Assembly (NCBI RefSeq): GCF_000620145.1 | Contig: NZ_KK211082.1 | Span: 1-56,842 of the forward strand | Reading direction: 5' to 3' | DNA from: Deefgea rivuli DSM 18356 | GTDB lineage: Bacteria > Pseudomonadota > Gammaproteobacteria > Burkholderiales > Chitinibacteraceae | DNA: 56,842 nt | In this document: positions 1-56,842 of the stretch, one piece after another | Position numbering within the stretch: the first letter of the stretch is position 1 | Layout: each line of letters starts with the position of its first letter | The notes under the pieces: generated by a model | Databases searched by the model: none | What the model was told of the DNA's origin: nothing | The model's input: the letters and a program-made list of their open reading frames with translations, nothing else | Made by a program: the position numbers and the translations under genes

Positions 1-156
1 CCCTCAAACATTGATCGCAAAAACCCCGCCCCGTTTGTTCCTCGCTCGGCTTGACACAAGGGATCTCACGCAGCTCAACGATTTTTGTTCTTTTATCGAT
101 ATATTGCCAGTTAGGCATTGTAGATAAAGGGCTGCAATCAAATACATCAATGCCGT
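1..156 (-). repeat. Long interspersed repeat R1, copy a (truncated by window edge)
   Basis: Read on the minus strand, this stretch matches the plus-strand copies at 2095-2505 and 2655-3060 almost base for base, from the block around TTTGATTGCAGCCC to the block ending GATCAATGTTTGAGGG. It is therefore an inverted copy relative to those two. The window edge cuts it, so its other end is not visible. There is no credible gene in it. Confidence 0.85.
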
Positions 157-158
157 AG

Positions 159-186
159 GGCGGGTTAGCCGAAGGCGTAACCCGCC
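159..186. repeat. Hairpin of the GGCGGGTTA / TAACCCGCC type
   Basis: The sequence GGCGGGTTAGCC, a GAA loop, then GGCGTAACCCGCC can fold into a near-perfect hairpin with a single bulged base. Such GC-rich palindromes beside CCCTACG-type sequence are common intergenic repeats in proteobacteria. A half-site resembling the 55-bp palindromic element follows at 241-264. Confidence 0.6.
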
Positions 187-273
187 AATCTGATTCCAGC
201 GTCACAAATTGCAATCAGCGCGGGTTGATAAAACTAACCCGGCCTACAAGGCTTACCCATTACCTAAATAGCG

Positions 274-1428
274 TTATGCAAACTCTTCGTCATCAGCCCT
301 ATCAGTGGAAACTTCTAAATTGTCACTTCCATAAGCTTCTTCGAACGTTCTCATAGATTTTCGGGCATACATAGGTCCTCTAGACGAACTTTCTGTAACA
401 GCTTCGAAAATTGCACTTCGAGACTCTCGGCTTAATTCAATAAATGATGACCATTCCGCCATAAAATCTTGATATGTTGAATATGAAAATCTGGCCTCGT
501 AAAAGGTGCGATCAGATAAGATTAGAATTAAGGCTGTTCCTCTAAGACCCTGCTTCGTTATAACCTCTTTAATCTCAACGATATCAGCAGCAATTAAAAG
601 TTCTTCCCAGCTACTACCTGATAAGATCATTTGGTGCAAATCTATAAATCGAATCGAATTTAGAAAATCAATCACGCGTCTAAATCTTATCGCACCACTA
701 GCTGTTTGGCGCAAATCAGGCGTTTGAATAGAACTCATTACCGCAGCCTTTAAATCTGCTATTTGACTTGCAAAATAGTCAATTTTCTTACTTTCAGATT
801 CTATATTTCTCTGCTCATGAAGTAAGCGTTGAAATAACGATGACCATTGGGTACTTAAGTAATCATTAATATCTTCAACTTTAGAGAATGCATTAACACT
901 ATTCCCCTCAGTTCTGTGCCTGAGAAAGTTAATAAACTCAAATATAAATTTTGCTGTTTCTGGCTTCTCAATTGATGGAAATTTAATTTTATCAATTGCG
1001 TCACTAGCTTTATTAGCCTCATAAACTAAGTGATCGTGCATTACCCTGTCATCTACAAATGTAAATACTGGGATGCCATCTGATATTGCTTTACATATTT
1101 CCAACTGTGTTACAGAAAGCTTATCCTGACTTTGTAAAATGGCAGGACTTGCACTTTTCCCTTCAAGACCTAAAAAATCAATATCATTGAAAGCAGCAGG
1201 AACACCTTTACCGCCAAATCTTGAGCCAATAATTAAAATAGCAACGTCGCAACCTGATATTTCTTGTACACAACTTTTATGAGTATGTTCTCTCGGGTCA
1301 TAAAGGACTTCCATATAATCACTCATTACAGGATCATGGCCCAGTAGTTTTATGTAACCCCTTACTTGAGATCTAACTGTGCTGAGGTCATAACAAGTAG
1401 AAGAAACGAATACTTTCAATTTTGCCAT
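274..1428 (-). CDS. DUF4062 domain-containing protein
   Basis: A 384-residue soluble protein. Residues 4 to about 130 carry the DUF4062 signature: a KVFVSSTCYDL strand-turn at the N-terminus, then SGCDVAILIIGSRFGGKG, where the second strand ends in a Gly-rich turn. The rest is mostly helical with no motif I recognise. DUF4062 is a Rossmann-like domain often found at the N-terminus of large STAND/NLR-like proteins and in anti-phage loci; here it stands almost alone, so its function is unknown and a defence role is only inference. The start is supported by AAGGA eight bases upstream. The gene is AT-rich compared with the housekeeping genes and lies between inverted R1 repeats beside an integrase remnant, which suggests recent acquisition. 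Confidence 0.8.
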   Translation of the reverse strand: MAKLKVFVSSTCYDLSTVRSQVRGYIKLLGHDPVMSDYMEVLYDPREHTHKSCVQEISGCDVAILIIGSRFGGKGVPAAFNDIDFLGLEGKSASPAILQSQDKLSVTQLEICKAISDGIPVFTFVDDRVMHDHLVYEANKASDAIDKIKFPSIEKPETAKFIFEFINFLRHRTEGNSVNAFSKVEDINDYLSTQWSSLFQRLLHEQRNIESESKKIDYFASQIADLKAAVMSSIQTPDLRQTASGAIRFRRVIDFLNSIRFIDLHQMILSGSSWEELLIAADIVEIKEVITKQGLRGTALILILSDRTFYEARFSYSTYQDFMAEWSSFIELSRESRSAIFEAVTESSSRGPMYARKSMRTFEEAYGSDNLEVSTDRADDEEFA

Positions 1429-1548
1429 TTATTTATCCTTAATACTGAGGTGTACTACTAAATATGAACGCTAAACATGGGACAAAATCTACTAAAAATA
1501 AATTTTTAGATATCTGTCATTACCAAATTCCATAATTTTTTTAAGAAA

Positions 1549-1945
1549 TCATCTTCTATCGGTCCGAGCCAAAATATCCGACATAGTTTTTTCAGAAACA
1601 ATATCCCGATGTAAATCCGCCGCCCTTAGCTGCGTATACCTTGCCAAGTTTTTCCAGCTCTTATGCCTAGATACGAAGGCCACTTCTTGAATCTAGCTGC
1701 CCTTCAAACAAGCCACTAATGCCTTGATGGCGCAGATCGTGAAAAGTTAGGTCGGTAATCCCTGCCAACACACACAGCCGCTCAAAACGTGCCCTTACAA
1801 TATCGCCATGATAAGGGAATATTCTCGCGTCAGCTCTAGGCTGCGCCTGAATAATCGCAAATGACTCACCCAATAAGGGAACTGTTTGATTATTGCCAAG
1901 CTTTTCTTGTGGGTCTTTGCGATCGCGGATCAACTCGTAAGCCGC
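1549..1945 (-). pseudogene. Decayed tyrosine-recombinase (phage-type integrase), C-terminal remnant
   Basis: One frame encodes IRDRKDPQEKLGNNQ followed by TFHDLRHQGISGLFE, the HxLR box of tyrosine recombinases. The frame then breaks near 1690. The continuation, SRHKSWKNLARYTQ with the catalytic His/Arg region and the nucleophilic Tyr, is in another frame and runs to a stop at 1549-1551. The N-terminal DNA-binding domain and most of the catalytic domain are absent. It is therefore a truncated and frameshifted relic, probably of the element that brought in the neighbouring DUF4062 gene. Confidence 0.75.
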
Positions 1946-2094
1946 AATCGTTCCGAATCCGATGCTATCGTAGGGGGCAATGAGCTTTAGCGAATTGCAC
2001 CGGCTTTTGCGTAAATTGCACCTATCTTTTATCTAAATTGCACAATGCGTGAATTGAATCGTCTGCGGTGGCTGCTCCACGTTGGTTCGGCGCA

Positions 2095-2505
2095 ATTCGC
2101 TTCGCTCATTGTCGCCCTACGGTTTGATGTATTTGATTGCAGCCCTTTATCTATAAAGCCTAGCTGGCAATACATCCACTTAATGACAAACCTCGTTGAG
2201 ATGCGCGAGATCCCTTGTGTCAAGCCGAGCGAGGAACAAGCGGGGCGGGGTTTTTGCGATCAATGTTTGAGGGCGGCCGATGACTTTGCTTTTGAGGCCA
2301 ACCGAGTTTTGAGCGCAACCGCCTCGATTGTCCGCAGCGAGGTGACGCCAAAGCTTAGCGGGGATGATTTTTTCGCCGCTTAGCGACGCGGGATGCAGAG
2401 CGCATCCGACGAAGTCGGACGCAGATACTAGGGCGGCCTTCTTTTGCTTACTTTTCTTGGCCGTTCAAGAAAAGTCAGTGCCGCGCGGCATTAGCGCGAC
2501 TCAGC
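2095..2505 (+). repeat. Long interspersed repeat R1, copy b
   Basis: This copy is almost identical to 2655-3060 and inverted relative to 1-156. It ends in a block where a TTTGCTTAC-like stretch and its approximate complement flank a short loop, followed by GTGCCGCGCGGC. It contains an open frame (GFCDQCLRAADDFAFEA...) shared with copies c and e, but the copies differ at codon positions that change amino acids. I therefore treat it as non-coding. No gene is seen between about 1988 and 3242. Confidence 0.85.
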
Positions 2506-2654
2506 GTAAAAACATCTTGCAGTATCAATCGCTCGCTTCAGCAGTTTCGATAAGGTTTTTAGCGCATTTGACCTACGCAATCGAAATTTTGTCGAAGGCT
2601 AAAAGTGCTGCAAATGACCAACTCTTGAGCGAAACGGTGCAATTCGCGTAGCTT

Positions 2655-3060
2655 TTTACACCCTACGACACTGACGTATTTGATTACAGCCCTTTATCTA
2701 CAATGCTTAGCTGGCAATACATCGACTTAATTGCAAACCTCGTTGAGCTGCGCGAGATCCCTTGTGTCAAACTGAGCGAGGAACAAGCGGGTCGGGATTT
2801 TTGCGATCAATGTTTGAGGGCGGCCGATGATTTTGCTTTTGAGGCCGACCGAGTTTTGAGCGCAACCGACCCGATTGTCCGCAGCGAGGTGACGCCAAAG
2901 CTTAGCGGGGATGATTTTTTCGCCGCTTAGCGACGCGGGATGCAGAGCTCATCCGGCGTAGCCGGACGCAGATACTAGGGTCGCCTTTCTTTTGCCTACT
3001 TTATCTTTGGCGAAGCAAAGAAAAGTAGGTGCCGCGCGGCATTAGCGCCGATCCCGCATT
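2655..3060 (+). repeat. Long interspersed repeat R1, copy c
   Basis: A second direct copy of R1, starting with a GTATTTGATTACAGCCC block and ending with a hairpin-like TTTGGCGAAGCAAAGAAAAG segment and GTGCCGCGCGGC. Like copy b it carries an apparent 75-codon frame ending in GDDFFAA, which I do not believe is a gene. It leads directly into the direct repeat on one side of hipBA. Confidence 0.85.
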
Positions 3061-3110
3061 AAAAAATCACATCAGATTCAATCTATCGCTAAATTTCATG
3101 ACGAGCGAAA

Positions 3111-3236
3111 CGGTGCAATTCGCTTCGCTCAGTGCATCCTACGCAATCTTCGCAAAGCCTTCGCGGGCAAGCCCGCTGCCACGAGGGTTTCTGAGGCAGA
3201 ACAGATTAAGGGTATACGCCGCTATCATTTAATTAA
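3111..3236 (+). repeat. Direct repeat on the downstream side of hipBA, with REP-like palindrome
   Basis: This 126-bp stretch is repeated with modest divergence at 5248-5372 on the other side of hipBA. It contains a perfect 6-bp stem with an AA loop (GCGGGCAAGCCCGC, 3063+100 to 3176, i.e. 3163-3176), in a TTCGCGGGCAAGCCCGC context resembling Pseudomonas REP sequences. It ends with a half copy of the 55-bp element (AAGGGTATACGCCGCTAT, about 3208-3225). Confidence 0.75.
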
Positions 3237-3242
3237 TAAAGC

Positions 3243-4493
3243 CTATATCGCTTGATCCATCGCCTTCCACCGGGCATGAAGTGGATCTAGATGCGCCGCT
3301 AAATACCGCATATCTGCGTCGCTCATACCTGCATTAATAAATTTTTCTCGCCATTCCTGATTCACCGTTGCAATCAGCTCACGTACAACATTTCTAGCTT
3401 CTTCACTCTGATAGTGAAAATGATGCGCCTCCGCGAGCAACTGCTCCAGGCTAGGGGAAGCATTATCATTCACCAATGGCATGCCCATATATTGCAGATG
3501 CGTACCCTGTGGGTGGACATCATACGCAGGTGCTAGCCGGTATTTATTGTCACCAACATGTAAAAAACCATGATTTTTAATATGATCATCCGTGTTATCG
3601 ATCAAAATATTGAACACCATTCGCCGAAACAATTCTTGGCAATCTTGCTTTGGATTAGCACCGAAGCGCGTTAAGGCTTGAGCCAATTCGACATAACTGC
3701 CTAGGCCTGATTCATAGGCCACATTCAGCAAACCAGCTGCTGATAAGAAATGGATGCGTTGCTCACCCTCAGGATTCGTTACGCGGTCAAACCTTTTAAT
3801 CATGAAAATTGTGCTGTGATTAATTTCAACGCAGCGAAACTCAACGGTTTGGATGTTGCATATTTGCGCCAGTGCCATTGCGCCGGCTTCTGCCAATTCA
3901 ATATTGAAAGGGTCTTCTCGCAGCGGGAACTTAGCCAGCCATAGCGCGCCTTGATCAGTGATGCTGGCTTTGGGTCTAGCCCCACCCAACGAGCCACCTT
4001 GCGTCAGCAAACGACGAATATCCAAAGGCACATCAAGGCCATATTGAATAGCCATCGCCATTTCATACAGTGCAGCCAATGACAATTGAGGCGCTTCAAC
4101 CAACGATTGCGGTTCATCATGGATAACCACCAAGGCACCGATGCGATGCTGATTAGTACAAGACAACATCGCGTAGTCATCCAGGGCTGCACCCTGATTG
4201 GCAGCAGCCAAAACCAATCGCCCCCAGGCATCAGGCAGTGAATCTTTTAGATAAGGAGGCAATGCGCCGCCATCGCGTATCCTTTTGGCTGGCAAATGAT
4301 TAATCGCCTGAGACAAAGCAGGATCGGGGTGAAATCGAAAATTGTGATTTTGCTGATATTGCCGCCCATAGCTGAGCGTGCCACTTTCAACAACGCCTTG
4401 CCGCTCTACTTTCAGCAAAGCAGCAGGCGTCGGCTGAGTAGCCTCAGGCAAATAGAGCCCCAATAGCAGACTGTAAAGACGAGAAGCTTCCAT
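3243..4493 (-). CDS. hipA: HipA family serine/threonine kinase toxin
   Basis: A 416-residue HipA. The N-terminal subdomain (about 1-110) is followed by the Gly-rich loop GGSLGGARPKA at 166-176, a KFP strand at 188-190, the MIKRFDR strand near 231-237, the catalytic loop with NTDDHIKNH at 300-308, and the metal-binding YDVHP at 324-328. All key kinase elements look intact. HipA toxins phosphorylate aminoacyl-tRNA synthetases (GltX for E. coli HipA) and block growth; the target here is unknown. The start ATG shares one base with the hipB stop (TGATG), so the two are translationally coupled. The gene ends right at a half copy of the palindromic element. Confidence 0.93.
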   Translation of the reverse strand: MEASRLYSLLLGLYLPEATQPTPAALLKVERQGVVESGTLSYGRQYQQNHNFRFHPDPALSQAINHLPAKRIRDGGALPPYLKDSLPDAWGRLVLAAANQGAALDDYAMLSCTNQHRIGALVVIHDEPQSLVEAPQLSLAALYEMAMAIQYGLDVPLDIRRLLTQGGSLGGARPKASITDQGALWLAKFPLREDPFNIELAEAGAMALAQICNIQTVEFRCVEINHSTIFMIKRFDRVTNPEGEQRIHFLSAAGLLNVAYESGLGSYVELAQALTRFGANPKQDCQELFRRMVFNILIDNTDDHIKNHGFLHVGDNKYRLAPAYDVHPQGTHLQYMGMPLVNDNASPSLEQLLAEAHHFHYQSEEARNVVRELIATVNQEWREKFINAGMSDADMRYLAAHLDPLHARWKAMDQAI

Positions 4494-4831
4494 CAGAAAT
4501 CAATCTCCTCATCCGTAGGCAGCGTTGGATTCACCTTGCGTACTCGTTTGCGCATGACTTCGGAATTGATGAGCGACTCTACTGGCACGGGTGCAACGGC
4601 GGATAAGCTATCCAAGACCCCCAGAATACTCAACGCATTCACCAACAGCCCGACTTGAGTCGTTGCTTCGCCCTTTTCCAGCGCAGAGTACGTGGACAAA
4701 GAACACTGGAGCCGCTGCGCCATTTGCGCCATCGTATCGCTACGCATAATACGCAGCGTCCTTAGCCGATTACCCAGTTCGGCTAGGGCTTGCTGACCCA
4801 CATCATCAACAGGAAGAAGTTTTCTACTCAT
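4493..4831 (-). CDS. hipB: HipB-like antitoxin, XRE-family helix-turn-helix
   Basis: A 112-residue protein with a Cro/C1-type helix-turn-helix at about 15-70; the MAQMAQRLQCSLSTYSALEKG segment spans the two DNA-contacting helices. It precedes hipA in the same operon. HipB proteins bind and inhibit HipA and repress the operon with it. The C-terminal tail (KVNPTLPTDEEIDF) is probably the flexible part that interacts with the toxin, by analogy. A palindrome overlapping the predicted -10 lies about 35 bases upstream and is a likely operator. Confidence 0.9.
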   Translation of the reverse strand: MSRKLLPVDDVGQQALAELGNRLRTLRIMRSDTMAQMAQRLQCSLSTYSALEKGEATTQVGLLVNALSILGVLDSLSAVAPVPVESLINSEVMRKRVRKVNPTLPTDEEIDF

Positions 4832-4862
4832 GCTATAGCAGTCATTAAGATCAATAAAAACT

Positions 4863-4882
4863 ATTATAGTACGTATTACTAT
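4863..4882 (-). promoter_or_regulatory. Predicted hipBA promoter -10 and overlapping operator palindrome
   Basis: On the minus strand a perfect TATAAT occurs at 4868-4863, about 32 bases before the hipB start codon. It overlaps an inverted repeat, ATAGTA-N5-TACTAT (4866-4882). A palindrome on the -10 box is a typical autorepression arrangement for a HipB-type regulator. No good -35 box is visible. Confidence 0.5.
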
Positions 4883-5247
4883 CTGTAGCGTTTAAATCCT
4901 ACGGACTAAAAAACGTATCATTCCTGATTCTCAGCCAAGAAAAACGCTCACAAAGGTTCTGCGTTTTGGCTCCCCCACCACGCCTGCCAGCCCATCACTT
5001 GATTGCGCCAAAGCTCGCAGCTTTCGTAAGCCGAGAGCTTCGGCTTTGCCTGCCGCTCAAACTGACTCGGCTGTCCGACAAAGTCGGACACAGATACAAG
5101 GGCGGCCTTCTTTTTACCCATCTTGGCCGCTCAAGAAAACAAAGTTTCTACGAAGCTAAAGGTAAGCGCCGCGCGGCATGAGCGCGGCTCAGTTCATAAA
5201 AGTGCGCGGCGGTTTGAATCAAAGCAAATCTTAAAACGGGTTTAATC

Positions 5248-5372
5248 CGGTGTAATTCGCTTCGCTCAGTGCACCCTACGCAATATTCACAGAACCTTCG
5301 CAGGCAAGCCCGCTCCTACGAGGTTTTTCAATCATAAAATACCAAGGGTATATGCCGCTATAAATTAATTAT
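5248..5372 (+). repeat. Direct repeat on the promoter side of hipBA, with REP-like palindrome
   Basis: This is the partner of 3111-3236. Both begin CGGTG(C/T)AATTCGCTTCG, pass through a CCTACGCAAT block and the GGCAAGCCCGC palindrome (here GCAGGC-AA-GCCCGC, 5300-5313, with one mismatch), and end in AAGGGTATA(C/T)GCCGCTAT. Together with the R1 pieces just upstream of each, about 270 bp is repeated on both sides of hipBA. Confidence 0.75.
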
Positions 5373-5396
5373 CAAGCCCTACAAGAAGATACCCAT
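5341..5396. repeat. 55-bp palindromic element, copy 1
   Basis: The left arm ACCAAGGGTATATGCCGCTA and the right arm CCTACAAGAAGATACCCAT are inverted around an AT-rich centre. The right arm fits the CTACA-N5-ATACCC pattern of the family. It overlaps the end of the hipBA-flanking direct repeat. Confidence 0.65.
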
Positions 5397-5546
5397 CATC
5401 ACTATAAACTCAGCAAATCCATCACCAACCTCATCACACCTCCCCCGCCCCCTCCAGTCGACTAAAACAAGCCAGCCTGCTGCCAAACGCGTAAAATGAG
5501 GCCGATTCAGGGCTAGCCCCTACACCACGATGAAATCAATACTGTA

Positions 5547-6581
5547 ATGTCCGAAATCAATACTGCCATGTCGACCCCAAACACCCCTTCCCGCCGCTTT
5601 TGCATCGCCCCGATGCTGGATTGGACCGACCGCTATTACCGCCGATTTGCGCGAGAATTAAGCCAACATACTTGGCTGTATACCGAGATGGTCAATACGG
5701 GTGCAATTATCCATGGCGATAAAATGCGTCATTTGCGCTTTGATCCGGCAGAAAATCCGCTGGCTTTGCAATTAGGCGGCTCCGAGCCTGCCGATTTGGC
5801 TAAGTGCGCCAAAATCGCTGAGGAATGGGGTTATAACGAGGTGAATTTGAACGTCGGTTGCCCGAGCGAGCGCGTGCAATCGGGCTCGTTTGGTGCGTGT
5901 TTGATGCTGGAGCCGAGCTTGGTCGCCGAGGGCGTGAAGGCGATGCGGGATGCTTGCGATATTGATGTGACGGTGAAGCACCGCATCGGTATTGATAAGA
6001 TGGAAGATTACAGCTTTGTGCGTGATTTTGTCGGCGTGGTGGCTGAAGCCGGTTGCAATACGTTTATTGTGCATGCGCGCAATGCGATTTTGAAGGGCTT
6101 AAGCCCGAAAGAAAACCGCGATATTCCGCCGCTGAAATACGATTACGCTTACCAATTAAAGCGTGATTTTCCGCAGCTAGAGATCATTATCAATGGCGGG
6201 ATTACGACGCTGGCGGACAGCCAAATTCATCTGCAGCACGTCGATGGCGTGATGCTGGGGCGCGAGGCTTATCATAATCCGTGGATTTTAAACGAGGTCG
6301 ATGCGGCGATTTATGGCACTGAGCAAATTGAAAAAACTCGCCGCCAAGCGATGGACAATCTGCGTAGCTTTGTTGAAAGCGAACTGAGTTCCGGTACGCC
6401 GATTCGCTATGTGGCGCGGCATATTTTGGGGCTGTATCAAGGCGTGCCTGGCGCGCGGCATTGGCGACGGATGTTGTCGGATGCGGCACTGCTGAAGAAC
6501 GCCGATTGGCGCTTGATTGAAGAAGCGCTTAATATTGTCGAATCTCGTCAGGAACAACACCATGAAGCCCATTCGACCTAA
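5547..6581 (+). CDS. dusA: tRNA-dihydrouridine(20/20a) synthase DusA
   Basis: FMN-dependent enzyme that reduces uridines in the tRNA D-loop. It has CIAPMLDWTDRYYRRF at the N-terminus, NVGCPSERVQSGSFGACLM with the catalytic Cys, VKHRIGID and INGGITT in the TIM barrel, and a C-terminal helical tRNA-binding domain. At 344 aa it is normal for DusA. Two in-frame ATGs (5547 and 5568) lie in a 21-bp tandem duplication (GAAATCAATACTG repeated), and neither has a Shine-Dalgarno sequence, so the start is uncertain; from 5568 the protein is 337 aa. The 3' end overlaps the next gene by 20 bases. Confidence 0.95.
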   Translation: MSEINTAMSTPNTPSRRFCIAPMLDWTDRYYRRFARELSQHTWLYTEMVNTGAIIHGDKMRHLRFDPAENPLALQLGGSEPADLAKCAKIAEEWGYNEVNLNVGCPSERVQSGSFGACLMLEPSLVAEGVKAMRDACDIDVTVKHRIGIDKMEDYSFVRDFVGVVAEAGCNTFIVHARNAILKGLSPKENRDIPPLKYDYAYQLKRDFPQLEIIINGGITTLADSQIHLQHVDGVMLGREAYHNPWILNEVDAAIYGTEQIEKTRRQAMDNLRSFVESELSSGTPIRYVARHILGLYQGVPGARHWRRMLSDAALLKNADWRLIEEALNIVESRQEQHHEAHST

Positions 6582-7218
6582 ATTAGCGCTCGCTGCAATT
6601 AGTCTGTGTTTGAGTGTCAGTAGTTTCGCCGAAGAAATCACTTTGCTCGCCACGATGGGCAGCAAGGCGGTGTTTCAAGTGAATGGGCAGAAAAAATCGC
6701 TGCAAATCGGCCAGCAAGTGGGCGATGCGAAGATTATTTCGATTGCCGCTGATTCGGCGGTGATTGAGACCAGTAATGGTCGGCAGCGTCGTCTTGGCTT
6801 GGGCGAAGGCTATGTGGCATCGATCCAAACACAAAGCGATGGCGATAGCAGCTTGGTGTTGTCGCCTAGCTATGGTGGGCATTATTTGGCCGATGTGTCG
6901 ATTAATGGGCAAACTCAGCGCGGCGTGATTGATACTGGCGCGACGCATTTATCGATGTCGAGCAAAACCGCAGATGCACTCAACATCGACTACCGCAGTG
7001 GCATACAGGGACGATCACAAACGGCCAATGGCACGATCAAAGCATGGCTAGTTAAAGTGCCACAGCTCAGACTCGGTACCGTTACGCTGTATAATATTGA
7101 CCTGAGCGTGCGCGACAGTAACGAGGCAGGACCGGTACTAATCGGCATGAGTACGCTGAACCGCTTTCAAATGAAGCGCGAACAGGATTTGATGATTTTA
7201 AGTAAAAAGGCTTACTGA
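6562..7218 (+). CDS. Retropepsin-like aspartic protease, secreted
   Basis: A 218-aa protein with an N-terminal signal peptide (MKPIRPKLALAAISLCLSV...SFA). A retropepsin-type domain fills the C-terminal half: GVIDTGATHLSMS contains the DTGA active-site motif, and VLIGMSTLNRF is the hydrophobic-Gly flap-end typical of the TIGR02281 clan AA family. Residues about 25-85 form a small N-terminal domain seen in related proteins. I chose the ATG at 6562 because AGGAA lies nine bases upstream and the signal peptide begins there. It overlaps dusA and shares a TGATG junction with rdgB, so the three are probably co-transcribed. Confidence 0.85.
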   Translation: MKPIRPKLALAAISLCLSVSSFAEEITLLATMGSKAVFQVNGQKKSLQIGQQVGDAKIISIAADSAVIETSNGRQRRLGLGEGYVASIQTQSDGDSSLVLSPSYGGHYLADVSINGQTQRGVIDTGATHLSMSSKTADALNIDYRSGIQGRSQTANGTIKAWLVKVPQLRLGTVTLYNIDLSVRDSNEAGPVLIGMSTLNRFQMKREQDLMILSKKAY

Positions 7219-7847
7219 TGGTGACGACGGCAGCGACGGTGGAGAAGATGACCAAGCAGCGTATTGTGCTGGCCAGCAATAATGCGGGCAAAGTGAAAGA
7301 ATTTAATCACCTGCTGGCGCCATTTGATTTTGAAGTCATTCCACAAGGCGAACTCGGCGTCCCCGAGTGCCCCGAGCCATTTGCCACCTTTGTTGAGAAC
7401 GCACTCGCCAAAGCCCGCCATGCGGCTGAGTTCACTGGGCTGCCTGCCTTGGCCGATGATTCTGGCCTTTGTGTGCATGCACTGGGCGGCGCGCCCGGCG
7501 TGCTGTCGGCGCGCTTCGCGGGGGAACCCAAATCAGATGCGCGCAATAATGAAAAATTACTTGTCGAAATGCAGGATCAAACCGATAGACGCGCTTGGTA
7601 CTATGCCGCTTTAGTGTTGGTGCGCTCAGTCAATGATCCGCAGCCTTTGATCGCCGATGGCGTGTGCACGGGTGAGATTATTCAAATACCGCAGGGCGAC
7701 GGTGGTTTTGGTTACGATCCGCTATTTTGGCGCGCTGATTTGGGCAAAACCGTCGCGCAACTGAGTGCGATAGAAAAAGCGAGCATTTCGCACCGCGCGA
7801 AAGCACTACAAAAATTAATTACACAGCTCAAGGAAACCGGCTTGTGA
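7218..7847 (+). CDS. rdgB: dITP/XTP pyrophosphatase (non-canonical purine NTP pyrophosphatase)
   Basis: A HAM1/RdgB family housecleaning enzyme that hydrolyses dITP, dHAPTP and XTP to monophosphates and keeps deaminated purines out of DNA. Family motifs are SNNAGKVKEF near the N-terminus, the catalytic ADDSGLCVHALGGAPG, and GDGGFGYDPLF. The length is 209 aa from the ATG overlapping the upstream stop codon. A second ATG at 7248 gives 199 aa, closer to the E. coli protein (197 aa), and may be the true start. Confidence 0.94.
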   Translation: MVTTAATVEKMTKQRIVLASNNAGKVKEFNHLLAPFDFEVIPQGELGVPECPEPFATFVENALAKARHAAEFTGLPALADDSGLCVHALGGAPGVLSARFAGEPKSDARNNEKLLVEMQDQTDRRAWYYAALVLVRSVNDPQPLIADGVCTGEIIQIPQGDGGFGYDPLFWRADLGKTVAQLSAIEKASISHRAKALQKLITQLKETGL

Positions 7848-7878
7848 TGCAATTTACACAAGCACAAGGATACACAGC

Positions 7879-8106
7879 ATGAGTCAAGATGAAAGCCGCT
7901 GGGCACGTTGGGTGCGCGATGATGGCTCGGTGGTATCCTGCACCGAGAAAGTCAAAGTGATGAATGAAAACCTCGATGAATTAATGCAAATGGCACAAGA
8001 CCTGTTTGAAGACGGCCTGCTGATGGAAGTCTCCGAGACGCAAATGCGCGACGTGCTCATGCAAATGATGCATCGCCTACATAATCCCTACTCGCAAAAT
8101 CGCTAG
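7879..8106 (+). CDS. Conserved small hypothetical protein
   Basis: A 75-aa acidic, Met-rich soluble protein (RWVRDDGSVVSCTEKVKVMNEN at the front, helical remainder) with no motif I can assign. It has AAGGA eleven bases before the ATG and lies 31 bases after rdgB on the same strand, so it probably belongs to the same transcript. The long helix with regularly spaced hydrophobic residues looks like a protein-interaction module. Confidence 0.7.
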   Translation: MSQDESRWARWVRDDGSVVSCTEKVKVMNENLDELMQMAQDLFEDGLLMEVSETQMRDVLMQMMHRLHNPYSQNR

Positions 8107-8221
8107 TCACACTAAGGATTTAGCGATAGAACTTTTGTACCAAGACCTGATCTACTGTAATAACATCACGCACACCGCAGCACTCACCCCTAATTCACTC
8201 CACTTTTTTAGAGTAAAAGCC

Positions 8222-8764
8222 ATGTTAAAACACAGTCTGATTGCACTTGCCCTGATACTCCCAATCAGCAGCTATGCGGCACCGAAAGCCGAAGCCAAAA
8301 CAACGAGCAACTCGCCCTTCACCAAAGCGCGCAATCAAGCCGCAGGCAATCTGAGCACCAGCATTGTGACAATGCAAAAAATGGTTAATCTCTGCGCCAA
8401 TAATAGTAATCGCGAAAAAATTAAAACATCGACGTCTGATTGGCAAACTCGCAATAAAGCATTTTTAAAAATGCATTATGGCTATGTCACCGCTTTGATT
8501 GAATCGGTTCAAGAAACTGCAAGTGAAGAAGAGCTTAAAAAATTCAAAGAAAATCTAGTCAAAGTGAATAATGAAAATGCGAATACCATTATCAAAACAC
8601 TGGTCGACAAAGATGGTCAAGAATTAGCTTGCGAGAAATATTTCACCTACCTTGATGGCGGTGAAATGGATATCAAACAAGGCAAACCTGATTATGCAAC
8701 GCTGAAAGAAATGCTCGATTTTGCGAATAAAACCCCAACTGAAAAACCAGCGAAGAAGAAATAA
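8222..8764 (+). CDS. Putative secreted hypothetical protein
   Basis: A 180-aa protein starting MLKHSLIALALILPISSYAAP, a clear Sec signal peptide with cleavage after YAA, so a periplasmic product. The mature part is Lys- and Asn-rich and helical, with two cysteines (LCANN and LACEKY) that could form a disulfide. It ends in a run of lysines. I do not recognise the family. The ATG at 8222 was chosen over an upstream start because it begins the signal peptide. Confidence 0.7.
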   Translation: MLKHSLIALALILPISSYAAPKAEAKTTSNSPFTKARNQAAGNLSTSIVTMQKMVNLCANNSNREKIKTSTSDWQTRNKAFLKMHYGYVTALIESVQETASEEELKKFKENLVKVNNENANTIIKTLVDKDGQELACEKYFTYLDGGEMDIKQGKPDYATLKEMLDFANKTPTEKPAKKK

Positions 8765-8911
8765 ATACTTCATCTGCTGCCTTAACTTTTAGTTAATTTC
8801 TCTGCCCGCAAGAGCCTGCCAGCCTCTGAACCTATCTTTTTCCGTGGCCTAGCTACTGAAAAATTTGGGTTTAAGCGCTGCACCGGGCTCTTGAACTTTT
8901 TTAGCGACACC

Positions 8912-10084
8912 ATGCAAACTGTTTCCTTCTCGCAATCAGGCCTCACCGCCCTGCCGCCACTCGCACTGTATATTCACTTTCCGTGGTGCGTACGCAAATG
9001 CCCGTATTGCGATTTTAATTCGCACGCGGTCAAAGAAGGCATCCCCGAAGATCGCTACATCGATGCGCTAATCGCCGATTTAGAAAGCAACTTGCCGCAA
9101 GTTTGGGGCCGTTCGGTCAGTAGCATTTTCATGGGCGGCGGCACGCCGAGCCTGTTTTCAGCGGCCAGTATGGATCGATTGCTTGATGGTATTCGTGCGC
9201 GGATTAAGCTCAATCCCGATGCCGAAATCACGCTGGAAGCCAATCCAGGCACGTTTGAAATTGAAAAATTTGCTGGTTACAAAGCCGCTGGGATTAATCG
9301 GCTATCAATCGGCATTCAAAGCTTTAATGCCGAGCATTTAACTGCGCTCGGGCGAATTCATAACCGCGATGAAGCGCTGCGCGCAATTGAAATCGCCGCG
9401 AAACATTTTGATAATTACAATCTCGATCTGATGTATGCGCTGCCTAAGCAAACGCTGGCGCAGGCCGAAGCTGACATCGATCAGGCCATTGCCTGTGGCT
9501 CGACGCATCTATCGGCCTATCATTTAACGCTAGAACCCAATACGCTATTTCACCGCTACCCGCCTGCGCTGCCCGATGATGATCTCGCCGCTGATATGCA
9601 GGAAATGATAGAAGCCAAACTCGCCGCAGCGGGGTTTGAGCATTATGAAACCAGTGCATTTGCTAAACCCAATAAACGCAGCCAACACAATTTAAACTAT
9701 TGGCGCTTTGGTGATTACCTCGGCATCGGCGCTGGCGCGCATGGCAAAATCAGTTTTCACGATAAAATCATTCGCCAAGCGCGCTTTAAACAGCCCAGCG
9801 AATATTTAACAAAAATGACAGCAGGTTCGGCGATTCAGACTGAAGAAATTATCGAAAAATCAGCCTTGCCGTTTGAATTTATGCTCAATACACTGCGCTT
9901 GACTGAGGGCTTTCCAATTGCACTATTTACCGAGCGCACTGGCCTGCCAATGACCAAAATCATCCACGAAATCGAGCGCGCCTGTAGTGAAGGCTTGCTA
10001 GAGCGTGATTTGCATCACGTCAAACCCACGCTGAAAGGCCAGCGCTTTTTGAATGTATTGATGGAACGGTTTTTGCCGGAATAA
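8912..10084 (+). CDS. hemW: Radical SAM heme chaperone HemW
   Basis: A 390-aa coproporphyrinogen-oxidase-like radical SAM protein. The 4Fe-4S motif CVRKCPYC follows the LYIHFPW strand; FMGGGTPS and SIGIQSFN are the next barrel motifs; the C-terminal HemN-type domain is present. HemW inserts heme into respiratory proteins and has no oxidase activity in the cases studied. A TTG at 8891 extends the frame by seven codons, but ATG at 8912 is preferred. In many proteobacteria hemW follows rdgB, as it does here with two small genes between. Confidence 0.94.
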   Translation: MQTVSFSQSGLTALPPLALYIHFPWCVRKCPYCDFNSHAVKEGIPEDRYIDALIADLESNLPQVWGRSVSSIFMGGGTPSLFSAASMDRLLDGIRARIKLNPDAEITLEANPGTFEIEKFAGYKAAGINRLSIGIQSFNAEHLTALGRIHNRDEALRAIEIAAKHFDNYNLDLMYALPKQTLAQAEADIDQAIACGSTHLSAYHLTLEPNTLFHRYPPALPDDDLAADMQEMIEAKLAAAGFEHYETSAFAKPNKRSQHNLNYWRFGDYLGIGAGAHGKISFHDKIIRQARFKQPSEYLTKMTAGSAIQTEEIIEKSALPFEFMLNTLRLTEGFPIALFTERTGLPMTKIIHEIERACSEGLLERDLHHVKPTLKGQRFLNVLMERFLPE

Positions 10085-10413
10085 AAATAGATCACGAAAA
10101 ACACGAAATAAAGTCAAAAAAGCACGAAAAAATAGCAATTTCAGATTCGATGTTGATGCCGTGCCACGATGGTTGGGCTGGGGCTTAAAAATCCCGTCCA
10201 AGCACACCGAGTGAAGGAGAGAGACGAACAGTTTTATCGTTTGGCTCACGACTGACCGAGGGCATCGGGGACCGATGTGCGCCCGGGTCGCCTTTCTTTG
10301 CTTCTTTCTTTGGCGAAGCAAAGAAAGAAGTCCTCGTCGCGGATTGCGACTGTAAAACACTGTGCCGTAGGCACTTAAAACCATCAACACGTACTCTGAA
10401 TAAAACCCTTTAT
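10085..10413. other. Gene-free stretch built of repeats
   Basis: Near 10092-10127 are CACGAAAAACACGAAA and AAGCACGAAAAA segments related to the terminal arms of the element at 41898-42045. From about 10150 the sequence matches the start of R1 copy e (GTGCCACGATGGTTG...CTGGGGCTTAAAA), and 10290-10330 holds the CTTTCTTTGCTTC / GAAGCAAAGAAAG inverted repeat of R1. An apparent 130-codon minus-strand frame is a typical artefact of this repeat. No gene is supported. Confidence 0.65.
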
Positions 10414-10470
10414 TTAAGGGTATACAAATATAAGTATCAATAAATAATGGCTACAGCCATATACCTACTG
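10414..10470. repeat. 55-bp palindromic element, copy 2
   Basis: The left arm TTAAGGGTATACAAATATAAG and the right arm TGGCTACAGCCATATACCTA are inverted around an AT-rich centre. The right arm matches GGCTACA-N5-ATACC exactly. The element ends six bases before the flavin reductase start codon, so any transcript of that gene that starts upstream carries the hairpin in its leader. Confidence 0.7.
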
Positions 10471-10476
10471 GATTAA

Positions 10477-11046
10477 ATGATGGAATGGCCTGTCTCTGCG
10501 CTCACCGCAAGTGAAAAATACACCCTGATCACCGATTGCGTCGTGCCGCGCCCGATTGCTTGGGTGAGCAGCGTCGACCTGCTCGGCAAGATCAATATTG
10601 CGCCGTTTTCTTACTTTAATATTGTGTCCAGCGACCCGCTGATTGTGTCGCTGAGCGTCAATCGGCGACAAAGCAACGACGGCAGCTGCGAGCAAAAAGA
10701 TACGGCGCTCAATCTACTCAATGGTGGCGATTGCGTGATTCATATTCCGTCGCACGATCACGCACCCGCCGTGCACGCCACGGGTTCGGGCACGCCACCG
10801 AGCGACGCGCAAATCGATGCGCTCGGCCTGCTGTTCTGCGCATCGCAAGCGGTGAAAACCCCGCGCATCCAAAACTGTGCCGTCGCACTGGAAGGCCGTT
10901 TATTGCAAAATATCGAAGTCGGCAATCCCATCGTCGCCGACCTGATTTTGGTCGAAATCGTGCATATCTTCGCCGCTGATGATCTGATGCACAACGGCCA
11001 TGTTCATCCAGAGCCGTATTCGATTAATGCGATGAAACGCCCTTAA
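10477..11046 (+). CDS. Flavin reductase-like (FMN-binding split barrel) protein
   Basis: A 189-aa protein of the flavin reductase-like family that binds FMN: VVPRPIAWVSSVD and INIAPFSYFNIVSSDPLIVSLSV form the conserved N-terminal flavin-contacting part. The natural substrate cannot be read from the sequence. Two adjacent in-frame ATGs (10477, 10480) exist and neither has a clear Shine-Dalgarno; the 55-bp element lies directly upstream. Confidence 0.85.
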   Translation: MMEWPVSALTASEKYTLITDCVVPRPIAWVSSVDLLGKINIAPFSYFNIVSSDPLIVSLSVNRRQSNDGSCEQKDTALNLLNGGDCVIHIPSHDHAPAVHATGSGTPPSDAQIDALGLLFCASQAVKTPRIQNCAVALEGRLLQNIEVGNPIVADLILVEIVHIFAADDLMHNGHVHPEPYSINAMKRP

Positions 11047-11075
11047 ATTAGAATTCAAACTCAGAAAAGCTAATT

Positions 11076-11651
11076 ATGTTAAAAAAAATATCATCTATTT
11101 CATTAATCCTGCTTCTGTCTGCCTGTGCAGGACAAATGAGCCAAGTAAAGAAAACTCAACCGCAAAAGAAATACAGCAGCATTTATATTGAAACTAATAC
11201 AGCGGAATCAAGCAAATTAAAAATCACAAAAAACAAATCAAGCGATGATAATTTTACACGCGAATCACTAAGACAAAGTAATGCTGGATTCATGCACAGA
11301 GTGAAATTTGAAATACCTGAGAAATTGAGTTCAATATATCAAGCTAACGATATCATCGTTACTAATAATAAAAATCAAGCTGACTTGGTCTTTACTCTTA
11401 AGACGCCGACAACGCTTGAGGTCATGTGCCAGATACTTTGGTGTGCGACTAGCACAGATACTAATTTTTTTATCACTGATGCGAATACAAGCGAAAAAAT
11501 ATATTCAGGTAAGGTACTAATTTCAAGTGGCGTTTACTGGAATAACGAATACGCAAAAAAGAAAGGCTTAACTAATGGTAAAGATGAAAAAGACCTCGCT
11601 CTTGAAATTGCCAATAAATTTTTCGACGACACCAAATCATTCTTTAAATAA
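11076..11651 (+). CDS. Putative lipoprotein, AT-rich
   Basis: A 191-aa protein with a lipoprotein signal peptide and lipobox LLSAC, so lipidated at Cys16. The mature part is Lys/Asn/Ser-rich, with two more cysteines in MCQILWCA and an alternating pattern suggesting a small beta-rich fold ([21 protein letters not shown]). I do not recognise the family. Codon use is clearly AT-richer than in the neighbouring flavin reductase and ridA genes, which suggests acquisition or relaxed selection. Confidence 0.7.
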
Positions 11652-11692
11652 TTCACGCGGTTATCCTGCATTTCATTCAGAGGACTAAATTC

Positions 11693-12073
11693 ATGAGCAA
11701 AGAAATCATCCATTCAGACAATGCACCAAAAGCCGTTGGTACCTACTCGCAAGCGATTAAAGTCGGCAATACCGTGTATTTATCCGGCCAAATTGGTCTT
11801 GACCCAGTGACGAATGTGTTGGTCGAAGGTTTTGAAGCGCAAACGCATCAAGTGTTCCAAAACTTGCGTGCGGTGTGCCAAGCGGCGGGCGGCGATTTAT
11901 CTGACATCGTAAAACTCGGCGTATTCGTCGTGGATTTGGCTAACTTTGCCAAATTGAACGAAATCATGGGCGAATACTTCACCGCGCCCTTCCCTGCGCG
12001 CGCCGCAGTACAAGCCGCCGCCTTGCCCAAAGGCGCGATTGTTGAAGCCGATGCGGTGATGGTGCTGGCCTAA
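11693..12073 (+). CDS. ridA: RidA family 2-iminobutanoate/2-iminopropanoate deaminase
   Basis: A 126-aa YjgF/YER057c/UK114 protein. It hydrolyses reactive enamine/imine intermediates made by PLP enzymes such as threonine dehydratase. Signature regions are [20 protein letters not shown], the [14 protein letters not shown] strand-helix, and [16 protein letters not shown] with the conserved Arg. A strong GAGGA precedes the ATG. The next gene starts two bases after the stop. Confidence 0.93.
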
Positions 12074-12075
12074 GT

Positions 12076-12438
12076 ATGAATATCAGCGGCTATTTGATTG
12101 CCAAATACCTGATCACTGCGGCGCTGGTGGTCGGGATTTCTGAGATCGCCAGCCGCTACGAGCGAATCGGCGGCCTGCTCGCCGCCTTGCCGCTGGTTAC
12201 CTGTTTGACGCTAATTTGGCTCTACGTCGAAAAACAGCCGCAAGACAAAATTGCTGCGCATGCGTGGTATACGTTTTGGTATGTGCTGCCGACTTTGCCG
12301 ATGTTTTTAACTTTCCCACTGCTACTTGCCCGCTTTGGCTTTTGGCCTGCGCTGGGGATTTCAACATTGGGAACGGTTGCGTTGTTTTTTATTTATGCCC
12401 AAGTATTAAGCCGATTTTTTCAGATTCAGTTGCTGTAA
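12076..12438 (+). CDS. DUF3147 family membrane protein
   Basis: A 120-aa integral membrane protein with four predicted transmembrane segments (about 5-25, 33-50, 63-83, 90-113). The IASRYERIGGLLAALPLVT segment is typical of DUF3147. The function is unknown. It begins two bases after ridA and is likely translated by coupling; a repeat region follows it. Confidence 0.75.
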   Translation: MNISGYLIAKYLITAALVVGISEIASRYERIGGLLAALPLVTCLTLIWLYVEKQPQDKIAAHAWYTFWYVLPTLPMFLTFPLLLARFGFWPALGISTLGTVALFFIYAQVLSRFFQIQLL

Positions 12439-12735
12439 ATTGGATAATGCACAGATTTGGTGTTGATAGTGTGCCGCGATGATTGATCTGGGGCTTAAAA
12501 TCCCTTGTATCAAGCCGAGCGAGGAACAAGCGGGTCGGGGTTTTTGCGATCAATGTTTGAGCGAGGCCGACGTTTTTGCCTTTGAGGCCGAACGAGTTTT
12601 GAGCGCAACCGACCCGATTGTCCGCAGCGAGGGAATCCGGCGCAGCCGGACGCAGATACTAGGGTCGCCTTTCTTTGCTTACTTTCTTTGGCGAAGCAAA
12701 GAAAGTGAGTGCCGCGCGGCACGAGCGCGACCATG
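12439..12735 (+). repeat. Long interspersed repeat R1, copy e
   Basis: This copy shares the GATCAATGTTTGAG...TTTGAGGCCGA...TTGTCCGCAGCGAGG blocks with copies b and c. It starts differently, with a TTGATAGTGTGCCGCGATG...GGGGCTTAAAATCCC block shared with 10155-10195, so R1 is a mosaic of modules. The inverted repeat CTTTCTTTGCTT (12669-12680) / AAGCAAAGAAAG (12694-12705) and GTGCCGCGCGGC end it. Minus- and plus-strand frames in it are not credible genes. Confidence 0.8.
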
Positions 12736-12810
12736 CTGAGTAGAAAATTGATGCCTTCATTTAAGCGAGATGCTGATCCATACCGAATTTCAATACGCAT
12801 TTTAATGGCG

Positions 12811-12864
12811 ATGTATTTACCTCCAAGCATTGAAATATAAGTCCTCGCAGGTAATACCCAAAGG
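12811..12864. repeat. 55-bp palindromic element, copy 3 (diverged)
   Basis: GTATTTACCT (12813-12822) and AGGTAATACC (12849-12858) are inverted arms around an AT-rich centre, and the outer end reads ATACCCAAAGG. It is the most diverged inverted pair of the family. The outer AAAGG sits where the ribosome binding site of the CoA-binding gene (start 12872) would be expected. Confidence 0.5.
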
Positions 12865-12871
12865 ATAGACA

Positions 12872-13294
12872 ATGACTTTTCAAAATCCATCAGATGCTGA
12901 AATCAAAAGCATGCTTGAAGCGACCCATCGTATCGCCGTAGTCGGTTTATCTGATAAGCCCAATCGCGCCAGCCATGGCGTCAGCAAGTTGATGCAACAG
13001 TGGGGATTTAAAATCATACCGGTCACGCCCAAACCGCAGGCTGAGATTTTGGGTGAGAAGGTCTATGCAGATTTGGCCAGCGTACCGGGTGAGATTGATC
13101 TGGTGAATGTATTCCGCCGCAGCGAAGAAGCCGGCGCAGTGGTCGATCAGGCCATTGCCCGTGGTGCGAAGTTTATTTGGCTGCAATTGGGAATTAGCGA
13201 CGAAGCCGCTGCTGAGCGCGCTCAAGTAGCAGGCATTCCGATTGTGATGGATCGCTGCTTGATGGTGGAATACGGTCGCTTGTTCAACGACTAA
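12872..13294 (+). CDS. CoA-binding protein (YccU-like)
   Basis: A 140-aa single-domain Rossmann protein of the CoA_binding_2 family. IAVVGLSDKPNRASHGVSKL is the dinucleotide/CoA-binding loop region, VTPKPQ and IDLVNVFRRSEEA follow, and VMDRCLMVEYGRL is the characteristic C-terminus. It is probably a CoA-binding regulatory or carrier protein; the biochemical role is not established. AAAGGA lies six bases upstream of the ATG and comes from the end of the palindromic element. Confidence 0.88.
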   Translation: MTFQNPSDAEIKSMLEATHRIAVVGLSDKPNRASHGVSKLMQQWGFKIIPVTPKPQAEILGEKVYADLASVPGEIDLVNVFRRSEEAGAVVDQAIARGAKFIWLQLGISDEAAAERAQVAGIPIVMDRCLMVEYGRLFND

Positions 13295-13527
13295 TCCGCA
13301 GCAACAATACGCGATGCAAAACGCAAACAATCGCCAGAAACCGTGGCTTTCGCAGCATTTTATCGACGCACTATCGACGGCGCTTGCCCTGATTTTGCTC
13401 AGGCGTTAGCCTAGTCCATTCGCCTTGCTGATGACATAAGTAAAGCTAGGCAAGCAATCAAATTTATCGTTTTACCTATCTAATTGACTCTGCTTCAATT
13501 GGCCATCTTCTCTAACTAGATCGAATC

Positions 13528-14358
13528 ATGAAACTCAACTTCAGCAAAATGCACGGCCTTGGTAACGATTTTATGGTCATCGATGGCGTGCGCCAGACGG
13601 TGGCACTGAGCAGCGAAACCATAGGCCAGCTCGGCCATCGCCAATTTGGCATTGGTTTTGACCAACTCTTGCTGGTCGAAGCCAGCCACACGCCGGGCAT
13701 CGATTTTCGCTATCGAATTTTTAATTGCGATGGCTCTGAAGTGGAGCAATGCGGCAATGGCTCGCGCTGTTTTGCGCGTTTTGTATTCGATCAGGGCCTC
13801 ACCGACAAAACCGAAATTTCTGTGGAAACCGCCAAAGGCGTGATTTATCCGCGCCTTGAAAGCAATGGCCTTGTCACAGTGAATATGGGCGCGCCGCGCT
13901 TTCATCCGAGCGAGATCCCGTTTGAAGCGCCGAACGAAGCGATTATTGATCCGCTGATTGTCGACGGCCAAGTTTATGATATTTCAGTGGTGTCGATGGG
14001 CAATCCGCATGCGGTTCAAGTAGTCGATTCAGTCGATACCGCCCCCGTAGCGCTGCACGGCGCTTTGATTGAAAATCACAAACGCTTCCCACAAAAAGTA
14101 AATGCAGGTTTTATGCAAATCCTTGGTCGCAGTGAAATTCGCTTGCGCGTGTTTGAGCGCGCAGCGGGTGAAACGCTGGCTTGCGGCACGGGCGCTTGCG
14201 CTGCCGTCGTCGCTGGTATTCGCCGTGGCATGCTTGATGCAACGGTACTGGTACATACGCGCGGTGGTGATTTGACGATTTCTTGGGCAGGTCATGATGC
14301 CCCGGTCATGATGACAGGCCCGGCTGTGACTGTTTTTGAAGGCAGTATTGAAGTGTAG
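13528..14358 (+). CDS. dapF: Diaminopimelate epimerase
   Basis: A 276-aa cofactor-independent epimerase that converts LL- to meso-diaminopimelate for lysine and peptidoglycan synthesis. Both catalytic cysteines are present: the first in [14 protein letters not shown], the second in [12 protein letters not shown]. The N-terminal [15 protein letters not shown] is the family signature. It heads a dapF-DUF484-xerC cluster conserved across proteobacteria; the 233 bases before it hold no recognisable gene. Confidence 0.97.
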
Positions 14359-14441
14359 AGCTTGCAAAACATCGGCTTAAGAGTAATACCTCAGCTAAAG
14401 TTTTGCGCTAATCCAACTCCTTATTACAGGGAAACTCAAAC

Positions 14442-15125
14442 ATGCAAGCCAATGAAGTGGTGCTGTGGTTAAAACAAAATCCCGAATTTTTTGATGTTTT
14501 CGCCGATGATTTGGCGGAAATCTATGTGCCGCACAATCATCGTGGCCATGCGGTTTCTTTGGCGGAGCGACAATTACTGACCTTACGCGATAAAAATCGC
14601 ACGCTTGAAGCGCGTTTGGGCGAGCTGCTGCAATTTGGCGTCGAAAACGACACAATTTCCGACATGCTGCACCAGCTCACCGTGGGCTTAATGCAGGCCA
14701 ACGATTTGCCAAGCATTATTGGCACGCTCGAATACCACCTCAAAGAAAAATTCGCCGTACCCCACATGGCGCTGCGCCTGTGGTTGCCCGATGTGCAATC
14801 GAATTTGCGTGAGTTTTCAGCGGTGGATGAAAGCATTCATAAACTGGCGGATAACTTAGCAGCGCCCTACTGCGGCCCGTATGTGACCGACGATATTCTG
14901 AACTGGTTTGCACTCGAAACCGGTGAACTCAAATCCTTTGCGCAGTTTGCACTGCGCACTGGCGACACGCCGTTTGGTATTTTGGTTCTGGCCAGTCCCG
15001 ATGCAGAGCGTTTTTATCCAGAGATGGGTACGCTGTATTTGCAACGACTTTCGGATTTGGTGTCGGCAGCGGTGCGCCGCGTTGTGCCGTTAACGCTGCC
15101 CCTCGCTGAACTAGAAACCGTTTGA
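14442..15125 (+). CDS. DUF484 family protein
   Basis: A 227-aa protein of the DUF484 family, related to GAF domains. NPEFFDVFADDLAEIYVPH is the conserved N-terminal helix pair, followed by a coiled-coil-like stretch (RQLLTLRDKNRTLEARLGEL) and a GAF-like domain. The role is unknown. Its position between dapF and xerC is the usual one. AGGGA precedes the ATG, and its stop overlaps a possible TTG start of xerC. Confidence 0.9.
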   Translation: MQANEVVLWLKQNPEFFDVFADDLAEIYVPHNHRGHAVSLAERQLLTLRDKNRTLEARLGELLQFGVENDTISDMLHQLTVGLMQANDLPSIIGTLEYHLKEKFAVPHMALRLWLPDVQSNLREFSAVDESIHKLADNLAAPYCGPYVTDDILNWFALETGELKSFAQFALRTGDTPFGILVLASPDAERFYPEMGTLYLQRLSDLVSAAVRRVVPLTLPLAELETV

Positions 15126-15163
15126 AAGCCAAGTCATCCAGCACCGAAGTGCCAGCAAATCCG

Positions 15164-16123
15164 ATGCATCCACAAACGGAGCAGCACTTCGCGCATTTTT
15201 TCCGCTATTTGCATGGCGAAAAAGCCGCTAGCGCGCATACGCATGCCGCGTATCAGCATGATCTGCAACGCCTTTCTGTATCTGCAGGCGACAAAGACCT
15301 CGCGCTGCTTAATCCGCTGGAAATTCGCGGCTTTGTGCGGCAGCTTTCTAGCCAAGGTTTATCAGGACGTTCGATTGCCCGCATTCTGTCGGCATGGCGC
15401 GTTTTTTATCGGCTGATGTGCCGTGATTTTCATTGGCCGCTCAATCCAGTGGAAGGCGTCAAAGCGCCTAAAATCATCAAAGCGCTGCCTGCCATGCTGA
15501 ATTTGGATGCGGCGGTCGGTTTTTTAGAAAATATGCCGGATGGTGAATCGCTAGAAGCGCGCGATAAAGCGATTTTTGAATTGGCTTACTCATCCGGTTT
15601 ACGCGTGAGCGAGCTGGTGAGCCTGAAGCTTATCGAAATCGATTTAAGACAAGGCCTCGCCACCGTCACTGGTAAAGGCAATAAAACCCGCATCGTTCCA
15701 GTGGGAAAAATGGCGCTCGAATCGATCCGCCGCTGGCTATTGATTCGCCCGCAACTCGCTCATCCCAATGCGCTAACGGTATTTGTGAGCAATAAAGGCA
15801 CGCCGCTCACCACGCGCGCGGTGCAATTGCGGCTGCGGCAATGGCAGGAAAAACTCGGCATCACCGAGCCACTGTATCCGCACAAATTACGCCATAGCTG
15901 CGCGACGCATTTATTGCAATCTTCTGGCGATTTGCGCGCAGTGCAAGAATTCCTCGGCCACGCCAGCATCGCCACCACGCAAGTTTATACGCATTTGGAT
16001 TTTCAGCATTTAGCAAAGACTTACGATGAATTCCATCCGCGCGCCAATAAAGAGAAGAAAAATAACCAAGGTATTGGCCTATACCCCTTATTGGACAAAG
16101 CCAACCTACCAATACCCAAGTAA
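15164..16123 (+). CDS. xerC: Tyrosine recombinase XerC, with element-derived C-terminus
   Basis: Site-specific recombinase that with XerD resolves chromosome dimers at dif. It has an N-terminal core-binding domain (about 10-95) and a C-terminal catalytic domain with Arg in SGLRVSELVSL, HKLRHSCATH, LGHASIATT and the nucleophile Tyr in QVYTHLD, all intact. I chose ATG at 15164 (319 aa); a TTG at 15122 overlapping the DUF484 stop would add 14 residues. Known XerC proteins end soon after the HPRA segment, but here the last 19 codons (NQGIGLYPLLDKANLPIPK) are encoded by a copy of the 55-bp palindromic element, which also supplies the stop context. Confidence 0.94.
   Translation: MHPQTEQHFAHFFRYLHGEKAASAHTHAAYQHDLQRLSVSAGDKDLALLNPLEIRGFVRQLSSQGLSGRSIARILSAWRVFYRLMCRDFHWPLNPVEGVKAPKIIKALPAMLNLDAAVGFLENMPDGESLEARDKAIFELAYSSGLRVSELVSLKLIEIDLRQGLATVTGKGNKTRIVPVGKMALESIRRWLLIRPQLAHPNALTVFVSNKGTPLTTRAVQLRLRQWQEKLGITEPLYPHKLRHSCATHLLQSSGDLRAVQEFLGHASIATTQVYTHLDFQHLAKTYDEFHPRANKEKKNNQGIGLYPLLDKANLPIPK
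16066..16120. repeat. 55-bp palindromic element, copy 4, inside the 3' end of xerC
   Basis: CCAAGGTATTGGCCTATA (left) and CCTACCAATACCCAAG (right) are inverted arms with a centre of normal size. The arms match the family at AAGG(G)TAT and ATACCC. The stop codon of xerC follows the right arm immediately, so the element is translated. Confidence 0.65.
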
Positions 16124-16161
16124 ATAATATCTAAGCTTGCCATAAGCCAAGAATTTTCCCG

Positions 16162-17001
16162 TCACAGTTTTTGCGAGCCATCCATATAGCGCTGCAATAA
16201 GCGCTGTGTTTCATTACTCGTTTTTAATTCCATCAATGCCTTTGCAAACTGGCCAGCAAGCGAATCGGGGCTTACCAGCATCGGCAAATTACTGGCTGAT
16301 GGCGCGAGCTTGCTGTTGTAATTTGGATTGGGGATTTCAGCGTAATGTTCTGAGGAACGAGAAAAACCGACGAGTAATGGATTGGCTTGCGGTAAACAAT
16401 TGGGATGAAGTTTCAAACCCAACACATCCAGCGATGCGATGCGATTTTTATGTAGATAAAACTGCAAGGGTTCTTGCTCAATAATAAACAAATCGCCACG
16501 ACGTCCTTTTAGCGCTTTGATGGCTTTATTTGCATCAACGCCGCCGCCGAGTACTTCTGCCGTGAGCGCAGGGTAGCGAGAATGAATACTGGCTTTGCTA
16601 CTACCCAGTTCAGTGATCACTCGCAGTGGTGGTGTCTGATTTAAATCAGTAATGGTCGCTAAATCAATTCGGCTTAAACAGACTTCCTTACTCACCAAGC
16701 CATAAGGAAACCAATTAAGACTATCCGCCCGTTCCAATGAAAATGAGCCCGGCGTAAAATCAACCTTACCTTTGTGAATTTCTTCATATAAGCGTTTTTT
16801 CGGGAAACGAACGATTTGGAGTTTAAAGCCAATTTTTTGCGCTGCGCGTGAAAATAAATCATTGAAAAACCCTTGATTACTCGGGCTTTCAGCAATAAAT
16901 GGCTCTTTTTCACGCTCGATATAGCCCATGATCAAGATATTTTCTTTGGCAAACGCAACATTTAAGCTCGCCACCAAAAGAACGAACAGTAGTCCTCGCA
17001 T
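16162..17001 (-). CDS. Periplasmic solute-binding protein, family 3-like
   Basis: A 279-aa protein starting MRGLLFVLLVASLNVAFAK, a Sec signal peptide. The mature part looks like a type 3 extracellular solute-binding domain: an early LIMGYIEREKEPF strand, FNDLFSRAAQKIGFKLQIVRFPKKRL and a VDFTPGSFSLERAD segment. No permease or ATPase gene lies nearby, so it may serve sensing rather than import, as many orphan members do. The ATG at 17001 has an ideal GGAGG six bases upstream and is preferred over a TTG at 17022. Confidence 0.8.
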   Translation of the reverse strand: MRGLLFVLLVASLNVAFAKENILIMGYIEREKEPFIAESPSNQGFFNDLFSRAAQKIGFKLQIVRFPKKRLYEEIHKGKVDFTPGSFSLERADSLNWFPYGLVSKEVCLSRIDLATITDLNQTPPLRVITELGSSKASIHSRYPALTAEVLGGGVDANKAIKALKGRRGDLFIIEQEPLQFYLHKNRIASLDVLGLKLHPNCLPQANPLLVGFSRSSEHYAEIPNPNYNSKLAPSASNLPMLVSPDSLAGQFAKALMELKTSNETQRLLQRYMDGSQKL

Positions 17002-17085
17002 TATTCGCCTCCACAGATTCAACTATCACTTAAATTTGCGCGTAGCGCCTGACTCAAGGAATCCCAAACACGAAGAAGCTCGATG

Positions 17086-18642
17086 CTAGTCTGATGTGTA
17101 CTCAAATAAATCGTAGCCCATTTGCTGTTCGATCAATTTTGCGCAGCGAATTTTGCTTTCTTCACCATTGCTATTAAGCACAGTAAATTCGCGCAGCGGG
17201 GTGTAAAGTCCTTTGGCAGTCACAGCGCGCTGCGATTGCTTGAGTGCTGCAATGCTGGGCAGCAGCAAAGCGGGCAGAAAATCGAGTTCGGCGTTTAGGC
17301 CAATCGGCCGCAATAACACGGGCTGCGCTTTGGCGCTCATCACCTGCAAACCCATTTCAGTCGCACCATCGTAGCGCTGCTGTAACCAGCGAATCGACGC
17401 CACCATCCAGCCTGCATCGCTTGCCGCACGAATCGCCACCACTTCGCCGGGGCGAGCTTGCTCGCTGGGCAAATCACGCGCCAGAATCGCATAGCCGCCA
17501 GGGCTTTCATTGATCACTTGCCAAGGAATCGACTGAGCCGACGTTAATGCATCCAATGCCGCTGCGATGCTCTGCTCCGGCATCATCAGCGGCATACCGC
17601 CATTCAGTTGCAATACCGCCTGCGGCAAGCCCAATACCACTTCCACCGAGGCTTGCGCCGGAATCCGCTGATACAAGCGCTGTGGCGAAATGCTCCACTG
17701 CCGAATCACGCGGCGCAGAATTTCCAGCCACATTTGCACTTTTTGCCTGTCATTGGCCAATGGCACTTTGGACTCGACATTGCTTTCGGCTTTATGCAGT
17801 TTTTTAGCCAGTTCAATCGTGTCAAATAGCAGCGATTGACCCGGTAAATGATCTAAGGAGCGATTGCCAACAAACTGCGGCGGGCGATCAAACTCCAGTT
17901 CAATCAGGAAAAATCCTGCCGAAGAATTGAGTTTACTCACGGGCTGAAAATGCGCGTACGACGCATAGCCTTCGATGATTTCTAAGATTTTATCCAGCTC
18001 TGGACCAGAAAAGCGCTGCGGATCGGCCAAAGCCAATAAGAGCATCTGCTTGTACACAGTCGCAATTGAGCGTGAGGCTTTTTCTTTTGGATTGTCGCTT
18101 TTGCGTTCATCAAGAAATTTATTCTCCGCAGCATAACGGAACACCTGATGAATCTCGCCCCACATCCCACTCGGCAAAGGCTGAAACAAACGTGTGCAGA
18201 CTTGATAAGTGCGCCAAAAGCTGTAAACAACCGCTTGCAGTAAAATTGGCACCATTTTGGTCGATGTGAAAAAAGAAAATTTCTTATCGACCTTATCCAT
18301 CAATGCTTGCTTCCAACCCAAAGTCATTTCGACCCATAAATTGAGCGCCAATTGCGCGGCAAGTCGCGCGCTCTCTTTCATGGGTAAACCGGGTGATGCA
18401 TAAGCCGATTCAAAAGCACCGGTCAGCATCTCAAGTGAATTTTGGTACTCGTCCAAAAGTTTGACGCGCTCTTCGGCTTCTAATTTCACGCGGTTTAAGG
18501 TCGACAGCGCATCGAGCAACATGCGCCCTGCTTCCATCACATTTCCGGTCGGCAAGCCAATCAGCCACTCGCGCAAATGCAGTGGATTGGTTTCAACCGA
18601 ACGGGCTAAATTCGGATCAGGATCGGGTAAGGTTAATCGCAT
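17086..18642 (-). CDS. Conserved hypothetical protein, possible atypical PilZ-like C-terminus
   Basis: A 518-aa soluble protein. The first 300 residues are almost entirely helical. The C-terminal part contains a beta-rich segment (GEVVAIRAASDAGWMVASIR, then LGLQ-like and PVLLRPIG) with the spacing of PilZ-like barrels, but I do not see the canonical RxxxR and DxSxxG motifs. A c-di-GMP link is therefore only a guess. It starts 16 bases after the bioA stop, so the two are probably co-transcribed. Confidence 0.7.
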   Translation of the reverse strand: MRLTLPDPDPNLARSVETNPLHLREWLIGLPTGNVMEAGRMLLDALSTLNRVKLEAEERVKLLDEYQNSLEMLTGAFESAYASPGLPMKESARLAAQLALNLWVEMTLGWKQALMDKVDKKFSFFTSTKMVPILLQAVVYSFWRTYQVCTRLFQPLPSGMWGEIHQVFRYAAENKFLDERKSDNPKEKASRSIATVYKQMLLLALADPQRFSGPELDKILEIIEGYASYAHFQPVSKLNSSAGFFLIELEFDRPPQFVGNRSLDHLPGQSLLFDTIELAKKLHKAESNVESKVPLANDRQKVQMWLEILRRVIRQWSISPQRLYQRIPAQASVEVVLGLPQAVLQLNGGMPLMMPEQSIAAALDALTSAQSIPWQVINESPGGYAILARDLPSEQARPGEVVAIRAASDAGWMVASIRWLQQRYDGATEMGLQVMSAKAQPVLLRPIGLNAELDFLPALLLPSIAALKQSQRAVTAKGLYTPLREFTVLNSNGEESKIRCAKLIEQQMGYDLFEYTSD

Positions 18643-18658
18643 CGGTTTCGCAGTGTAT

Positions 18659-19978
18659 TTACCAGCAATTGCTTAGCGCACTCATCGTGCCTGCCAGCAA
18701 AAATTGAGCTTCTATATCAGTCAGACTGTAGGGTGGCATAAAATAGAGCGTATTGCCGATGGGGCGCAACAAAATTCCTTCTTTTAAGGCTTCAACAAAA
18801 CACTGCGTCGCAAACTGCGGCGGTGCATCGCTGATTTCAAATGCCCAAATCATGCCGCAATGTCGCCAGTTTTTCACCCGAGGGTGCTGCGCTAAAGGCG
18901 AAAAAATAGCACTAAAGCGAACGGCTTTTTCGCGATTAGCCGCAATCACCGCGTCATCTTTAAAAATGGCCAAGGTCGCCAAGGCCGCCGCGCAAGCCAG
19001 CGCATTGCCAGTATATGAATGAGAATGTAAAAAGGCTCTGGCGGTTTCATCCGAATAAAAGGCAGTATAGACCGCTTCGCTACAGAGTACAGCGGCCAGC
19101 GGCAAATACCCCCCAGTAATCCCTTTTGAAAGACAGATTAAATCAGGTTTAATCTCTGCCTGCTCGCAAGCAAACATCGTTCCAGTGCGGCCAAAGCCCA
19201 CCGCAATCTCATCGGCAATCAGCAAAACTTGATATTGATCGCAGAGTATACGCGCCTGAGCCAGATAGATCGGGTCATACATCGCCATACCTGCTGCACC
19301 TTGCACCAGCGGCTCAACAATCAGCGCAGCAATTTCATGCTGATGCGCGGCCAGTACGCGTTCCAAATCTTGCAGCGCCCACAGCGCGACGTCTTTCGCC
19401 GTTTGCTCGCCCTTGGCTTGGCGGGAATCTGGGCTTTGCACTGCAAAGTTCTCACGCACCAAGGGCGCGTACGCCGTGCGGAAAATCGGCACATCAGTGA
19501 CCGATAGCGCACCCATCGTTTCGCCGTGGTAACTGTCTTGCAAATAGACGAAACGATTTTTTTCCGGCAGCCCCAAATTGCGCCAATAATGCGCCGCCAT
19601 TTTCAGTGCGATTTCAGTCGCCGAAGCGCCGTCTGAACCGTAAAACGCATGACCTAATCCGGTTAATTCTGCCAGTTGCTCAGACAACTCCACCACGGGT
19701 TGATGCGTAAATCCAGCCAGCATCACGTGTTCAAGCTGATCCATTTGTGCTGAAATCGCCGCTTTGATGCGCGGCTGATTGTGGCCAAATAAATTCACCC
19801 ACCAGCTTGATACCGCATCCAGATAGCGATTGCCATCCATGTCGTACAACCACACGCCATCGCCGCGCGCGATGGGAATCAGCGGCAGCGTTTCATGGCG
19901 TTTCATTTGCGTACACGGATGCCAAACCGACGCCAGACTACGTGTTAACCACGTTTGATTTTGAGAGGCTTGATCCAT
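18659..19978 (-). CDS. bioA: Adenosylmethionine-8-amino-7-oxononanoate aminotransferase
   Basis: PLP-dependent class III aminotransferase that makes 7,8-diaminononanoate from KAPA and S-adenosylmethionine in biotin synthesis. Recognisable are SVWHPCTQMKRHE at the N-terminus, WWVNLFGHNQP, DEIAVGFGRTG with the PLP-contacting Asp, and LICLSKGITGGYLPLA with the Schiff-base Lys. It is 439 aa from the ATG at 19978 (the adjacent TTG is less likely). No other bio genes are in the window. Confidence 0.95.
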   Translation of the reverse strand: MDQASQNQTWLTRSLASVWHPCTQMKRHETLPLIPIARGDGVWLYDMDGNRYLDAVSSWWVNLFGHNQPRIKAAISAQMDQLEHVMLAGFTHQPVVELSEQLAELTGLGHAFYGSDGASATEIALKMAAHYWRNLGLPEKNRFVYLQDSYHGETMGALSVTDVPIFRTAYAPLVRENFAVQSPDSRQAKGEQTAKDVALWALQDLERVLAAHQHEIAALIVEPLVQGAAGMAMYDPIYLAQARILCDQYQVLLIADEIAVGFGRTGTMFACEQAEIKPDLICLSKGITGGYLPLAAVLCSEAVYTAFYSDETARAFLHSHSYTGNALACAAALATLAIFKDDAVIAANREKAVRFSAIFSPLAQHPRVKNWRHCGMIWAFEISDAPPQFATQCFVEALKEGILLRPIGNTLYFMPPYSLTDIEAQFLLAGTMSALSNCW

Positions 19979-20037
19979 CAACTCTTATCCATTGCAACAA
20001 TCGGCTTATCTTACAGAACTTCGCGCTGCGGCTGTAG

Positions 20038-22638
20038 TTAGCATTTTTCCAACTCAACAATCGCCGCAGTCAGCAGCGCCCCCAAGACGATCCACAGCCA
20101 GTAACTTGCCGGGATCGGACTCGAAGCGAATAAGCGATTCATGGGCGACCAGTAAGTAAATAAGCATTGCAGCACCAGCATCATCGCGCTGCCAAACCAC
20201 ACCCACGGGTTACTCCACCAGCCCAAAGTCCAGCAAGCCCCCGTTAAAGAGCGACAAGTAAATAGATAGGCAATTTGCGCAACGACAAAAGCATTCACGG
20301 CAATCGTTCGGGCTTCAATTAAAGGCACTTGCTGCGCCAGCGCCCAGTGAAATAGTCCAAACACCAAGAGTAAAAATAAGAATCCGACCATCAGCATCCG
20401 AATCACCAGCGTTTTGCCGAGCAAGGGGCTAGCAGGATCGCGCGGTGGCTGCTGCATCACGGTGGGCTCAACCGGCTCAAATGCCAGCATCATCCCTAAC
20501 AGCAGCGCCGTACTCATATTGATCCACAAGATTTGCAGCGGCGTCACCGGCAGCAGCGTGCCGCTTAAAATCGCCACCAAAATCACGCAGCCTTCGCCAA
20601 TATTGGTCGGCAAAGTCCAGGTAATAAACTTCTGCAAATTGGCGTACACGCCACGGCCTTGCCGCACGGCGGCGACCAAAGTGGCAAAATTATTATCCGT
20701 CAGCACCATAGCCGCAGCTTCTTTAGCAACTTCCGTGCCGCCCTGCCCCATCGCGATGCCAATCTCTGCCGCTTTGAGCGCGGGCGCATCGTTCACGCCA
20801 TCGCCGGTCATCGCAACGATTTCGCCATTGGCCTGCAAAGCACGCACCAATTCCAGCTTTTGCTCAGGCGCTACGCGTGCAAATACCGCGACATTGCGCA
20901 CAATGTCTTGCAATTGCTCGGGGCTATTTTTGGCTAATTCTTGCCCAGTGAGCACGGCATCATCGGCTTGCATCAAACCCAATTGCGCCGCAATCGCCAC
21001 TGCTGTCACCGGATGATCGCCGGTAATCATTTTGATGCGGATGCCAGCGGCTTGGCATTGTTCAATGGCCGCTTTCACTTCTGGGCGCGGCGGATCAATC
21101 ATGCCCATCAAGCCTAAAAAGCGCCAAGGCCCTGCTGCATTCGCGCTTAAATCCAGCTCCGGATCCAGCTTTTCAGCGTCATTGTCTTTGGCGGCAAACG
21201 CCAGTACGCGCAATCCCAGCGCTGCCATCTCGCTGACTTTACTGGCGACTTCATCTCCCATTGCGCACAAGGGCAAAATCACTTCTGGCGCGCCTTTAAT
21301 GTAATGCTGCGCGACGCCGCCCTCTGTTGCTTCATGTAGCGTTTGCATGCTTTTTCGCTCGGCGGCAAACGGCAAAGCATCTCGCCTTGGCGCTTGCTGG
21401 CGAACTTGTTCCACATCCATACCCAATTGCTGCGCCAACAGCAGTAGCGCGGTTTCGGTGGGATCGCCGCTCAATGCGCCATCAGCCAGAACAGTCGCAT
21501 CATTACACAGCACTGCAGCTTCAATTAATTTCTCGACCGATGTATCTTGATGCAGATCTTTATTATCAATGCCTACATCGCTATACCTCAGATTAATAAT
21601 ATCTTGCTCTAGGTACAAAGCGGTGACTGTCATGCGGTTTTCAGTCAAGGTGCCGGTTTTATCCGAGCAAATCACCGTAGTGCCGCCCAAAGTTTCGACG
21701 GCCGGTAAATGCCGAATAATCGCGCTTTGCTTGGCCATTCTCGCTACGCCAATCGCCAGCGTGATCGTCACTGCGGCAGGCAAGCCCTCGGGAATCGCGC
21801 CAATCGCCAAGGCCACGGCGGCCATAAACATTTCATACGCACTTTCGCCACGCGCCATACCCACCACAAAGGTCAGCACCGCCAGCGCCATGATGATCCA
21901 TAAGAGTTGGTTGGCAAATTGGGCAATTTGCCGCGTCAGCGGCGTGATCATGGCATCGGTTCGCAGCAAACTGGCCGCAATTTTTCCGGTTTCGGTATTC
22001 AAACCCGTCGCGACGACGACGCCTTTAGCGTGCCCCCGCAAGACCATCGTGCCGCCAAACACCATATTGCCGCGCTCAGCCAATTGCGTGGCGGCATCGA
22101 GTACCGCAATATGCTTATCAACGGGCAAGGATTCCCCCGTTAGCATCGCCTCGTGTGCGGCCAGCTCATTTACCTGTAATAGCCGCACATCAGCGGGAAC
22201 TTTGTCCCCGGCCGCCAAATGCACCACGTCGCCTGGAACAAGTTCTGCTACAGCCAGCCGCAGCGCCTGCCCCGAACGCACGGTATGAATGTCTTGCCCC
22301 AGATGTTCGGCCAAGGCCAGCAGCGCTTGCTCAGCACGGCCTTCTTGAATCAAACCCACCGCAGCATTAATGACGACAACGCCAAAAATCACCGAGCTAT
22401 CCACCCATTCACCCAAGACCAAGGTGACTGCACCCGCCAAAATTAGCACCAGCACTAAGGGTTGCGAGAGTTGATCCCAAACTCGCCGCCACAGCGGCAC
22501 CACCGCAGCAGCAGGCAGTTGATTTTTGCCATATTCAAGCAGCCTTGATTGCGCCACGGCATGACTCAAACCTTCTTCAGGATGTGACTGCCAGTGCGCC
22601 AAGACTTCATCGGAACTCATTTCATGCCAAATCTTCAC
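20038..22638 (-). CDS. P2A-type cation-transporting ATPase
   Basis: An integral membrane P-type pump of 866 aa. It has an N-terminal cation-ATPase domain (WHEMSSDEVLAHW), actuator motif MLTGESLPVDK, the TM4 motif AIPEGLPAAVTI, the phosphorylation site ICSDKTGTLTENRMTV, and the hinge MTGDGVNDAPALKAAEIGIAMG. The PEGLP signature places it with Ca2+/Na+/K+-type P2 ATPases; the ion is not certain. I chose GTG at 22638 because GGAGG lies six bases upstream; an ATG at 22668 would add ten residues without a ribosome site. It is divergent from ltaE and upstream of bioA. Confidence 0.9.
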   Translation of the reverse strand: MKIWHEMSSDEVLAHWQSHPEEGLSHAVAQSRLLEYGKNQLPAAAVVPLWRRVWDQLSQPLVLVLILAGAVTLVLGEWVDSSVIFGVVVINAAVGLIQEGRAEQALLALAEHLGQDIHTVRSGQALRLAVAELVPGDVVHLAAGDKVPADVRLLQVNELAAHEAMLTGESLPVDKHIAVLDAATQLAERGNMVFGGTMVLRGHAKGVVVATGLNTETGKIAASLLRTDAMITPLTRQIAQFANQLLWIIMALAVLTFVVGMARGESAYEMFMAAVALAIGAIPEGLPAAVTITLAIGVARMAKQSAIIRHLPAVETLGGTTVICSDKTGTLTENRMTVTALYLEQDIINLRYSDVGIDNKDLHQDTSVEKLIEAAVLCNDATVLADGALSGDPTETALLLLAQQLGMDVEQVRQQAPRRDALPFAAERKSMQTLHEATEGGVAQHYIKGAPEVILPLCAMGDEVASKVSEMAALGLRVLAFAAKDNDAEKLDPELDLSANAAGPWRFLGLMGMIDPPRPEVKAAIEQCQAAGIRIKMITGDHPVTAVAIAAQLGLMQADDAVLTGQELAKNSPEQLQDIVRNVAVFARVAPEQKLELVRALQANGEIVAMTGDGVNDAPALKAAEIGIAMGQGGTEVAKEAAAMVLTDNNFATLVAAVRQGRGVYANLQKFITWTLPTNIGEGCVILVAILSGTLLPVTPLQILWINMSTALLLGMMLAFEPVEPTVMQQPPRDPASPLLGKTLVIRMLMVGFLFLLLVFGLFHWALAQQVPLIEARTIAVNAFVVAQIAYLFTCRSLTGACWTLGWWSNPWVWFGSAMMLVLQCLFTYWSPMNRLFASSPIPASYWLWIVLGALLTAAIVELEKC

Positions 22639-22704
22639 AATCGGCCTCCATAGGCTGAAATGCTGCATTTAGTTTAGACTGCAAAAACCCATAAAGGAGC
22701 CATC

Positions 22705-23739
22705 ATGGACAGCATACTCGACCTACGCAGCGACACCGTTACCCAGCCCACACACGCGATGCGCGCAGCAATGGCCAATGCCATCGTTGGTGATGATTGC
22801 TATGGCGACGATCCAACGGTGATTGAGCTGGAACAACAAGCTGCGGCGAAACTTGGCAAAGCCGCTGCACTATTTGTACCGAGCGGCACGCTGGGCAATC
22901 AATTGGCGATTTTTACGAATTGCCAAGCCGGTGATGAAGTGATTTTGGGCGACGACTGCCATATTGTGTGCCACGAAGTGGGCGCGGCGGCGGTGATTAG
23001 CGGTGTGCAATTGCGTACGCTAGAAAGCAATAACGGCGCGCTGGATGCAGCAAAAATCCACAGTAAGATCCGCCACGGCATTGATATCCATGAGCCCAAA
23101 ACCGGTTTGATTTGCATCGAAAACGCGCATTCGAATGGCCGCGTGATTCCGCTGGCGACGATGCAAGCCATTTGGCAAGTGGCACAAGCTGAAAACATAC
23201 CGGTTCATTTAGACGGCGCGCGCGTATTTAACGCCGCCACGCATTTGAATGTCGACGTGCGCGAAATCACGCAATATTGCGATACGGTGATGTTTTGCCT
23301 GAGCAAAGGCTTAGCAGCGCCGATTGGCTCGATGTTGGCAGGCAGCGAAGCGTTTATTGCCAAAGCGCGCAAAAAACGCAAACTGCTCGGCGGTGCTCTG
23401 CGCCAAGTCGGCGTTTTAGCCGCACCCGGACTGCTTGCGCTGAACGACATGCCGCAGCGTTTGCTTGAAGATCACCAGAATGCACAAGAACTCGCCCGTC
23501 AGCTCGCCTGCATTGATGGCATTGAAATCGATCTAGATTCAGTACAAATTAATATGGTGTGGCTACGTTTTACACGCGACATCGACGTCGATGCCCTGAT
23601 GCACGCACTGCACAACGCCGGTATCAAAGCCAATCCACCCGAACATGGCTGGATGCGATTGCTGACGCATTGGCAAATTAAGGCTTCCGATATCGCCCAT
23701 ATTGCGCGAACAATTCAAACTGAGATAGCACAGCAGTAA
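22705..23739 (+). CDS. ltaE: Low-specificity L-threonine aldolase
   Basis: A 344-aa PLP enzyme that cleaves L-threonine and L-allo-threonine to glycine and acetaldehyde. Motifs are LDLRSDTVTQPT at the N-terminus, DDCYGDDPTV, HLDGARVFNAA with the PLP-binding Asp, and FCLSKGLAAPIGS with the Schiff-base Lys. A good AAAGGAG precedes the ATG. It stands alone, divergent from the P-type ATPase. Confidence 0.95.
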   Translation: MDSILDLRSDTVTQPTHAMRAAMANAIVGDDCYGDDPTVIELEQQAAAKLGKAAALFVPSGTLGNQLAIFTNCQAGDEVILGDDCHIVCHEVGAAAVISGVQLRTLESNNGALDAAKIHSKIRHGIDIHEPKTGLICIENAHSNGRVIPLATMQAIWQVAQAENIPVHLDGARVFNAATHLNVDVREITQYCDTVMFCLSKGLAAPIGSMLAGSEAFIAKARKKRKLLGGALRQVGVLAAPGLLALNDMPQRLLEDHQNAQELARQLACIDGIEIDLDSVQINMVWLRFTRDIDVDALMHALHNAGIKANPPEHGWMRLLTHWQIKASDIAHIARTIQTEIAQQ

Positions 23740-23907
23740 CACAAAACACTAAGGTCAAAGCCATGCTAAAAGCATAAAATATGTGTAGTTTTACATCGCT
23801 GCAATACGTATTTGTTCACGGTTTCAGAAAATAATTTACATTAACCTTCACTCAACGCTTCTTAATAACTTGCTCTGATGTAATTGATACAAAAGCATAT
23901 TGTTTTT

Positions 23908-23935
23908 TTGCGTTACTCAATAATTCGCTTATAGT
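23908..23935 (+). promoter_or_regulatory. Possible promoter of the repeat-protein gene
   Basis: TTGCGT (23908-23913) and TATAGT (23930-23935) are separated by 16 bases in an AT-rich region about 40 bases before the start codon. The -10 is five of six to consensus; the -35 is weak. Confidence 0.35.
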
Positions 23936-23975
23936 AAACAGCGATTTCTATTTATGCATCTAAGGGGTTTATTTT

Positions 23976-24494
23976 ATGAAAAAACGTTCAATTCTTGCAG
24001 CAGCCATCTTATCTCTAGCTAGCGTAACGGCAATCGCTGCAACGGCCAGCGCGCCAATGAAAGGCGAAGGTGGTAACGACAAAGCTACTGCACCAATGAA
24101 AGGCGAAGGCGGCAATGACAAAGCAGCTAAACCAATGAAAGGTGAAGGCGGTACCGCAAAAGCAGCTAAACCAATGAAAGGCGAAGGCGGCACTGCTAAA
24201 GCAGCTAAACCAATGCACGGCGAAGGTGGCAACGACAAAGCTACTGCACCCATGAAAGGTGAAGGCGGCAACGACAAAGCGACTGCCCCAATGAAAGGTG
24301 AAGGCGGTAACGACAAAGCTACTAAACCAATGAAAGGCGAAGGCGGCAACGACAAAGCTACTGCACCCATGAAAGGCGAAGGCGGCACTGCTAAAGCGGC
24401 TAAACCAATGAAAGGCGAAGGCGGCACAGCGAAAGCAGCTAAACCAATGAAAGGTGAAGGCGGCGACGATAAAGCAGTTGCACCAACGAAATAA
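23976..24494 (+). CDS. Secreted 13-residue tandem-repeat protein
   Basis: A 172-aa protein with a signal peptide (MKKRSILAAAILSLASVTAIAATAS) and then eleven consecutive 13-residue repeats of the form (A/K)PMKGEGG(N/T/D)(D/A)KA(T/A/V), from residue 26 to the APTK end. Two main versions alternate: NDKAT and TAKAA. Every repeat keeps P-M-x-G-E-G-G and a Lys near its end. No cysteine or aromatic residue occurs, so it is probably disordered, highly charged and periplasmic or extracellular. I know no function for it. AGGGG lies about nine bases before the ATG. The minus strand is open through the array only because of the repeats. Confidence 0.85.
   Translation: MKKRSILAAAILSLASVTAIAATASAPMKGEGGNDKATAPMKGEGGNDKAAKPMKGEGGTAKAAKPMKGEGGTAKAAKPMHGEGGNDKATAPMKGEGGNDKATAPMKGEGGNDKATKPMKGEGGNDKATAPMKGEGGTAKAAKPMKGEGGTAKAAKPMKGEGGDDKAVAPTK
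24051..24479 (+). repeat. Eleven tandem 39-bp repeats within a coding region
   Basis: The array has exactly 11 units of 39 bp and no partial units. Units differ mostly at third codon positions (GGT/GGC, ACT/GCT/GCG) and by block switches between NDKAT and TAKAA, which suggests duplication and exchange between units under selection for the protein. Confidence 0.9.
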
Positions 24495-24506
24495 TAAAAT
24501 TGAAAA

Positions 24507-24577
24507 ATGCTGCGAAAATGACAAACTCTAGTTGCAGCATACTCATTTAAAGTAAAGGGTGGCCAAGTGCCACCCTT
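24507..24577 (+). other. Two hairpins between the repeat protein and the DUF4344 gene
   Basis: ATGCTGC (24507-24513) pairs with GCAGCAT (24534-24540), and AAGGGTGGC (24555-24563) pairs with GCCACCCTT (24569-24577) over a five-base loop. The second is strong but lacks a T-run, so it may be a partial terminator or an mRNA-stabilising hairpin for the highly repetitive upstream gene. Confidence 0.5.
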
Positions 24578-24596
24578 ATTCTATTGGGAGTGGAAA

Positions 24597-25388
24597 ATGC
24601 GAAATATCGTTCATTTTGTTTCAACAGCATTATTTTCTGCAACATTAAATGTCGCTTTCGCTGCACCGCAAGTGATTGTCACTTATACGCCACCTGTAGA
24701 TGAAAACTTAAAACCCTACTATGAGTTTTTAAAATCACATAAAGCACTCGAATCAGCAGCAAAAACCGCCGAACTATTAAAGTGGCCAACGCCAATCACA
24801 CTCGAAACCAAGCAGTGCGATGAAATAAATGCAATGTATGTACCTGGTGAAGCTCGCGTCATCATGTGCTACGAAATTTTTAAAGATTTAGTAGAAAAAG
24901 TTGAAGCACAACTAGGCCATCACGACCAAAACTATCGCAACGATATCAAAAAAAACGCGGCTATTTTTCTATTCCGGCATGAACTAAGTCATGCCATCTT
25001 TGATATTTTTAAAATTCCACTGATTGGCAACGAAGAAATAGCCGCAGATGCAGTGGCATTTCACTATTCACTAGAGCAAAAAAATATCGCAGAAGTCAAA
25101 AAAGTTTTGCAAGGCGCAAAGTTTTACTTCATGCGTAGAAATGAGAAGTTTGGCGAAGCAACACAGTATGATTTCGGCGCATTTTCCGATATCCATCCGT
25201 TATCTGAACAACGCTACTTTAATATGCTGTGCTACACCTACGCAAAATACCCTGAACAGGCCGAATTTCTGGTTAAACAGGAGTTATTGCCACAAGGACG
25301 TGCTGACTACTGCCCTCGCGAATGGACTCAACTACAAGATGGAGTCCACCGTTTAATTGGTCCTTACGTCTTAAAGCCAAAAAAATAA
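24597..25388 (+). CDS. DUF4344 putative metallopeptidase, secreted
   Basis: A 263-aa protein starting MRNIVHFVSTALFSATLNVAFA, a Sec signal peptide. FLFRHELSHAIFDIF contains the zinc HExxH-type motif (HELSH), and GNEEIAADAVAFHYS supplies the downstream Glu/Asp ligand region, both typical of DUF4344. Two further cysteines (TKQCDEIN and VIMCYEIF) may pair. The ATG at 24597 has GGGAG seven bases upstream and begins the signal peptide, so I prefer it to 24567. It lies 103 bases after the repeat protein on the same strand. The substrate is unknown. Confidence 0.82.
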   Translation: MRNIVHFVSTALFSATLNVAFAAPQVIVTYTPPVDENLKPYYEFLKSHKALESAAKTAELLKWPTPITLETKQCDEINAMYVPGEARVIMCYEIFKDLVEKVEAQLGHHDQNYRNDIKKNAAIFLFRHELSHAIFDIFKIPLIGNEEIAADAVAFHYSLEQKNIAEVKKVLQGAKFYFMRRNEKFGEATQYDFGAFSDIHPLSEQRYFNMLCYTYAKYPEQAEFLVKQELLPQGRADYCPREWTQLQDGVHRLIGPYVLKPKK

Positions 25389-25421
25389 TACGATCAACAG
25401 TGTAATATCGTTAACTATAAG

Positions 25422-25462
25422 AAAAAAGCCTCGACTTCTAGCGAAGAAGTCGAGGCTTTTTT
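25422..25462. terminator. Bidirectional rho-independent terminator
   Basis: A perfect 12-bp stem (GCCTCGACTTCT at 25428-25439 and its complement at 25445-25456) with loop AGCGA, flanked by six A on the left and six T on the right. It can stop both the plus-strand DUF4344 transcript and the minus-strand tlpA-like transcript. Confidence 0.92.
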
Positions 25463-25492
25463 ATGGTTCTCAAGTCGTGATTCTAAAAATGA

Positions 25493-25984
25493 TTACGAAG
25501 CATTATTGACCAATTGCACCAACTCCGCCTCACTCAATTCGCCAACGATTTTCTTCATCAAGCGGCCATCTTTACCCAAAATATAGGATGTTGGCGTCAG
25601 CTGTACTTCGCCGAAGGCTTTGGCGATTTCACCACTTTGGTCGTGCACCACTTCAAACGGCAATGGCACTTTGGCTAAATAATTCTGAATATATTCTGGA
25701 TTGTCGTAGCTCATTGCCACGGCAATCGTCGCCAATTTATCCTTACCCAGCGCGTTCTGTGCTTTGACCAGGCCCGGCATTTCAGCCATACAACCCGAAC
25801 AGCTGGTTGCCCAAAAATTGACCAACACCACTTTGCCTTTGAAATCATCAATTTTGATGTTTTTACCCGCCAGCGTGGTCATCGCTTGCGCGGTCGGCAT
25901 GGGCGCTGCTTGACTGACATACAACCAAGCCGCTACGCCGACTGCGACCACCGCAGCCAAGGCGATTTTTATTCCTACTTGCAT
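25493..25984 (-). CDS. TlpA-like thioredoxin-fold protein
   Basis: A 163-aa membrane-anchored thioredoxin-like protein. One N-terminal hydrophobic segment (GIKIALAAVVAVGVAAWLYV) is followed by a redoxin domain. FWATSCSGCMAEMP carries the CxxC active site in the TlpA/ResA arrangement, and LTPTSYILGKDG holds the cis-Pro. It likely reduces or delivers disulfides to exported proteins, for example in cytochrome maturation. GAGGGG lies about nine bases before the ATG. It is downstream of the chemoreceptor but probably separate. Confidence 0.88.
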   Translation of the reverse strand: MQVGIKIALAAVVAVGVAAWLYVSQAAPMPTAQAMTTLAGKNIKIDDFKGKVVLVNFWATSCSGCMAEMPGLVKAQNALGKDKLATIAVAMSYDNPEYIQNYLAKVPLPFEVVHDQSGEIAKAFGEVQLTPTSYILGKDGRLMKKIVGELSEAELVQLVNNAS

Positions 25985-26044
25985 TACTGATGCCCCTCAA
26001 AATTTTCGCTACGATAACATACCCAATCCGAGGATGCAGCTGCA

Positions 26045-27580
26045 TCAGGCTTTCAATTTGGTCACATTAAACATCAACATTTCATCTTTTAGATCTTGCA
26101 CCACCAATTTAATCTCTAATGCATATTCAGTTGATTTTTGGATCAACTCATCATTCATCGAAGCCCCAGCAGAAACTTCATCCACTTGCTGACTAATCGC
26201 ATCTGTCGATTGCGCCTGAGCACGAATGGACTGAGAAATTTCCCCCACCGTCGTCGCCACCCGACCTGAATAATCCGCAATTTTAGCAATCACCGTGCCG
26301 GTTTGGCTCGCCAAGGTCACATTCTCGCCCATGCCAATGACTAATTCATTCATGCTCAGCAGTGCTTTTTCTTTGCTTTCGGTAATTAAGGCAATCATCT
26401 GATTGATTTCCAATGTCGATGCGGCTGTTCGCTCCGCGAGTTTTCTCACCTCATCGGCCACCACGGCAAAACCACGTCCCTGCTCGCCCGCACGCGCGGC
26501 TTCAATCGCCGCATTGAGCGCTAGTAAATTAGTCTGCGCCGCAATGTCACCAATCACTTGTACGATGTCTTTGATTTTATCGCTGCGTTGCCCCAGTGTT
26601 TCCAAATCATTCGCTGTGCGACCGATGGTCGCGGCAGTGTGCTGCAAATCATTCACAGTGCGCTGCATCAATATCGCGCTATTGGCCGCCTCCGTAGCTG
26701 ATTCACTGGATAAACGCGCGCCTTCGGCAGTGTTGTCGCTCACTGAGCCAAAACGCGTTTGCAAGGAACGAACCTCATCGGCGATTTGATTCGCCGCATT
26801 GGTTTGCGTCGAGGATTGCCGCGAGACCTGAAGTGTCAGGCCATTAAGATCTTCTAAATGCTGATGAATTTTCTCGGTGTCTTCTTGCAATTTACGCATC
26901 AAACGGCGAAAGCGCGTTTGCATATCCACCACAGATTCAAAAATCGGCGTGGTTTTACCGTCCATTTGAATTTGCGTCGCCAAATCACCTTGCGCCATCG
27001 TGCTGGATAACACCAAAATCCCCGCCGATTCAACAGCCTCTTGGCGCATTTTGATCGCAATAAAAATCAACACCATGGTTTCCATCACGACAAACAAGGC
27101 GTGCACGATCACCACCCAAAACTCTTTCACACTGGGATAAGCCCAAATGCCAACTTGATTGCGCTGTAAATAAAAAAACAGAATATGGTGAACGGCAATC
27201 AGTACCGCAGCCAGCAAAATCGGCTGCCAATCGCGGTAATAAATTAAAAAAGCCAGAAAACAAAAAATCGCAAAATGCATTTCCAGCATGCCGCGACTTT
27301 GATGAATAAAGAGCGCCGAAAAAAACATCAATGAAGCGGCCACAGAGAGCCGCACCAACAAATGCCCAGCAGGAAAGAAGCGATAAATCAAAAATGGCCC
27401 CAATGCCGCTGGCAAACCAATCAGCAAGGCCGCCCACCATGTATCGTACCAAGTCGCGAGCAAGAGAGAGGCCAGCCATAACACCGCCAGCAAAGGTTGC
27501 ATCATTCGATCGACATCCGAGCGCAAGCTCATCAAATGACTTTGAATCGTAATCGTGGCTTGGGCAGGTTTAGTTAACAT
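26045..27580 (-). CDS. Methyl-accepting chemotaxis protein with multi-pass membrane sensor
   Basis: A 511-aa chemoreceptor. The C-terminal signalling domain has the hairpin tip [32 protein letters not shown] (shown here as the region around residues 340-375). The N-terminal 190 residues contain about six hydrophobic segments and almost no periplasmic loop, unlike classical receptors. His residues sit in or beside these membrane segments ([19 protein letters not shown]), so the input may be membrane-internal, perhaps a cofactor, redox or energy signal; that is inference. A HAMP domain is not obvious. It begins directly after the stop codon of a small membrane-protein gene. Confidence 0.9.
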
Positions 27581-27766
27581 TTATTTCGCTCCTGTGCTGA
27601 CATTGCTAAAACAAAAACTCGCTTCGGGCGTTGCTTGGGTCAGTAAATAAGTCGTCGCGACAAGGCAATAAATAAACCAGCAAAAAACCGCAGCAAACAG
27701 GCCCCATTTTGAAATAGGTTTAGGCGCCAGCACCTGCTGTGGCGTGTGTTTCAGAGCATGTTCCAT
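27581..27766 (-). CDS. Small membrane protein upstream of the chemoreceptor
   Basis: A 61-aa protein with one predicted transmembrane segment (WGLFAAVFCWFIYCLVATTYLL). Its stop codon TAA is directly followed by the chemoreceptor ATG, so the two are almost certainly translationally coupled. The ribosome site (GGTGGGGTGAAGCG before ATG) is plausible. I do not recognise a family. The coupling is the main evidence for a real gene. Confidence 0.6.
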   Translation of the reverse strand: MEHALKHTPQQVLAPKPISKWGLFAAVFCWFIYCLVATTYLLTQATPEASFCFSNVSTGAK

Positions 27767-28081
27767 CGCTTCACCCCACCCATTTTCAATTCAAAAACTG
27801 ACTCATTCGCAGTGTAGTGCATGCATCCATAAAAACGCATGAACTTACAAAAATCAGCGCCAATCGGACGTACATCTAATAAATGTCCAGCAACTGCGCA
27901 AAACCAAGTGAACTTCAGCGCAGAAAAGTAAATCAAGCTCACTTCGCTACAGATCGACTGCTAAAGCCATAAAATATTGGTATATCTTTGTAGCTATTGA
28001 TAGATAATACACAGGCGGCAATACCCTCTATTTTTATAAAAAAAACACCCTCTTCACTTAAGAAAATAATATTGAACTCCA
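27767..28081. other. Gene-free stretch upstream of groESL
   Basis: No gene is supported here; a 63-codon minus-strand frame overlaps but has no support. The stretch holds a 55-bp palindromic element at 27976-28030 and otherwise AT-rich sequence leading to the groESL promoter. Confidence 0.6.
27976..28030. repeat. 55-bp palindromic element, copy 5
   Basis: The left arm ATTGGTATATCTTTGTAGCT (complement GCTACA-N5-ATACC) and the right arm CACAGGCGGCAATACCCTC are inverted around a 14-base AT-rich centre. It lies about 50 bases upstream of the groESL heat-shock promoter. Confidence 0.65.
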
Positions 28082-28109
28082 CTTGAAAAAAAGCACTCTC
28101 GCCCCTACT
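28082..28109 (+). promoter_or_regulatory. Predicted RpoH (sigma-32) promoter of groESL
   Basis: CTTGAAA (28082-28088), 13 bases, then CCCCTACT (28102-28109) closely matches the sigma-32 consensus CTTGAAA / CCCCATNT. Transcription would begin within or next to the CIRCE element that follows at once, giving dual control. Confidence 0.75.
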
Positions 28110-28111
28110 AT

Positions 28112-28138
28112 TTAGCACTCAAGCCAGTCGAGTGCTAA
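28112..28138 (+). promoter_or_regulatory. CIRCE element (HrcA operator)
   Basis: TTAGCACTC, nine bases, GAGTGCTAA: a perfect match to the CIRCE consensus. HrcA repressor binds this inverted repeat and is released on heat shock when GroE is occupied. It sits directly after the predicted sigma-32 -10 box, where bound repressor would block transcription. Confidence 0.97.
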
Positions 28139-28196
28139 ATCAGTTCATAGTCCGAACTCACTCGCTAGCGAAATAATTTAAATTTGAAGTGCCAGT

Positions 28197-28280
28197 GCAA
28201 AAATTTTATGGCAAGGCAGCCAAGCCTAGGCAGTACATTGAGTACGACAAGGCAAGGCAACGATGCAAGAAAATTTTTGC
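28197..28280. repeat. 84-bp imperfect inverted repeat in the groES leader
   Basis: GCAAAAATTTT (28197-28207) and AAAATTTTTGC (28270-28280) are perfect inverted ends; the interior pairs only in part, around a GTAC-ATTGA-GTAC core (about 28233-28246). It lies between CIRCE and the groES ribosome site and would be part of the mRNA leader. It may be a small mobile repeat or a leader structure affecting mRNA stability. Confidence 0.6.
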
Positions 28281-28323
28281 TTAACTATTTAACGACTGTT
28301 CAATCCTCAGGAGTTTTACACCC

Positions 28324-28614
28324 ATGAAAATTCGTCCATTACACGACCGTGTTGTTATCAAACGCGTAGAAGCTGAAGAAAAAACTGCATCTGGCATCTT
28401 GCTTGCAGGTAGCGCGGCAGAAAAACCAGATATGGGTGAAGTGGTTGCAGTGGGTACGGGCAAATTACTCGACAGCGGCGAAGTTCGCGCTTTGGCCTTG
28501 AAAGTTGGCGATAAAGTGATTTTCGGCAAGTACAGCGGCCAAACTGTGAAACTAGACGGTAACGAATTACTCGTTATGCGCGAAGAAGACATCATGGGCG
28601 TGGTTGAGGCTTAA
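28324..28614 (+). CDS. groES: Co-chaperonin GroES
   Basis: A 96-aa ring-forming co-chaperonin that caps GroEL. It has the N-terminal [20 protein letters not shown], the mobile-loop region [20 protein letters not shown], and the end [16 protein letters not shown] clear CAGGAG lies upstream. It is the first gene of a heat-inducible operon under the predicted sigma-32 promoter and CIRCE. Confidence 0.98.
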
Positions 28615-28632
28615 GCTTCCCCGTGCATTGAC

Positions 28633-28649
28633 GGTGGGTTCATCCCACC
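28633..28649 (+). repeat. Small hairpin between groES and groEL
   Basis: GGTGGG-TTCAT-CCCACC followed by CTAC resembles a common short intergenic palindrome. It lacks a T-run and is unlikely to terminate; it may trim the operon mRNA. Confidence 0.45.
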
Positions 28650-28684
28650 CTACATCATTTAATTTCATGAATTTGGAGATTTAA

Positions 28685-30328
<1,644 letters not shown>

Positions 30329-30460
30329 TTCCAATGATGAAATTCAAACCTGACTTTGTCGGCATCACCTTGCCGTGCTAGAGCACTGCCTGCGGTTCGC
30401 CTTCGCGTCATCTTTGATTCATCACTGGAATAGACCAAGCCAAAACATCGGCTTTCCCGC

Positions 30461-30495
30461 AAAAAAAAACGCCACCGATTCGGTGGCGTTTTTTT
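30461..30495 (+). terminator. Rho-independent terminator of groESL
   Basis: An A-run, CGCCACCG (30470-30477), loop ATT, CGGTGGCG (30481-30488), then seven T. Confidence 0.9.
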
Positions 30496-30520
30496 ATATC
30501 AAATCAATAAATTGCTTTTG

Positions 30521-30540
30521 CCTAAGGTATACAAGGTAAA
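30521..30540. repeat. Half copy of the 55-bp palindromic element
   Basis: CCTAAGGTATACAAGGTAAA matches the outer half of an arm. The expected inverted partner about 14 bases further on is not recognisable, so this is a half or decayed copy. Confidence 0.4.
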
Positions 30541-30626
30541 TTCAATTGCCTGCTCCACCCCCATCCTGTAAGCTTTACATCGCCGCTTGAGGCCGTAAAT
30601 AATAAATCTGAACGAGTGGACCCGCT

Positions 30627-31526
30627 GTGAATTCGCAACTCCTTAATTTACTCAATGGTGATGCAACGCTCTACCCGCATCGCTTAGAAGAGCTGCATCC
30701 ACGCGTGCTGGAAATGATTATTGCGTCTTGTGGCAGTACCGAATTTGATAGCTATTTACGCACTTTGATTCTCGATGATCGCGGTGGTCGGCAAGGATTC
30801 TGCTCGGAAGTCATTTCTGAAATTTTCGCCCTGATTCAAGCCTATGAGCAAAGACAGCTTGGCTACTCCGATGATGAAAAAGACATCTGGGGCCATGTTA
30901 AACAAGCTCGTGAACACCTAGAACAAAGCGGCATTACGTTTAATAAAGAAGGTTTTTTTTCCGCAGCCGAGCGCGGTGAAACACTGAAATTAGTGCTGTT
31001 TTTAAAAGCCGGTATGCAAATCAATACCATCGACAACCATGGAAAAACACCGCTCATTTGGGCTTCGTCATTTGGCCAACTGCCCTGTGTCGGCTTATTG
31101 CTCGCCAATCAAGCACATACTGAAATCAAAGATTCAGGCGGTTATACCGCATTACATTGGGCTGCTGCCAATGGCCATGCTGAAGTCATTAGCCTCCTGC
31201 TGGAACATGGTGCCGATGCCAATAGCGTCAGTAAAACCGGCCGAACACCGCTAATTCAAGCCGCTGCGCGTGGCCAGCGTGATGCATTAATGACGCTGAT
31301 GGAAGCGGGTGCAAAAATTAATCAGCAAGATGAGGAAGGCGAAACCGCGCTACACAAAGCGCTGCATCAAGGCCATGTGCACGTTTCGCAGGCGCTGATT
31401 AATCACCATGCCGATGTCGACCTCACAAATAAAGCGCAGCACAACGCCTATTCCATAGGCTTGCAACATAATAATTTAGCGATTCGTAAATTGCTGAGTG
31501 AAAAACGCTTTATCAGCGGTAAATAA
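30627..31526 (+). CDS. Ankyrin-repeat protein
   Basis: A 299-aa protein. Residues about 1-105 form a helical domain without a known match. Residues 110-299 contain about five ankyrin repeats (NHGKTPLIWASSFGQ, GYTALHWAAANGH, GRTPLIQAAARGQ, GETALHKALHQGH and a last degenerate one). Ankyrin repeats mediate protein contacts; the partner is unknown. It starts with GTG with GTGGA upstream, is single, and lies after groESL but beyond a terminator, so it is not part of that operon. Confidence 0.85.
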   Translation: MNSQLLNLLNGDATLYPHRLEELHPRVLEMIIASCGSTEFDSYLRTLILDDRGGRQGFCSEVISEIFALIQAYEQRQLGYSDDEKDIWGHVKQAREHLEQSGITFNKEGFFSAAERGETLKLVLFLKAGMQINTIDNHGKTPLIWASSFGQLPCVGLLLANQAHTEIKDSGGYTALHWAAANGHAEVISLLLEHGADANSVSKTGRTPLIQAAARGQRDALMTLMEAGAKINQQDEEGETALHKALHQGHVHVSQALINHHADVDLTNKAQHNAYSIGLQHNNLAIRKLLSEKRFISGK

Positions 31527-31578
31527 AAAACCATTCCAAGTGCGCTTGAGCACAGATTAATTTCTGCGGCTTGAAAGC

Positions 31579-32037
31579 TTATTTTTTCAGCATCAAACGA
31601 ATATCCCGCCGCGCTTCAGCCTGCACCCAACGTATCACCGCGTCTTCATCTTGCGGCACCAAAGGTTCGACCTCCAGCGACTTACCATCTGCTGTCATCG
31701 CCACCATCGTGAAATAGCAACTATTGGTATGCCGCTCAGTTTGCTCGCGAATATTTTCCGCCACCACGCGAATGCCAATCTCCATCGACGTTCGGCCGGT
31801 GTAATTCACACAGGCCAAAAAATGCACCAACTCGCCGACAAAAATAGGCTGCTTAAACGTCACTTGATCGACTGAAAGCGTCACCGCATACGCGCCTGCG
31901 TAACGGCTAGCACAGGCGTAAGCCACTTGATCGAGCTGCTTAAGCAACGCGCCACCATGTACCTTGCCAGAAAAATTGGCCATATCCGGCGTCATTAACA
32001 CCGTCATATTCAATTGATATTTGGGTAAATCATGCAT
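31579..32037 (-). CDS. Acyl-CoA thioesterase, hotdog fold (YciA-like)
   Basis: A 152-aa single hotdog-domain thioesterase. GKVHGGALLKQLDQVAYACAS carries the catalytic Asp-helix region (HGG...D), followed by SVDQVTFKQPIFVGELV. It hydrolyses acyl-CoA; the preferred chain length cannot be read. The ribosome site GGAG seven bases before the ATG lies at the edge of the palindromic element upstream (32047-32103). It is downstream of lipA, past a terminator. Confidence 0.88.
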   Translation of the reverse strand: MHDLPKYQLNMTVLMTPDMANFSGKVHGGALLKQLDQVAYACASRYAGAYAVTLSVDQVTFKQPIFVGELVHFLACVNYTGRTSMEIGIRVVAENIREQTERHTNSCYFTMVAMTADGKSLEVEPLVPQDEDAVIRWVQAEARRDIRLMLKK

Positions 32038-32046
32038 GTATTATCT

Positions 32047-32103
32047 CCATAGGGTATTTGACTGTAGCCCACGTTAAATAAGTTCTACAATTAAATACCA
32101 CAT
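32047..32103. repeat. 55-bp palindromic element, copy 6
   Basis: CCATAGGGTATTTGACTGTAGC (left; its complement fits GGCTACA-N5-ATACCC exactly) and CTACAATTAAATACCACAT (right) are inverted around a 15-base AT-rich centre. On the minus strand it lies directly upstream of the thioesterase gene and its last bases overlap that gene's Shine-Dalgarno sequence. Confidence 0.75.
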
Positions 32104-32132
32104 AAAAAAACGGAGCCATTGGCTCCGTTTTT
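32104..32132 (-). terminator. Rho-independent terminator downstream of lipA
   Basis: CGGAGCC (32111-32117), loop ATT, GGCTCCG (32121-32127), with an A-run on the left, which is the T-run of the minus-strand transcript, and a T-run on the right. It can end the lipB-lipA operon. Confidence 0.85.
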
Positions 32133-32146
32133 AAATTCAGAAAAAA

Positions 32147-33154
32147 TCAAACGCCAGCGTTATGCGCCTGCTGATCTGCATGATAACTCGATCTAACCAT
32201 TGCGCCCACCGCGGCATGTTTAAAGCCTAGCTCATACGCGCGATTTTCAAAGACTTTGAATTGGTCTGGATGCACATAGCGCAGTACTGGCAAATGGCCG
32301 TTCGATGGCTGCAAATACTGGCCAATCGTGATCATATCAATGTCGTGCGCGCGCATGTCTTCCATGACTTGGAACACTTCTTCATCCGTTTCGCCAAGAC
32401 CCACCATAATGCCGGACTTGGTGTTTACGTGCGGATAAAGGCGTTTGAATTCTTTGAGCAAGTCGAGCGAATGCTGGTAATCCGAACCCGGACGCGCTTG
32501 TTTATACAGGCGTGGCGCAGTTTCCAGATTGTGGTTCAGCACATCCGGCAAAGCTTCTTTAAAGATCGACAGCGCAATCTCCATGCGGCCACGGAAATCC
32601 GGCACCAGCACTTCGATTTGCGTTGCAGGGCTCAATTCACGCGTTTTCTGGATGCATTCCGCAAAGTGCGTCGCACCGCCGTCGCGCAAATCATCACGAT
32701 CCACTGACGTAATCACCACGTATTTGAGTTTCAGCGCAGCAATGGTTTCGCCCAAATGGCGCGGTTCATTTTCATCGAGCGGATTCGGGCGGCCATGGCC
32801 GACGTCACAGAACGGGCAACGACGCGTACAGATGTCCCCCATAATCATGAAGGTCGCAGTACCCTTGCCAAAACATTCGCCGATATTCGGGCAAGAGGCT
32901 TCTTCGCACACGGTATGCAGCTTTTGCTCGCGCAAAATTTCTTTGATTTCGTAGAAACGGCTGTTATGGCTCGCCGCTTGCACGCGTATCCATTCTGGTT
33001 TTTTTAGCTTGGTTTCAAGCTGCACGATTTTAATTGGGATACGCGCCGTTTTCGCTTCGCCTTTCAGCTTCACACCGATTTCTTTTGAGGCTGGCTTAGT
33101 GACGGGCTTAACGATTAGCGTTTCCGCTGCAACTTCTTTGATTTGATCTGTCAT
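32147..33154 (-). CDS. lipA: Lipoyl synthase
   Basis: A 335-aa radical SAM enzyme that inserts two sulfurs into octanoyl groups on E2/GcvH proteins. It has the auxiliary cluster motif [13 protein letters not shown] and the radical SAM motif [10 protein letters not shown], then [16 protein letters not shown]. An N-terminal extension of about 40 residues is Lys/Thr-rich and not conserved. It follows lipB on the same strand, as in most proteobacteria. Confidence 0.98.
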
Positions 33155-33172
33155 ATCGTCCGAATCAACCCC

Positions 33173-33856
33173 CTATTTAAACGGGATGTGATTGATTTGT
33201 TGAAGAATTTTGTCTGCCATTTTACCGAACAAATCAGCGGGTGTCTTGTTAATGCCAAGATCGCTCATCCGCGTCACTTGCAAACCTTGGTAACCACAAG
33301 GATTAATCAAAGCAAATGGCGCTAAATCCATGCTGACATTGAGAGCGAGGCCGTGATAACAACAGCCATTTTTAATCCGCAAACCCAAGCTAGCGATTTT
33401 GGCTTCAAATTCACCTAACTCAGTTTTTCGATGTATATACACGCCAGGAGCATCTACCTTGCCATAGGCGGTGATACCCTCATCAGCGAGTACACCAATG
33501 ACGCTGTCTTCGAGCAGTCGAACTAAATCTCGCACGCCCAATTTGTGTCGGCGTAAATCCAGTAAGAGATAGGCAACCAATTGCCCCGGGCCGTGATAGG
33601 TCACCTGCCCGCCGCGATCAATTTGGACAATCGGAATCTCGCTGCTTTGCAGAATATGTTCCGGTTTACCGGCCAGCCCTTGCGTAAACACCGGCGGATG
33701 CTCCAACAACCAGAGTTCATCCGGCGTCGTTGCATCGCGTGCCACAGTAAACGCTTGCATCGCTTCAAACGTCGGCAAATATTCAACTTGCCCCAGCTGC
33801 TTGACGATCACATCCGCCTTTACATGCGTATTCAAATCAGTCGTCACATCAGTCAC
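33173..33856 (-). CDS. lipB: Octanoyltransferase LipB
   Basis: A 227-aa enzyme that moves octanoyl from acyl carrier protein to lipoyl domains. It has [19 protein letters not shown], the Lys region [21 protein letters not shown], and INPCGYQGL with the catalytic Cys. It starts with GTG directly after the DUF493 stop codon, so it is coupled to that gene, and ends 18 bases before lipA. Confidence 0.96.
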
Positions 33857-34156
33857 TTAAAGCACCATACGCACCATCGGATGCGCGCGCAGGGCAGCAT
33901 CAAGGGCGTGAACTTGTTCGATATTGGCAAAGGTAATCATTAAGGTCAGCGCGTGATAATTGCCGCTACTGGATGCACGGTGTTCAATCAGCGCTTCGGT
34001 AAAATCAACAATATGCACTTGCGTTAACGCTAAAACTTCAGCAGCAAATTCAGTATGTGTAATGCTTTTGTGGCTGACCGCCTTCACTGGAATCAACACC
34101 GGAAACGTCACTAAATCTTCGAGTTTTTGACTCGGAATATCGGTAAAACCCGCCAT
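33857..34156 (-). CDS. DUF493 family protein (YbeD-like)
   Basis: A 99-aa member of the YbeD/DUF493 family with an ACT-like ferredoxin fold (LEDLVTFPVLIPVKAV; SSSGNYHALTLMITFANIEQVHALDAAL). It lies beside lipB in many proteobacteria, so a role in lipoylation or its regulation is inferred from context. GGAGTAATT precedes the ATG; six bases separate it from the transaminase. Confidence 0.93.
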   Translation of the reverse strand: MAGFTDIPSQKLEDLVTFPVLIPVKAVSHKSITHTEFAAEVLALTQVHIVDFTEALIEHRASSSGNYHALTLMITFANIEQVHALDAALRAHPMVRMVL

Positions 34157-34162
34157 AATTAC

Positions 34163-35038
34163 TTACTCCAATCCACGGCGCATCACCGCCGTTTTAAATT
34201 CTTGATAAAAACCCAACATTTTCTTATATATGGGGCCAACTTGGCCATTTCCTACTGCCTGCCCGTCCAACAATACAATCGCCAGAATTTCTTTCGATGA
34301 TGACGTTAACCAGACTTCATCGGCTTGCCGCAGCATCGCCTCTGTCACCTCGCCCAACTGCAAAGGCAATCCATTATGCCGCGCTAGTTCAATCAGCAAA
34401 TCATAGGTGATTCCCGTTAGCATCAATGGCGATGGTGCTGGCGCATAAATTACACCGTTTTTGACGATAAAAATATTGCTGGCAGCGCCTTCAATCAACA
34501 AGCCATCGCGCAACAAAATCGTTTCCGCCACGCCCGCATCAGCGGCCTGCTGCTTTGCCAAGACATTCGCGAGTAATGAAATCGCCTTAATATTACAGCG
34601 CAGCCAGCGAATATCATTCGTCGTGATCGCACTCACGCCTTGCTGCACTAGATCGCTAGCTGGTGGATCAAGTACATCGGCGAACATAAAAACCGTTGGC
34701 GTCACGATAGCGGGAAAAGCATGATTGCGCGGATACGCTGGACCACGCGACACTTGCACATATACCGATTGATCAGCAAAACTTTGCTGTGCGACTAAAG
34801 CGCCAATAATCTCACGCCATTGCGCTAGCCCATAAGGATTTGGGATGCGCAGCTCGGCGAGATTGTGTTCCAGCCTCGCCAAATGTTCATCCAAGCGAAA
34901 AATAAATCGATCGTACACCGGAATCATCTCATACACGCCGTCGCCGAACAAAAAGCCACGATCCAGCACCGAGATTTGTAGCTGATCTAAAGGCGCAAAC
35001 TGACCATTTAAATACGCTATCAAATGAGGTAATTGCAT
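34163..35038 (-). CDS. Class IV aminotransferase, D-amino-acid transaminase-like
   Basis: A 291-aa PLP-dependent fold-type IV enzyme. LDRGFLFGDGVYEMIPVY is the family's N-terminal core, CNIKAISLLANVLAKQQA carries the Schiff-base Lys, and LLIEGAASNIFIVKNG is the PLP-phosphate region. It resembles D-alanine transaminases more than branched-chain enzymes, but substrate specificity is not certain. It heads the minus-strand cluster with DUF493, lipB and lipA, a grouping seen in many beta- and gammaproteobacteria. Confidence 0.9.
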   Translation of the reverse strand: MQLPHLIAYLNGQFAPLDQLQISVLDRGFLFGDGVYEMIPVYDRFIFRLDEHLARLEHNLAELRIPNPYGLAQWREIIGALVAQQSFADQSVYVQVSRGPAYPRNHAFPAIVTPTVFMFADVLDPPASDLVQQGVSAITTNDIRWLRCNIKAISLLANVLAKQQAADAGVAETILLRDGLLIEGAASNIFIVKNGVIYAPAPSPLMLTGITYDLLIELARHNGLPLQLGEVTEAMLRQADEVWLTSSSKEILAIVLLDGQAVGNGQVGPIYKKMLGFYQEFKTAVMRRGLE

Positions 35039-35189
35039 GATTTCCCTCCTGAAATAAGAACGAACTGATGCAGAAAAGGCGCCAGATAAGCCATTGTAAA
35101 ACGACAGAATAAATGGCGCTTGGAAAGTCAGTGCTTCTCAGTCTATACTAAACACGCAATTTCAAACGAACGTTTTAAAAGGTGAGTAT

Positions 35190-35456
35190 ATGAGTGATTT
35201 ATTGAGTCGTTTCAAAGCCGCGCAAGATGAAGTAGTGAACCTAAACGACGCGCCAAATGTACAAACCAAGCTACGCTTATATGCGCTCTACAAGCAAGGC
35301 AGCGAAGGTGATGTCAGCGGCGATCGCCCTTCGGCGATTCAATTTGTTGCGCAGGCCAAATATGATGCGTGGGCCAAGTTGGTCGGCACCAGCAGTGAAG
35401 CGGCAATGAATGGGTATGTTGATTTAGTTGAAGAACTAAAAGCCAACGACGCCTAA
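35190..35456 (+). CDS. Acyl-CoA-binding protein (ACBP)
   Basis: An 88-aa four-helix protein of the ACBP family that binds long-chain acyl-CoA esters in the cytosol. The diagnostic LRLYALYKQGSEGDVSGDRP and AKYDAWAKLVG segments hold the CoA-contacting Tyr, Lys and Trp. Best known in eukaryotes, it occurs in some bacteria. It is monocistronic and ends at a long inverted repeat shared with the convergent GGDEF-EAL gene. Confidence 0.93.
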   Translation: MSDLLSRFKAAQDEVVNLNDAPNVQTKLRLYALYKQGSEGDVSGDRPSAIQFVAQAKYDAWAKLVGTSSEAAMNGYVDLVEELKANDA

Positions 35457-35462
35457 TAGAGC

Positions 35463-35590
35463 GTTGAAAAACGGTTGCGAGACTCAAAATCTGCGCTACA
35501 AAATGGCTCAAAATCCTCGCTTACTCGCTGTAAACTACGGTTTTTCGCCATTTTTTGCCTTGTCTTTGAGTCACTCGCCACTTTTCAATG
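35463..35590. repeat. Nested inverted repeat between convergent genes
   Basis: GTTGAAAAACGGTTGCGAG and ACTCGCCACTTTTCAAT are imperfect outer arms; CTCAAA / TTTGAG continue the pairing, and AAAATGGC / GCCATTTT form an inner hairpin. It would form a long cruciform and could end both the ACBP and the GGDEF-EAL transcripts. It looks like a compact repeat element rather than a simple terminator. Confidence 0.6.
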
Positions 35591-35615
35591 GACGATAAAG
35601 CAGTGCTCCCTCCCC

Positions 35616-38600
35616 TCACTGCGGTAGGATTAGCACCTTTTTTTGCTCTTGCATCAGCTGGAACTGCGCCGCTGCAATCGGGCGACTAAAGAAATAACCC
35701 TGAATTGAATCCGTACCAGCAGAACACAAAAACTCTAGCTGTGGCTGAGTTTCAACGCCTTCAGCCAAGACCGACATCCCTAGCGTTTTGCCCAAACCAA
35801 TAATCGCCATCACAATCGCTGCATCATTTGGGTCAGTACTAATATCGCGAACAAAGCTTTGATCTACTTTCAGCTTATCAAATGCAAAGCGTTTCAAATA
35901 TGCCAAACTTGAATAGCCCGTTCCAAAATCATCCAAAGACAATTTCACTCCCAAACGCTTGATGCCTTGCAAAGTGAGCATCACTTGTTCGACTTCTTGC
36001 ATCACCACCGATTCAGTCACTTCAATTTCTAAATACTTCGCCGCCAGCCCTGCATCATCTAATGCATGTTGAATCAACTCCAACAAATTGGCCTGATGCA
36101 ATTGCAATGGCGACATATTCACTGCAATCGTAATTGGCGCTAAACCAGTTTGCTGCCATTGTGCCGCCAAGCGGCAAGCTTCTTGCATCACCCAATTACC
36201 AATCGGCACAATTAAACGTGACTCTTCTGCAATCGGAATAAATTTAATGGGCGAAATTAAACCTTGCTCGGGGTGATTCCAACGAATTAATGCCTCTGCT
36301 CCCAAAATACAGCCAGTACTTAAACTCACTTGCGGCTGGAAATAAAGCTCAAATTCATTATTGTCCAGTGCTTTACGCATACTAGTTTCTAAAATTAAAC
36401 GCTCTGAAGCGCGAGCATTCATATCGGCGGTGAAATACTGATAATTATTGCGGCCATTGGCTTTGGCTTGATACATCGCAACGTCAGCATTCTTAATCAA
36501 TACATCTGGATCACGGCCATCATCGGGAAAAACACTAATCCCAATTGACGTCGACGTAGCGAAATTACCTGCCTCCAGAGAGAATGAGTCATGAAATGAA
36601 GATAAAATACGATCGGCAATATTACCCGCAACTAAAGGATTGGGTAAATCGGCCAATACCAGCACAAATTCATCGCCACCTAAACGCGATAAAATATCTT
36701 GTTTACCGACAATTTGCCGCAAACGGCCTGCAACTTGTGCCAAGACCATATCACCCGCTGAATGACCTAATGAATCATTAATCGTTTTAAAGCGATCCAA
36801 ATCTAAAAATAATACCGCCAATTGCGTGCTGTGTTTTTCGGCATTCGCCAATGCCAAGCGTAATTCATCACGCAATAAATTACGATTCGCTAAACCAGTC
36901 ACCGTATCAAAATTAGCTAATTCAGTAATTCGATCTTGTGCTTCTTTACGCTCAGTAATATCAGTCATTGTGCCGATTAAGCGACTTGGCTTACCACGCG
37001 AATCAAAATCAACAAACTTACCGCGTGTTTGAAACCAGCGGAAATCACCGAGTTTAATTTTACGGCGAAATTCAACAGCAAATTGTGCCGAATTACCAAC
37101 GTAATAATCACGATAAGCAGAAACTGCTTGTTCTCTATCGGTAGGATGAAGCTGGTCTTTCCACTTATCAAAAGTTTCAACCAATTCACCCGGCTGATAA
37201 CCCAATAATCTATCGTACTCGGGGCTCGTAATTGCAGTGCGGCGGCCATCGAGTGGCATATCAAACAAGCCAGTGCTTGAGGCCTCTAATGCCAAACGAA
37301 GCTGTTGCTCTGATTTAACAATCGCTTCTTCTTGCATTCGGCGCTCAGAAATATCCCGAACTACGGCACAATTATATTCTTGACCCTTAAATAAAATATA
37401 ATTGGAATGCACTTCACATGGGAACTCCTCACCAGTGCGTGTTTTTAAAATAATTTCGTCAAATAAATGCCGATGCTGGCGCAATAAGCTCCAGAATTTA
37501 GGCCAACTTTCAGGTTTGAAATTAGGATTAATATCGCGAAAACGCATCGCCAATAAGTCTTGCTCGGAATAGCCAAAACGATGACAGGTTGTCGCATTAA
37601 TATAACGAATATGGCCTGCAGGATCGAGCCAAATCGCCATATCTGCGCCATTCTCAATTGCTACCTTAGTGAGATATAAGTCAGCCTCGGTTCTTTCTAA
37701 ACGGCGCAATTGCCGCAACACATAAAATAATAAAGCTGAACCACCCAATAAAAGCGTCATAGCCATACCGATGGTAATAAATGTTTCTTTCCACCACGGT
37801 GCTAATACATCATCTCGGTTTACGCCAACAGAGACGCCTAATGGCCAACCTTCAACACGCCGCCAACCATAAATTCGCGTAATATTATCGACTTTGCTAG
37901 TTTCATAAAAAACACCGCTTTCTGTACCACTAGAAACTCGCTCAAAGAATTCTTTATGCGAAATATCACGGCCAATTTCGTCATCCAAACGCGGATAACG
38001 CGCCAATGAAATACCATCATCACGAAATAAACGAATTACTACGTCGCGATTATTGCTAATTGAGGTATAAAATTTTTGGAAATACTCTGGATTTAATCCC
38101 GCAATAATTACACCAGAGAAATTAGCTTTCTTATCCAATACACCCGTCACAAAAGGAATAATAGATTCTGTTCCTGTTGGATCATATTGTTGTTCAGCAA
38201 TATAGAAAGGTGCTTGCGGGCGAGAACGCGCCACGCGGAAATATTGCGTATTCGATAAATTATGCGGTTTGATTGGATAGAGTAAACTTGAAGCGGCTAA
38301 ATCACCATTTTCATAAGCTAAACCCATACTACTGAGCTGCGAATAGCGGCCCACAAAACGCAGCATATAAGCGTGCAAACACGCCGCGTCTTGAACCTGA
38401 ACACAAGATTGAAAAACTTCATCTTGCTCAATTGTATTGAGCGCCGACATTGTGCCTTCCATCGTACGGCCAACATGCTCTTCAAACGTGCGCGCCAGCA
38501 AGAGCATTTCTTGCTCAGCTTTGGCTAAAGTGGCTTGATAGCTACGCCATGTCGAAACGCTTTGAATCACTAAAGCGGCGACAAACACACAAATGAATAA

Positions 38601-38678
38601 AAATACGAGGACTTTACGAATCCAGCCAAAAGAATCACCCGATTCTTCGTGATGCTGATTAGAAAGGTTATTTGACAC
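35616..38678 (-). CDS. Membrane-bound PAS-GGDEF-EAL cyclic-di-GMP enzyme
   Basis: A 1020-aa protein. A transmembrane helix near 23-43 and a second near 300-320 bracket a periplasmic sensor domain of about 250 residues, probably of the Cache/PDC type. Two PAS domains follow (about 330-580), then GGDEF with intact RLGGDEF, then EAL with intact EALIRW, DDFGTGYSS and LAEGVET motifs. Both catalytic domains therefore look competent; the net activity cannot be predicted. It is monocistronic. Codon use is slightly AT-rich. Confidence 0.95.
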   Translation of the reverse strand: MSNNLSNQHHEESGDSFGWIRKVLVFLFICVFVAALVIQSVSTWRSYQATLAKAEQEMLLLARTFEEHVGRTMEGTMSALNTIEQDEVFQSCVQVQDAACLHAYMLRFVGRYSQLSSMGLAYENGDLAASSLLYPIKPHNLSNTQYFRVARSRPQAPFYIAEQQYDPTGTESIIPFVTGVLDKKANFSGVIIAGLNPEYFQKFYTSISNNRDVVIRLFRDDGISLARYPRLDDEIGRDISHKEFFERVSSGTESGVFYETSKVDNITRIYGWRRVEGWPLGVSVGVNRDDVLAPWWKETFITIGMAMTLLLGGSALLFYVLRQLRRLERTEADLYLTKVAIENGADMAIWLDPAGHIRYINATTCHRFGYSEQDLLAMRFRDINPNFKPESWPKFWSLLRQHRHLFDEIILKTRTGEEFPCEVHSNYILFKGQEYNCAVVRDISERRMQEEAIVKSEQQLRLALEASSTGLFDMPLDGRRTAITSPEYDRLLGYQPGELVETFDKWKDQLHPTDREQAVSAYRDYYVGNSAQFAVEFRRKIKLGDFRWFQTRGKFVDFDSRGKPSRLIGTMTDITERKEAQDRITELANFDTVTGLANRNLLRDELRLALANAEKHSTQLAVLFLDLDRFKTINDSLGHSAGDMVLAQVAGRLRQIVGKQDILSRLGGDEFVLVLADLPNPLVAGNIADRILSSFHDSFSLEAGNFATSTSIGISVFPDDGRDPDVLIKNADVAMYQAKANGRNNYQYFTADMNARASERLILETSMRKALDNNEFELYFQPQVSLSTGCILGAEALIRWNHPEQGLISPIKFIPIAEESRLIVPIGNWVMQEACRLAAQWQQTGLAPITIAVNMSPLQLHQANLLELIQHALDDAGLAAKYLEIEVTESVVMQEVEQVMLTLQGIKRLGVKLSLDDFGTGYSSLAYLKRFAFDKLKVDQSFVRDISTDPNDAAIVMAIIGLGKTLGMSVLAEGVETQPQLEFLCSAGTDSIQGYFFSRPIAAAQFQLMQEQKKVLILPQ

Positions 38679-39022
38679 GCAGTCTTTCTCTTATGATCGA
38701 TGAAGTTGGCTTTCCCAACGTTTGGGATTGTCCTTTATTCTGAAGGTAAAAACACCAACTACCCTCATTTAGTGATTTTTTTCCAAAAGATTGCTGCACT
38801 AATTGGACAGTATAGTGCGGCAATCTTTTTTATAAAGCAAAGCGGTGCTTCCAATCAATATTAGTACTTTTCAATATTTAATCTAAGGCCAACCTCGATG
38901 CACTAAGGCAAAGAAGCAGCTTTCTCTTTACAAAAATCCAAGCAATATTGATGATATTTTCAGACAGCATCAGCCAGAGGCAATAGCGCACGATTTATTC
39001 AAACGATACGCCGCTCCACCAC
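38679..39022. other. Gene-free stretch with one long hairpin
   Basis: No gene is seen. AAAAGATTGCTGCAC (38785-38799) pairs with GTGCGGCAATCTTTT (38815-38829) with one wobble or mismatch over a 15-base loop. It lies in the upstream region of the GGDEF-EAL gene and could be a relic terminator or a leader structure. The rest is AT-rich and unremarkable. Confidence 0.5.
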
Positions 39023-39046
39023 AAAAAAACCGCCAAATCTGGCGGT
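39023..39046 (-). terminator. Rho-independent terminator of the DUF3460 gene
   Basis: ACCGCCA (39029-39035), loop AATC, TGGCGGT (39040-39046), preceded by an A-run that is the U-run of the minus-strand transcript. Confidence 0.85.
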
Positions 39047-39069
39047 CTTTTTAACTTCATCGAATCGAC

Positions 39070-39246
39070 TTATTTGCTTGTTGTTGACGCATTATTGCGG
39101 CTACGCTCATCCAGATTGATGGGCTCTTTATCCCATAACAGCGCACGACCATCGATTTGGCCTTGTTTGAGTTCTGGATCTTTTGCCAAAACACCTTCGA
39201 TAAATTTCGTGTATTCAGAAACATAACAATTGTCTTTGCCGAACAT
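39070..39246 (-). CDS. DUF3460 family small protein
   Basis: A 58-aa protein, MFGKDNCYVSEYTKFIEGVL followed by AKDPELKQGQIDGRALLWDK and a polar tail. The GRALLWDK motif with YxSEYTxF is the DUF3460 signature, a small family almost restricted to betaproteobacteria. The ATG has AGGAG six bases upstream and a terminator follows, so this is a complete single-gene unit. Overlapping longer frames in this place are shadows. The function is unknown. Confidence 0.9.
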   Translation of the reverse strand: MFGKDNCYVSEYTKFIEGVLAKDPELKQGQIDGRALLWDKEPINLDERSRNNASTTSK

Positions 39247-39482
39247 GATGCTCTCCTAGATTCTAATTTATTGCGCATTATAACCGATGCGGCGCAAAGC
39301 CGATGCCGCGCTTGGCAGCAAACGTTTTAAAACTGCTGATTCACGACAGCTATGCCACCGAAAAAATACCCTCGGAGTACAAAATCATTCGACAATAAGG
39401 TCGTTGTACTTCAAGCCGTTTTAAGCTGAACATGCAAGTAATACACACGCGATGATTGCATTTCAGCACTGCATACTAGTTT

Positions 39483-39538
39483 AATATGTATTGACATGTA
39501 GCCATTAAAAATAAAAGCCTACATAGCAATACCCTTAG
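39483..39538. repeat. 55-bp palindromic element, copy 7
   Basis: The left arm AATATGTATTGACATGTAGCC (complement GGCTACA-N5-ATACAT) and the right arm GCCTACATAGCAATACCCTT are inverted around a 13-base AT-rich centre. It is among the best preserved copies and lies just after the hisC stop codon. Confidence 0.75.
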
Positions 39539-39543
39539 AAAAA

Positions 39544-40641
39544 CTACGCCATCGCCTCTTCTAACACTTCAATAAACCGCGCATTCTCAGCTGGCAAGCC
39601 AATCGACACACGCAGGCTGTTAGCCATGCCGTAGCCCGCGAGTGGCCGCACAATCACGCCGCGCTCGAGCATAAATTGATTGAGCATTTTGGCGTCGCCG
39701 CAATGGAAAGTCACAAAATTCCCGCTCGACTCAATAAAACCCAAATCAAGACGGCGCAGTGCGTCGGTGATTTGTTGCATGCCTTCGTTATTCACGCGTA
39801 CCGATGCTTGCAGGAATTCCAAATCATCCAGCGCCGCGCAGGCTGCGGCTTGCGCGAGGCTATTCACATTGAATGCTTGGCGCACGCGGTTCAGCATATC
39901 GATGATGTCGCTGCTGGCCAGCGCAAAACCAACGCGCAAACCGGCTAAACCGTAGGCTTTGGAGAATGTCCGCACCACGATCAGGTTCGGAAACTGTTTT
40001 AACCAAGCTATCGAATCACTGCGTTTGGCTGCCGGTAAAAACTCGGTATAAGCTTCATCCAAAACGACAATCACATTTTTAGGGCACAGCTCCAAAAATT
40101 CAATCAAATCACCTGGCCGCGCCAAAGTGCCGGTTGGATTATTCGGATTCGCGATCCAAACGATTTTGGTCGTTGCGGTAATCGCCGCGCGCATTGCATC
40201 TAGATCGTGGCCGTAATCAACAGCCTTCACGCAAATCCCAGTCGCGCCCATCGCTTGCGTTGCGAGTGGATACACAGCAAACGCGTATTCGGAATACACC
40301 GCCGAATCACCCGCTTGCAAAAACGCGTGCGAAATCAATTCCAGCACATCGTTTGAGCCATTACCCAATACAATTTGATTGAGTTCAACTGAAAATTTCT
40401 GTGCTATTTTGGCTTTCAGCTCAAAGCCATTGCCATCGGGATAACGCGCCAATTCAGCGATTTCTTGCTCTACCGCTGCACGGGCTTTTGGCCCCATACC
40501 GAGCGGATTTTCATTCGATGCCAATTTAACGATATCGGCTGGATTTAAACCCATTTCGCGCGCCAATTCAGATACCGGTTTACCCGGTTGATACGGCGCA
40601 ATCGCGCGAATGTATTCGGGAGCAAGGGAAGTCAGTGACAT
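39544..40641 (-). CDS. hisC: Histidinol-phosphate aminotransferase
   Basis: A 365-aa PLP enzyme of histidine synthesis; such enzymes can also act on aromatic substrates. It has LASNENPLGMGPKAR, WIANPNNPTGTLA, VVLDEAYTEFLP and RTFSKAYGLAGLRVGFA with the Schiff-base Lys. In many betaproteobacteria this copy lies in the serC-pheA-hisC cluster, here separated by a GNAT and a LOG gene plus repeats. Confidence 0.95.
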   Translation of the reverse strand: MSLTSLAPEYIRAIAPYQPGKPVSELAREMGLNPADIVKLASNENPLGMGPKARAAVEQEIAELARYPDGNGFELKAKIAQKFSVELNQIVLGNGSNDVLELISHAFLQAGDSAVYSEYAFAVYPLATQAMGATGICVKAVDYGHDLDAMRAAITATTKIVWIANPNNPTGTLARPGDLIEFLELCPKNVIVVLDEAYTEFLPAAKRSDSIAWLKQFPNLIVVRTFSKAYGLAGLRVGFALASSDIIDMLNRVRQAFNVNSLAQAAACAALDDLEFLQASVRVNNEGMQQITDALRRLDLGFIESSGNFVTFHCGDAKMLNQFMLERGVIVRPLAGYGMANSLRVSIGLPAENARFIEVLEEAMA

Positions 40642-40677
40642 AAGACGAAATCCTGAGTTTGCTGCTAGAGCAACGTT

Positions 40678-41307
40678 TTAAGAATGAGTTAAACGATTGA
40701 GTATTTTGACGAGACGCAAACTGGCGGCGAGCTGGAATCGTGCCAGTTGCTGCACGTTTGATTCAACCAGCACTTCAAATCCATGCCGGATATAAAAGCG
40801 CAGCGCGGCGGTGTTGCAGCTATCCACATCCACGTGCAAGCTGGCGTAGCCCGCTTCACGGGCGGCGTAGCAGACTTGCGCCAGCATTCGATCACCCAGT
40901 TTGCGATTGCGATAGTCTTCGTGAACGGCGATGGTGCGCAAATACCATGCATTTTTAGGCACATGCGGAAATAAAAAATCGAGCTGATATTGGCGCTCGC
41001 GCAAAATCCCAACGTCCAATGCAAGGGTACCGACCTCAAAGTCATCACTCATCTGCAGTTGCGCGCCATACCCTGCTGAATAATGAAAGACTACAGCGAT
41101 CAGCTCATCATCGCCATTGCGCAGCACTTGCGCATTACGATAGCTATAACTACCCGCATCACACTGCCAAAGCTGCGCCAAATTGACTAAGACCAATTCA
41201 GGCGGCAAAGCAAACCAATAGTCGTAAAAAGGGGCGTCGGACTGATAAATCAGTGCCGCCGCCCGCTTCGCATCACTAGCGAGTGCTAGACCTAAGTTTT
41301 CCACCAC
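40678..41307 (-). CDS. GNAT family N-acetyltransferase
   Basis: A 209-aa protein with a GNAT domain in the C-terminal half: LRTIAVHEDYRNRKLGDRMLA contains the acetyl-CoA pyrophosphate loop (a variant of RxxGxG/A), and VDSCNTAALRFYIRHGFEVL is the conserved C-terminal motif. The acetyl acceptor is unknown. It starts with GTG and overlaps the LOG gene by 16 bases, so the two are co-translated. Confidence 0.85.
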   Translation of the reverse strand: MVENLGLALASDAKRAAALIYQSDAPFYDYWFALPPELVLVNLAQLWQCDAGSYSYRNAQVLRNGDDELIAVVFHYSAGYGAQLQMSDDFEVGTLALDVGILRERQYQLDFLFPHVPKNAWYLRTIAVHEDYRNRKLGDRMLAQVCYAAREAGYASLHVDVDSCNTAALRFYIRHGFEVLVESNVQQLARFQLAASLRLVKILNRLTHS

Positions 41308-41864
41308 TCACCTGCGCTGCTAGACGGTTTTTGCTGCAAAAGCGCCAGCAAATCATGTGATTCATTGGCGCAAAGTAATTTGGCCGCATCACTCTCTTTT
41401 ACAAAACCTTCATTCACCGCTTGCGCGACCATGGCGCGGAGCGGTACAAAATAATCGGCGGTATTCAGCAGGCCAACTGGTTTTTCATGCAGACCGATTT
41501 GACCCCAAGTCAAAATTTCAAATAATTCGTCAAACGTACCAAAACCACCCGGCATGGCGATAAAGCCATCGGCCAATTCAGCCATACGTGCCTTGCGGGT
41601 ATGCATCGAATCGACAACTTCCAATTGACTGCAAGCGCCATACCCCAGCTCACGCTCAACCATAAATTGCGGAATGACGCCAATCACTTTGCCACCGGCA
41701 TCAAGGCAGGCTTCAGCGACTGCGCCCATCAAACCAACATGCCCGCCACCATAAACGAGCGTTACCTCGCGCTCGGCCAGCTCGCGACCCAATTTTTGCG
41801 CCGCGTGGCGATAGATTTCTTTGGTGCCAAAGCGTGAACCGCAAAATACAACAACTGATTTCAT
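41292..41864 (-). CDS. LOG family protein (TIGR00730)
   Basis: A 190-aa Rossmann-like protein of the LOG/YvdD family, many members of which are cytokinin riboside 5'-monophosphate phosphoribohydrolases or related nucleotide hydrolases. The diagnostic PGGFGTFDELFE motif and LVYGGGHVGLMGAVA are intact. I chose ATG at 41864; a GTG twelve bases upstream is possible. Confidence 0.92.
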   Translation of the reverse strand: MKSVVVFCGSRFGTKEIYRHAAQKLGRELAEREVTLVYGGGHVGLMGAVAEACLDAGGKVIGVIPQFMVERELGYGACSQLEVVDSMHTRKARMAELADGFIAMPGGFGTFDELFEILTWGQIGLHEKPVGLLNTADYFVPLRAMVAQAVNEGFVKESDAAKLLCANESHDLLALLQQKPSSSAGEWWKT

Positions 41865-41897
41865 TGAGTTTTCCACATTTTAGAGTGCTGATTTTTA

Positions 41898-42045
41898 GTC
41901 CACGAAAAACACGAAAGGCACGAAATAAACCCAAAAAGCAAAACAACACTTAATTCACTTTGCATTCCGCAGGTGGGCGCAAAGAACGGATTCACTAATA
42001 AAGAAGTGTTTGCCGTTTTTCGTGCCTTTCGTGCTTTTCGTGGAC
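41898..42045. mobile_element. 148-bp MITE-like element with 28-bp terminal inverted repeats
   Basis: The left end starts GTCCACGAAAAACACGAAAG (41898) and the right end is its complement ending at 42045; the 28-base arms match at 27 positions. A second inverted pair, AACACTT / AAGTGTT, lies inside. There is no coding capacity. Related CACGAAAAACACGAAA sequence occurs near 10092-10127. It lies between pheA and the LOG gene. Confidence 0.7.
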
Positions 42046-42107
42046 TCCCGTTTTAAAGCTGTTGCTTTACACCCCAGCAAAGCCATTAAACGGTGTGAAC
42101 ATCACAA

Positions 42108-43181
42108 TTAAATGACAGCTTGCGGATACGAGCCTAAAACCTTCACAAATGCTGCAACGTCTTGCAATTCCTTCAGCGCAGTTTGCAAATGGGCATCCTC
42201 GACAAAGCCATCCACATCCGCAAAAAACACGTATTCCCACAGACCCGTTCGGCTTGGCCGCGATTCAAATTTACTCATCGACACGCCATTGCGCGCCAGC
42301 GGTTCAACCAAAGCGTGCAAAGCGCCGGGACGATTCGGTGCTGAAATCACCAAAGACGTTTTGTCTTTACCCGAACGCGCTGCATTTTGGTAACCCAGCA
42401 CGAGGAAACGCGTCGTATTATTCGGCTCGTCTTCGATATTTTCAGCCAGTTTATTCAAGCCAAATTTTTCTGCCGCCGAATCACCGGCAATCGCCGCGCT
42501 CGTTGGATCTAGGCTAGCCAAACGCGCCGCTTCGGCATTGCTCGCCACGGAAATTCGCTCGACAGTATCTGGTAAATTTTTATTCAACCATTCGTGGCAT
42601 TGCGCCAAGCTTTGCGCATGTGAATACACCCGTTTTACACCATTCAAACCTTCGCTGGCGCGCAAAAAATGATGATGAATTCGCAGTACCACTTCGCCGC
42701 ACACTTGCAAGGGCGTCGTCACCATCAAATCTAAAGTTCGGCCTACTGCGCCTTCGGTCGAGTTTTCGACTGGTGCAACGACATAATCTGCACCGCGCGC
42801 TTCAACCACGCGAAATGCTTCATCAATCGACGCACAGGCATGTGTTGCTGCTGCATGACCAAAATGCTTGATTGCCGCAGCTTGGCTAAACGTGCCTTCT
42901 GGCCCCAAAAACGCAATCGTTAACGGGCGTTCCAGCGCCAAACACGCCGACATAATTTCACGGAATAAACGCGCACAGGTTTCACCGGACAAGGGGCCAG
43001 GATTGAGTTCTTTAATCCGCGTCAGCACTTGCGCTTCGCGCTCAGGGCGATACACCACCCCGCCGCCCTTGATTTCACCAATCGTACGCGCGTGCTCCGC
43101 GCGTTGATTAATCAGCTGCAACACTTGCTGGTCGATGGCATCAATCGCATCGCGATGCTGTTTTAACAAATCATCAGACAT
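42108..43181 (-). CDS. pheA: Bifunctional chorismate mutase / prephenate dehydratase (P-protein)
   Basis: A 357-aa enzyme of phenylalanine synthesis. It has an AroQ-type chorismate mutase domain (about 1-85), a prephenate dehydratase domain (GPEGTFSQAAAIKHFG; VENSTEGAVGRTLD; TTRFLVLG) and a C-terminal ACT domain with the ESRPSRTG motif that binds phenylalanine for feedback inhibition. ATG at 43181 is preferred to a TTG at 43193. It follows serC with one small gene between. Confidence 0.96.
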   Translation of the reverse strand: MSDDLLKQHRDAIDAIDQQVLQLINQRAEHARTIGEIKGGGVVYRPEREAQVLTRIKELNPGPLSGETCARLFREIMSACLALERPLTIAFLGPEGTFSQAAAIKHFGHAAATHACASIDEAFRVVEARGADYVVAPVENSTEGAVGRTLDLMVTTPLQVCGEVVLRIHHHFLRASEGLNGVKRVYSHAQSLAQCHEWLNKNLPDTVERISVASNAEAARLASLDPTSAAIAGDSAAEKFGLNKLAENIEDEPNNTTRFLVLGYQNAARSGKDKTSLVISAPNRPGALHALVEPLARNGVSMSKFESRPSRTGLWEYVFFADVDGFVEDAHLQTALKELQDVAAFVKVLGSYPQAVI

Positions 43182-43189
43182 GAATAAGC

Positions 43190-43393
43190 TCAATTATTGG
43201 GTTTGAATAAGGCAGCGTCGACAATCGACCAAAGATGAATAATCCAGCCCATTAGAATCCACCATAACACCGCGGCAGAGATAAACATCAGCGCAGCTTT
43301 GAGCACGCGCCCTTGTAGCAACTGCCCTAAGCCAGGAATGAAAAAACTCGCCAGTGCGGCAATGACATTGCCGCCAGATCCTTGTCCCGCCAT
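43190..43393 (-). CDS. Small membrane protein between serC and pheA
   Basis: A 67-aa protein with a hydrophobic hairpin: ASFFIPGLGQLLQGRVLKAA, then a second segment ending in LWSIVDAALF. The PGLGQ...G pattern resembles TM2-like small membrane proteins. Its function is unknown. It starts five bases after the serC stop codon and ends nine bases before the pheA start, so it belongs to the operon. ATG at 43393 (MAGQGSGG) is preferred to an upstream frame start inside serC. Confidence 0.7.
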   Translation of the reverse strand: MAGQGSGGNVIAALASFFIPGLGQLLQGRVLKAALMFISAAVLWWILMGWIIHLWSIVDAALFKPNN

Positions 43394-43397
43394 GATC

Positions 43398-44483
43398 TTA
43401 ACCTTTTGTCCGTGCAAATTCGTTCATATAGTCAGCCAGCACTTGGCAGCCTTGCAGCGACATCGCGTTATAAATCGACGCGCGCATGCCGCCGACCGAG
43501 CGATGACCTTTGAGCTGCAATAAATGCCGCGCTTCAGCGCCAGCAAGGAATTCTTTATCCAAGTTGCTATCAGCCAGCGTAAATGGAATATTCATCCGTG
43601 AGCGATTCGCTGCTGCCGTTGGGCAATGATAAAAGCCGTTCGATGCATCAATGGCCGAATAAATCACATTGGCTTTGGCGATGTTTTTTTGCTCCATCGC
43701 CGCCAAACCACCTTGCTTCAACACATATTTAAAAATGAGGCCGGCAACATAAATTCCAAACGACGGTGGCGTGTTGTACATCGAGCCATTATCAGCATAG
43801 GTTTTGTAGTTCAACATCGTAGGTGTATCGCTGCGCGCCTTACCCAGCAAGTCCTCACGAACAATACTCATTGCCACGCCGGATGGTCCCATATTTTTTT
43901 GGGCGCCAGCATAGATCATGCCGAACTGGTTCACGTTCACTGGACGCGACAAAATATTACTCGACATATCGCAAATCAGTGGCACGCCGTTCGATTCTGG
44001 AATGTGGTTGAACTCGACGCCGCCAATGGTTTCATTACTGCAATAGTGCAAAAACGCCGCATCGGGCGTGCGCTGCCAAGTGGCTTCATCCGGCACATAA
44101 CTGAAGTTTTTATCTTCGCTGCTCGCGGCAATATTCACATTGGCATAGCGGCTCACTTCTTTGATTGCCACTTTGGACCAATGCCCGGTATTCACAAAAT
44201 CAATCGTGCTATCCGCTTGCGCAAAATTGAGCGGCAACATCGCAAATTGCAAATGCGCGCCACCTTGCAAAAACAGCACTTTGTAATTTTCAGGAATGGC
44301 CATCAAAGTGCGCAAATCGGCTTCAGCTTCAGCCAAGATTTGACCAAATTCAGGTCCGCGATGGCTCATTTCCATCACACTCATGCCTGAACCATGCCAA
44401 TCGAGCAACTCGGCTTGCACTTGTTGCAATACTTCCAATGGCAAAACGGCGGGGCCTGAGGAAAAATTAAATACTTGAGTCAT
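43398..44483 (-). CDS. serC: Phosphoserine aminotransferase
   Basis: A 361-aa PLP enzyme acting in serine synthesis and also in pyridoxal phosphate synthesis. FNFSSGPAVLPLEVL, MEMSHRGPEF and IYAGAQKNMGPSGV with the Schiff-base Lys are typical. It lies downstream of gyrA and two thioesterase genes; the gyrA-serC-pheA-hisC order is common in proteobacteria. Confidence 0.97.
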   Translation of the reverse strand: MTQVFNFSSGPAVLPLEVLQQVQAELLDWHGSGMSVMEMSHRGPEFGQILAEAEADLRTLMAIPENYKVLFLQGGAHLQFAMLPLNFAQADSTIDFVNTGHWSKVAIKEVSRYANVNIAASSEDKNFSYVPDEATWQRTPDAAFLHYCSNETIGGVEFNHIPESNGVPLICDMSSNILSRPVNVNQFGMIYAGAQKNMGPSGVAMSIVREDLLGKARSDTPTMLNYKTYADNGSMYNTPPSFGIYVAGLIFKYVLKQGGLAAMEQKNIAKANVIYSAIDASNGFYHCPTAAANRSRMNIPFTLADSNLDKEFLAGAEARHLLQLKGHRSVGGMRASIYNAMSLQGCQVLADYMNEFARTKG

Positions 44484-44575
44484 GGGCTATCTCGAAAAAA
44501 CATGATGCTTAAAAATAGTAGAAGCAAGCCGAGCTGCGAAGCAAGACAACGCCGTCTCCTACGATAAAACTGAAA

Positions 44576-44992
44576 TTAACTTAATAAGAAATGCGCGCGG
44601 GCGGTGGCGACGGGTTGGGTTTCATCGTCTTGCCATGCCGTCATCAACACATTGGCGACGCGTTTACCTTGGCGAACGATTTCACAGCGCGCATGTAAAT
44701 CCAAAGCACGAGCTGAGCGCAGGTAATCAATCGAAAAATCGACAATACGCGGAATGCCGCTGGATTCTTGCGCCCACATCAGATGCAACACGGCGGCGTT
44801 TTCTAAAAAGCCACCAATCACACCGCCATGAATCGCTGGCAATAAGACATTACCAATATTGTGTTCAGCAAACGGCAAATAAAATTGTGGCTGGCCATGA
44901 CGCTCAATCGCTTGAATCCCTAGCAATTTTGCATAGGGTATTTTACCCAAGGCCTCGTTGATACTAGCAAAGCAAGCAATACCCTCGGCCAT
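44576..44992 (-). CDS. PaaI-like thioesterase (second of a pair)
   Basis: A 138-aa hotdog-fold protein. AIHGGVIGGFLENAAVLHLMW is the HGG core with the catalytic acidic residue at the Glu of FLEN, and VDFSIDYLRSARALDL is the second conserved strand. It overlaps the upstream thioesterase by one base (TAATG) and is probably the product of tandem duplication; the two may form a heteromer. The substrate is unknown. Confidence 0.85.
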   Translation of the reverse strand: MAEGIACFASINEALGKIPYAKLLGIQAIERHGQPQFYLPFAEHNIGNVLLPAIHGGVIGGFLENAAVLHLMWAQESSGIPRIVDFSIDYLRSARALDLHARCEIVRQGKRVANVLMTAWQDDETQPVATARAHFLLS

Positions 44993-45456
44993 TATGCAGA
45001 CTCCTTGGTCGATGCCATCCGTGCAAATGTAGAGACAGAATGCGCAACTGGCTTATCAGGATCGGCTTGATACGCCGTGGCGCGCATAAATGCAATCGAC
45101 TCGGTCAAGCGATAACATTCGGCGGTGCAATAGAGGGGTAAATCAGGCTTAGCGGGGCGCAGGTAATCGATGCGCAAATCCAGCGTCGCTGCGGCTTCAG
45201 GCTGATCGAGCAAGGTATAGAGCGAAATGCCGCTGGCAGTGTCAATCAATGAAGTGACGACGCCGCCATGCAAAACGCGCGTTTCGGGGTTGCCGATCAG
45301 CGCGTCTTTAAATGGCAATTTCAGCGTGACTTTACCGCGTCCTGCGGTGACCAATTCCAAGCCCAAAGTTTTGCAATGCGGCAGCGCCATAAACCACGGC
45401 GCTACTTGGGCAAAAAAATCAGGGTGTGCAACTGGTAACCACAGTCCGCTGCTCAT
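44992..45456 (-). CDS. PaaI-like thioesterase (first of a pair)
   Basis: A 154-aa hotdog-fold thioesterase. VLHGGVVTSLIDTASGISLYT carries the HGG motif and catalytic Asp, and LDLRIDYLRPAKPDLPL the next core strand. It starts nine bases after the gyrA stop codon with AAGG upstream, so it is coupled to gyrA, and overlaps the next thioesterase gene. Confidence 0.87.
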   Translation of the reverse strand: MSSGLWLPVAHPDFFAQVAPWFMALPHCKTLGLELVTAGRGKVTLKLPFKDALIGNPETRVLHGGVVTSLIDTASGISLYTLLDQPEAAATLDLRIDYLRPAKPDLPLYCTAECYRLTESIAFMRATAYQADPDKPVAHSVSTFARMASTKESA

Positions 45457-45464
45457 ATTCGCCT

Positions 45465-48131
45465 TTACTCTTCGCTAGGGGTTTCGTCGGCGGCTGCATC
45501 AGGAATGATAGCCGCATCATTGACTGCTACGCCTGCTTCAGCACCTTCTTCAGCGATGACTTCAGCTTCGTCAACTTCTGGCTCGTCGACTTCGGCGACT
45601 TTTTGTAGTCCCGACAGATGCTCGCCGTCATCCAGATTAATCAGACGTACACCTTGTGCTGAACGACCCGTTTCACGAATTTGATTCACTTTGGTGCGAA
45701 TCAACACGCCACCGGTAGTAATCAACATCACGTCGTCAGATTCTTCAACCAAACTGGCTGCAACGAGTTTCAGGCCGGTTTTATCCGTCAAGTCCATCGC
45801 GATCACGCCTTGCGTGCCACGGCTGGTATGGCGGAAATCGCCGACTGGCGTGCGCTTGCCGTAACCGCCATCGCTGGCCGTCAACACCATTTGCTCATCC
45901 GAATTAGCCACCAGCAATGAAATCACTTTCTGCCCTTCGGCCAATTTCATACCGCGCACACCGGCAGCAGTACGACCCATCGCACGAACATCATCTTCAG
46001 CGAAACGTACTGATTTACCCGCATCAGAGAACAACATCACTTGATCAGTACCATTGGTGAGCGCAACGCCAACCAGATAATTACCTTCATCCAAATTAAT
46101 CGCAATGATACCGTTGCGTTTAGGACGAGAGAAATCAGCCAATGAGGTTTTCTTCACCGTGCCATCCGCCGTCGCCATAAAGATGTAATGATCTTCAACG
46201 AACTCTGCAACTGGCAATACCGCATTGATTTTCTCACCCTCTTCCAGCGGCAATAAATTCACAATCGGTTTACCACGACTGGTACGGCCACCTTGTGGCA
46301 ATTCATACACTTTCAGCCAGTAAACACGACCACGCGAGCTAAAGCACAGGATGTAATTGTGCGTATTTGCAACAAACAAACTATCGATAAAGTCGTCGTC
46401 TTTAGTGGCTGCCGCTTGCTTACCGCGACCGCCACGTTTTTGCGAGCGATATTCTTCGACCGGCGTGGCTTTCATATAGCCGCCATGTGTCAACGTTACG
46501 ACCATGTCTTGCGGTGTGATCAAGTCTTCAAGACACAGGTCTTCACCATGCGCGATGATTTCTGAACGACGCGCATCACCATAGTTCGCTTTAACTTCGA
46601 GCATTTCATTACGGATGATTTCTGTGACGCGTTCATCTCTGGCCAAGATATCGAGCAAGTCGAGAATTTTCTCAACGATCTCTTTATATTCAGCAATGAT
46701 TTTGTCTTGCTCAAGGCCGGTCAAACGTTGCAAACGCAATTCCAAAATCGCTTGGGCTTGCACATCAGAAAGGCGATAACCCTCATCTGATAAACCGTAG
46801 CAATCAAGCAAACCTTCTGGACGCGATGCGTTCGCATCAGCACGGGCGAGCATTTCACCCACCAAACCTGATTTCCAAACTCGGCTCATCAAGCCGATTT
46901 TCGCTTCAGCAGGCGTTGGCGCCGCTTTAATCATCGCAATGATTTCATCGACGTTCGACAATGCAACGGCCAAACCTTCGAGTACATGGCCACGGTCACG
47001 CGCTTTACGCAGTTCAAACACCGTCCGGCGCGTGACAACTTCGCGGCGATGTTTCAAGAAGCACTCTAAGACTTGTTTCAGATTCAACAGGCGCGGCTGG
47101 CCATCGACCAAAGCCACCATATTGATACCGAAGCTGTCTTGTAACTGTGTGTGCTTATAGAGATTATTCAGAACCACGTCGGCCATTTCGCCGCGTTTCA
47201 GTTCAATCGCCACGCGCATACCGGATTTATCCGATTCATCGCGTAGATCAGAAATCCCTTCGATGGTTTTCTCACGCACCAATTCAGCAATACGCTCGAG
47301 CAAGCGCGCTTTATTCACTTGGTACGGCAATTCATCGACGATAATCGCTTGGCGATCACCATTTTTACCACACTCTTCAAAGTGGGTACGCGCGCGCATT
47401 ACGACACGACCACGGCCAGTGCGATAGCCTTCACGCACACCATGAATGCCGTAAATAATACCGGCGGTTGGGAAATCAGGCGCAGGGATGTAGTCGATCA
47501 ATTCATCAATCGTCAGCTCGCTATTATCTAATAGCGCCAAGCTGGCATCGATCACTTCATTGATATTGTGCGGCGGAATATTCGTCGCCATACCCACGGC
47601 GATCCCTGACGATCCGTTCACTAATAAGTTAGGAATCCGCGTCGGCAATACCGTTGGTTCGAGCTCTTTTTCATCGTAGTTGGGTGTGAAATCGACGGTT
47701 TCTTTGTCGATATCAGCCAGCAACTCACTCGAAATTTTTTGTAAACGGCACTCGGTATAACGGTAAGCCGCAGCGCGGTCACCGTCGATAGAACCAAAGT
47801 TACCTTGACCATCGATCAAGGTGTAACGCAGCGAAAAGCCTTGCGCCATCCGTACCAAAGCTTCATATGCAGCAGAATCGCCATGTGGGTGGTATTTACC
47901 CAACACATCACCGATGACACGCGCGCATTTGACGTAAGGACGATTCCAAACATTACTACTTTCATGCATCGCAAATAAAATACGGCGGTGTACGGGTTTC
48001 AAACCATCGCGTACGTCAGGCAGAGCGCGTCCTACGATAACGCTCATGGCGTAATCTAAGTAGGAGTGACGCATTTCCTCTTCGAGGCTGACGGGGATCG
48101 TTTCTTTGGCAAAGCTGAATTGTTCGAGCAT
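45465..48131 (-). CDS. gyrA: DNA gyrase subunit A
   Basis: An 888-aa gyrase A subunit. The breakage-rejoining domain has the catalytic Tyr in YRYTECRLQ and the quinolone region [17 protein letters not shown]: Ser83 (E. coli numbering) is kept and position 87 is Glu, which is wild type in several bacteria, so this alone does not indicate resistance. The GyrA box QKRGGRGK and a six-bladed C-terminal domain follow. An acidic tail of about 40 residues (many Glu/Asp/Ala) ends the protein. Confidence 0.98.
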
Positions 48132-48381
48132 TGATAAGGCCGGTGAGTGAAAAACAGAGGGACTATCAAAGCCAGTACTGAAATGGATTCAGACTAGCGG
48201 ACGTTACGGTAATTTTGAAACTTTGTTACAAATAACACTAACGAGTCACATTTAACTATTCTATAGTGATGGTGAAGTTTACCACGCAGAAGCATTCGAA
48301 CCAATTTTTGCGTATATCGGTGAATCAAGGAGTTGTACAATGTTACAATTCCTTTAAGTTGTTACTGCACTAGCTTTTTAT

Positions 48382-48411
48382 TTGCGTCATATTTGCCTAA
48401 GACAGTAGAAT
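48382..48411 (+). promoter_or_regulatory. Possible promoter of the ompA-like gene
   Basis: TTGCGT (48382-48387), 18 bases, TAGAAT (48406-48411), about 75 bases before the start codon. The 358-bp gap between gyrA and this gene (48132-48489) otherwise shows only AT-rich sequence; a long leader for a highly expressed porin-like gene is plausible. Confidence 0.35.
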
Positions 48412-48489
48412 ACGCCTTGGGACATATTTAGTGTTTATGTAACGCCCAGTAAGTTACATTCATTTTGATTTTATAAACGGGGAATACAC

Positions 48490-49173
48490 ATGCTGACAAT
48501 CAAGCAAACTCTGACATCATTCGCTATCGTTGCTGCTTTTGCTGCAGCTGGCGCTCAAGCTGCTACAGAGATCTACGTAACAAACGGCACTAACGTTTCA
48601 GAAGCCAACCCAGAAGGCGCGGTTAAAATTTCTGACGGCACTTGTGTTCAAACAGGTTCTTGGAATGCAGAAGCAGCGAAAAGCGTTAAAGGTTGCCAAG
48701 GTTATGTAGCTCCTTCTACTCCTGCTGTTGTTGCTCCAAAACCAGCCGTTGTTGTTCCAGCTCCTGCTAAAACTTCTAAGAAATTTGAATTGAAATCAGA
48801 CGCTTTGTTTGCTTTCAACAAATCTGATCTTAAACCAGCTGGTAAAGATGCTTTGGATGCGTTGTATGTTGAAGTTCAAGGCATGAACCCAACTGATGGC
48901 GTTGCTGCTGTTGTTGGTTTCACTGACCGTATCGGTTCAGCTAAATTCAACCAAGCATTGTCTGAGCGTCGTGCTAACACAGTACGTGATTACCTAATCA
49001 GCAAAGGTGCACCAGCTGACAAAGTAACTGCAGAAGGCCGTGGTATGGCTGATCCAGTAACTGGCGACACTTGCAAAAACGTGAAACCACGCGCTAAATT
49101 GATCGAATGCTTGGCTCCAGATCGTCGCGTTGAAGTAACTGTTTCTGGTACTGCAGTCGTTATCAAAAACTAA
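48490..49173 (+). CDS. OmpA family protein (RmpM-like, peptidoglycan-binding)
   Basis: A 227-aa protein with a signal peptide (to about residue 24), a short Cys-containing N-terminal part, a Pro/Ala/Val-rich linker (about 75-95), and a C-terminal OmpA domain: [40 protein letters not shown] and the diaminopimelate-binding Asp/Arg region. There is no beta-barrel, so it resembles neisserial RmpM, which tethers porins to peptidoglycan. Two Cys in the domain (TCKN...IECLAP) likely pair. Codons are strongly biased (GGT/GCT), which suggests high expression. Confidence 0.92.
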
Positions 49174-49193
49174 TTGAACTTCAATTAGTCAGA

Positions 49194-49218
49194 AGCCCCG
49201 CCATGGCGGGGCTTTTTT
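49194..49218 (+). terminator. Rho-independent terminator of the ompA-like gene
   Basis: AGCCCCGC (49194-49201), loop CATG, GCGGGGCT (49206-49213), then a T-run. Very stable. Confidence 0.92.
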
Positions 49219-49249
49219 ATTATCACGCATAACGTCGTGGAGCGAACAA

Positions 49250-49873
49250 TTGCCCAACTTTATTCGTCAGATTTGCATTGGTTTTGTTGCTAGCTTTCTA
49301 ACAGCTACACCTGCACTAGCCAACAATGTAGCCAAATTACAACAATATTTAAACGAAACCCAATCGTTGCAAGCCTCGTTTGTTCAGCAAGTGAGTGGTA
49401 AAAATAACAAAACTCAAACCTCAACTGGCCAAGTCAGCCTTGTCCGCCCTGGTAAGTTCCGCTGGATTTACAGCAAACCTTATCCACAAGAAATTATTAG
49501 TGATAGTAAACAAGTCTGGCTTTACGATGCCGACCTCAGCCAAGTCACCATCAAGCCCGTTGGCAAAGCGCTCGACGCAAGCCCTGCAGCGATTTTGGCG
49601 GGCAATAACAAGCTGGATGCAAGCTTTAATAGTAAAGACCTCCCCATCAAAGATGGCTTGAACTGGGTTGAACTCAAACCCAAGCAACAGGACAGCAGCT
49701 TCGCAAGAATTCGTATTGGTTTTAATAATAGCAATCTGTCGCGCATGGAACTCGACGATCAATTTGGCCAAACCACACAGATTCAATTTAACCAAGTGAT
49801 TCGCAATAAAGCGATTGATCCCAAATTGTTCACCTTTACTCCACCCGCAGGAACGGATGTCATTCGTGAGTGA
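49250..49873 (+). CDS. lolA: Outer-membrane lipoprotein carrier protein LolA
   Basis: A 207-aa periplasmic chaperone that carries lipoproteins from LolCDE to LolB. It has a signal peptide (ending ATPALA), QSLQASFVQQVSG, RPGKFRWIYSKPYPQ and [12 protein letters not shown], all typical. It starts with TTG: GGAG lies seven bases upstream and no better start exists. It overlaps rarA. The lolA-rarA-serS order is conserved in many beta- and gammaproteobacteria. Confidence 0.95.
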   Translation: MPNFIRQICIGFVASFLTATPALANNVAKLQQYLNETQSLQASFVQQVSGKNNKTQTSTGQVSLVRPGKFRWIYSKPYPQEIISDSKQVWLYDADLSQVTIKPVGKALDASPAAILAGNNKLDASFNSKDLPIKDGLNWVELKPKQQDSSFARIRIGFNNSNLSRMELDDQFGQTTQIQFNQVIRNKAIDPKLFTFTPPAGTDVIRE

Positions 49874-51182
49874 TCTTTTTGCCCGCAAGCCAGTACAGCC
49901 GCTTGCCGAACGTCTGCGCCCTAAAAACATCAGCGATGTCGTTGGTCAACAACATCTACTCGCAGCCGGCAAGCCACTGGCGCTCGCACTCGCCAGCGGT
50001 AAAGCGCACTCAATGATTTTTTGGGGGCCGCCCGGTGTGGGTAAAACCACGCTGGCGCGCTTATTAGCCGATGCGTTTCATTGCGAGCTGATCGCGCTCT
50101 CTGCCGTTTTTTCTGGCGTCAAAGACATTCGTCTCGCGATGGATCAAGCTGAACTCAATCAGCAACTGGATCGGCGTACTATTTTATTTGTCGACGAAGT
50201 TCATCGATTTAATAAAGCCCAGCAAGATGCTTTTCTGCCTTTTGTAGAATCTGGCCTCATTACTTTTATTGGTGCAACGACAGAGAACCCATCATTTGAA
50301 GTCAACGCCGCGCTTTTGTCGCGCGCACAAGTGTATGTATTGCATTCACTCGGCGAAGCGGATTTAAGCCAACTGATTGCGCGTGCCAAAGCGCAGTTTG
50401 ATCCGCCGATTGAGATTGCGACTGATGCGATTCCTGCGCTGATTGATCTAGCTGATGGCGATGGCCGCCGCTTACTGAACTTAGTTGAGCAAGCCACACA
50501 AGCCGCCCAAGCCAGCGATCGTACAGAAATCGACGCGGCATTTTTAGCCGATGCACTCAGTATTGGCAGTCGCCGCTTTGATAAAGGTGGCGATCATTTT
50601 TACGATCAAATTTCGGCGCTACATAAATCCGTGCGCGGCTCGAATCCTGATGGCGCACTGTATTGGTTAGTGCGAATGCTCGATGGCGGTGCTGACGCGC
50701 GTTATTTAGCGCGTCGCATCGTGCGTATGGCGTGGGAAGACATTGGCCTAGCCGATCCACGTGCGATGCAAATCGCCAACGATGCGGCGACGACTTTCGA
50801 GCGGCTCGGTTCGCCCGAAGGTGAATTGGCGCTCGCCCAAGCCGTGATTTACCTTGCCGTTGCACCCAAATCGAATGCTGGTTATTTGGCTTTCAAAGCC
50901 GCCAAAGCACTCATCAAACAAGATCAATCGCGCGAAGTGCCGCTGCATTTACGCAATGCGCCGACCAAATTAATGGCCGAACTCGGCCACGGGCATGACT
51001 ATCGATATGCACATGACGAACCTGAAGCCTATGCAGCAGGCGAGACTTATCTGCCCGATGGCTTGACCGATGTGCAGCTTTATCAGCCAACTCCGCGTGG
51101 ATTAGAGCAAAAAATTGTGCAAAAAATGACACATCTAGCTGAACTCGATGCAGAGTGGCAAAAACGGCAGCGCAACAAGTAA
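49857..51182 (+). CDS. rarA: Replication-associated recombination protein A (RarA/MgsA)
   Basis: A 441-aa AAA+ ATPase acting at stalled replication forks. It has the Walker [16 protein letters not shown], Walker [17 protein letters not shown], sensor 1 [14 protein letters not shown] and the C-terminal MgsA/RarA domain. The likely start is ATG 49857 (AGGA four bases upstream) or GTG 49866; an earlier ATG at 49815 lies inside lolA and gives an unsupported extension. Confidence 0.95.
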
Positions 51183-51187
51183 ATTAA

Positions 51188-51246
51188 ATGCAGGTATAGC
51201 CCTCTGTAGATTACTCAACAATGGCTACAAGGCGATACCCATAAGG
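51188..51246. repeat. 55-bp palindromic element, copy 8
   Basis: The left arm AATGCAGGTATAGCCCTCTGTAG and the right arm TGGCTACAAGGCGATACCCA, extended by TAAGG, are inverted around a 13-base AT-rich centre. The right arm is the best match to the family consensus. It lies six bases after the rarA stop codon, so it is in the intergenic region before serS. Confidence 0.75.
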
Positions 51247-51313
51247 ACCTCATTTTTAACTCAATAGATACCGAGCCGCGACGGCCTTGGTGTAAAATCT
51301 CCTTATCCATTAA

Positions 51314-52627
<1,314 letters not shown>

Positions 52628-52653
52628 ACTTCAGCGGCAGTGAATTCACACAC

Positions 52654-52682
52654 AAGCGCACCTGAGGGTGCGCTTTTTTTGC
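52654..52682 (+). terminator. Rho-independent terminator of serS
   Basis: AAGCGCACC (52654-52662), loop TGAG, GGTGCGCTT (52667-52675), then a T-run. Confidence 0.92.
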
Positions 52683-52740
52683 GCCTCAGACTGTAGTCAG
52701 CTACGCTAGACCGGTGTTCAACCTCAAGACAGGCCGCCTT

Positions 52741-53166
52741 ATGTCCTCAAGCACCATTTGGCTTATCCTTGCCGCAGTGATCATCTCCTGCGAGATTTTC
52801 ACGACCACCTTTTATCTCCTCGCGATTGGTATCGCCTTTTTGATTGCCGCCGCAGCCGCTAGTCTCAACCTCAGCCTAGGCATTCAATTCGGAATTTGCG
52901 GCTTCGTCGCCTTGATTGCGGTACTCGGCGTTCGCCAATGGAAAATCAAGCATCCACGCCCCATCATTCCAGCCGATGCCGACGACATCGGCCAGCGCGT
53001 ACAAATCGAAACGTGGAAAGACCCGCAGCATGCTCGCGTCAAATACCGAGGCAGTCACTGGGATGCAGTCTTAGCGCCCAACGCTCAGCAGAACGACAAC
53101 GAATATTGGTATATCAGCGCTCGTCATGGCGCAATTCTTGAAATTTCACCGCAAGCCGCGCAATAA
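52741..53166 (+). CDS. NfeD family membrane protein (YbbJ-like)
   Basis: A 141-aa protein with an N-terminal double membrane segment (about 5-65) and a C-terminal OB-fold-like NfeD domain (about 80-140: DADDIGQRVQIETWK ... VKYRGSHWDAVL). NfeD proteins work with SPFH/stomatin proteins in membrane quality control. ATG at 52741 (MSSSTIWLIL) is preferred to an upstream GTG. The paired SPFH gene follows 16 bases after its stop codon. Confidence 0.92.
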   Translation: MSSSTIWLILAAVIISCEIFTTTFYLLAIGIAFLIAAAAASLNLSLGIQFGICGFVALIAVLGVRQWKIKHPRPIIPADADDIGQRVQIETWKDPQHARVKYRGSHWDAVLAPNAQQNDNEYWYISARHGAILEISPQAAQ

Positions 53167-53182
53167 CAGTCCAGGAGGACGT

Positions 53183-54142
53183 ATGTCATTTGAATTTATG
53201 CTCGCTTTTTTAGTTGTTGTTATTATTTTTGTCGCCAAAACTTTCAAAATCGTGCCACAGCAAAGTGCGCTCATTATTGAACGACTTGGCCGTTTTCACG
53301 CCGTGCTCGCACCCGGTCTCAGTATTGTGATTCCTTTTATCGACCGCGTGGCTTACAAGCATTCACTCAAAGAAATCCCGCTCGATATTCCTAGCCAAGT
53401 ATGTATCACGCGTGACAACACACAGCTTCAAGTCGATGGGATTTTATACTTCCAAGTTGTAGATCCACGCATGGCTTCTTATGGCAGCTCTGATTTCGTC
53501 ATGGCGATTAGCCAACTCGCGCAAACCACGCTGCGCTCAGTGATTGGCAAGCTCGAAATGGATAAAACCTTTGAAGAGCGTGATGAAATTAATCGCGCTG
53601 TCGTAGCGGCACTTGACGAAGCCGCAGCCAGTTGGGGGGTGAAAGTATTACGTTACGAAATCAAAGACCTCACGCCACCGCAAGCCATTTTGCATTCAAT
53701 GCAACAACAAATCACGGCAGAACGTGAAAAGCGCGCCTTGATTGCACAATCTGAAGGTGTGAAACAACAGCAAATTAACTTGGCAACAGGTCAACGCGAA
53801 GCGGCGATTCAAAAATCACAAGGCGATATGCAAGCCAATATCAATCAATCGGAAGGCGAGCGCCAAGCACAAATTAACCGTGCTACGGGTGAAGCTGAAG
53901 CCCTACGATTGGTCGCTCATGCCACAGCAGAAGCCGTGCAAGCGGTCGCCACCGCGATTCAAACGCCAGGTGGCATTGAAGCCGTTAACCTAAAAGTGGC
54001 CGAGCAATATGTCGCTGCATTTGGCAATATCGCCAAAACAGGCAATACGATGCTGCTCCCAAGCAATGCGGCCGATGTCGCTGGTATGGTCGCGACAGCA
54101 ATGAGCGTAGTGAAATCAGCAAACTTGCCAAAAACCAACTAA
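53183..54142 (+). CDS. SPFH/stomatin family protein (QmcA-like)
   Basis: A 319-aa protein with one N-terminal membrane anchor (FMLAFLVVVIIFVAKTF) and an SPFH/band-7 domain (about 20-190: VPQQSALIIERLGRFHAVLAP ... ERDEINRAVVAALDEAAA), then a long coiled coil with repeated Gln/Ala/Glu segments that drives oligomer formation. It resembles E. coli QmcA (YbbK). AGGAGG lies just before the ATG at 53183. Gene pair with nfeD. Confidence 0.94.
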   Translation: MSFEFMLAFLVVVIIFVAKTFKIVPQQSALIIERLGRFHAVLAPGLSIVIPFIDRVAYKHSLKEIPLDIPSQVCITRDNTQLQVDGILYFQVVDPRMASYGSSDFVMAISQLAQTTLRSVIGKLEMDKTFEERDEINRAVVAALDEAAASWGVKVLRYEIKDLTPPQAILHSMQQQITAEREKRALIAQSEGVKQQQINLATGQREAAIQKSQGDMQANINQSEGERQAQINRATGEAEALRLVAHATAEAVQAVATAIQTPGGIEAVNLKVAEQYVAAFGNIAKTGNTMLLPSNAADVAGMVATAMSVVKSANLPKTN

Positions 54143-54171
54143 AGTAAATGCACTAACGCAGGAGCTTTCCC

Positions 54172-55104
54172 ATGGCAGATCAAAAGTATCGTTTGGTAAC
54201 TCGCAGTGATTTTGATGGATTAGTATGCGCGGTACTACTTAATGAACTCGATTTAATCGACGACATTTTGTTTGTTCACCCCAAAGACATGCAAGATGGG
54301 AAAGTTCCAATTACCGATCGCGATATCACTACCAACCTACCTTATGTGGCAGGTGCTTATTTAGCTTTCGACCATCATTTATCCGAAACGATCCGCAATG
54401 AGGCCAAGCTCGATAATCATATTATCGATCCAAAAGCGCCATCCGCTGCGCGCGTTGTATTTGACTATTACGGCGGTAAAGAACGATTCCATGATATTAG
54501 CGATGACATGATGCTGGCGGTTGATAAAGCCGATTCTGCTGAATTTAGTCGTGATGAAATTTTAAATCCCAAAGATTGGGTTTTACTTAATTACCTGATG
54601 GATGCACGAACTGGACTGGGGCGATTTAGAAGTTTTCGAATTTCTAACTATCAATTAATGATGGATTTAATTAAATATTGCCGCCATCATGGTATTGACG
54701 ATATTTTAAAACTGCCCGATGTCGTTGAACGAATTGAACTGTATATGGAGCACGCACCACTGGCTAAAGAGCAAATCCAACGTTGCAGCCGAATTTATGA
54801 CAATTTAGTTGTCTTGGATTTACGTGATGAAGAAACGATTTATGCAACTAATCGCTTTATGATTTATGCGCTCTACCCACAATGCAATATCTCCATTCAT
54901 GTCATGTGGGGATTACAAAAGCAAAATACGGTCTTTGCAACTGGAAAATCAATTATCAATCGATCTTCACAAACCAATATTGGCGAATTAATGCTGCAAT
55001 ATGGCGGCGGAGGCCATGAAAATGCGGGCACCTGCCAGATTGAAAACAGTAAAGTCGATGAGGCCTTGCGCGCACTAGCCCTAAAAATTACATCTGATGG
55101 TTAA
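54172..55104 (+). CDS. DHH family phosphoesterase
   Basis: A 310-aa protein with a DHH domain (TRSDFDGLVCAVLLNE; AFDHHLSE, the DHH motif) and a C-terminal DHHA1 domain with GGGGHENAGTCQ, the substrate-binding Gly-rich motif. Such proteins act on nucleotides, oligoribonucleotides, cyclic dinucleotides or polyphosphate; I cannot tell which. It follows the SPFH gene by 29 bases with AGGAG upstream, so it may be in that operon. Confidence 0.9.
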   Translation: MADQKYRLVTRSDFDGLVCAVLLNELDLIDDILFVHPKDMQDGKVPITDRDITTNLPYVAGAYLAFDHHLSETIRNEAKLDNHIIDPKAPSAARVVFDYYGGKERFHDISDDMMLAVDKADSAEFSRDEILNPKDWVLLNYLMDARTGLGRFRSFRISNYQLMMDLIKYCRHHGIDDILKLPDVVERIELYMEHAPLAKEQIQRCSRIYDNLVVLDLRDEETIYATNRFMIYALYPQCNISIHVMWGLQKQNTVFATGKSIINRSSQTNIGELMLQYGGGGHENAGTCQIENSKVDEALRALALKITSDG

Positions 55105-55125
55105 GTTCTACCCATCCTGATCTAT

Positions 55126-55153
55126 AAAAAATGCCGCAATTGCGGCATTTTTT
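55126..55153. terminator. Bidirectional rho-independent terminator
   Basis: AAAAAATGCCGCA (55126-55138) and TGCGGCATTTTTT (55141-55153) form a perfect stem that ends in A/T runs on both sides. It separates the convergent DHH and ArnD-like genes. Confidence 0.92.
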
Positions 55154-56048
55154 AATTGGGGAAACGTCGCCCTTGCGTAGCCAAAAGTCCAACCCGACCT
55201 TCATGCGGCTGGTATTCGACCTCATGATAAGCAATGGCAGTCGCATCAATGTGGCGATATAATTCGCCAAGGGCAACGATCTGATAGCCCTGAGCCAACC
55301 AGCCATCCAACAAACGCGCAAAATCATCGCTCGCCTGCACACCTTCAAAATCAGCCGCCGCATTGTAAACATGACCAAAGGGCATCTCATTCAGCGTTTT
55401 CGCCAAGATAGCATCCACTCGATCCAGCCCCGAATACGGCAGTATTTCTTCTAGCATTGGCAAAGTCACAGGCAGCTGCATACAGCGTGACACTTCAGCA
55501 TTCACCACTGGCCAAAAAGGTGAAATTCCACGGGTATCACTAGCAAAGCTCCATCCAGAAAGCTGTTCAGAGCGATACACTGCACGGTTCGCCTGCCATG
55601 ACTTAGCAGAAAATGCGACTGGTACACTCCCCGTTAGACGAGTAAATTGCGCTAAGTCCTCGGAGATCAAACAAGAAGTCTCATCCGCTGGCAAAGTTAC
55701 AATCCGCTGTTGCCATTGATAGTTTTGTGCCGGACGTAAACCATGCTCAAATTGTGGCAAATCCTTAAGCGCCAAAAGCGCTAGTTTACTCAGCGATGCA
55801 GCAGGCCATAAGCTGCCACGGCACAAAGCTTTTGCACCAAAACGTGCACGCAGTGCTAACTGCCCAGCGCCGGAAAAACGGCGCAAACCCCGCGCGGGCA
55901 GCATACAGATGCCATTTTTTTCCCGCCCTAGCGACCAAAAAAAGCTAGCGCCACATTGCCGTTCCAACAAAATTTGCTGTAACCGTGGCACACCCAGCTC
56001 AATGGCCGCTAAATTATCGACATCAATCTTTAAAGCAATTAGTTTCAT
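55152..56048 (-). CDS. ArnD-like polysaccharide deacetylase homologue with altered metal site
   Basis: A 298-aa protein of the ArnD-like NodB-fold family. LIALKIDVDNLAAIELGVPR and CGASFFWSLGREKNG match the ArnD N-terminus; FASDTRGISPFWP and LPVTLPMLEEI match its C-terminal half. In ArnD the metal His residues lie in the HxWDHH segment after a conserved Gly-Leu; here the corresponding segment reads GLRPAQNYQW and no HxxxH is visible. The first Asp (IDVD) is kept. The protein may therefore be a pseudoenzyme or use different ligands. ATG at 56048 is preferred to an upstream start. Confidence 0.75.
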   Translation of the reverse strand: MKLIALKIDVDNLAAIELGVPRLQQILLERQCGASFFWSLGREKNGICMLPARGLRRFSGAGQLALRARFGAKALCRGSLWPAASLSKLALLALKDLPQFEHGLRPAQNYQWQQRIVTLPADETSCLISEDLAQFTRLTGSVPVAFSAKSWQANRAVYRSEQLSGWSFASDTRGISPFWPVVNAEVSRCMQLPVTLPMLEEILPYSGLDRVDAILAKTLNEMPFGHVYNAAADFEGVQASDDFARLLDGWLAQGYQIVALGELYRHIDATAIAYHEVEYQPHEGRVGLLATQGRRFPN

Positions 56049-56190
56049 TTGGGATTCAGAAATAGACAGGGCAACAAGCACGCCGCAGCGCACCTCTAGA
56101 ATTTGTCGGCTAGTGTACTACGAGAAACACGATAGAACTTGCATCGCATCGGTCAATTGCATGCCGAATTAACCAAAAAGAAACGAATTG

Positions 56191-56508
56191 CTAATTATGG
56201 ACTTGGATAATTTCTAAACCCAGCTCAAACAAGGAACAAGATTCTATTTGATGACTGCGCTTTACGCGTACACGGGCAGAGAAAGGCTCACTACGTAGTG
56301 CATGCGTCTGCGCTGGCATCACATAAATATCAAACTCTTCTTCGGGGCGCGGTACGTAACTGGTTTTTACTGTCATACCTGTGACGCTTAGATCAGTGCA
56401 TTCGCCATAAAACGGCAAACCCAAATCCATCGGACGAATTTTTACTTTGCAAGAAACCTGCATGCGTAACGCACCACGCTGGTCTTGCTCGCGCATCCCT
56501 ACTTTCAT
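56191..56508 (-). CDS. PilZ domain cyclic-di-GMP-binding protein
   Basis: A 105-aa single-domain PilZ protein. RGALRMQVSCKV carries the RxxxR motif and DLSVTGM the DxSxxG motif, so c-di-GMP binding is likely. It has no extra output domain. The PilZ protein may be the receptor for the membrane GGDEF-EAL enzyme in this window, but that is only a possibility. ATG at 56508 has AAGG seven bases upstream; a longer frame to 56586 is not needed. Confidence 0.88.
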   Translation of the reverse strand: MKVGMREQDQRGALRMQVSCKVKIRPMDLGLPFYGECTDLSVTGMTVKTSYVPRPEEEFDIYVMPAQTHALRSEPFSARVRVKRSHQIESCSLFELGLEIIQVHN

Positions 56509-56718
56509 AACAAGACCTTGTTCAGCGACATTCAATAGCGCCAATGAATTCAAATTGAAGCATGAGAGCTTAAAGTGCCAGCACATAATTGCAAAGAGCC
56601 GATCATCAGCCGACCCGCAACCAAACGCATCTCACAGTTAATAATCTGATTCCTAAGTACTTTCTACCCCATCACCGTGTGCAAAAGCGAAAGAAGTGGT
56701 TTTTTTATTGTAAAACTG

Positions 56719-56747
56719 TTGACGGCGTAATCGGGAAATGATTTAAT
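56719..56747 (+). promoter_or_regulatory. Predicted promoter of tRNA-Val
   Basis: TTGACG (56719-56724), exactly 17 bases, TTTAAT (56742-56747). Each box is five of six to consensus and the start would be about 15 bases before the tRNA. More tRNA genes may follow beyond the window edge. Confidence 0.75.
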
Positions 56748-56766
56748 TCGGCCTCTCTCGAACGAG

Positions 56767-56842
<76 letters not shown>

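Follow-up and report, generated by a model that had tools for sequence, protein, structure and literature searches.

This stretch of DNA raises the question of what kind of element the palindrome recurring in its gene borders is, and what it might do there. The window (the whole stretch analysed, 56,842 nucleotides of Deefgea rivuli DSM 18356, contig NZ_KK211082.1) had been described in a sequence-only reading as carrying a dispersed family of inverted pairs and half copies at ten places. The palindrome is called S here, and an element often found beside it is called R. Sites were scored with a 51-column matrix at a cut-off of at least 12 bits, the window copies being part of the training set. 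The scan gave 124 S sites in 456,842 bp, compared with 1 in a first-order Markov shuffle; the family is thus real, and larger than first listed. Nineteen sites were found in the window, as follows:

99..147, minus strand: S, score 32; adjoins an R fragment
2127..2175, minus strand: S, score 44; in an S-R-S-R-S run
2674..2722, minus strand: S, score 38; in the S-R-S-R-S run
3210..3258, plus strand: S, score 26; right arm decayed; previously read as a half copy at 3206
5346..5394, plus strand: S, score 43; divergent gap between HTH/HipA-like genes and dusA
10418..10466, plus strand: S, score 44; border of hemW and a flavin-reductase-domain gene; in 7/7 species of the genus examined
12811..12859, plus strand: S, score 38
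14343..14391, plus strand: S, score 26; 3' end of an ORF
16069..16117, plus strand: S, score 43; 3' end of a tyrosine recombinase (phage integrase family) gene
19063..19111, plus strand: weak S, score 22; within a class-III aminotransferase gene; in 6/6 relatives
19244..19292, plus strand: weak S, score 21; within the same class-III aminotransferase gene as 19063
21540..21588, plus strand: S, score 40; within a P-type ATPase gene
27978..28026, minus strand: S, score 37; upstream of groEL and the small ORF preceding groEL
32052..32100, minus strand: S, score 41; adjoins a radical-SAM gene with a lipoyl-synthase N-terminal domain
39486..39534, plus strand: S, score 51, the best in the window
43821..43869, plus strand: weak S-like site, score 21; within a gene; GTGT in place of GTAT
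44936..44984, minus strand: S, score 31; 5' end of a thioesterase-domain gene; kept in 6/6 relatives
51192..51240, plus strand: S, score 46; border of an MgsA/RarA-type gene and serS
55532..55580, minus strand: weak S, score 19; within a gene

The four weak sites (55532, 19244, 43821 and 19063) scored 18.7-21.7 bits. Eight of the ten places listed before are full sites (given then as 5341, 10414, 16066, 27976, 32047, 39483, 51188 and 12811, the last described as diverged) and the supposed half copy at 3206 is full-length with a decayed right arm, whereas the one at 30521 gave no site score. Ten further places were added by the matrix (99, 2127, 2674, 14343, 19063, 19244, 21540, 43821, 44936 and 55532).

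In the matrix, S is a two-fold-symmetric site of 49 bp with the consensus GGGTAT-N5-tgtaGCc-N13-GGCtaca-N5-ATACCC. The fixed geometry proposed earlier was borne out, but the length of about 55 bp and the centre of 13-15 bases were revised to a 49-bp core and a spacer of nearly always 13 bp; likewise, the five variable bases of each arm do vary, but are degenerate rather than free. The outer GTAT and ATAC are almost invariant, at an offset of 41 bp, and when every 4-mer was compared with its own reverse complement at offsets of 8-160, independently of the matrix, the same pair at this offset came top (129 pairs, mean 4.5). An offset of 42 was also raised (18 pairs), so some S sites may be one base longer. 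A few copies are near-perfect palindromes. With at most one mismatch, GGCTACA-N5-ATACCC occurred 167 times in the 3.71-Mb genome and the reversed pattern twice. From the excess of matrix sites over the shuffle, roughly 1000 copies per genome, or about one per 3.7 kb, are extrapolated; density was alike in a second genus (109 sites in 400 kb of genome G034, with a retrained matrix). Rfam at gathering thresholds returned nothing but a tRNA, and no paper on the S motif or on Deefgea palindromes was among the literature matches listed.

Gene context was assessed with home-made gene calls. Most S sites are intergenic or at gene ends, as first described, but 41 of the 124 lie within genes, with lower scores. 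Convergent gaps often carried S (12/23 in genome G000, 15/27 in G034), and divergent gaps were the poorest location (1/30 and 0/27, respectively). For 20 of 41 gene-end sites the edge of S lay -3 to +11 bp from the stop codon; in tandem gaps there was no clear preference for the upstream stop, which was the nearer one in 9/20 cases (G000) and 12/16 (G034). Spacing was more even than in a simulated placement with intergenic sites at gene ends: the coefficient of variation (CV) was 0.68 against 0.88 in G000 (fraction of simulations 0.0005) and, more modestly, 0.82 against 0.96 in G034 (0.035). Under-dispersion of counts per 20 kb in G000 was not significant (P 0.16).

Comparison of orthologous loci showed that S was kept in 156 of 163 gapless pairs, with GTAT/ATAC 98% identical, flanks 84-85% and the axis 54%. 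The same held for coding sites (97% against 82% in the flanks, 94 pairs) and intergenic sites (99.5% against 87%, 69 pairs); the 8 of these 69 intergenic pairs that go beyond four close species gave 98% against 80%. These alignments indicate that the ends of S are under selection. Single borders differed: S stands at the hemW border throughout the genus as examined, whereas the rarA-serS site at 51192 was kept in two relatives (G004 and G006) with a diverged interior and was absent there from the other four (G001, G002, G003 and G005). The weak site 19244 had the same distribution, and its absence from those four genomes is due to ungapped substitutions in a coding alignment, making it the one site on which gain or loss of S by substitution rests. 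For 21 of 86 queried sites no alignable orthologue was found, 19 of them intergenic; turnover between borders is thus real, and the conservation figures cover the remaining sites. The P-type ATPase site at 21540 falls in a variable loop, whose length differs from that of a solved relative. Because 156/163 pairs keep S, GTAT/ATAC is so conserved and the difference at 19244 is by substitution, S is, as judged from these alignments, not an ordinary transposed repeat, and the earlier suggestion that S itself is a non-autonomous mobile element was not supported.

Folding of S as a single strand was examined in eight window copies: six had energies near those of shuffled sequence, and two folded well (z -3.4 and -3.8). 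Arm covariation of hairpin strength was not found in 115 sites (0/25 symmetric column pairs exceeded |z| 2.4), nor were hairpins enriched at the half-site axes of 213 sites. The strongest column dependences were between neighbouring bases and in this resemble protein-DNA contacts. Some role of the folded strand is conceivable, because the arms of the main dyad match slightly above the independent-column prediction (pooled z 5.1) and two of the eight copies fold well. An intrinsic terminator was not supported: the matrix has no T run, and six of eight copies have folding energies near those of shuffled sequence.

R was absent from the earlier description. It is a true mobile element adjoining S, a miniature inverted-repeat transposable element (MITE) with 26-bp inverted ends, about 235-360 bp from end to end, showing the terminal inverted repeats, target duplication and short length of that class. 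The window holds the following R sequences (unstranded):

3..82: R fragment beside the S at 99
2202..2500: R body between the S at 2127 and the S at 2674
2742..3048: R body between the S at 2674 and the S at 3210
5074..5145: R fragment 200 bp from the S at 5346
10133..10407: R, with approximate ends, one of them 10 bp from the S at 10418; G004 has no R at this border
12452..12764: R, matched body ending 46 bp from the S at 12811

Of 27 R ends, 24 come from copies that have S at one of their ends, and the distance from R to S was exactly 10 bp for 12 of 14 S-side ends. Among seven two-ended copies, an 8-bp target duplication was perfect (8/8) in three, 7/8 in one and not clear in three. In genus g6, 400 kb of G034 yielded no recurrent flank word that would place R beside S; for the two partial R-end matches there, the closest S was 239 and 483 bp away.

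Within one Neisseriales family, the Chitinibacteraceae, all 15 genomes searched from three genera carried S, the counts per genome being at least those recorded. In a fourth genus S was rare and mostly clustered, and 19 genomes from seven other genera yielded no S. A dyad of other sequence was not found in related genera (100 kb each of G030, G027 and G033). Genus g8 had few sites, the strongest in accessory loci (hsdS, fic and yhcG). In a viral collection, the S pattern matched once in each of five contigs, with scores of 15-29; two of these contigs are near-identical P2-like tail regions, and the matches were taken as chance. A phyletic-pattern hunt for an S-binding protein, covering two families over 43 genomes, found no cognate protein.

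Several readings of S were weighed against these data. One that is possible, though we think it unlikely, is that S serves in DNA uptake or self-recognition, as DUS and USS do, and that biased uptake and recombination (molecular drive) would keep about 1000 copies with no chromosomal role. In excerpts of two papers, uptake sequences are clade-specific, very numerous, located within genes and, as terminators, at gene ends, and noted for even spacing (PMC1939737, PMC3630211). S shares the even spacing, the gene-end location and the clade restriction, its hosts are in the Neisseriales, its g8 sites in hsdS, fic and yhcG are as expected of DNA from S-bearing relatives, and in 457 kb no further short word stood out with the abundance of an uptake sequence. 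The core of a DNA uptake sequence, however, is non-palindromic and about 9-12 bp, and uptake sequences are short and not known as 49-bp dyads, whereas S is long and palindromic. The fixed base at which R stands next to S also points to a factor bound to S inside the cell, or else to S being read by a transposase. Rather unlikely as well is that S acts at gene ends as an insulator or protein roadblock, halting read-through from one convergent gene into the other. The convergent preference in both genomes and the position of S against stop codons fit it, as does the scarcity of intrinsic-terminator-like hairpins at convergent ends with S in G000 (4/24 with S, 14/20 without, P 0.0006; 4/22 and 16/39, P 0.09, in an earlier version with other gene calls). 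The tendency in G034 was the opposite (19/26 with S, 11/22 without, P 0.14), and the sites within genes and the lack of a clear preference for upstream stops in tandem gaps also speak against a roadblock.

We regard it as quite improbable that a transposase once spread S as a mini-mobile repeat, REP/BIME-like or other, whose copies are now in decay. REPs are numerous and mostly extragenic (PMC1525189, PMC3733652), and they favour convergent and unidirectional gene ends and also occur within genes (PMC3733652); S has this extragenic convergent and tandem-gap location, albeit with 41/124 sites within genes. The few near-perfect palindromes, the two well-folding copies and the many intergenic sites with no alignable orthologue also speak for such a repeat. 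The REP-like reading held for location and failed on mechanism: S is 49 bp with no GTAG-tagged hairpin, its ends are conserved and its centre is not, orthologues differ by point mutation (19244), and neither covariation of hairpin strength nor a half-site hairpin signal was seen. A RAYT-type gene, proposed earlier as a check, does not follow S, since Y1/RAYT (PF01797) is missing from 5 of the 15 S-bearing genomes (G003, G004, G011, G061 and G016) and present in S-less ones. Of the earlier options, a widespread regulator or DNA-binding site fits best, yet not as an ordinary promoter regulator. The two-fold symmetry is protein-like and one S directly precedes the flavin-reductase gene in all seven species, but with divergent gaps the poorest location and so many sites within genes, an operator of a very global transcription regulator is highly improbable. 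As a 49-bp dyad with strong outer motifs, S resembles attP sites in spacing. The reading of S as an attachment site of this type for large serine recombinases has a negligible chance of being correct, and PF07508 as the partner of S was refuted by its distribution: it is missing from 12 of the 15 S-bearing genomes, the window's own included. Fixed-spacing motif pairs near gene ends, often between convergent genes, are described in excerpts of Tong et al., 2017 (PMC5217627), for example GCTTAT-N5-AAGCG in Acidovorax ebreus (114 copies) and ATAGCT-N22-CAAAAG in Polaromonas (125 copies). They are like S in having a fixed spacing and in location, but none of the eight pairs of Table 7 there has its sequence or spacing, and their copies are fewer.

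The explanation we favour, with just short of even confidence, is that S is the duplex site of a putative abundant chromosome-organising protein and that R uses the occupied site as a beacon. Such an intracellular protein would probably bind as a pair of dimers, both on the same face of the helix over about four turns; its predicted contacts are GTAT/ATAC, the TA one turn further in and the TT/AA close to the centre. Point mutation may give rise to at least some of the sites, which selection would then keep, placed where they would disturb least: at gene ends, convergent ones above all, rarely at promoters and in weaker form within genes. From spacing and context we infer a chromosomal role, most likely that of organising or spacing the chromosome. 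With the occupied S as its beacon, R would insert 2 bp beyond the site, accurate to a single base, and duplicate 8 bp of the target. The broader proposal, that three genera of Chitinibacteraceae have a new chromosome-organising system in which an abundant sequence-specific protein sits on about 1000 evenly spaced dyads, selected for their placement along the chromosome, and a transposon family that locates this protein and inserts at a fixed base next to the dyad records its occupancy, is put forward tentatively, as possible but doubtful.

Were S occupied by protein, the sequence-specific binding pattern would be unusual for a bacterial chromosome in both density and length, the closely related S-less genera would serve as natural controls, and sequence-specific spacing or partitioning of bacterial chromosomes would become directly testable. 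The S-R pair also lends itself to the study of how a transposon targets a landmark on the chromosome, here at gene ends, where insertion causes little damage. Tn7 inserts at a fixed distance from the recognised attTn7 sequence. Targeting of the attTn7 type, like that of IS elements on REPs, resembles R in that the recognised sequence fixes where the mobile element inserts; R differs in being a MITE with 8-bp duplications and many target sites. REPs serve as IS targets in other bacteria, according to an excerpt of one report (PMC1525189). As to its kind, the GG-starting ends and 8-bp duplications of R presumably recall those of ISL3 or IS1595.

The window (G+C 48.1%, close to the 48.2% reported for a Deefgea strain, PMC8142590) belongs to a 3.71-Mb genome of Deefgea (Neisseriales, Chitinibacteraceae), in which the dispersed GGCTACA-N5-ATACCC family described by the sequence-only reading is real: the arm occurs 167 times with at most one mismatch (reversed control, 2 times), and a matrix scan of 456,842 bp gave 124 sites, versus 1 in a first-order Markov shuffle. 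Copies from the window and its relatives served to train the matrix, which was then refined on the window together with 20 stretches of 20 kb. The whole site (S) is a 49-bp dyad, GGGTAT-N5-tgtaGCc-N13-GGCtaca-N5-ATACCC, present at a density of one in 3.7 kb, which extrapolates to about 1000 copies in the genome. Its best-conserved bases are GTAT and ATAC (96-98% each in this matrix); TA steps follow about 10 bp farther in and TT/AA close to the middle, and the axis itself is uninformative. GTAT and ATAC were found 41 bp apart, start to start, in 129 pairs, versus a mean of about 4.4 at other offsets (offset 42: 18 pairs). When all 4-mers were scanned without a matrix, this pair at offset 41 ranked top both here and in G034, a genome of another S-bearing genus (g6).

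Genes were called with a simple codon-usage script (81% of the scanned Deefgea DNA called coding). The S sites were distributed as follows: 24 in convergent gaps (14.7 kb), 44 in tandem gaps (45.0 kb), 4 in divergent gaps (15.0 kb), 41 in gene interiors, 5 at gene ends and 6 at stretch edges lacking two neighbours. At the medium gene-call threshold, S was carried by 12/23 convergent, 24/123 tandem and 1/30 divergent gaps; the corresponding fractions in G034 were 15/27, 20/99 and 0/27. The median score was 23 inside genes versus 40-45 between genes. With the matrix retrained on G034, 109 sites were found in 400 kb of that genome, and the Deefgea matrix found 22 at 14 bits in a different 100 kb. 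Spacing was more even than under both controls, uniform placement and a simulation holding intergenic sites at gene ends, in Deefgea (CV 0.68 versus 0.88 for the gene-end control, fraction 0.0005) and in G034 (CV 0.82 versus 0.96, fraction 0.035); evenness of the counts per 20 kb was by itself not significant (P 0.16).

Within the window, a DUF4062-domain gene (274-1428) has S at 99 on one side and at 2127 on the other. A HipA-like gene with an HTH partner (3243-4831), which looks like an accessory toxin-antitoxin pair, also lies between S sites; G004, another species of the genus, has no match for most of this segment. A 39-bp tandem repeat of 11 copies (24054-24491) lies in a small ORF (23976-24494), with repeated matches also in G004 and G006.

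Orthologues of 86 S sites, from the window and stretches matched to it, were compared across seven species of the genus. S could be aligned across in 195 orthologous pairs, of which the 163 gapless were used and the 32 gapped excluded; no orthologous pair was obtained for 21 of the 86 sites, of which 19 are intergenic. The score stayed at 12 or more in 156/163 gapless pairs and fell below 0 in 4. Identity was 98% at the GTAT and ATAC positions, 84-85% in the flanks and 54% at the axis. The GTAT/ATAC and flank values were 97% versus 82% in coding pairs (n=94) and 99.5% versus 87% in intergenic pairs (n=69); these pairs are not independent, as four species are close, and the 8/69 intergenic pairs reaching beyond those four gave 98% versus 80%. 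All four pairs below 0 represent one site, 19244, within an aminotransferase gene, which is present in the Deefgea rivuli genome, G004 and G006 and from which the other four species differ by ungapped substitutions. At the rarA-serS border, the ends of S persist in G004 and G006 with a diverged interior, and S is missing from the four remaining species. Judged from these alignments, S is not an ordinary transposed repeat, and the suggestion of a non-autonomous mobile element was not upheld.

A MITE (R) has the inverted ends GGCGATGTTCAGATTnnGTGTTGATG; of its 28 matched copies and fragments, 21 are no farther than 60 bp from S. From the 27 loci listed for 40 end matches in the Deefgea genome, 27 distinct ends were read, with the S threshold lowered to 6 bits: 14 faced S, at a gap of exactly 10 bp in 12 (9 bp and 7 bp in one each), 10 were the distal ends of copies that have S on the opposite side, and 3 had no S, one of them at a contig end. 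An 8-bp duplication was perfect in 3 of the 7 two-ended copies, matched at 7/8 positions in 1 and was absent from 3, two of which belong to a tandem S-R-S-R-S run. At the hemW border, G004 carries S alone and the Deefgea genome carries both, so R arrived there at a standing S. Searches of five S-less genomes (G030, G062, G033, G031, G027) gave no R ends; G035, of the genus g8, has both ends of one copy, beside S, G013 has one end, and no R was seen beside S in 400 kb of G034. Tandem S-R-S-R-S runs were seen in stretch L173 (7800-8667, two S copies identical) and, in similar form, at 2127-3258 of the window.

Hairpin-type covariation of the arms was not detected: none of 25 symmetric column pairs checked exceeded |z| 2.4 (115 sites), and in 213 sites the strongest dependences were between neighbouring bases. 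The slight excess of matches between arms when the 213 sites are pooled (z 5.1) and the good folding of 2/8 window copies count against a pure protein-site model. Binding of S as duplex DNA by a putative protein is well supported, and the even spacing, like density in two genera, avoidance of promoters and fixed distance to R point to a protein that would be abundant and chromosomal. For a role as terminator or roadblock, the two genomes give contrary results. An uptake-like role draws on the fact that most genomic features of S are common to uptake sequences. The even spacing of the latter was once taken to indicate a function in replication, repair or compaction, which a later paper doubted (PMC1939737), and this warning applies to the spacing of S also. 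The literature searched, with long result lists covered in part, gave no account of S; the nearest known systems (REP elements as IS targets, REPs located at gene ends, and unexplained spaced motif pairs) differ from it in length and number, in the evidence for selection and in the targeting.

The 43 genomes of the family were surveyed by sequence-model search, the palindrome being counted on both strands and up to 138 candidates being scored in any one genome. At least 129-138 matches were found in each of the 15 genomes from three genera (g1, the window's own, n=7; g6, n=6; g11, n=2), and the 19 genomes belonging to seven other genera gave no match at E 0.01. Large serine recombinases (PF07508) and RAYT (PF01797) do not follow this distribution and were rejected as agents of S on that ground. 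The best named matches of the window's serS were betaproteobacterial (e.g. Pseudogulbenkiania, Aquitalea, Chromobacterium, Formivibrio, Iodobacter), own-genus records possibly being left out, and no S site reached 14 bits in 80 named betaproteobacterial loci from this search.

In g8, 7/9 genomes had 3-10 matches; in each, the strongest were crowded together at a single place and a few weaker ones were scattered outside it. These seven places adjoin type I restriction specificity genes, fic or yhcG, or lie in a glutaredoxin/FMN-reductase island. The simplest reading is that the clusters came in with DNA from relatives that bear S. Five stretches (100 kb) of G030, a g8 genome, had no S, and neither had the 100 kb scanned in G027 or the 100 kb scanned in G033. 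Single accessory genes (hsdS, fic) with S on both sides were seen in type I restriction loci (L215, 8973-10386; L211, 7858-9525; L213, 9717-11189), within what look like operons, and the S-bounded hsdS possibly reflects cassette-like exchange. Another dispersed palindrome, about TCATCCCCGA..TCGGGGATCCAG, was matched 10 and 21 times in the surroundings of the g8 restriction loci (L211 and L212). A single S-like site (score 29) was also seen in two viral contigs (L288, 1874; L290, 492), at the start of a gp25-type gene in a P2-like phage tail region, and may be due to chance.
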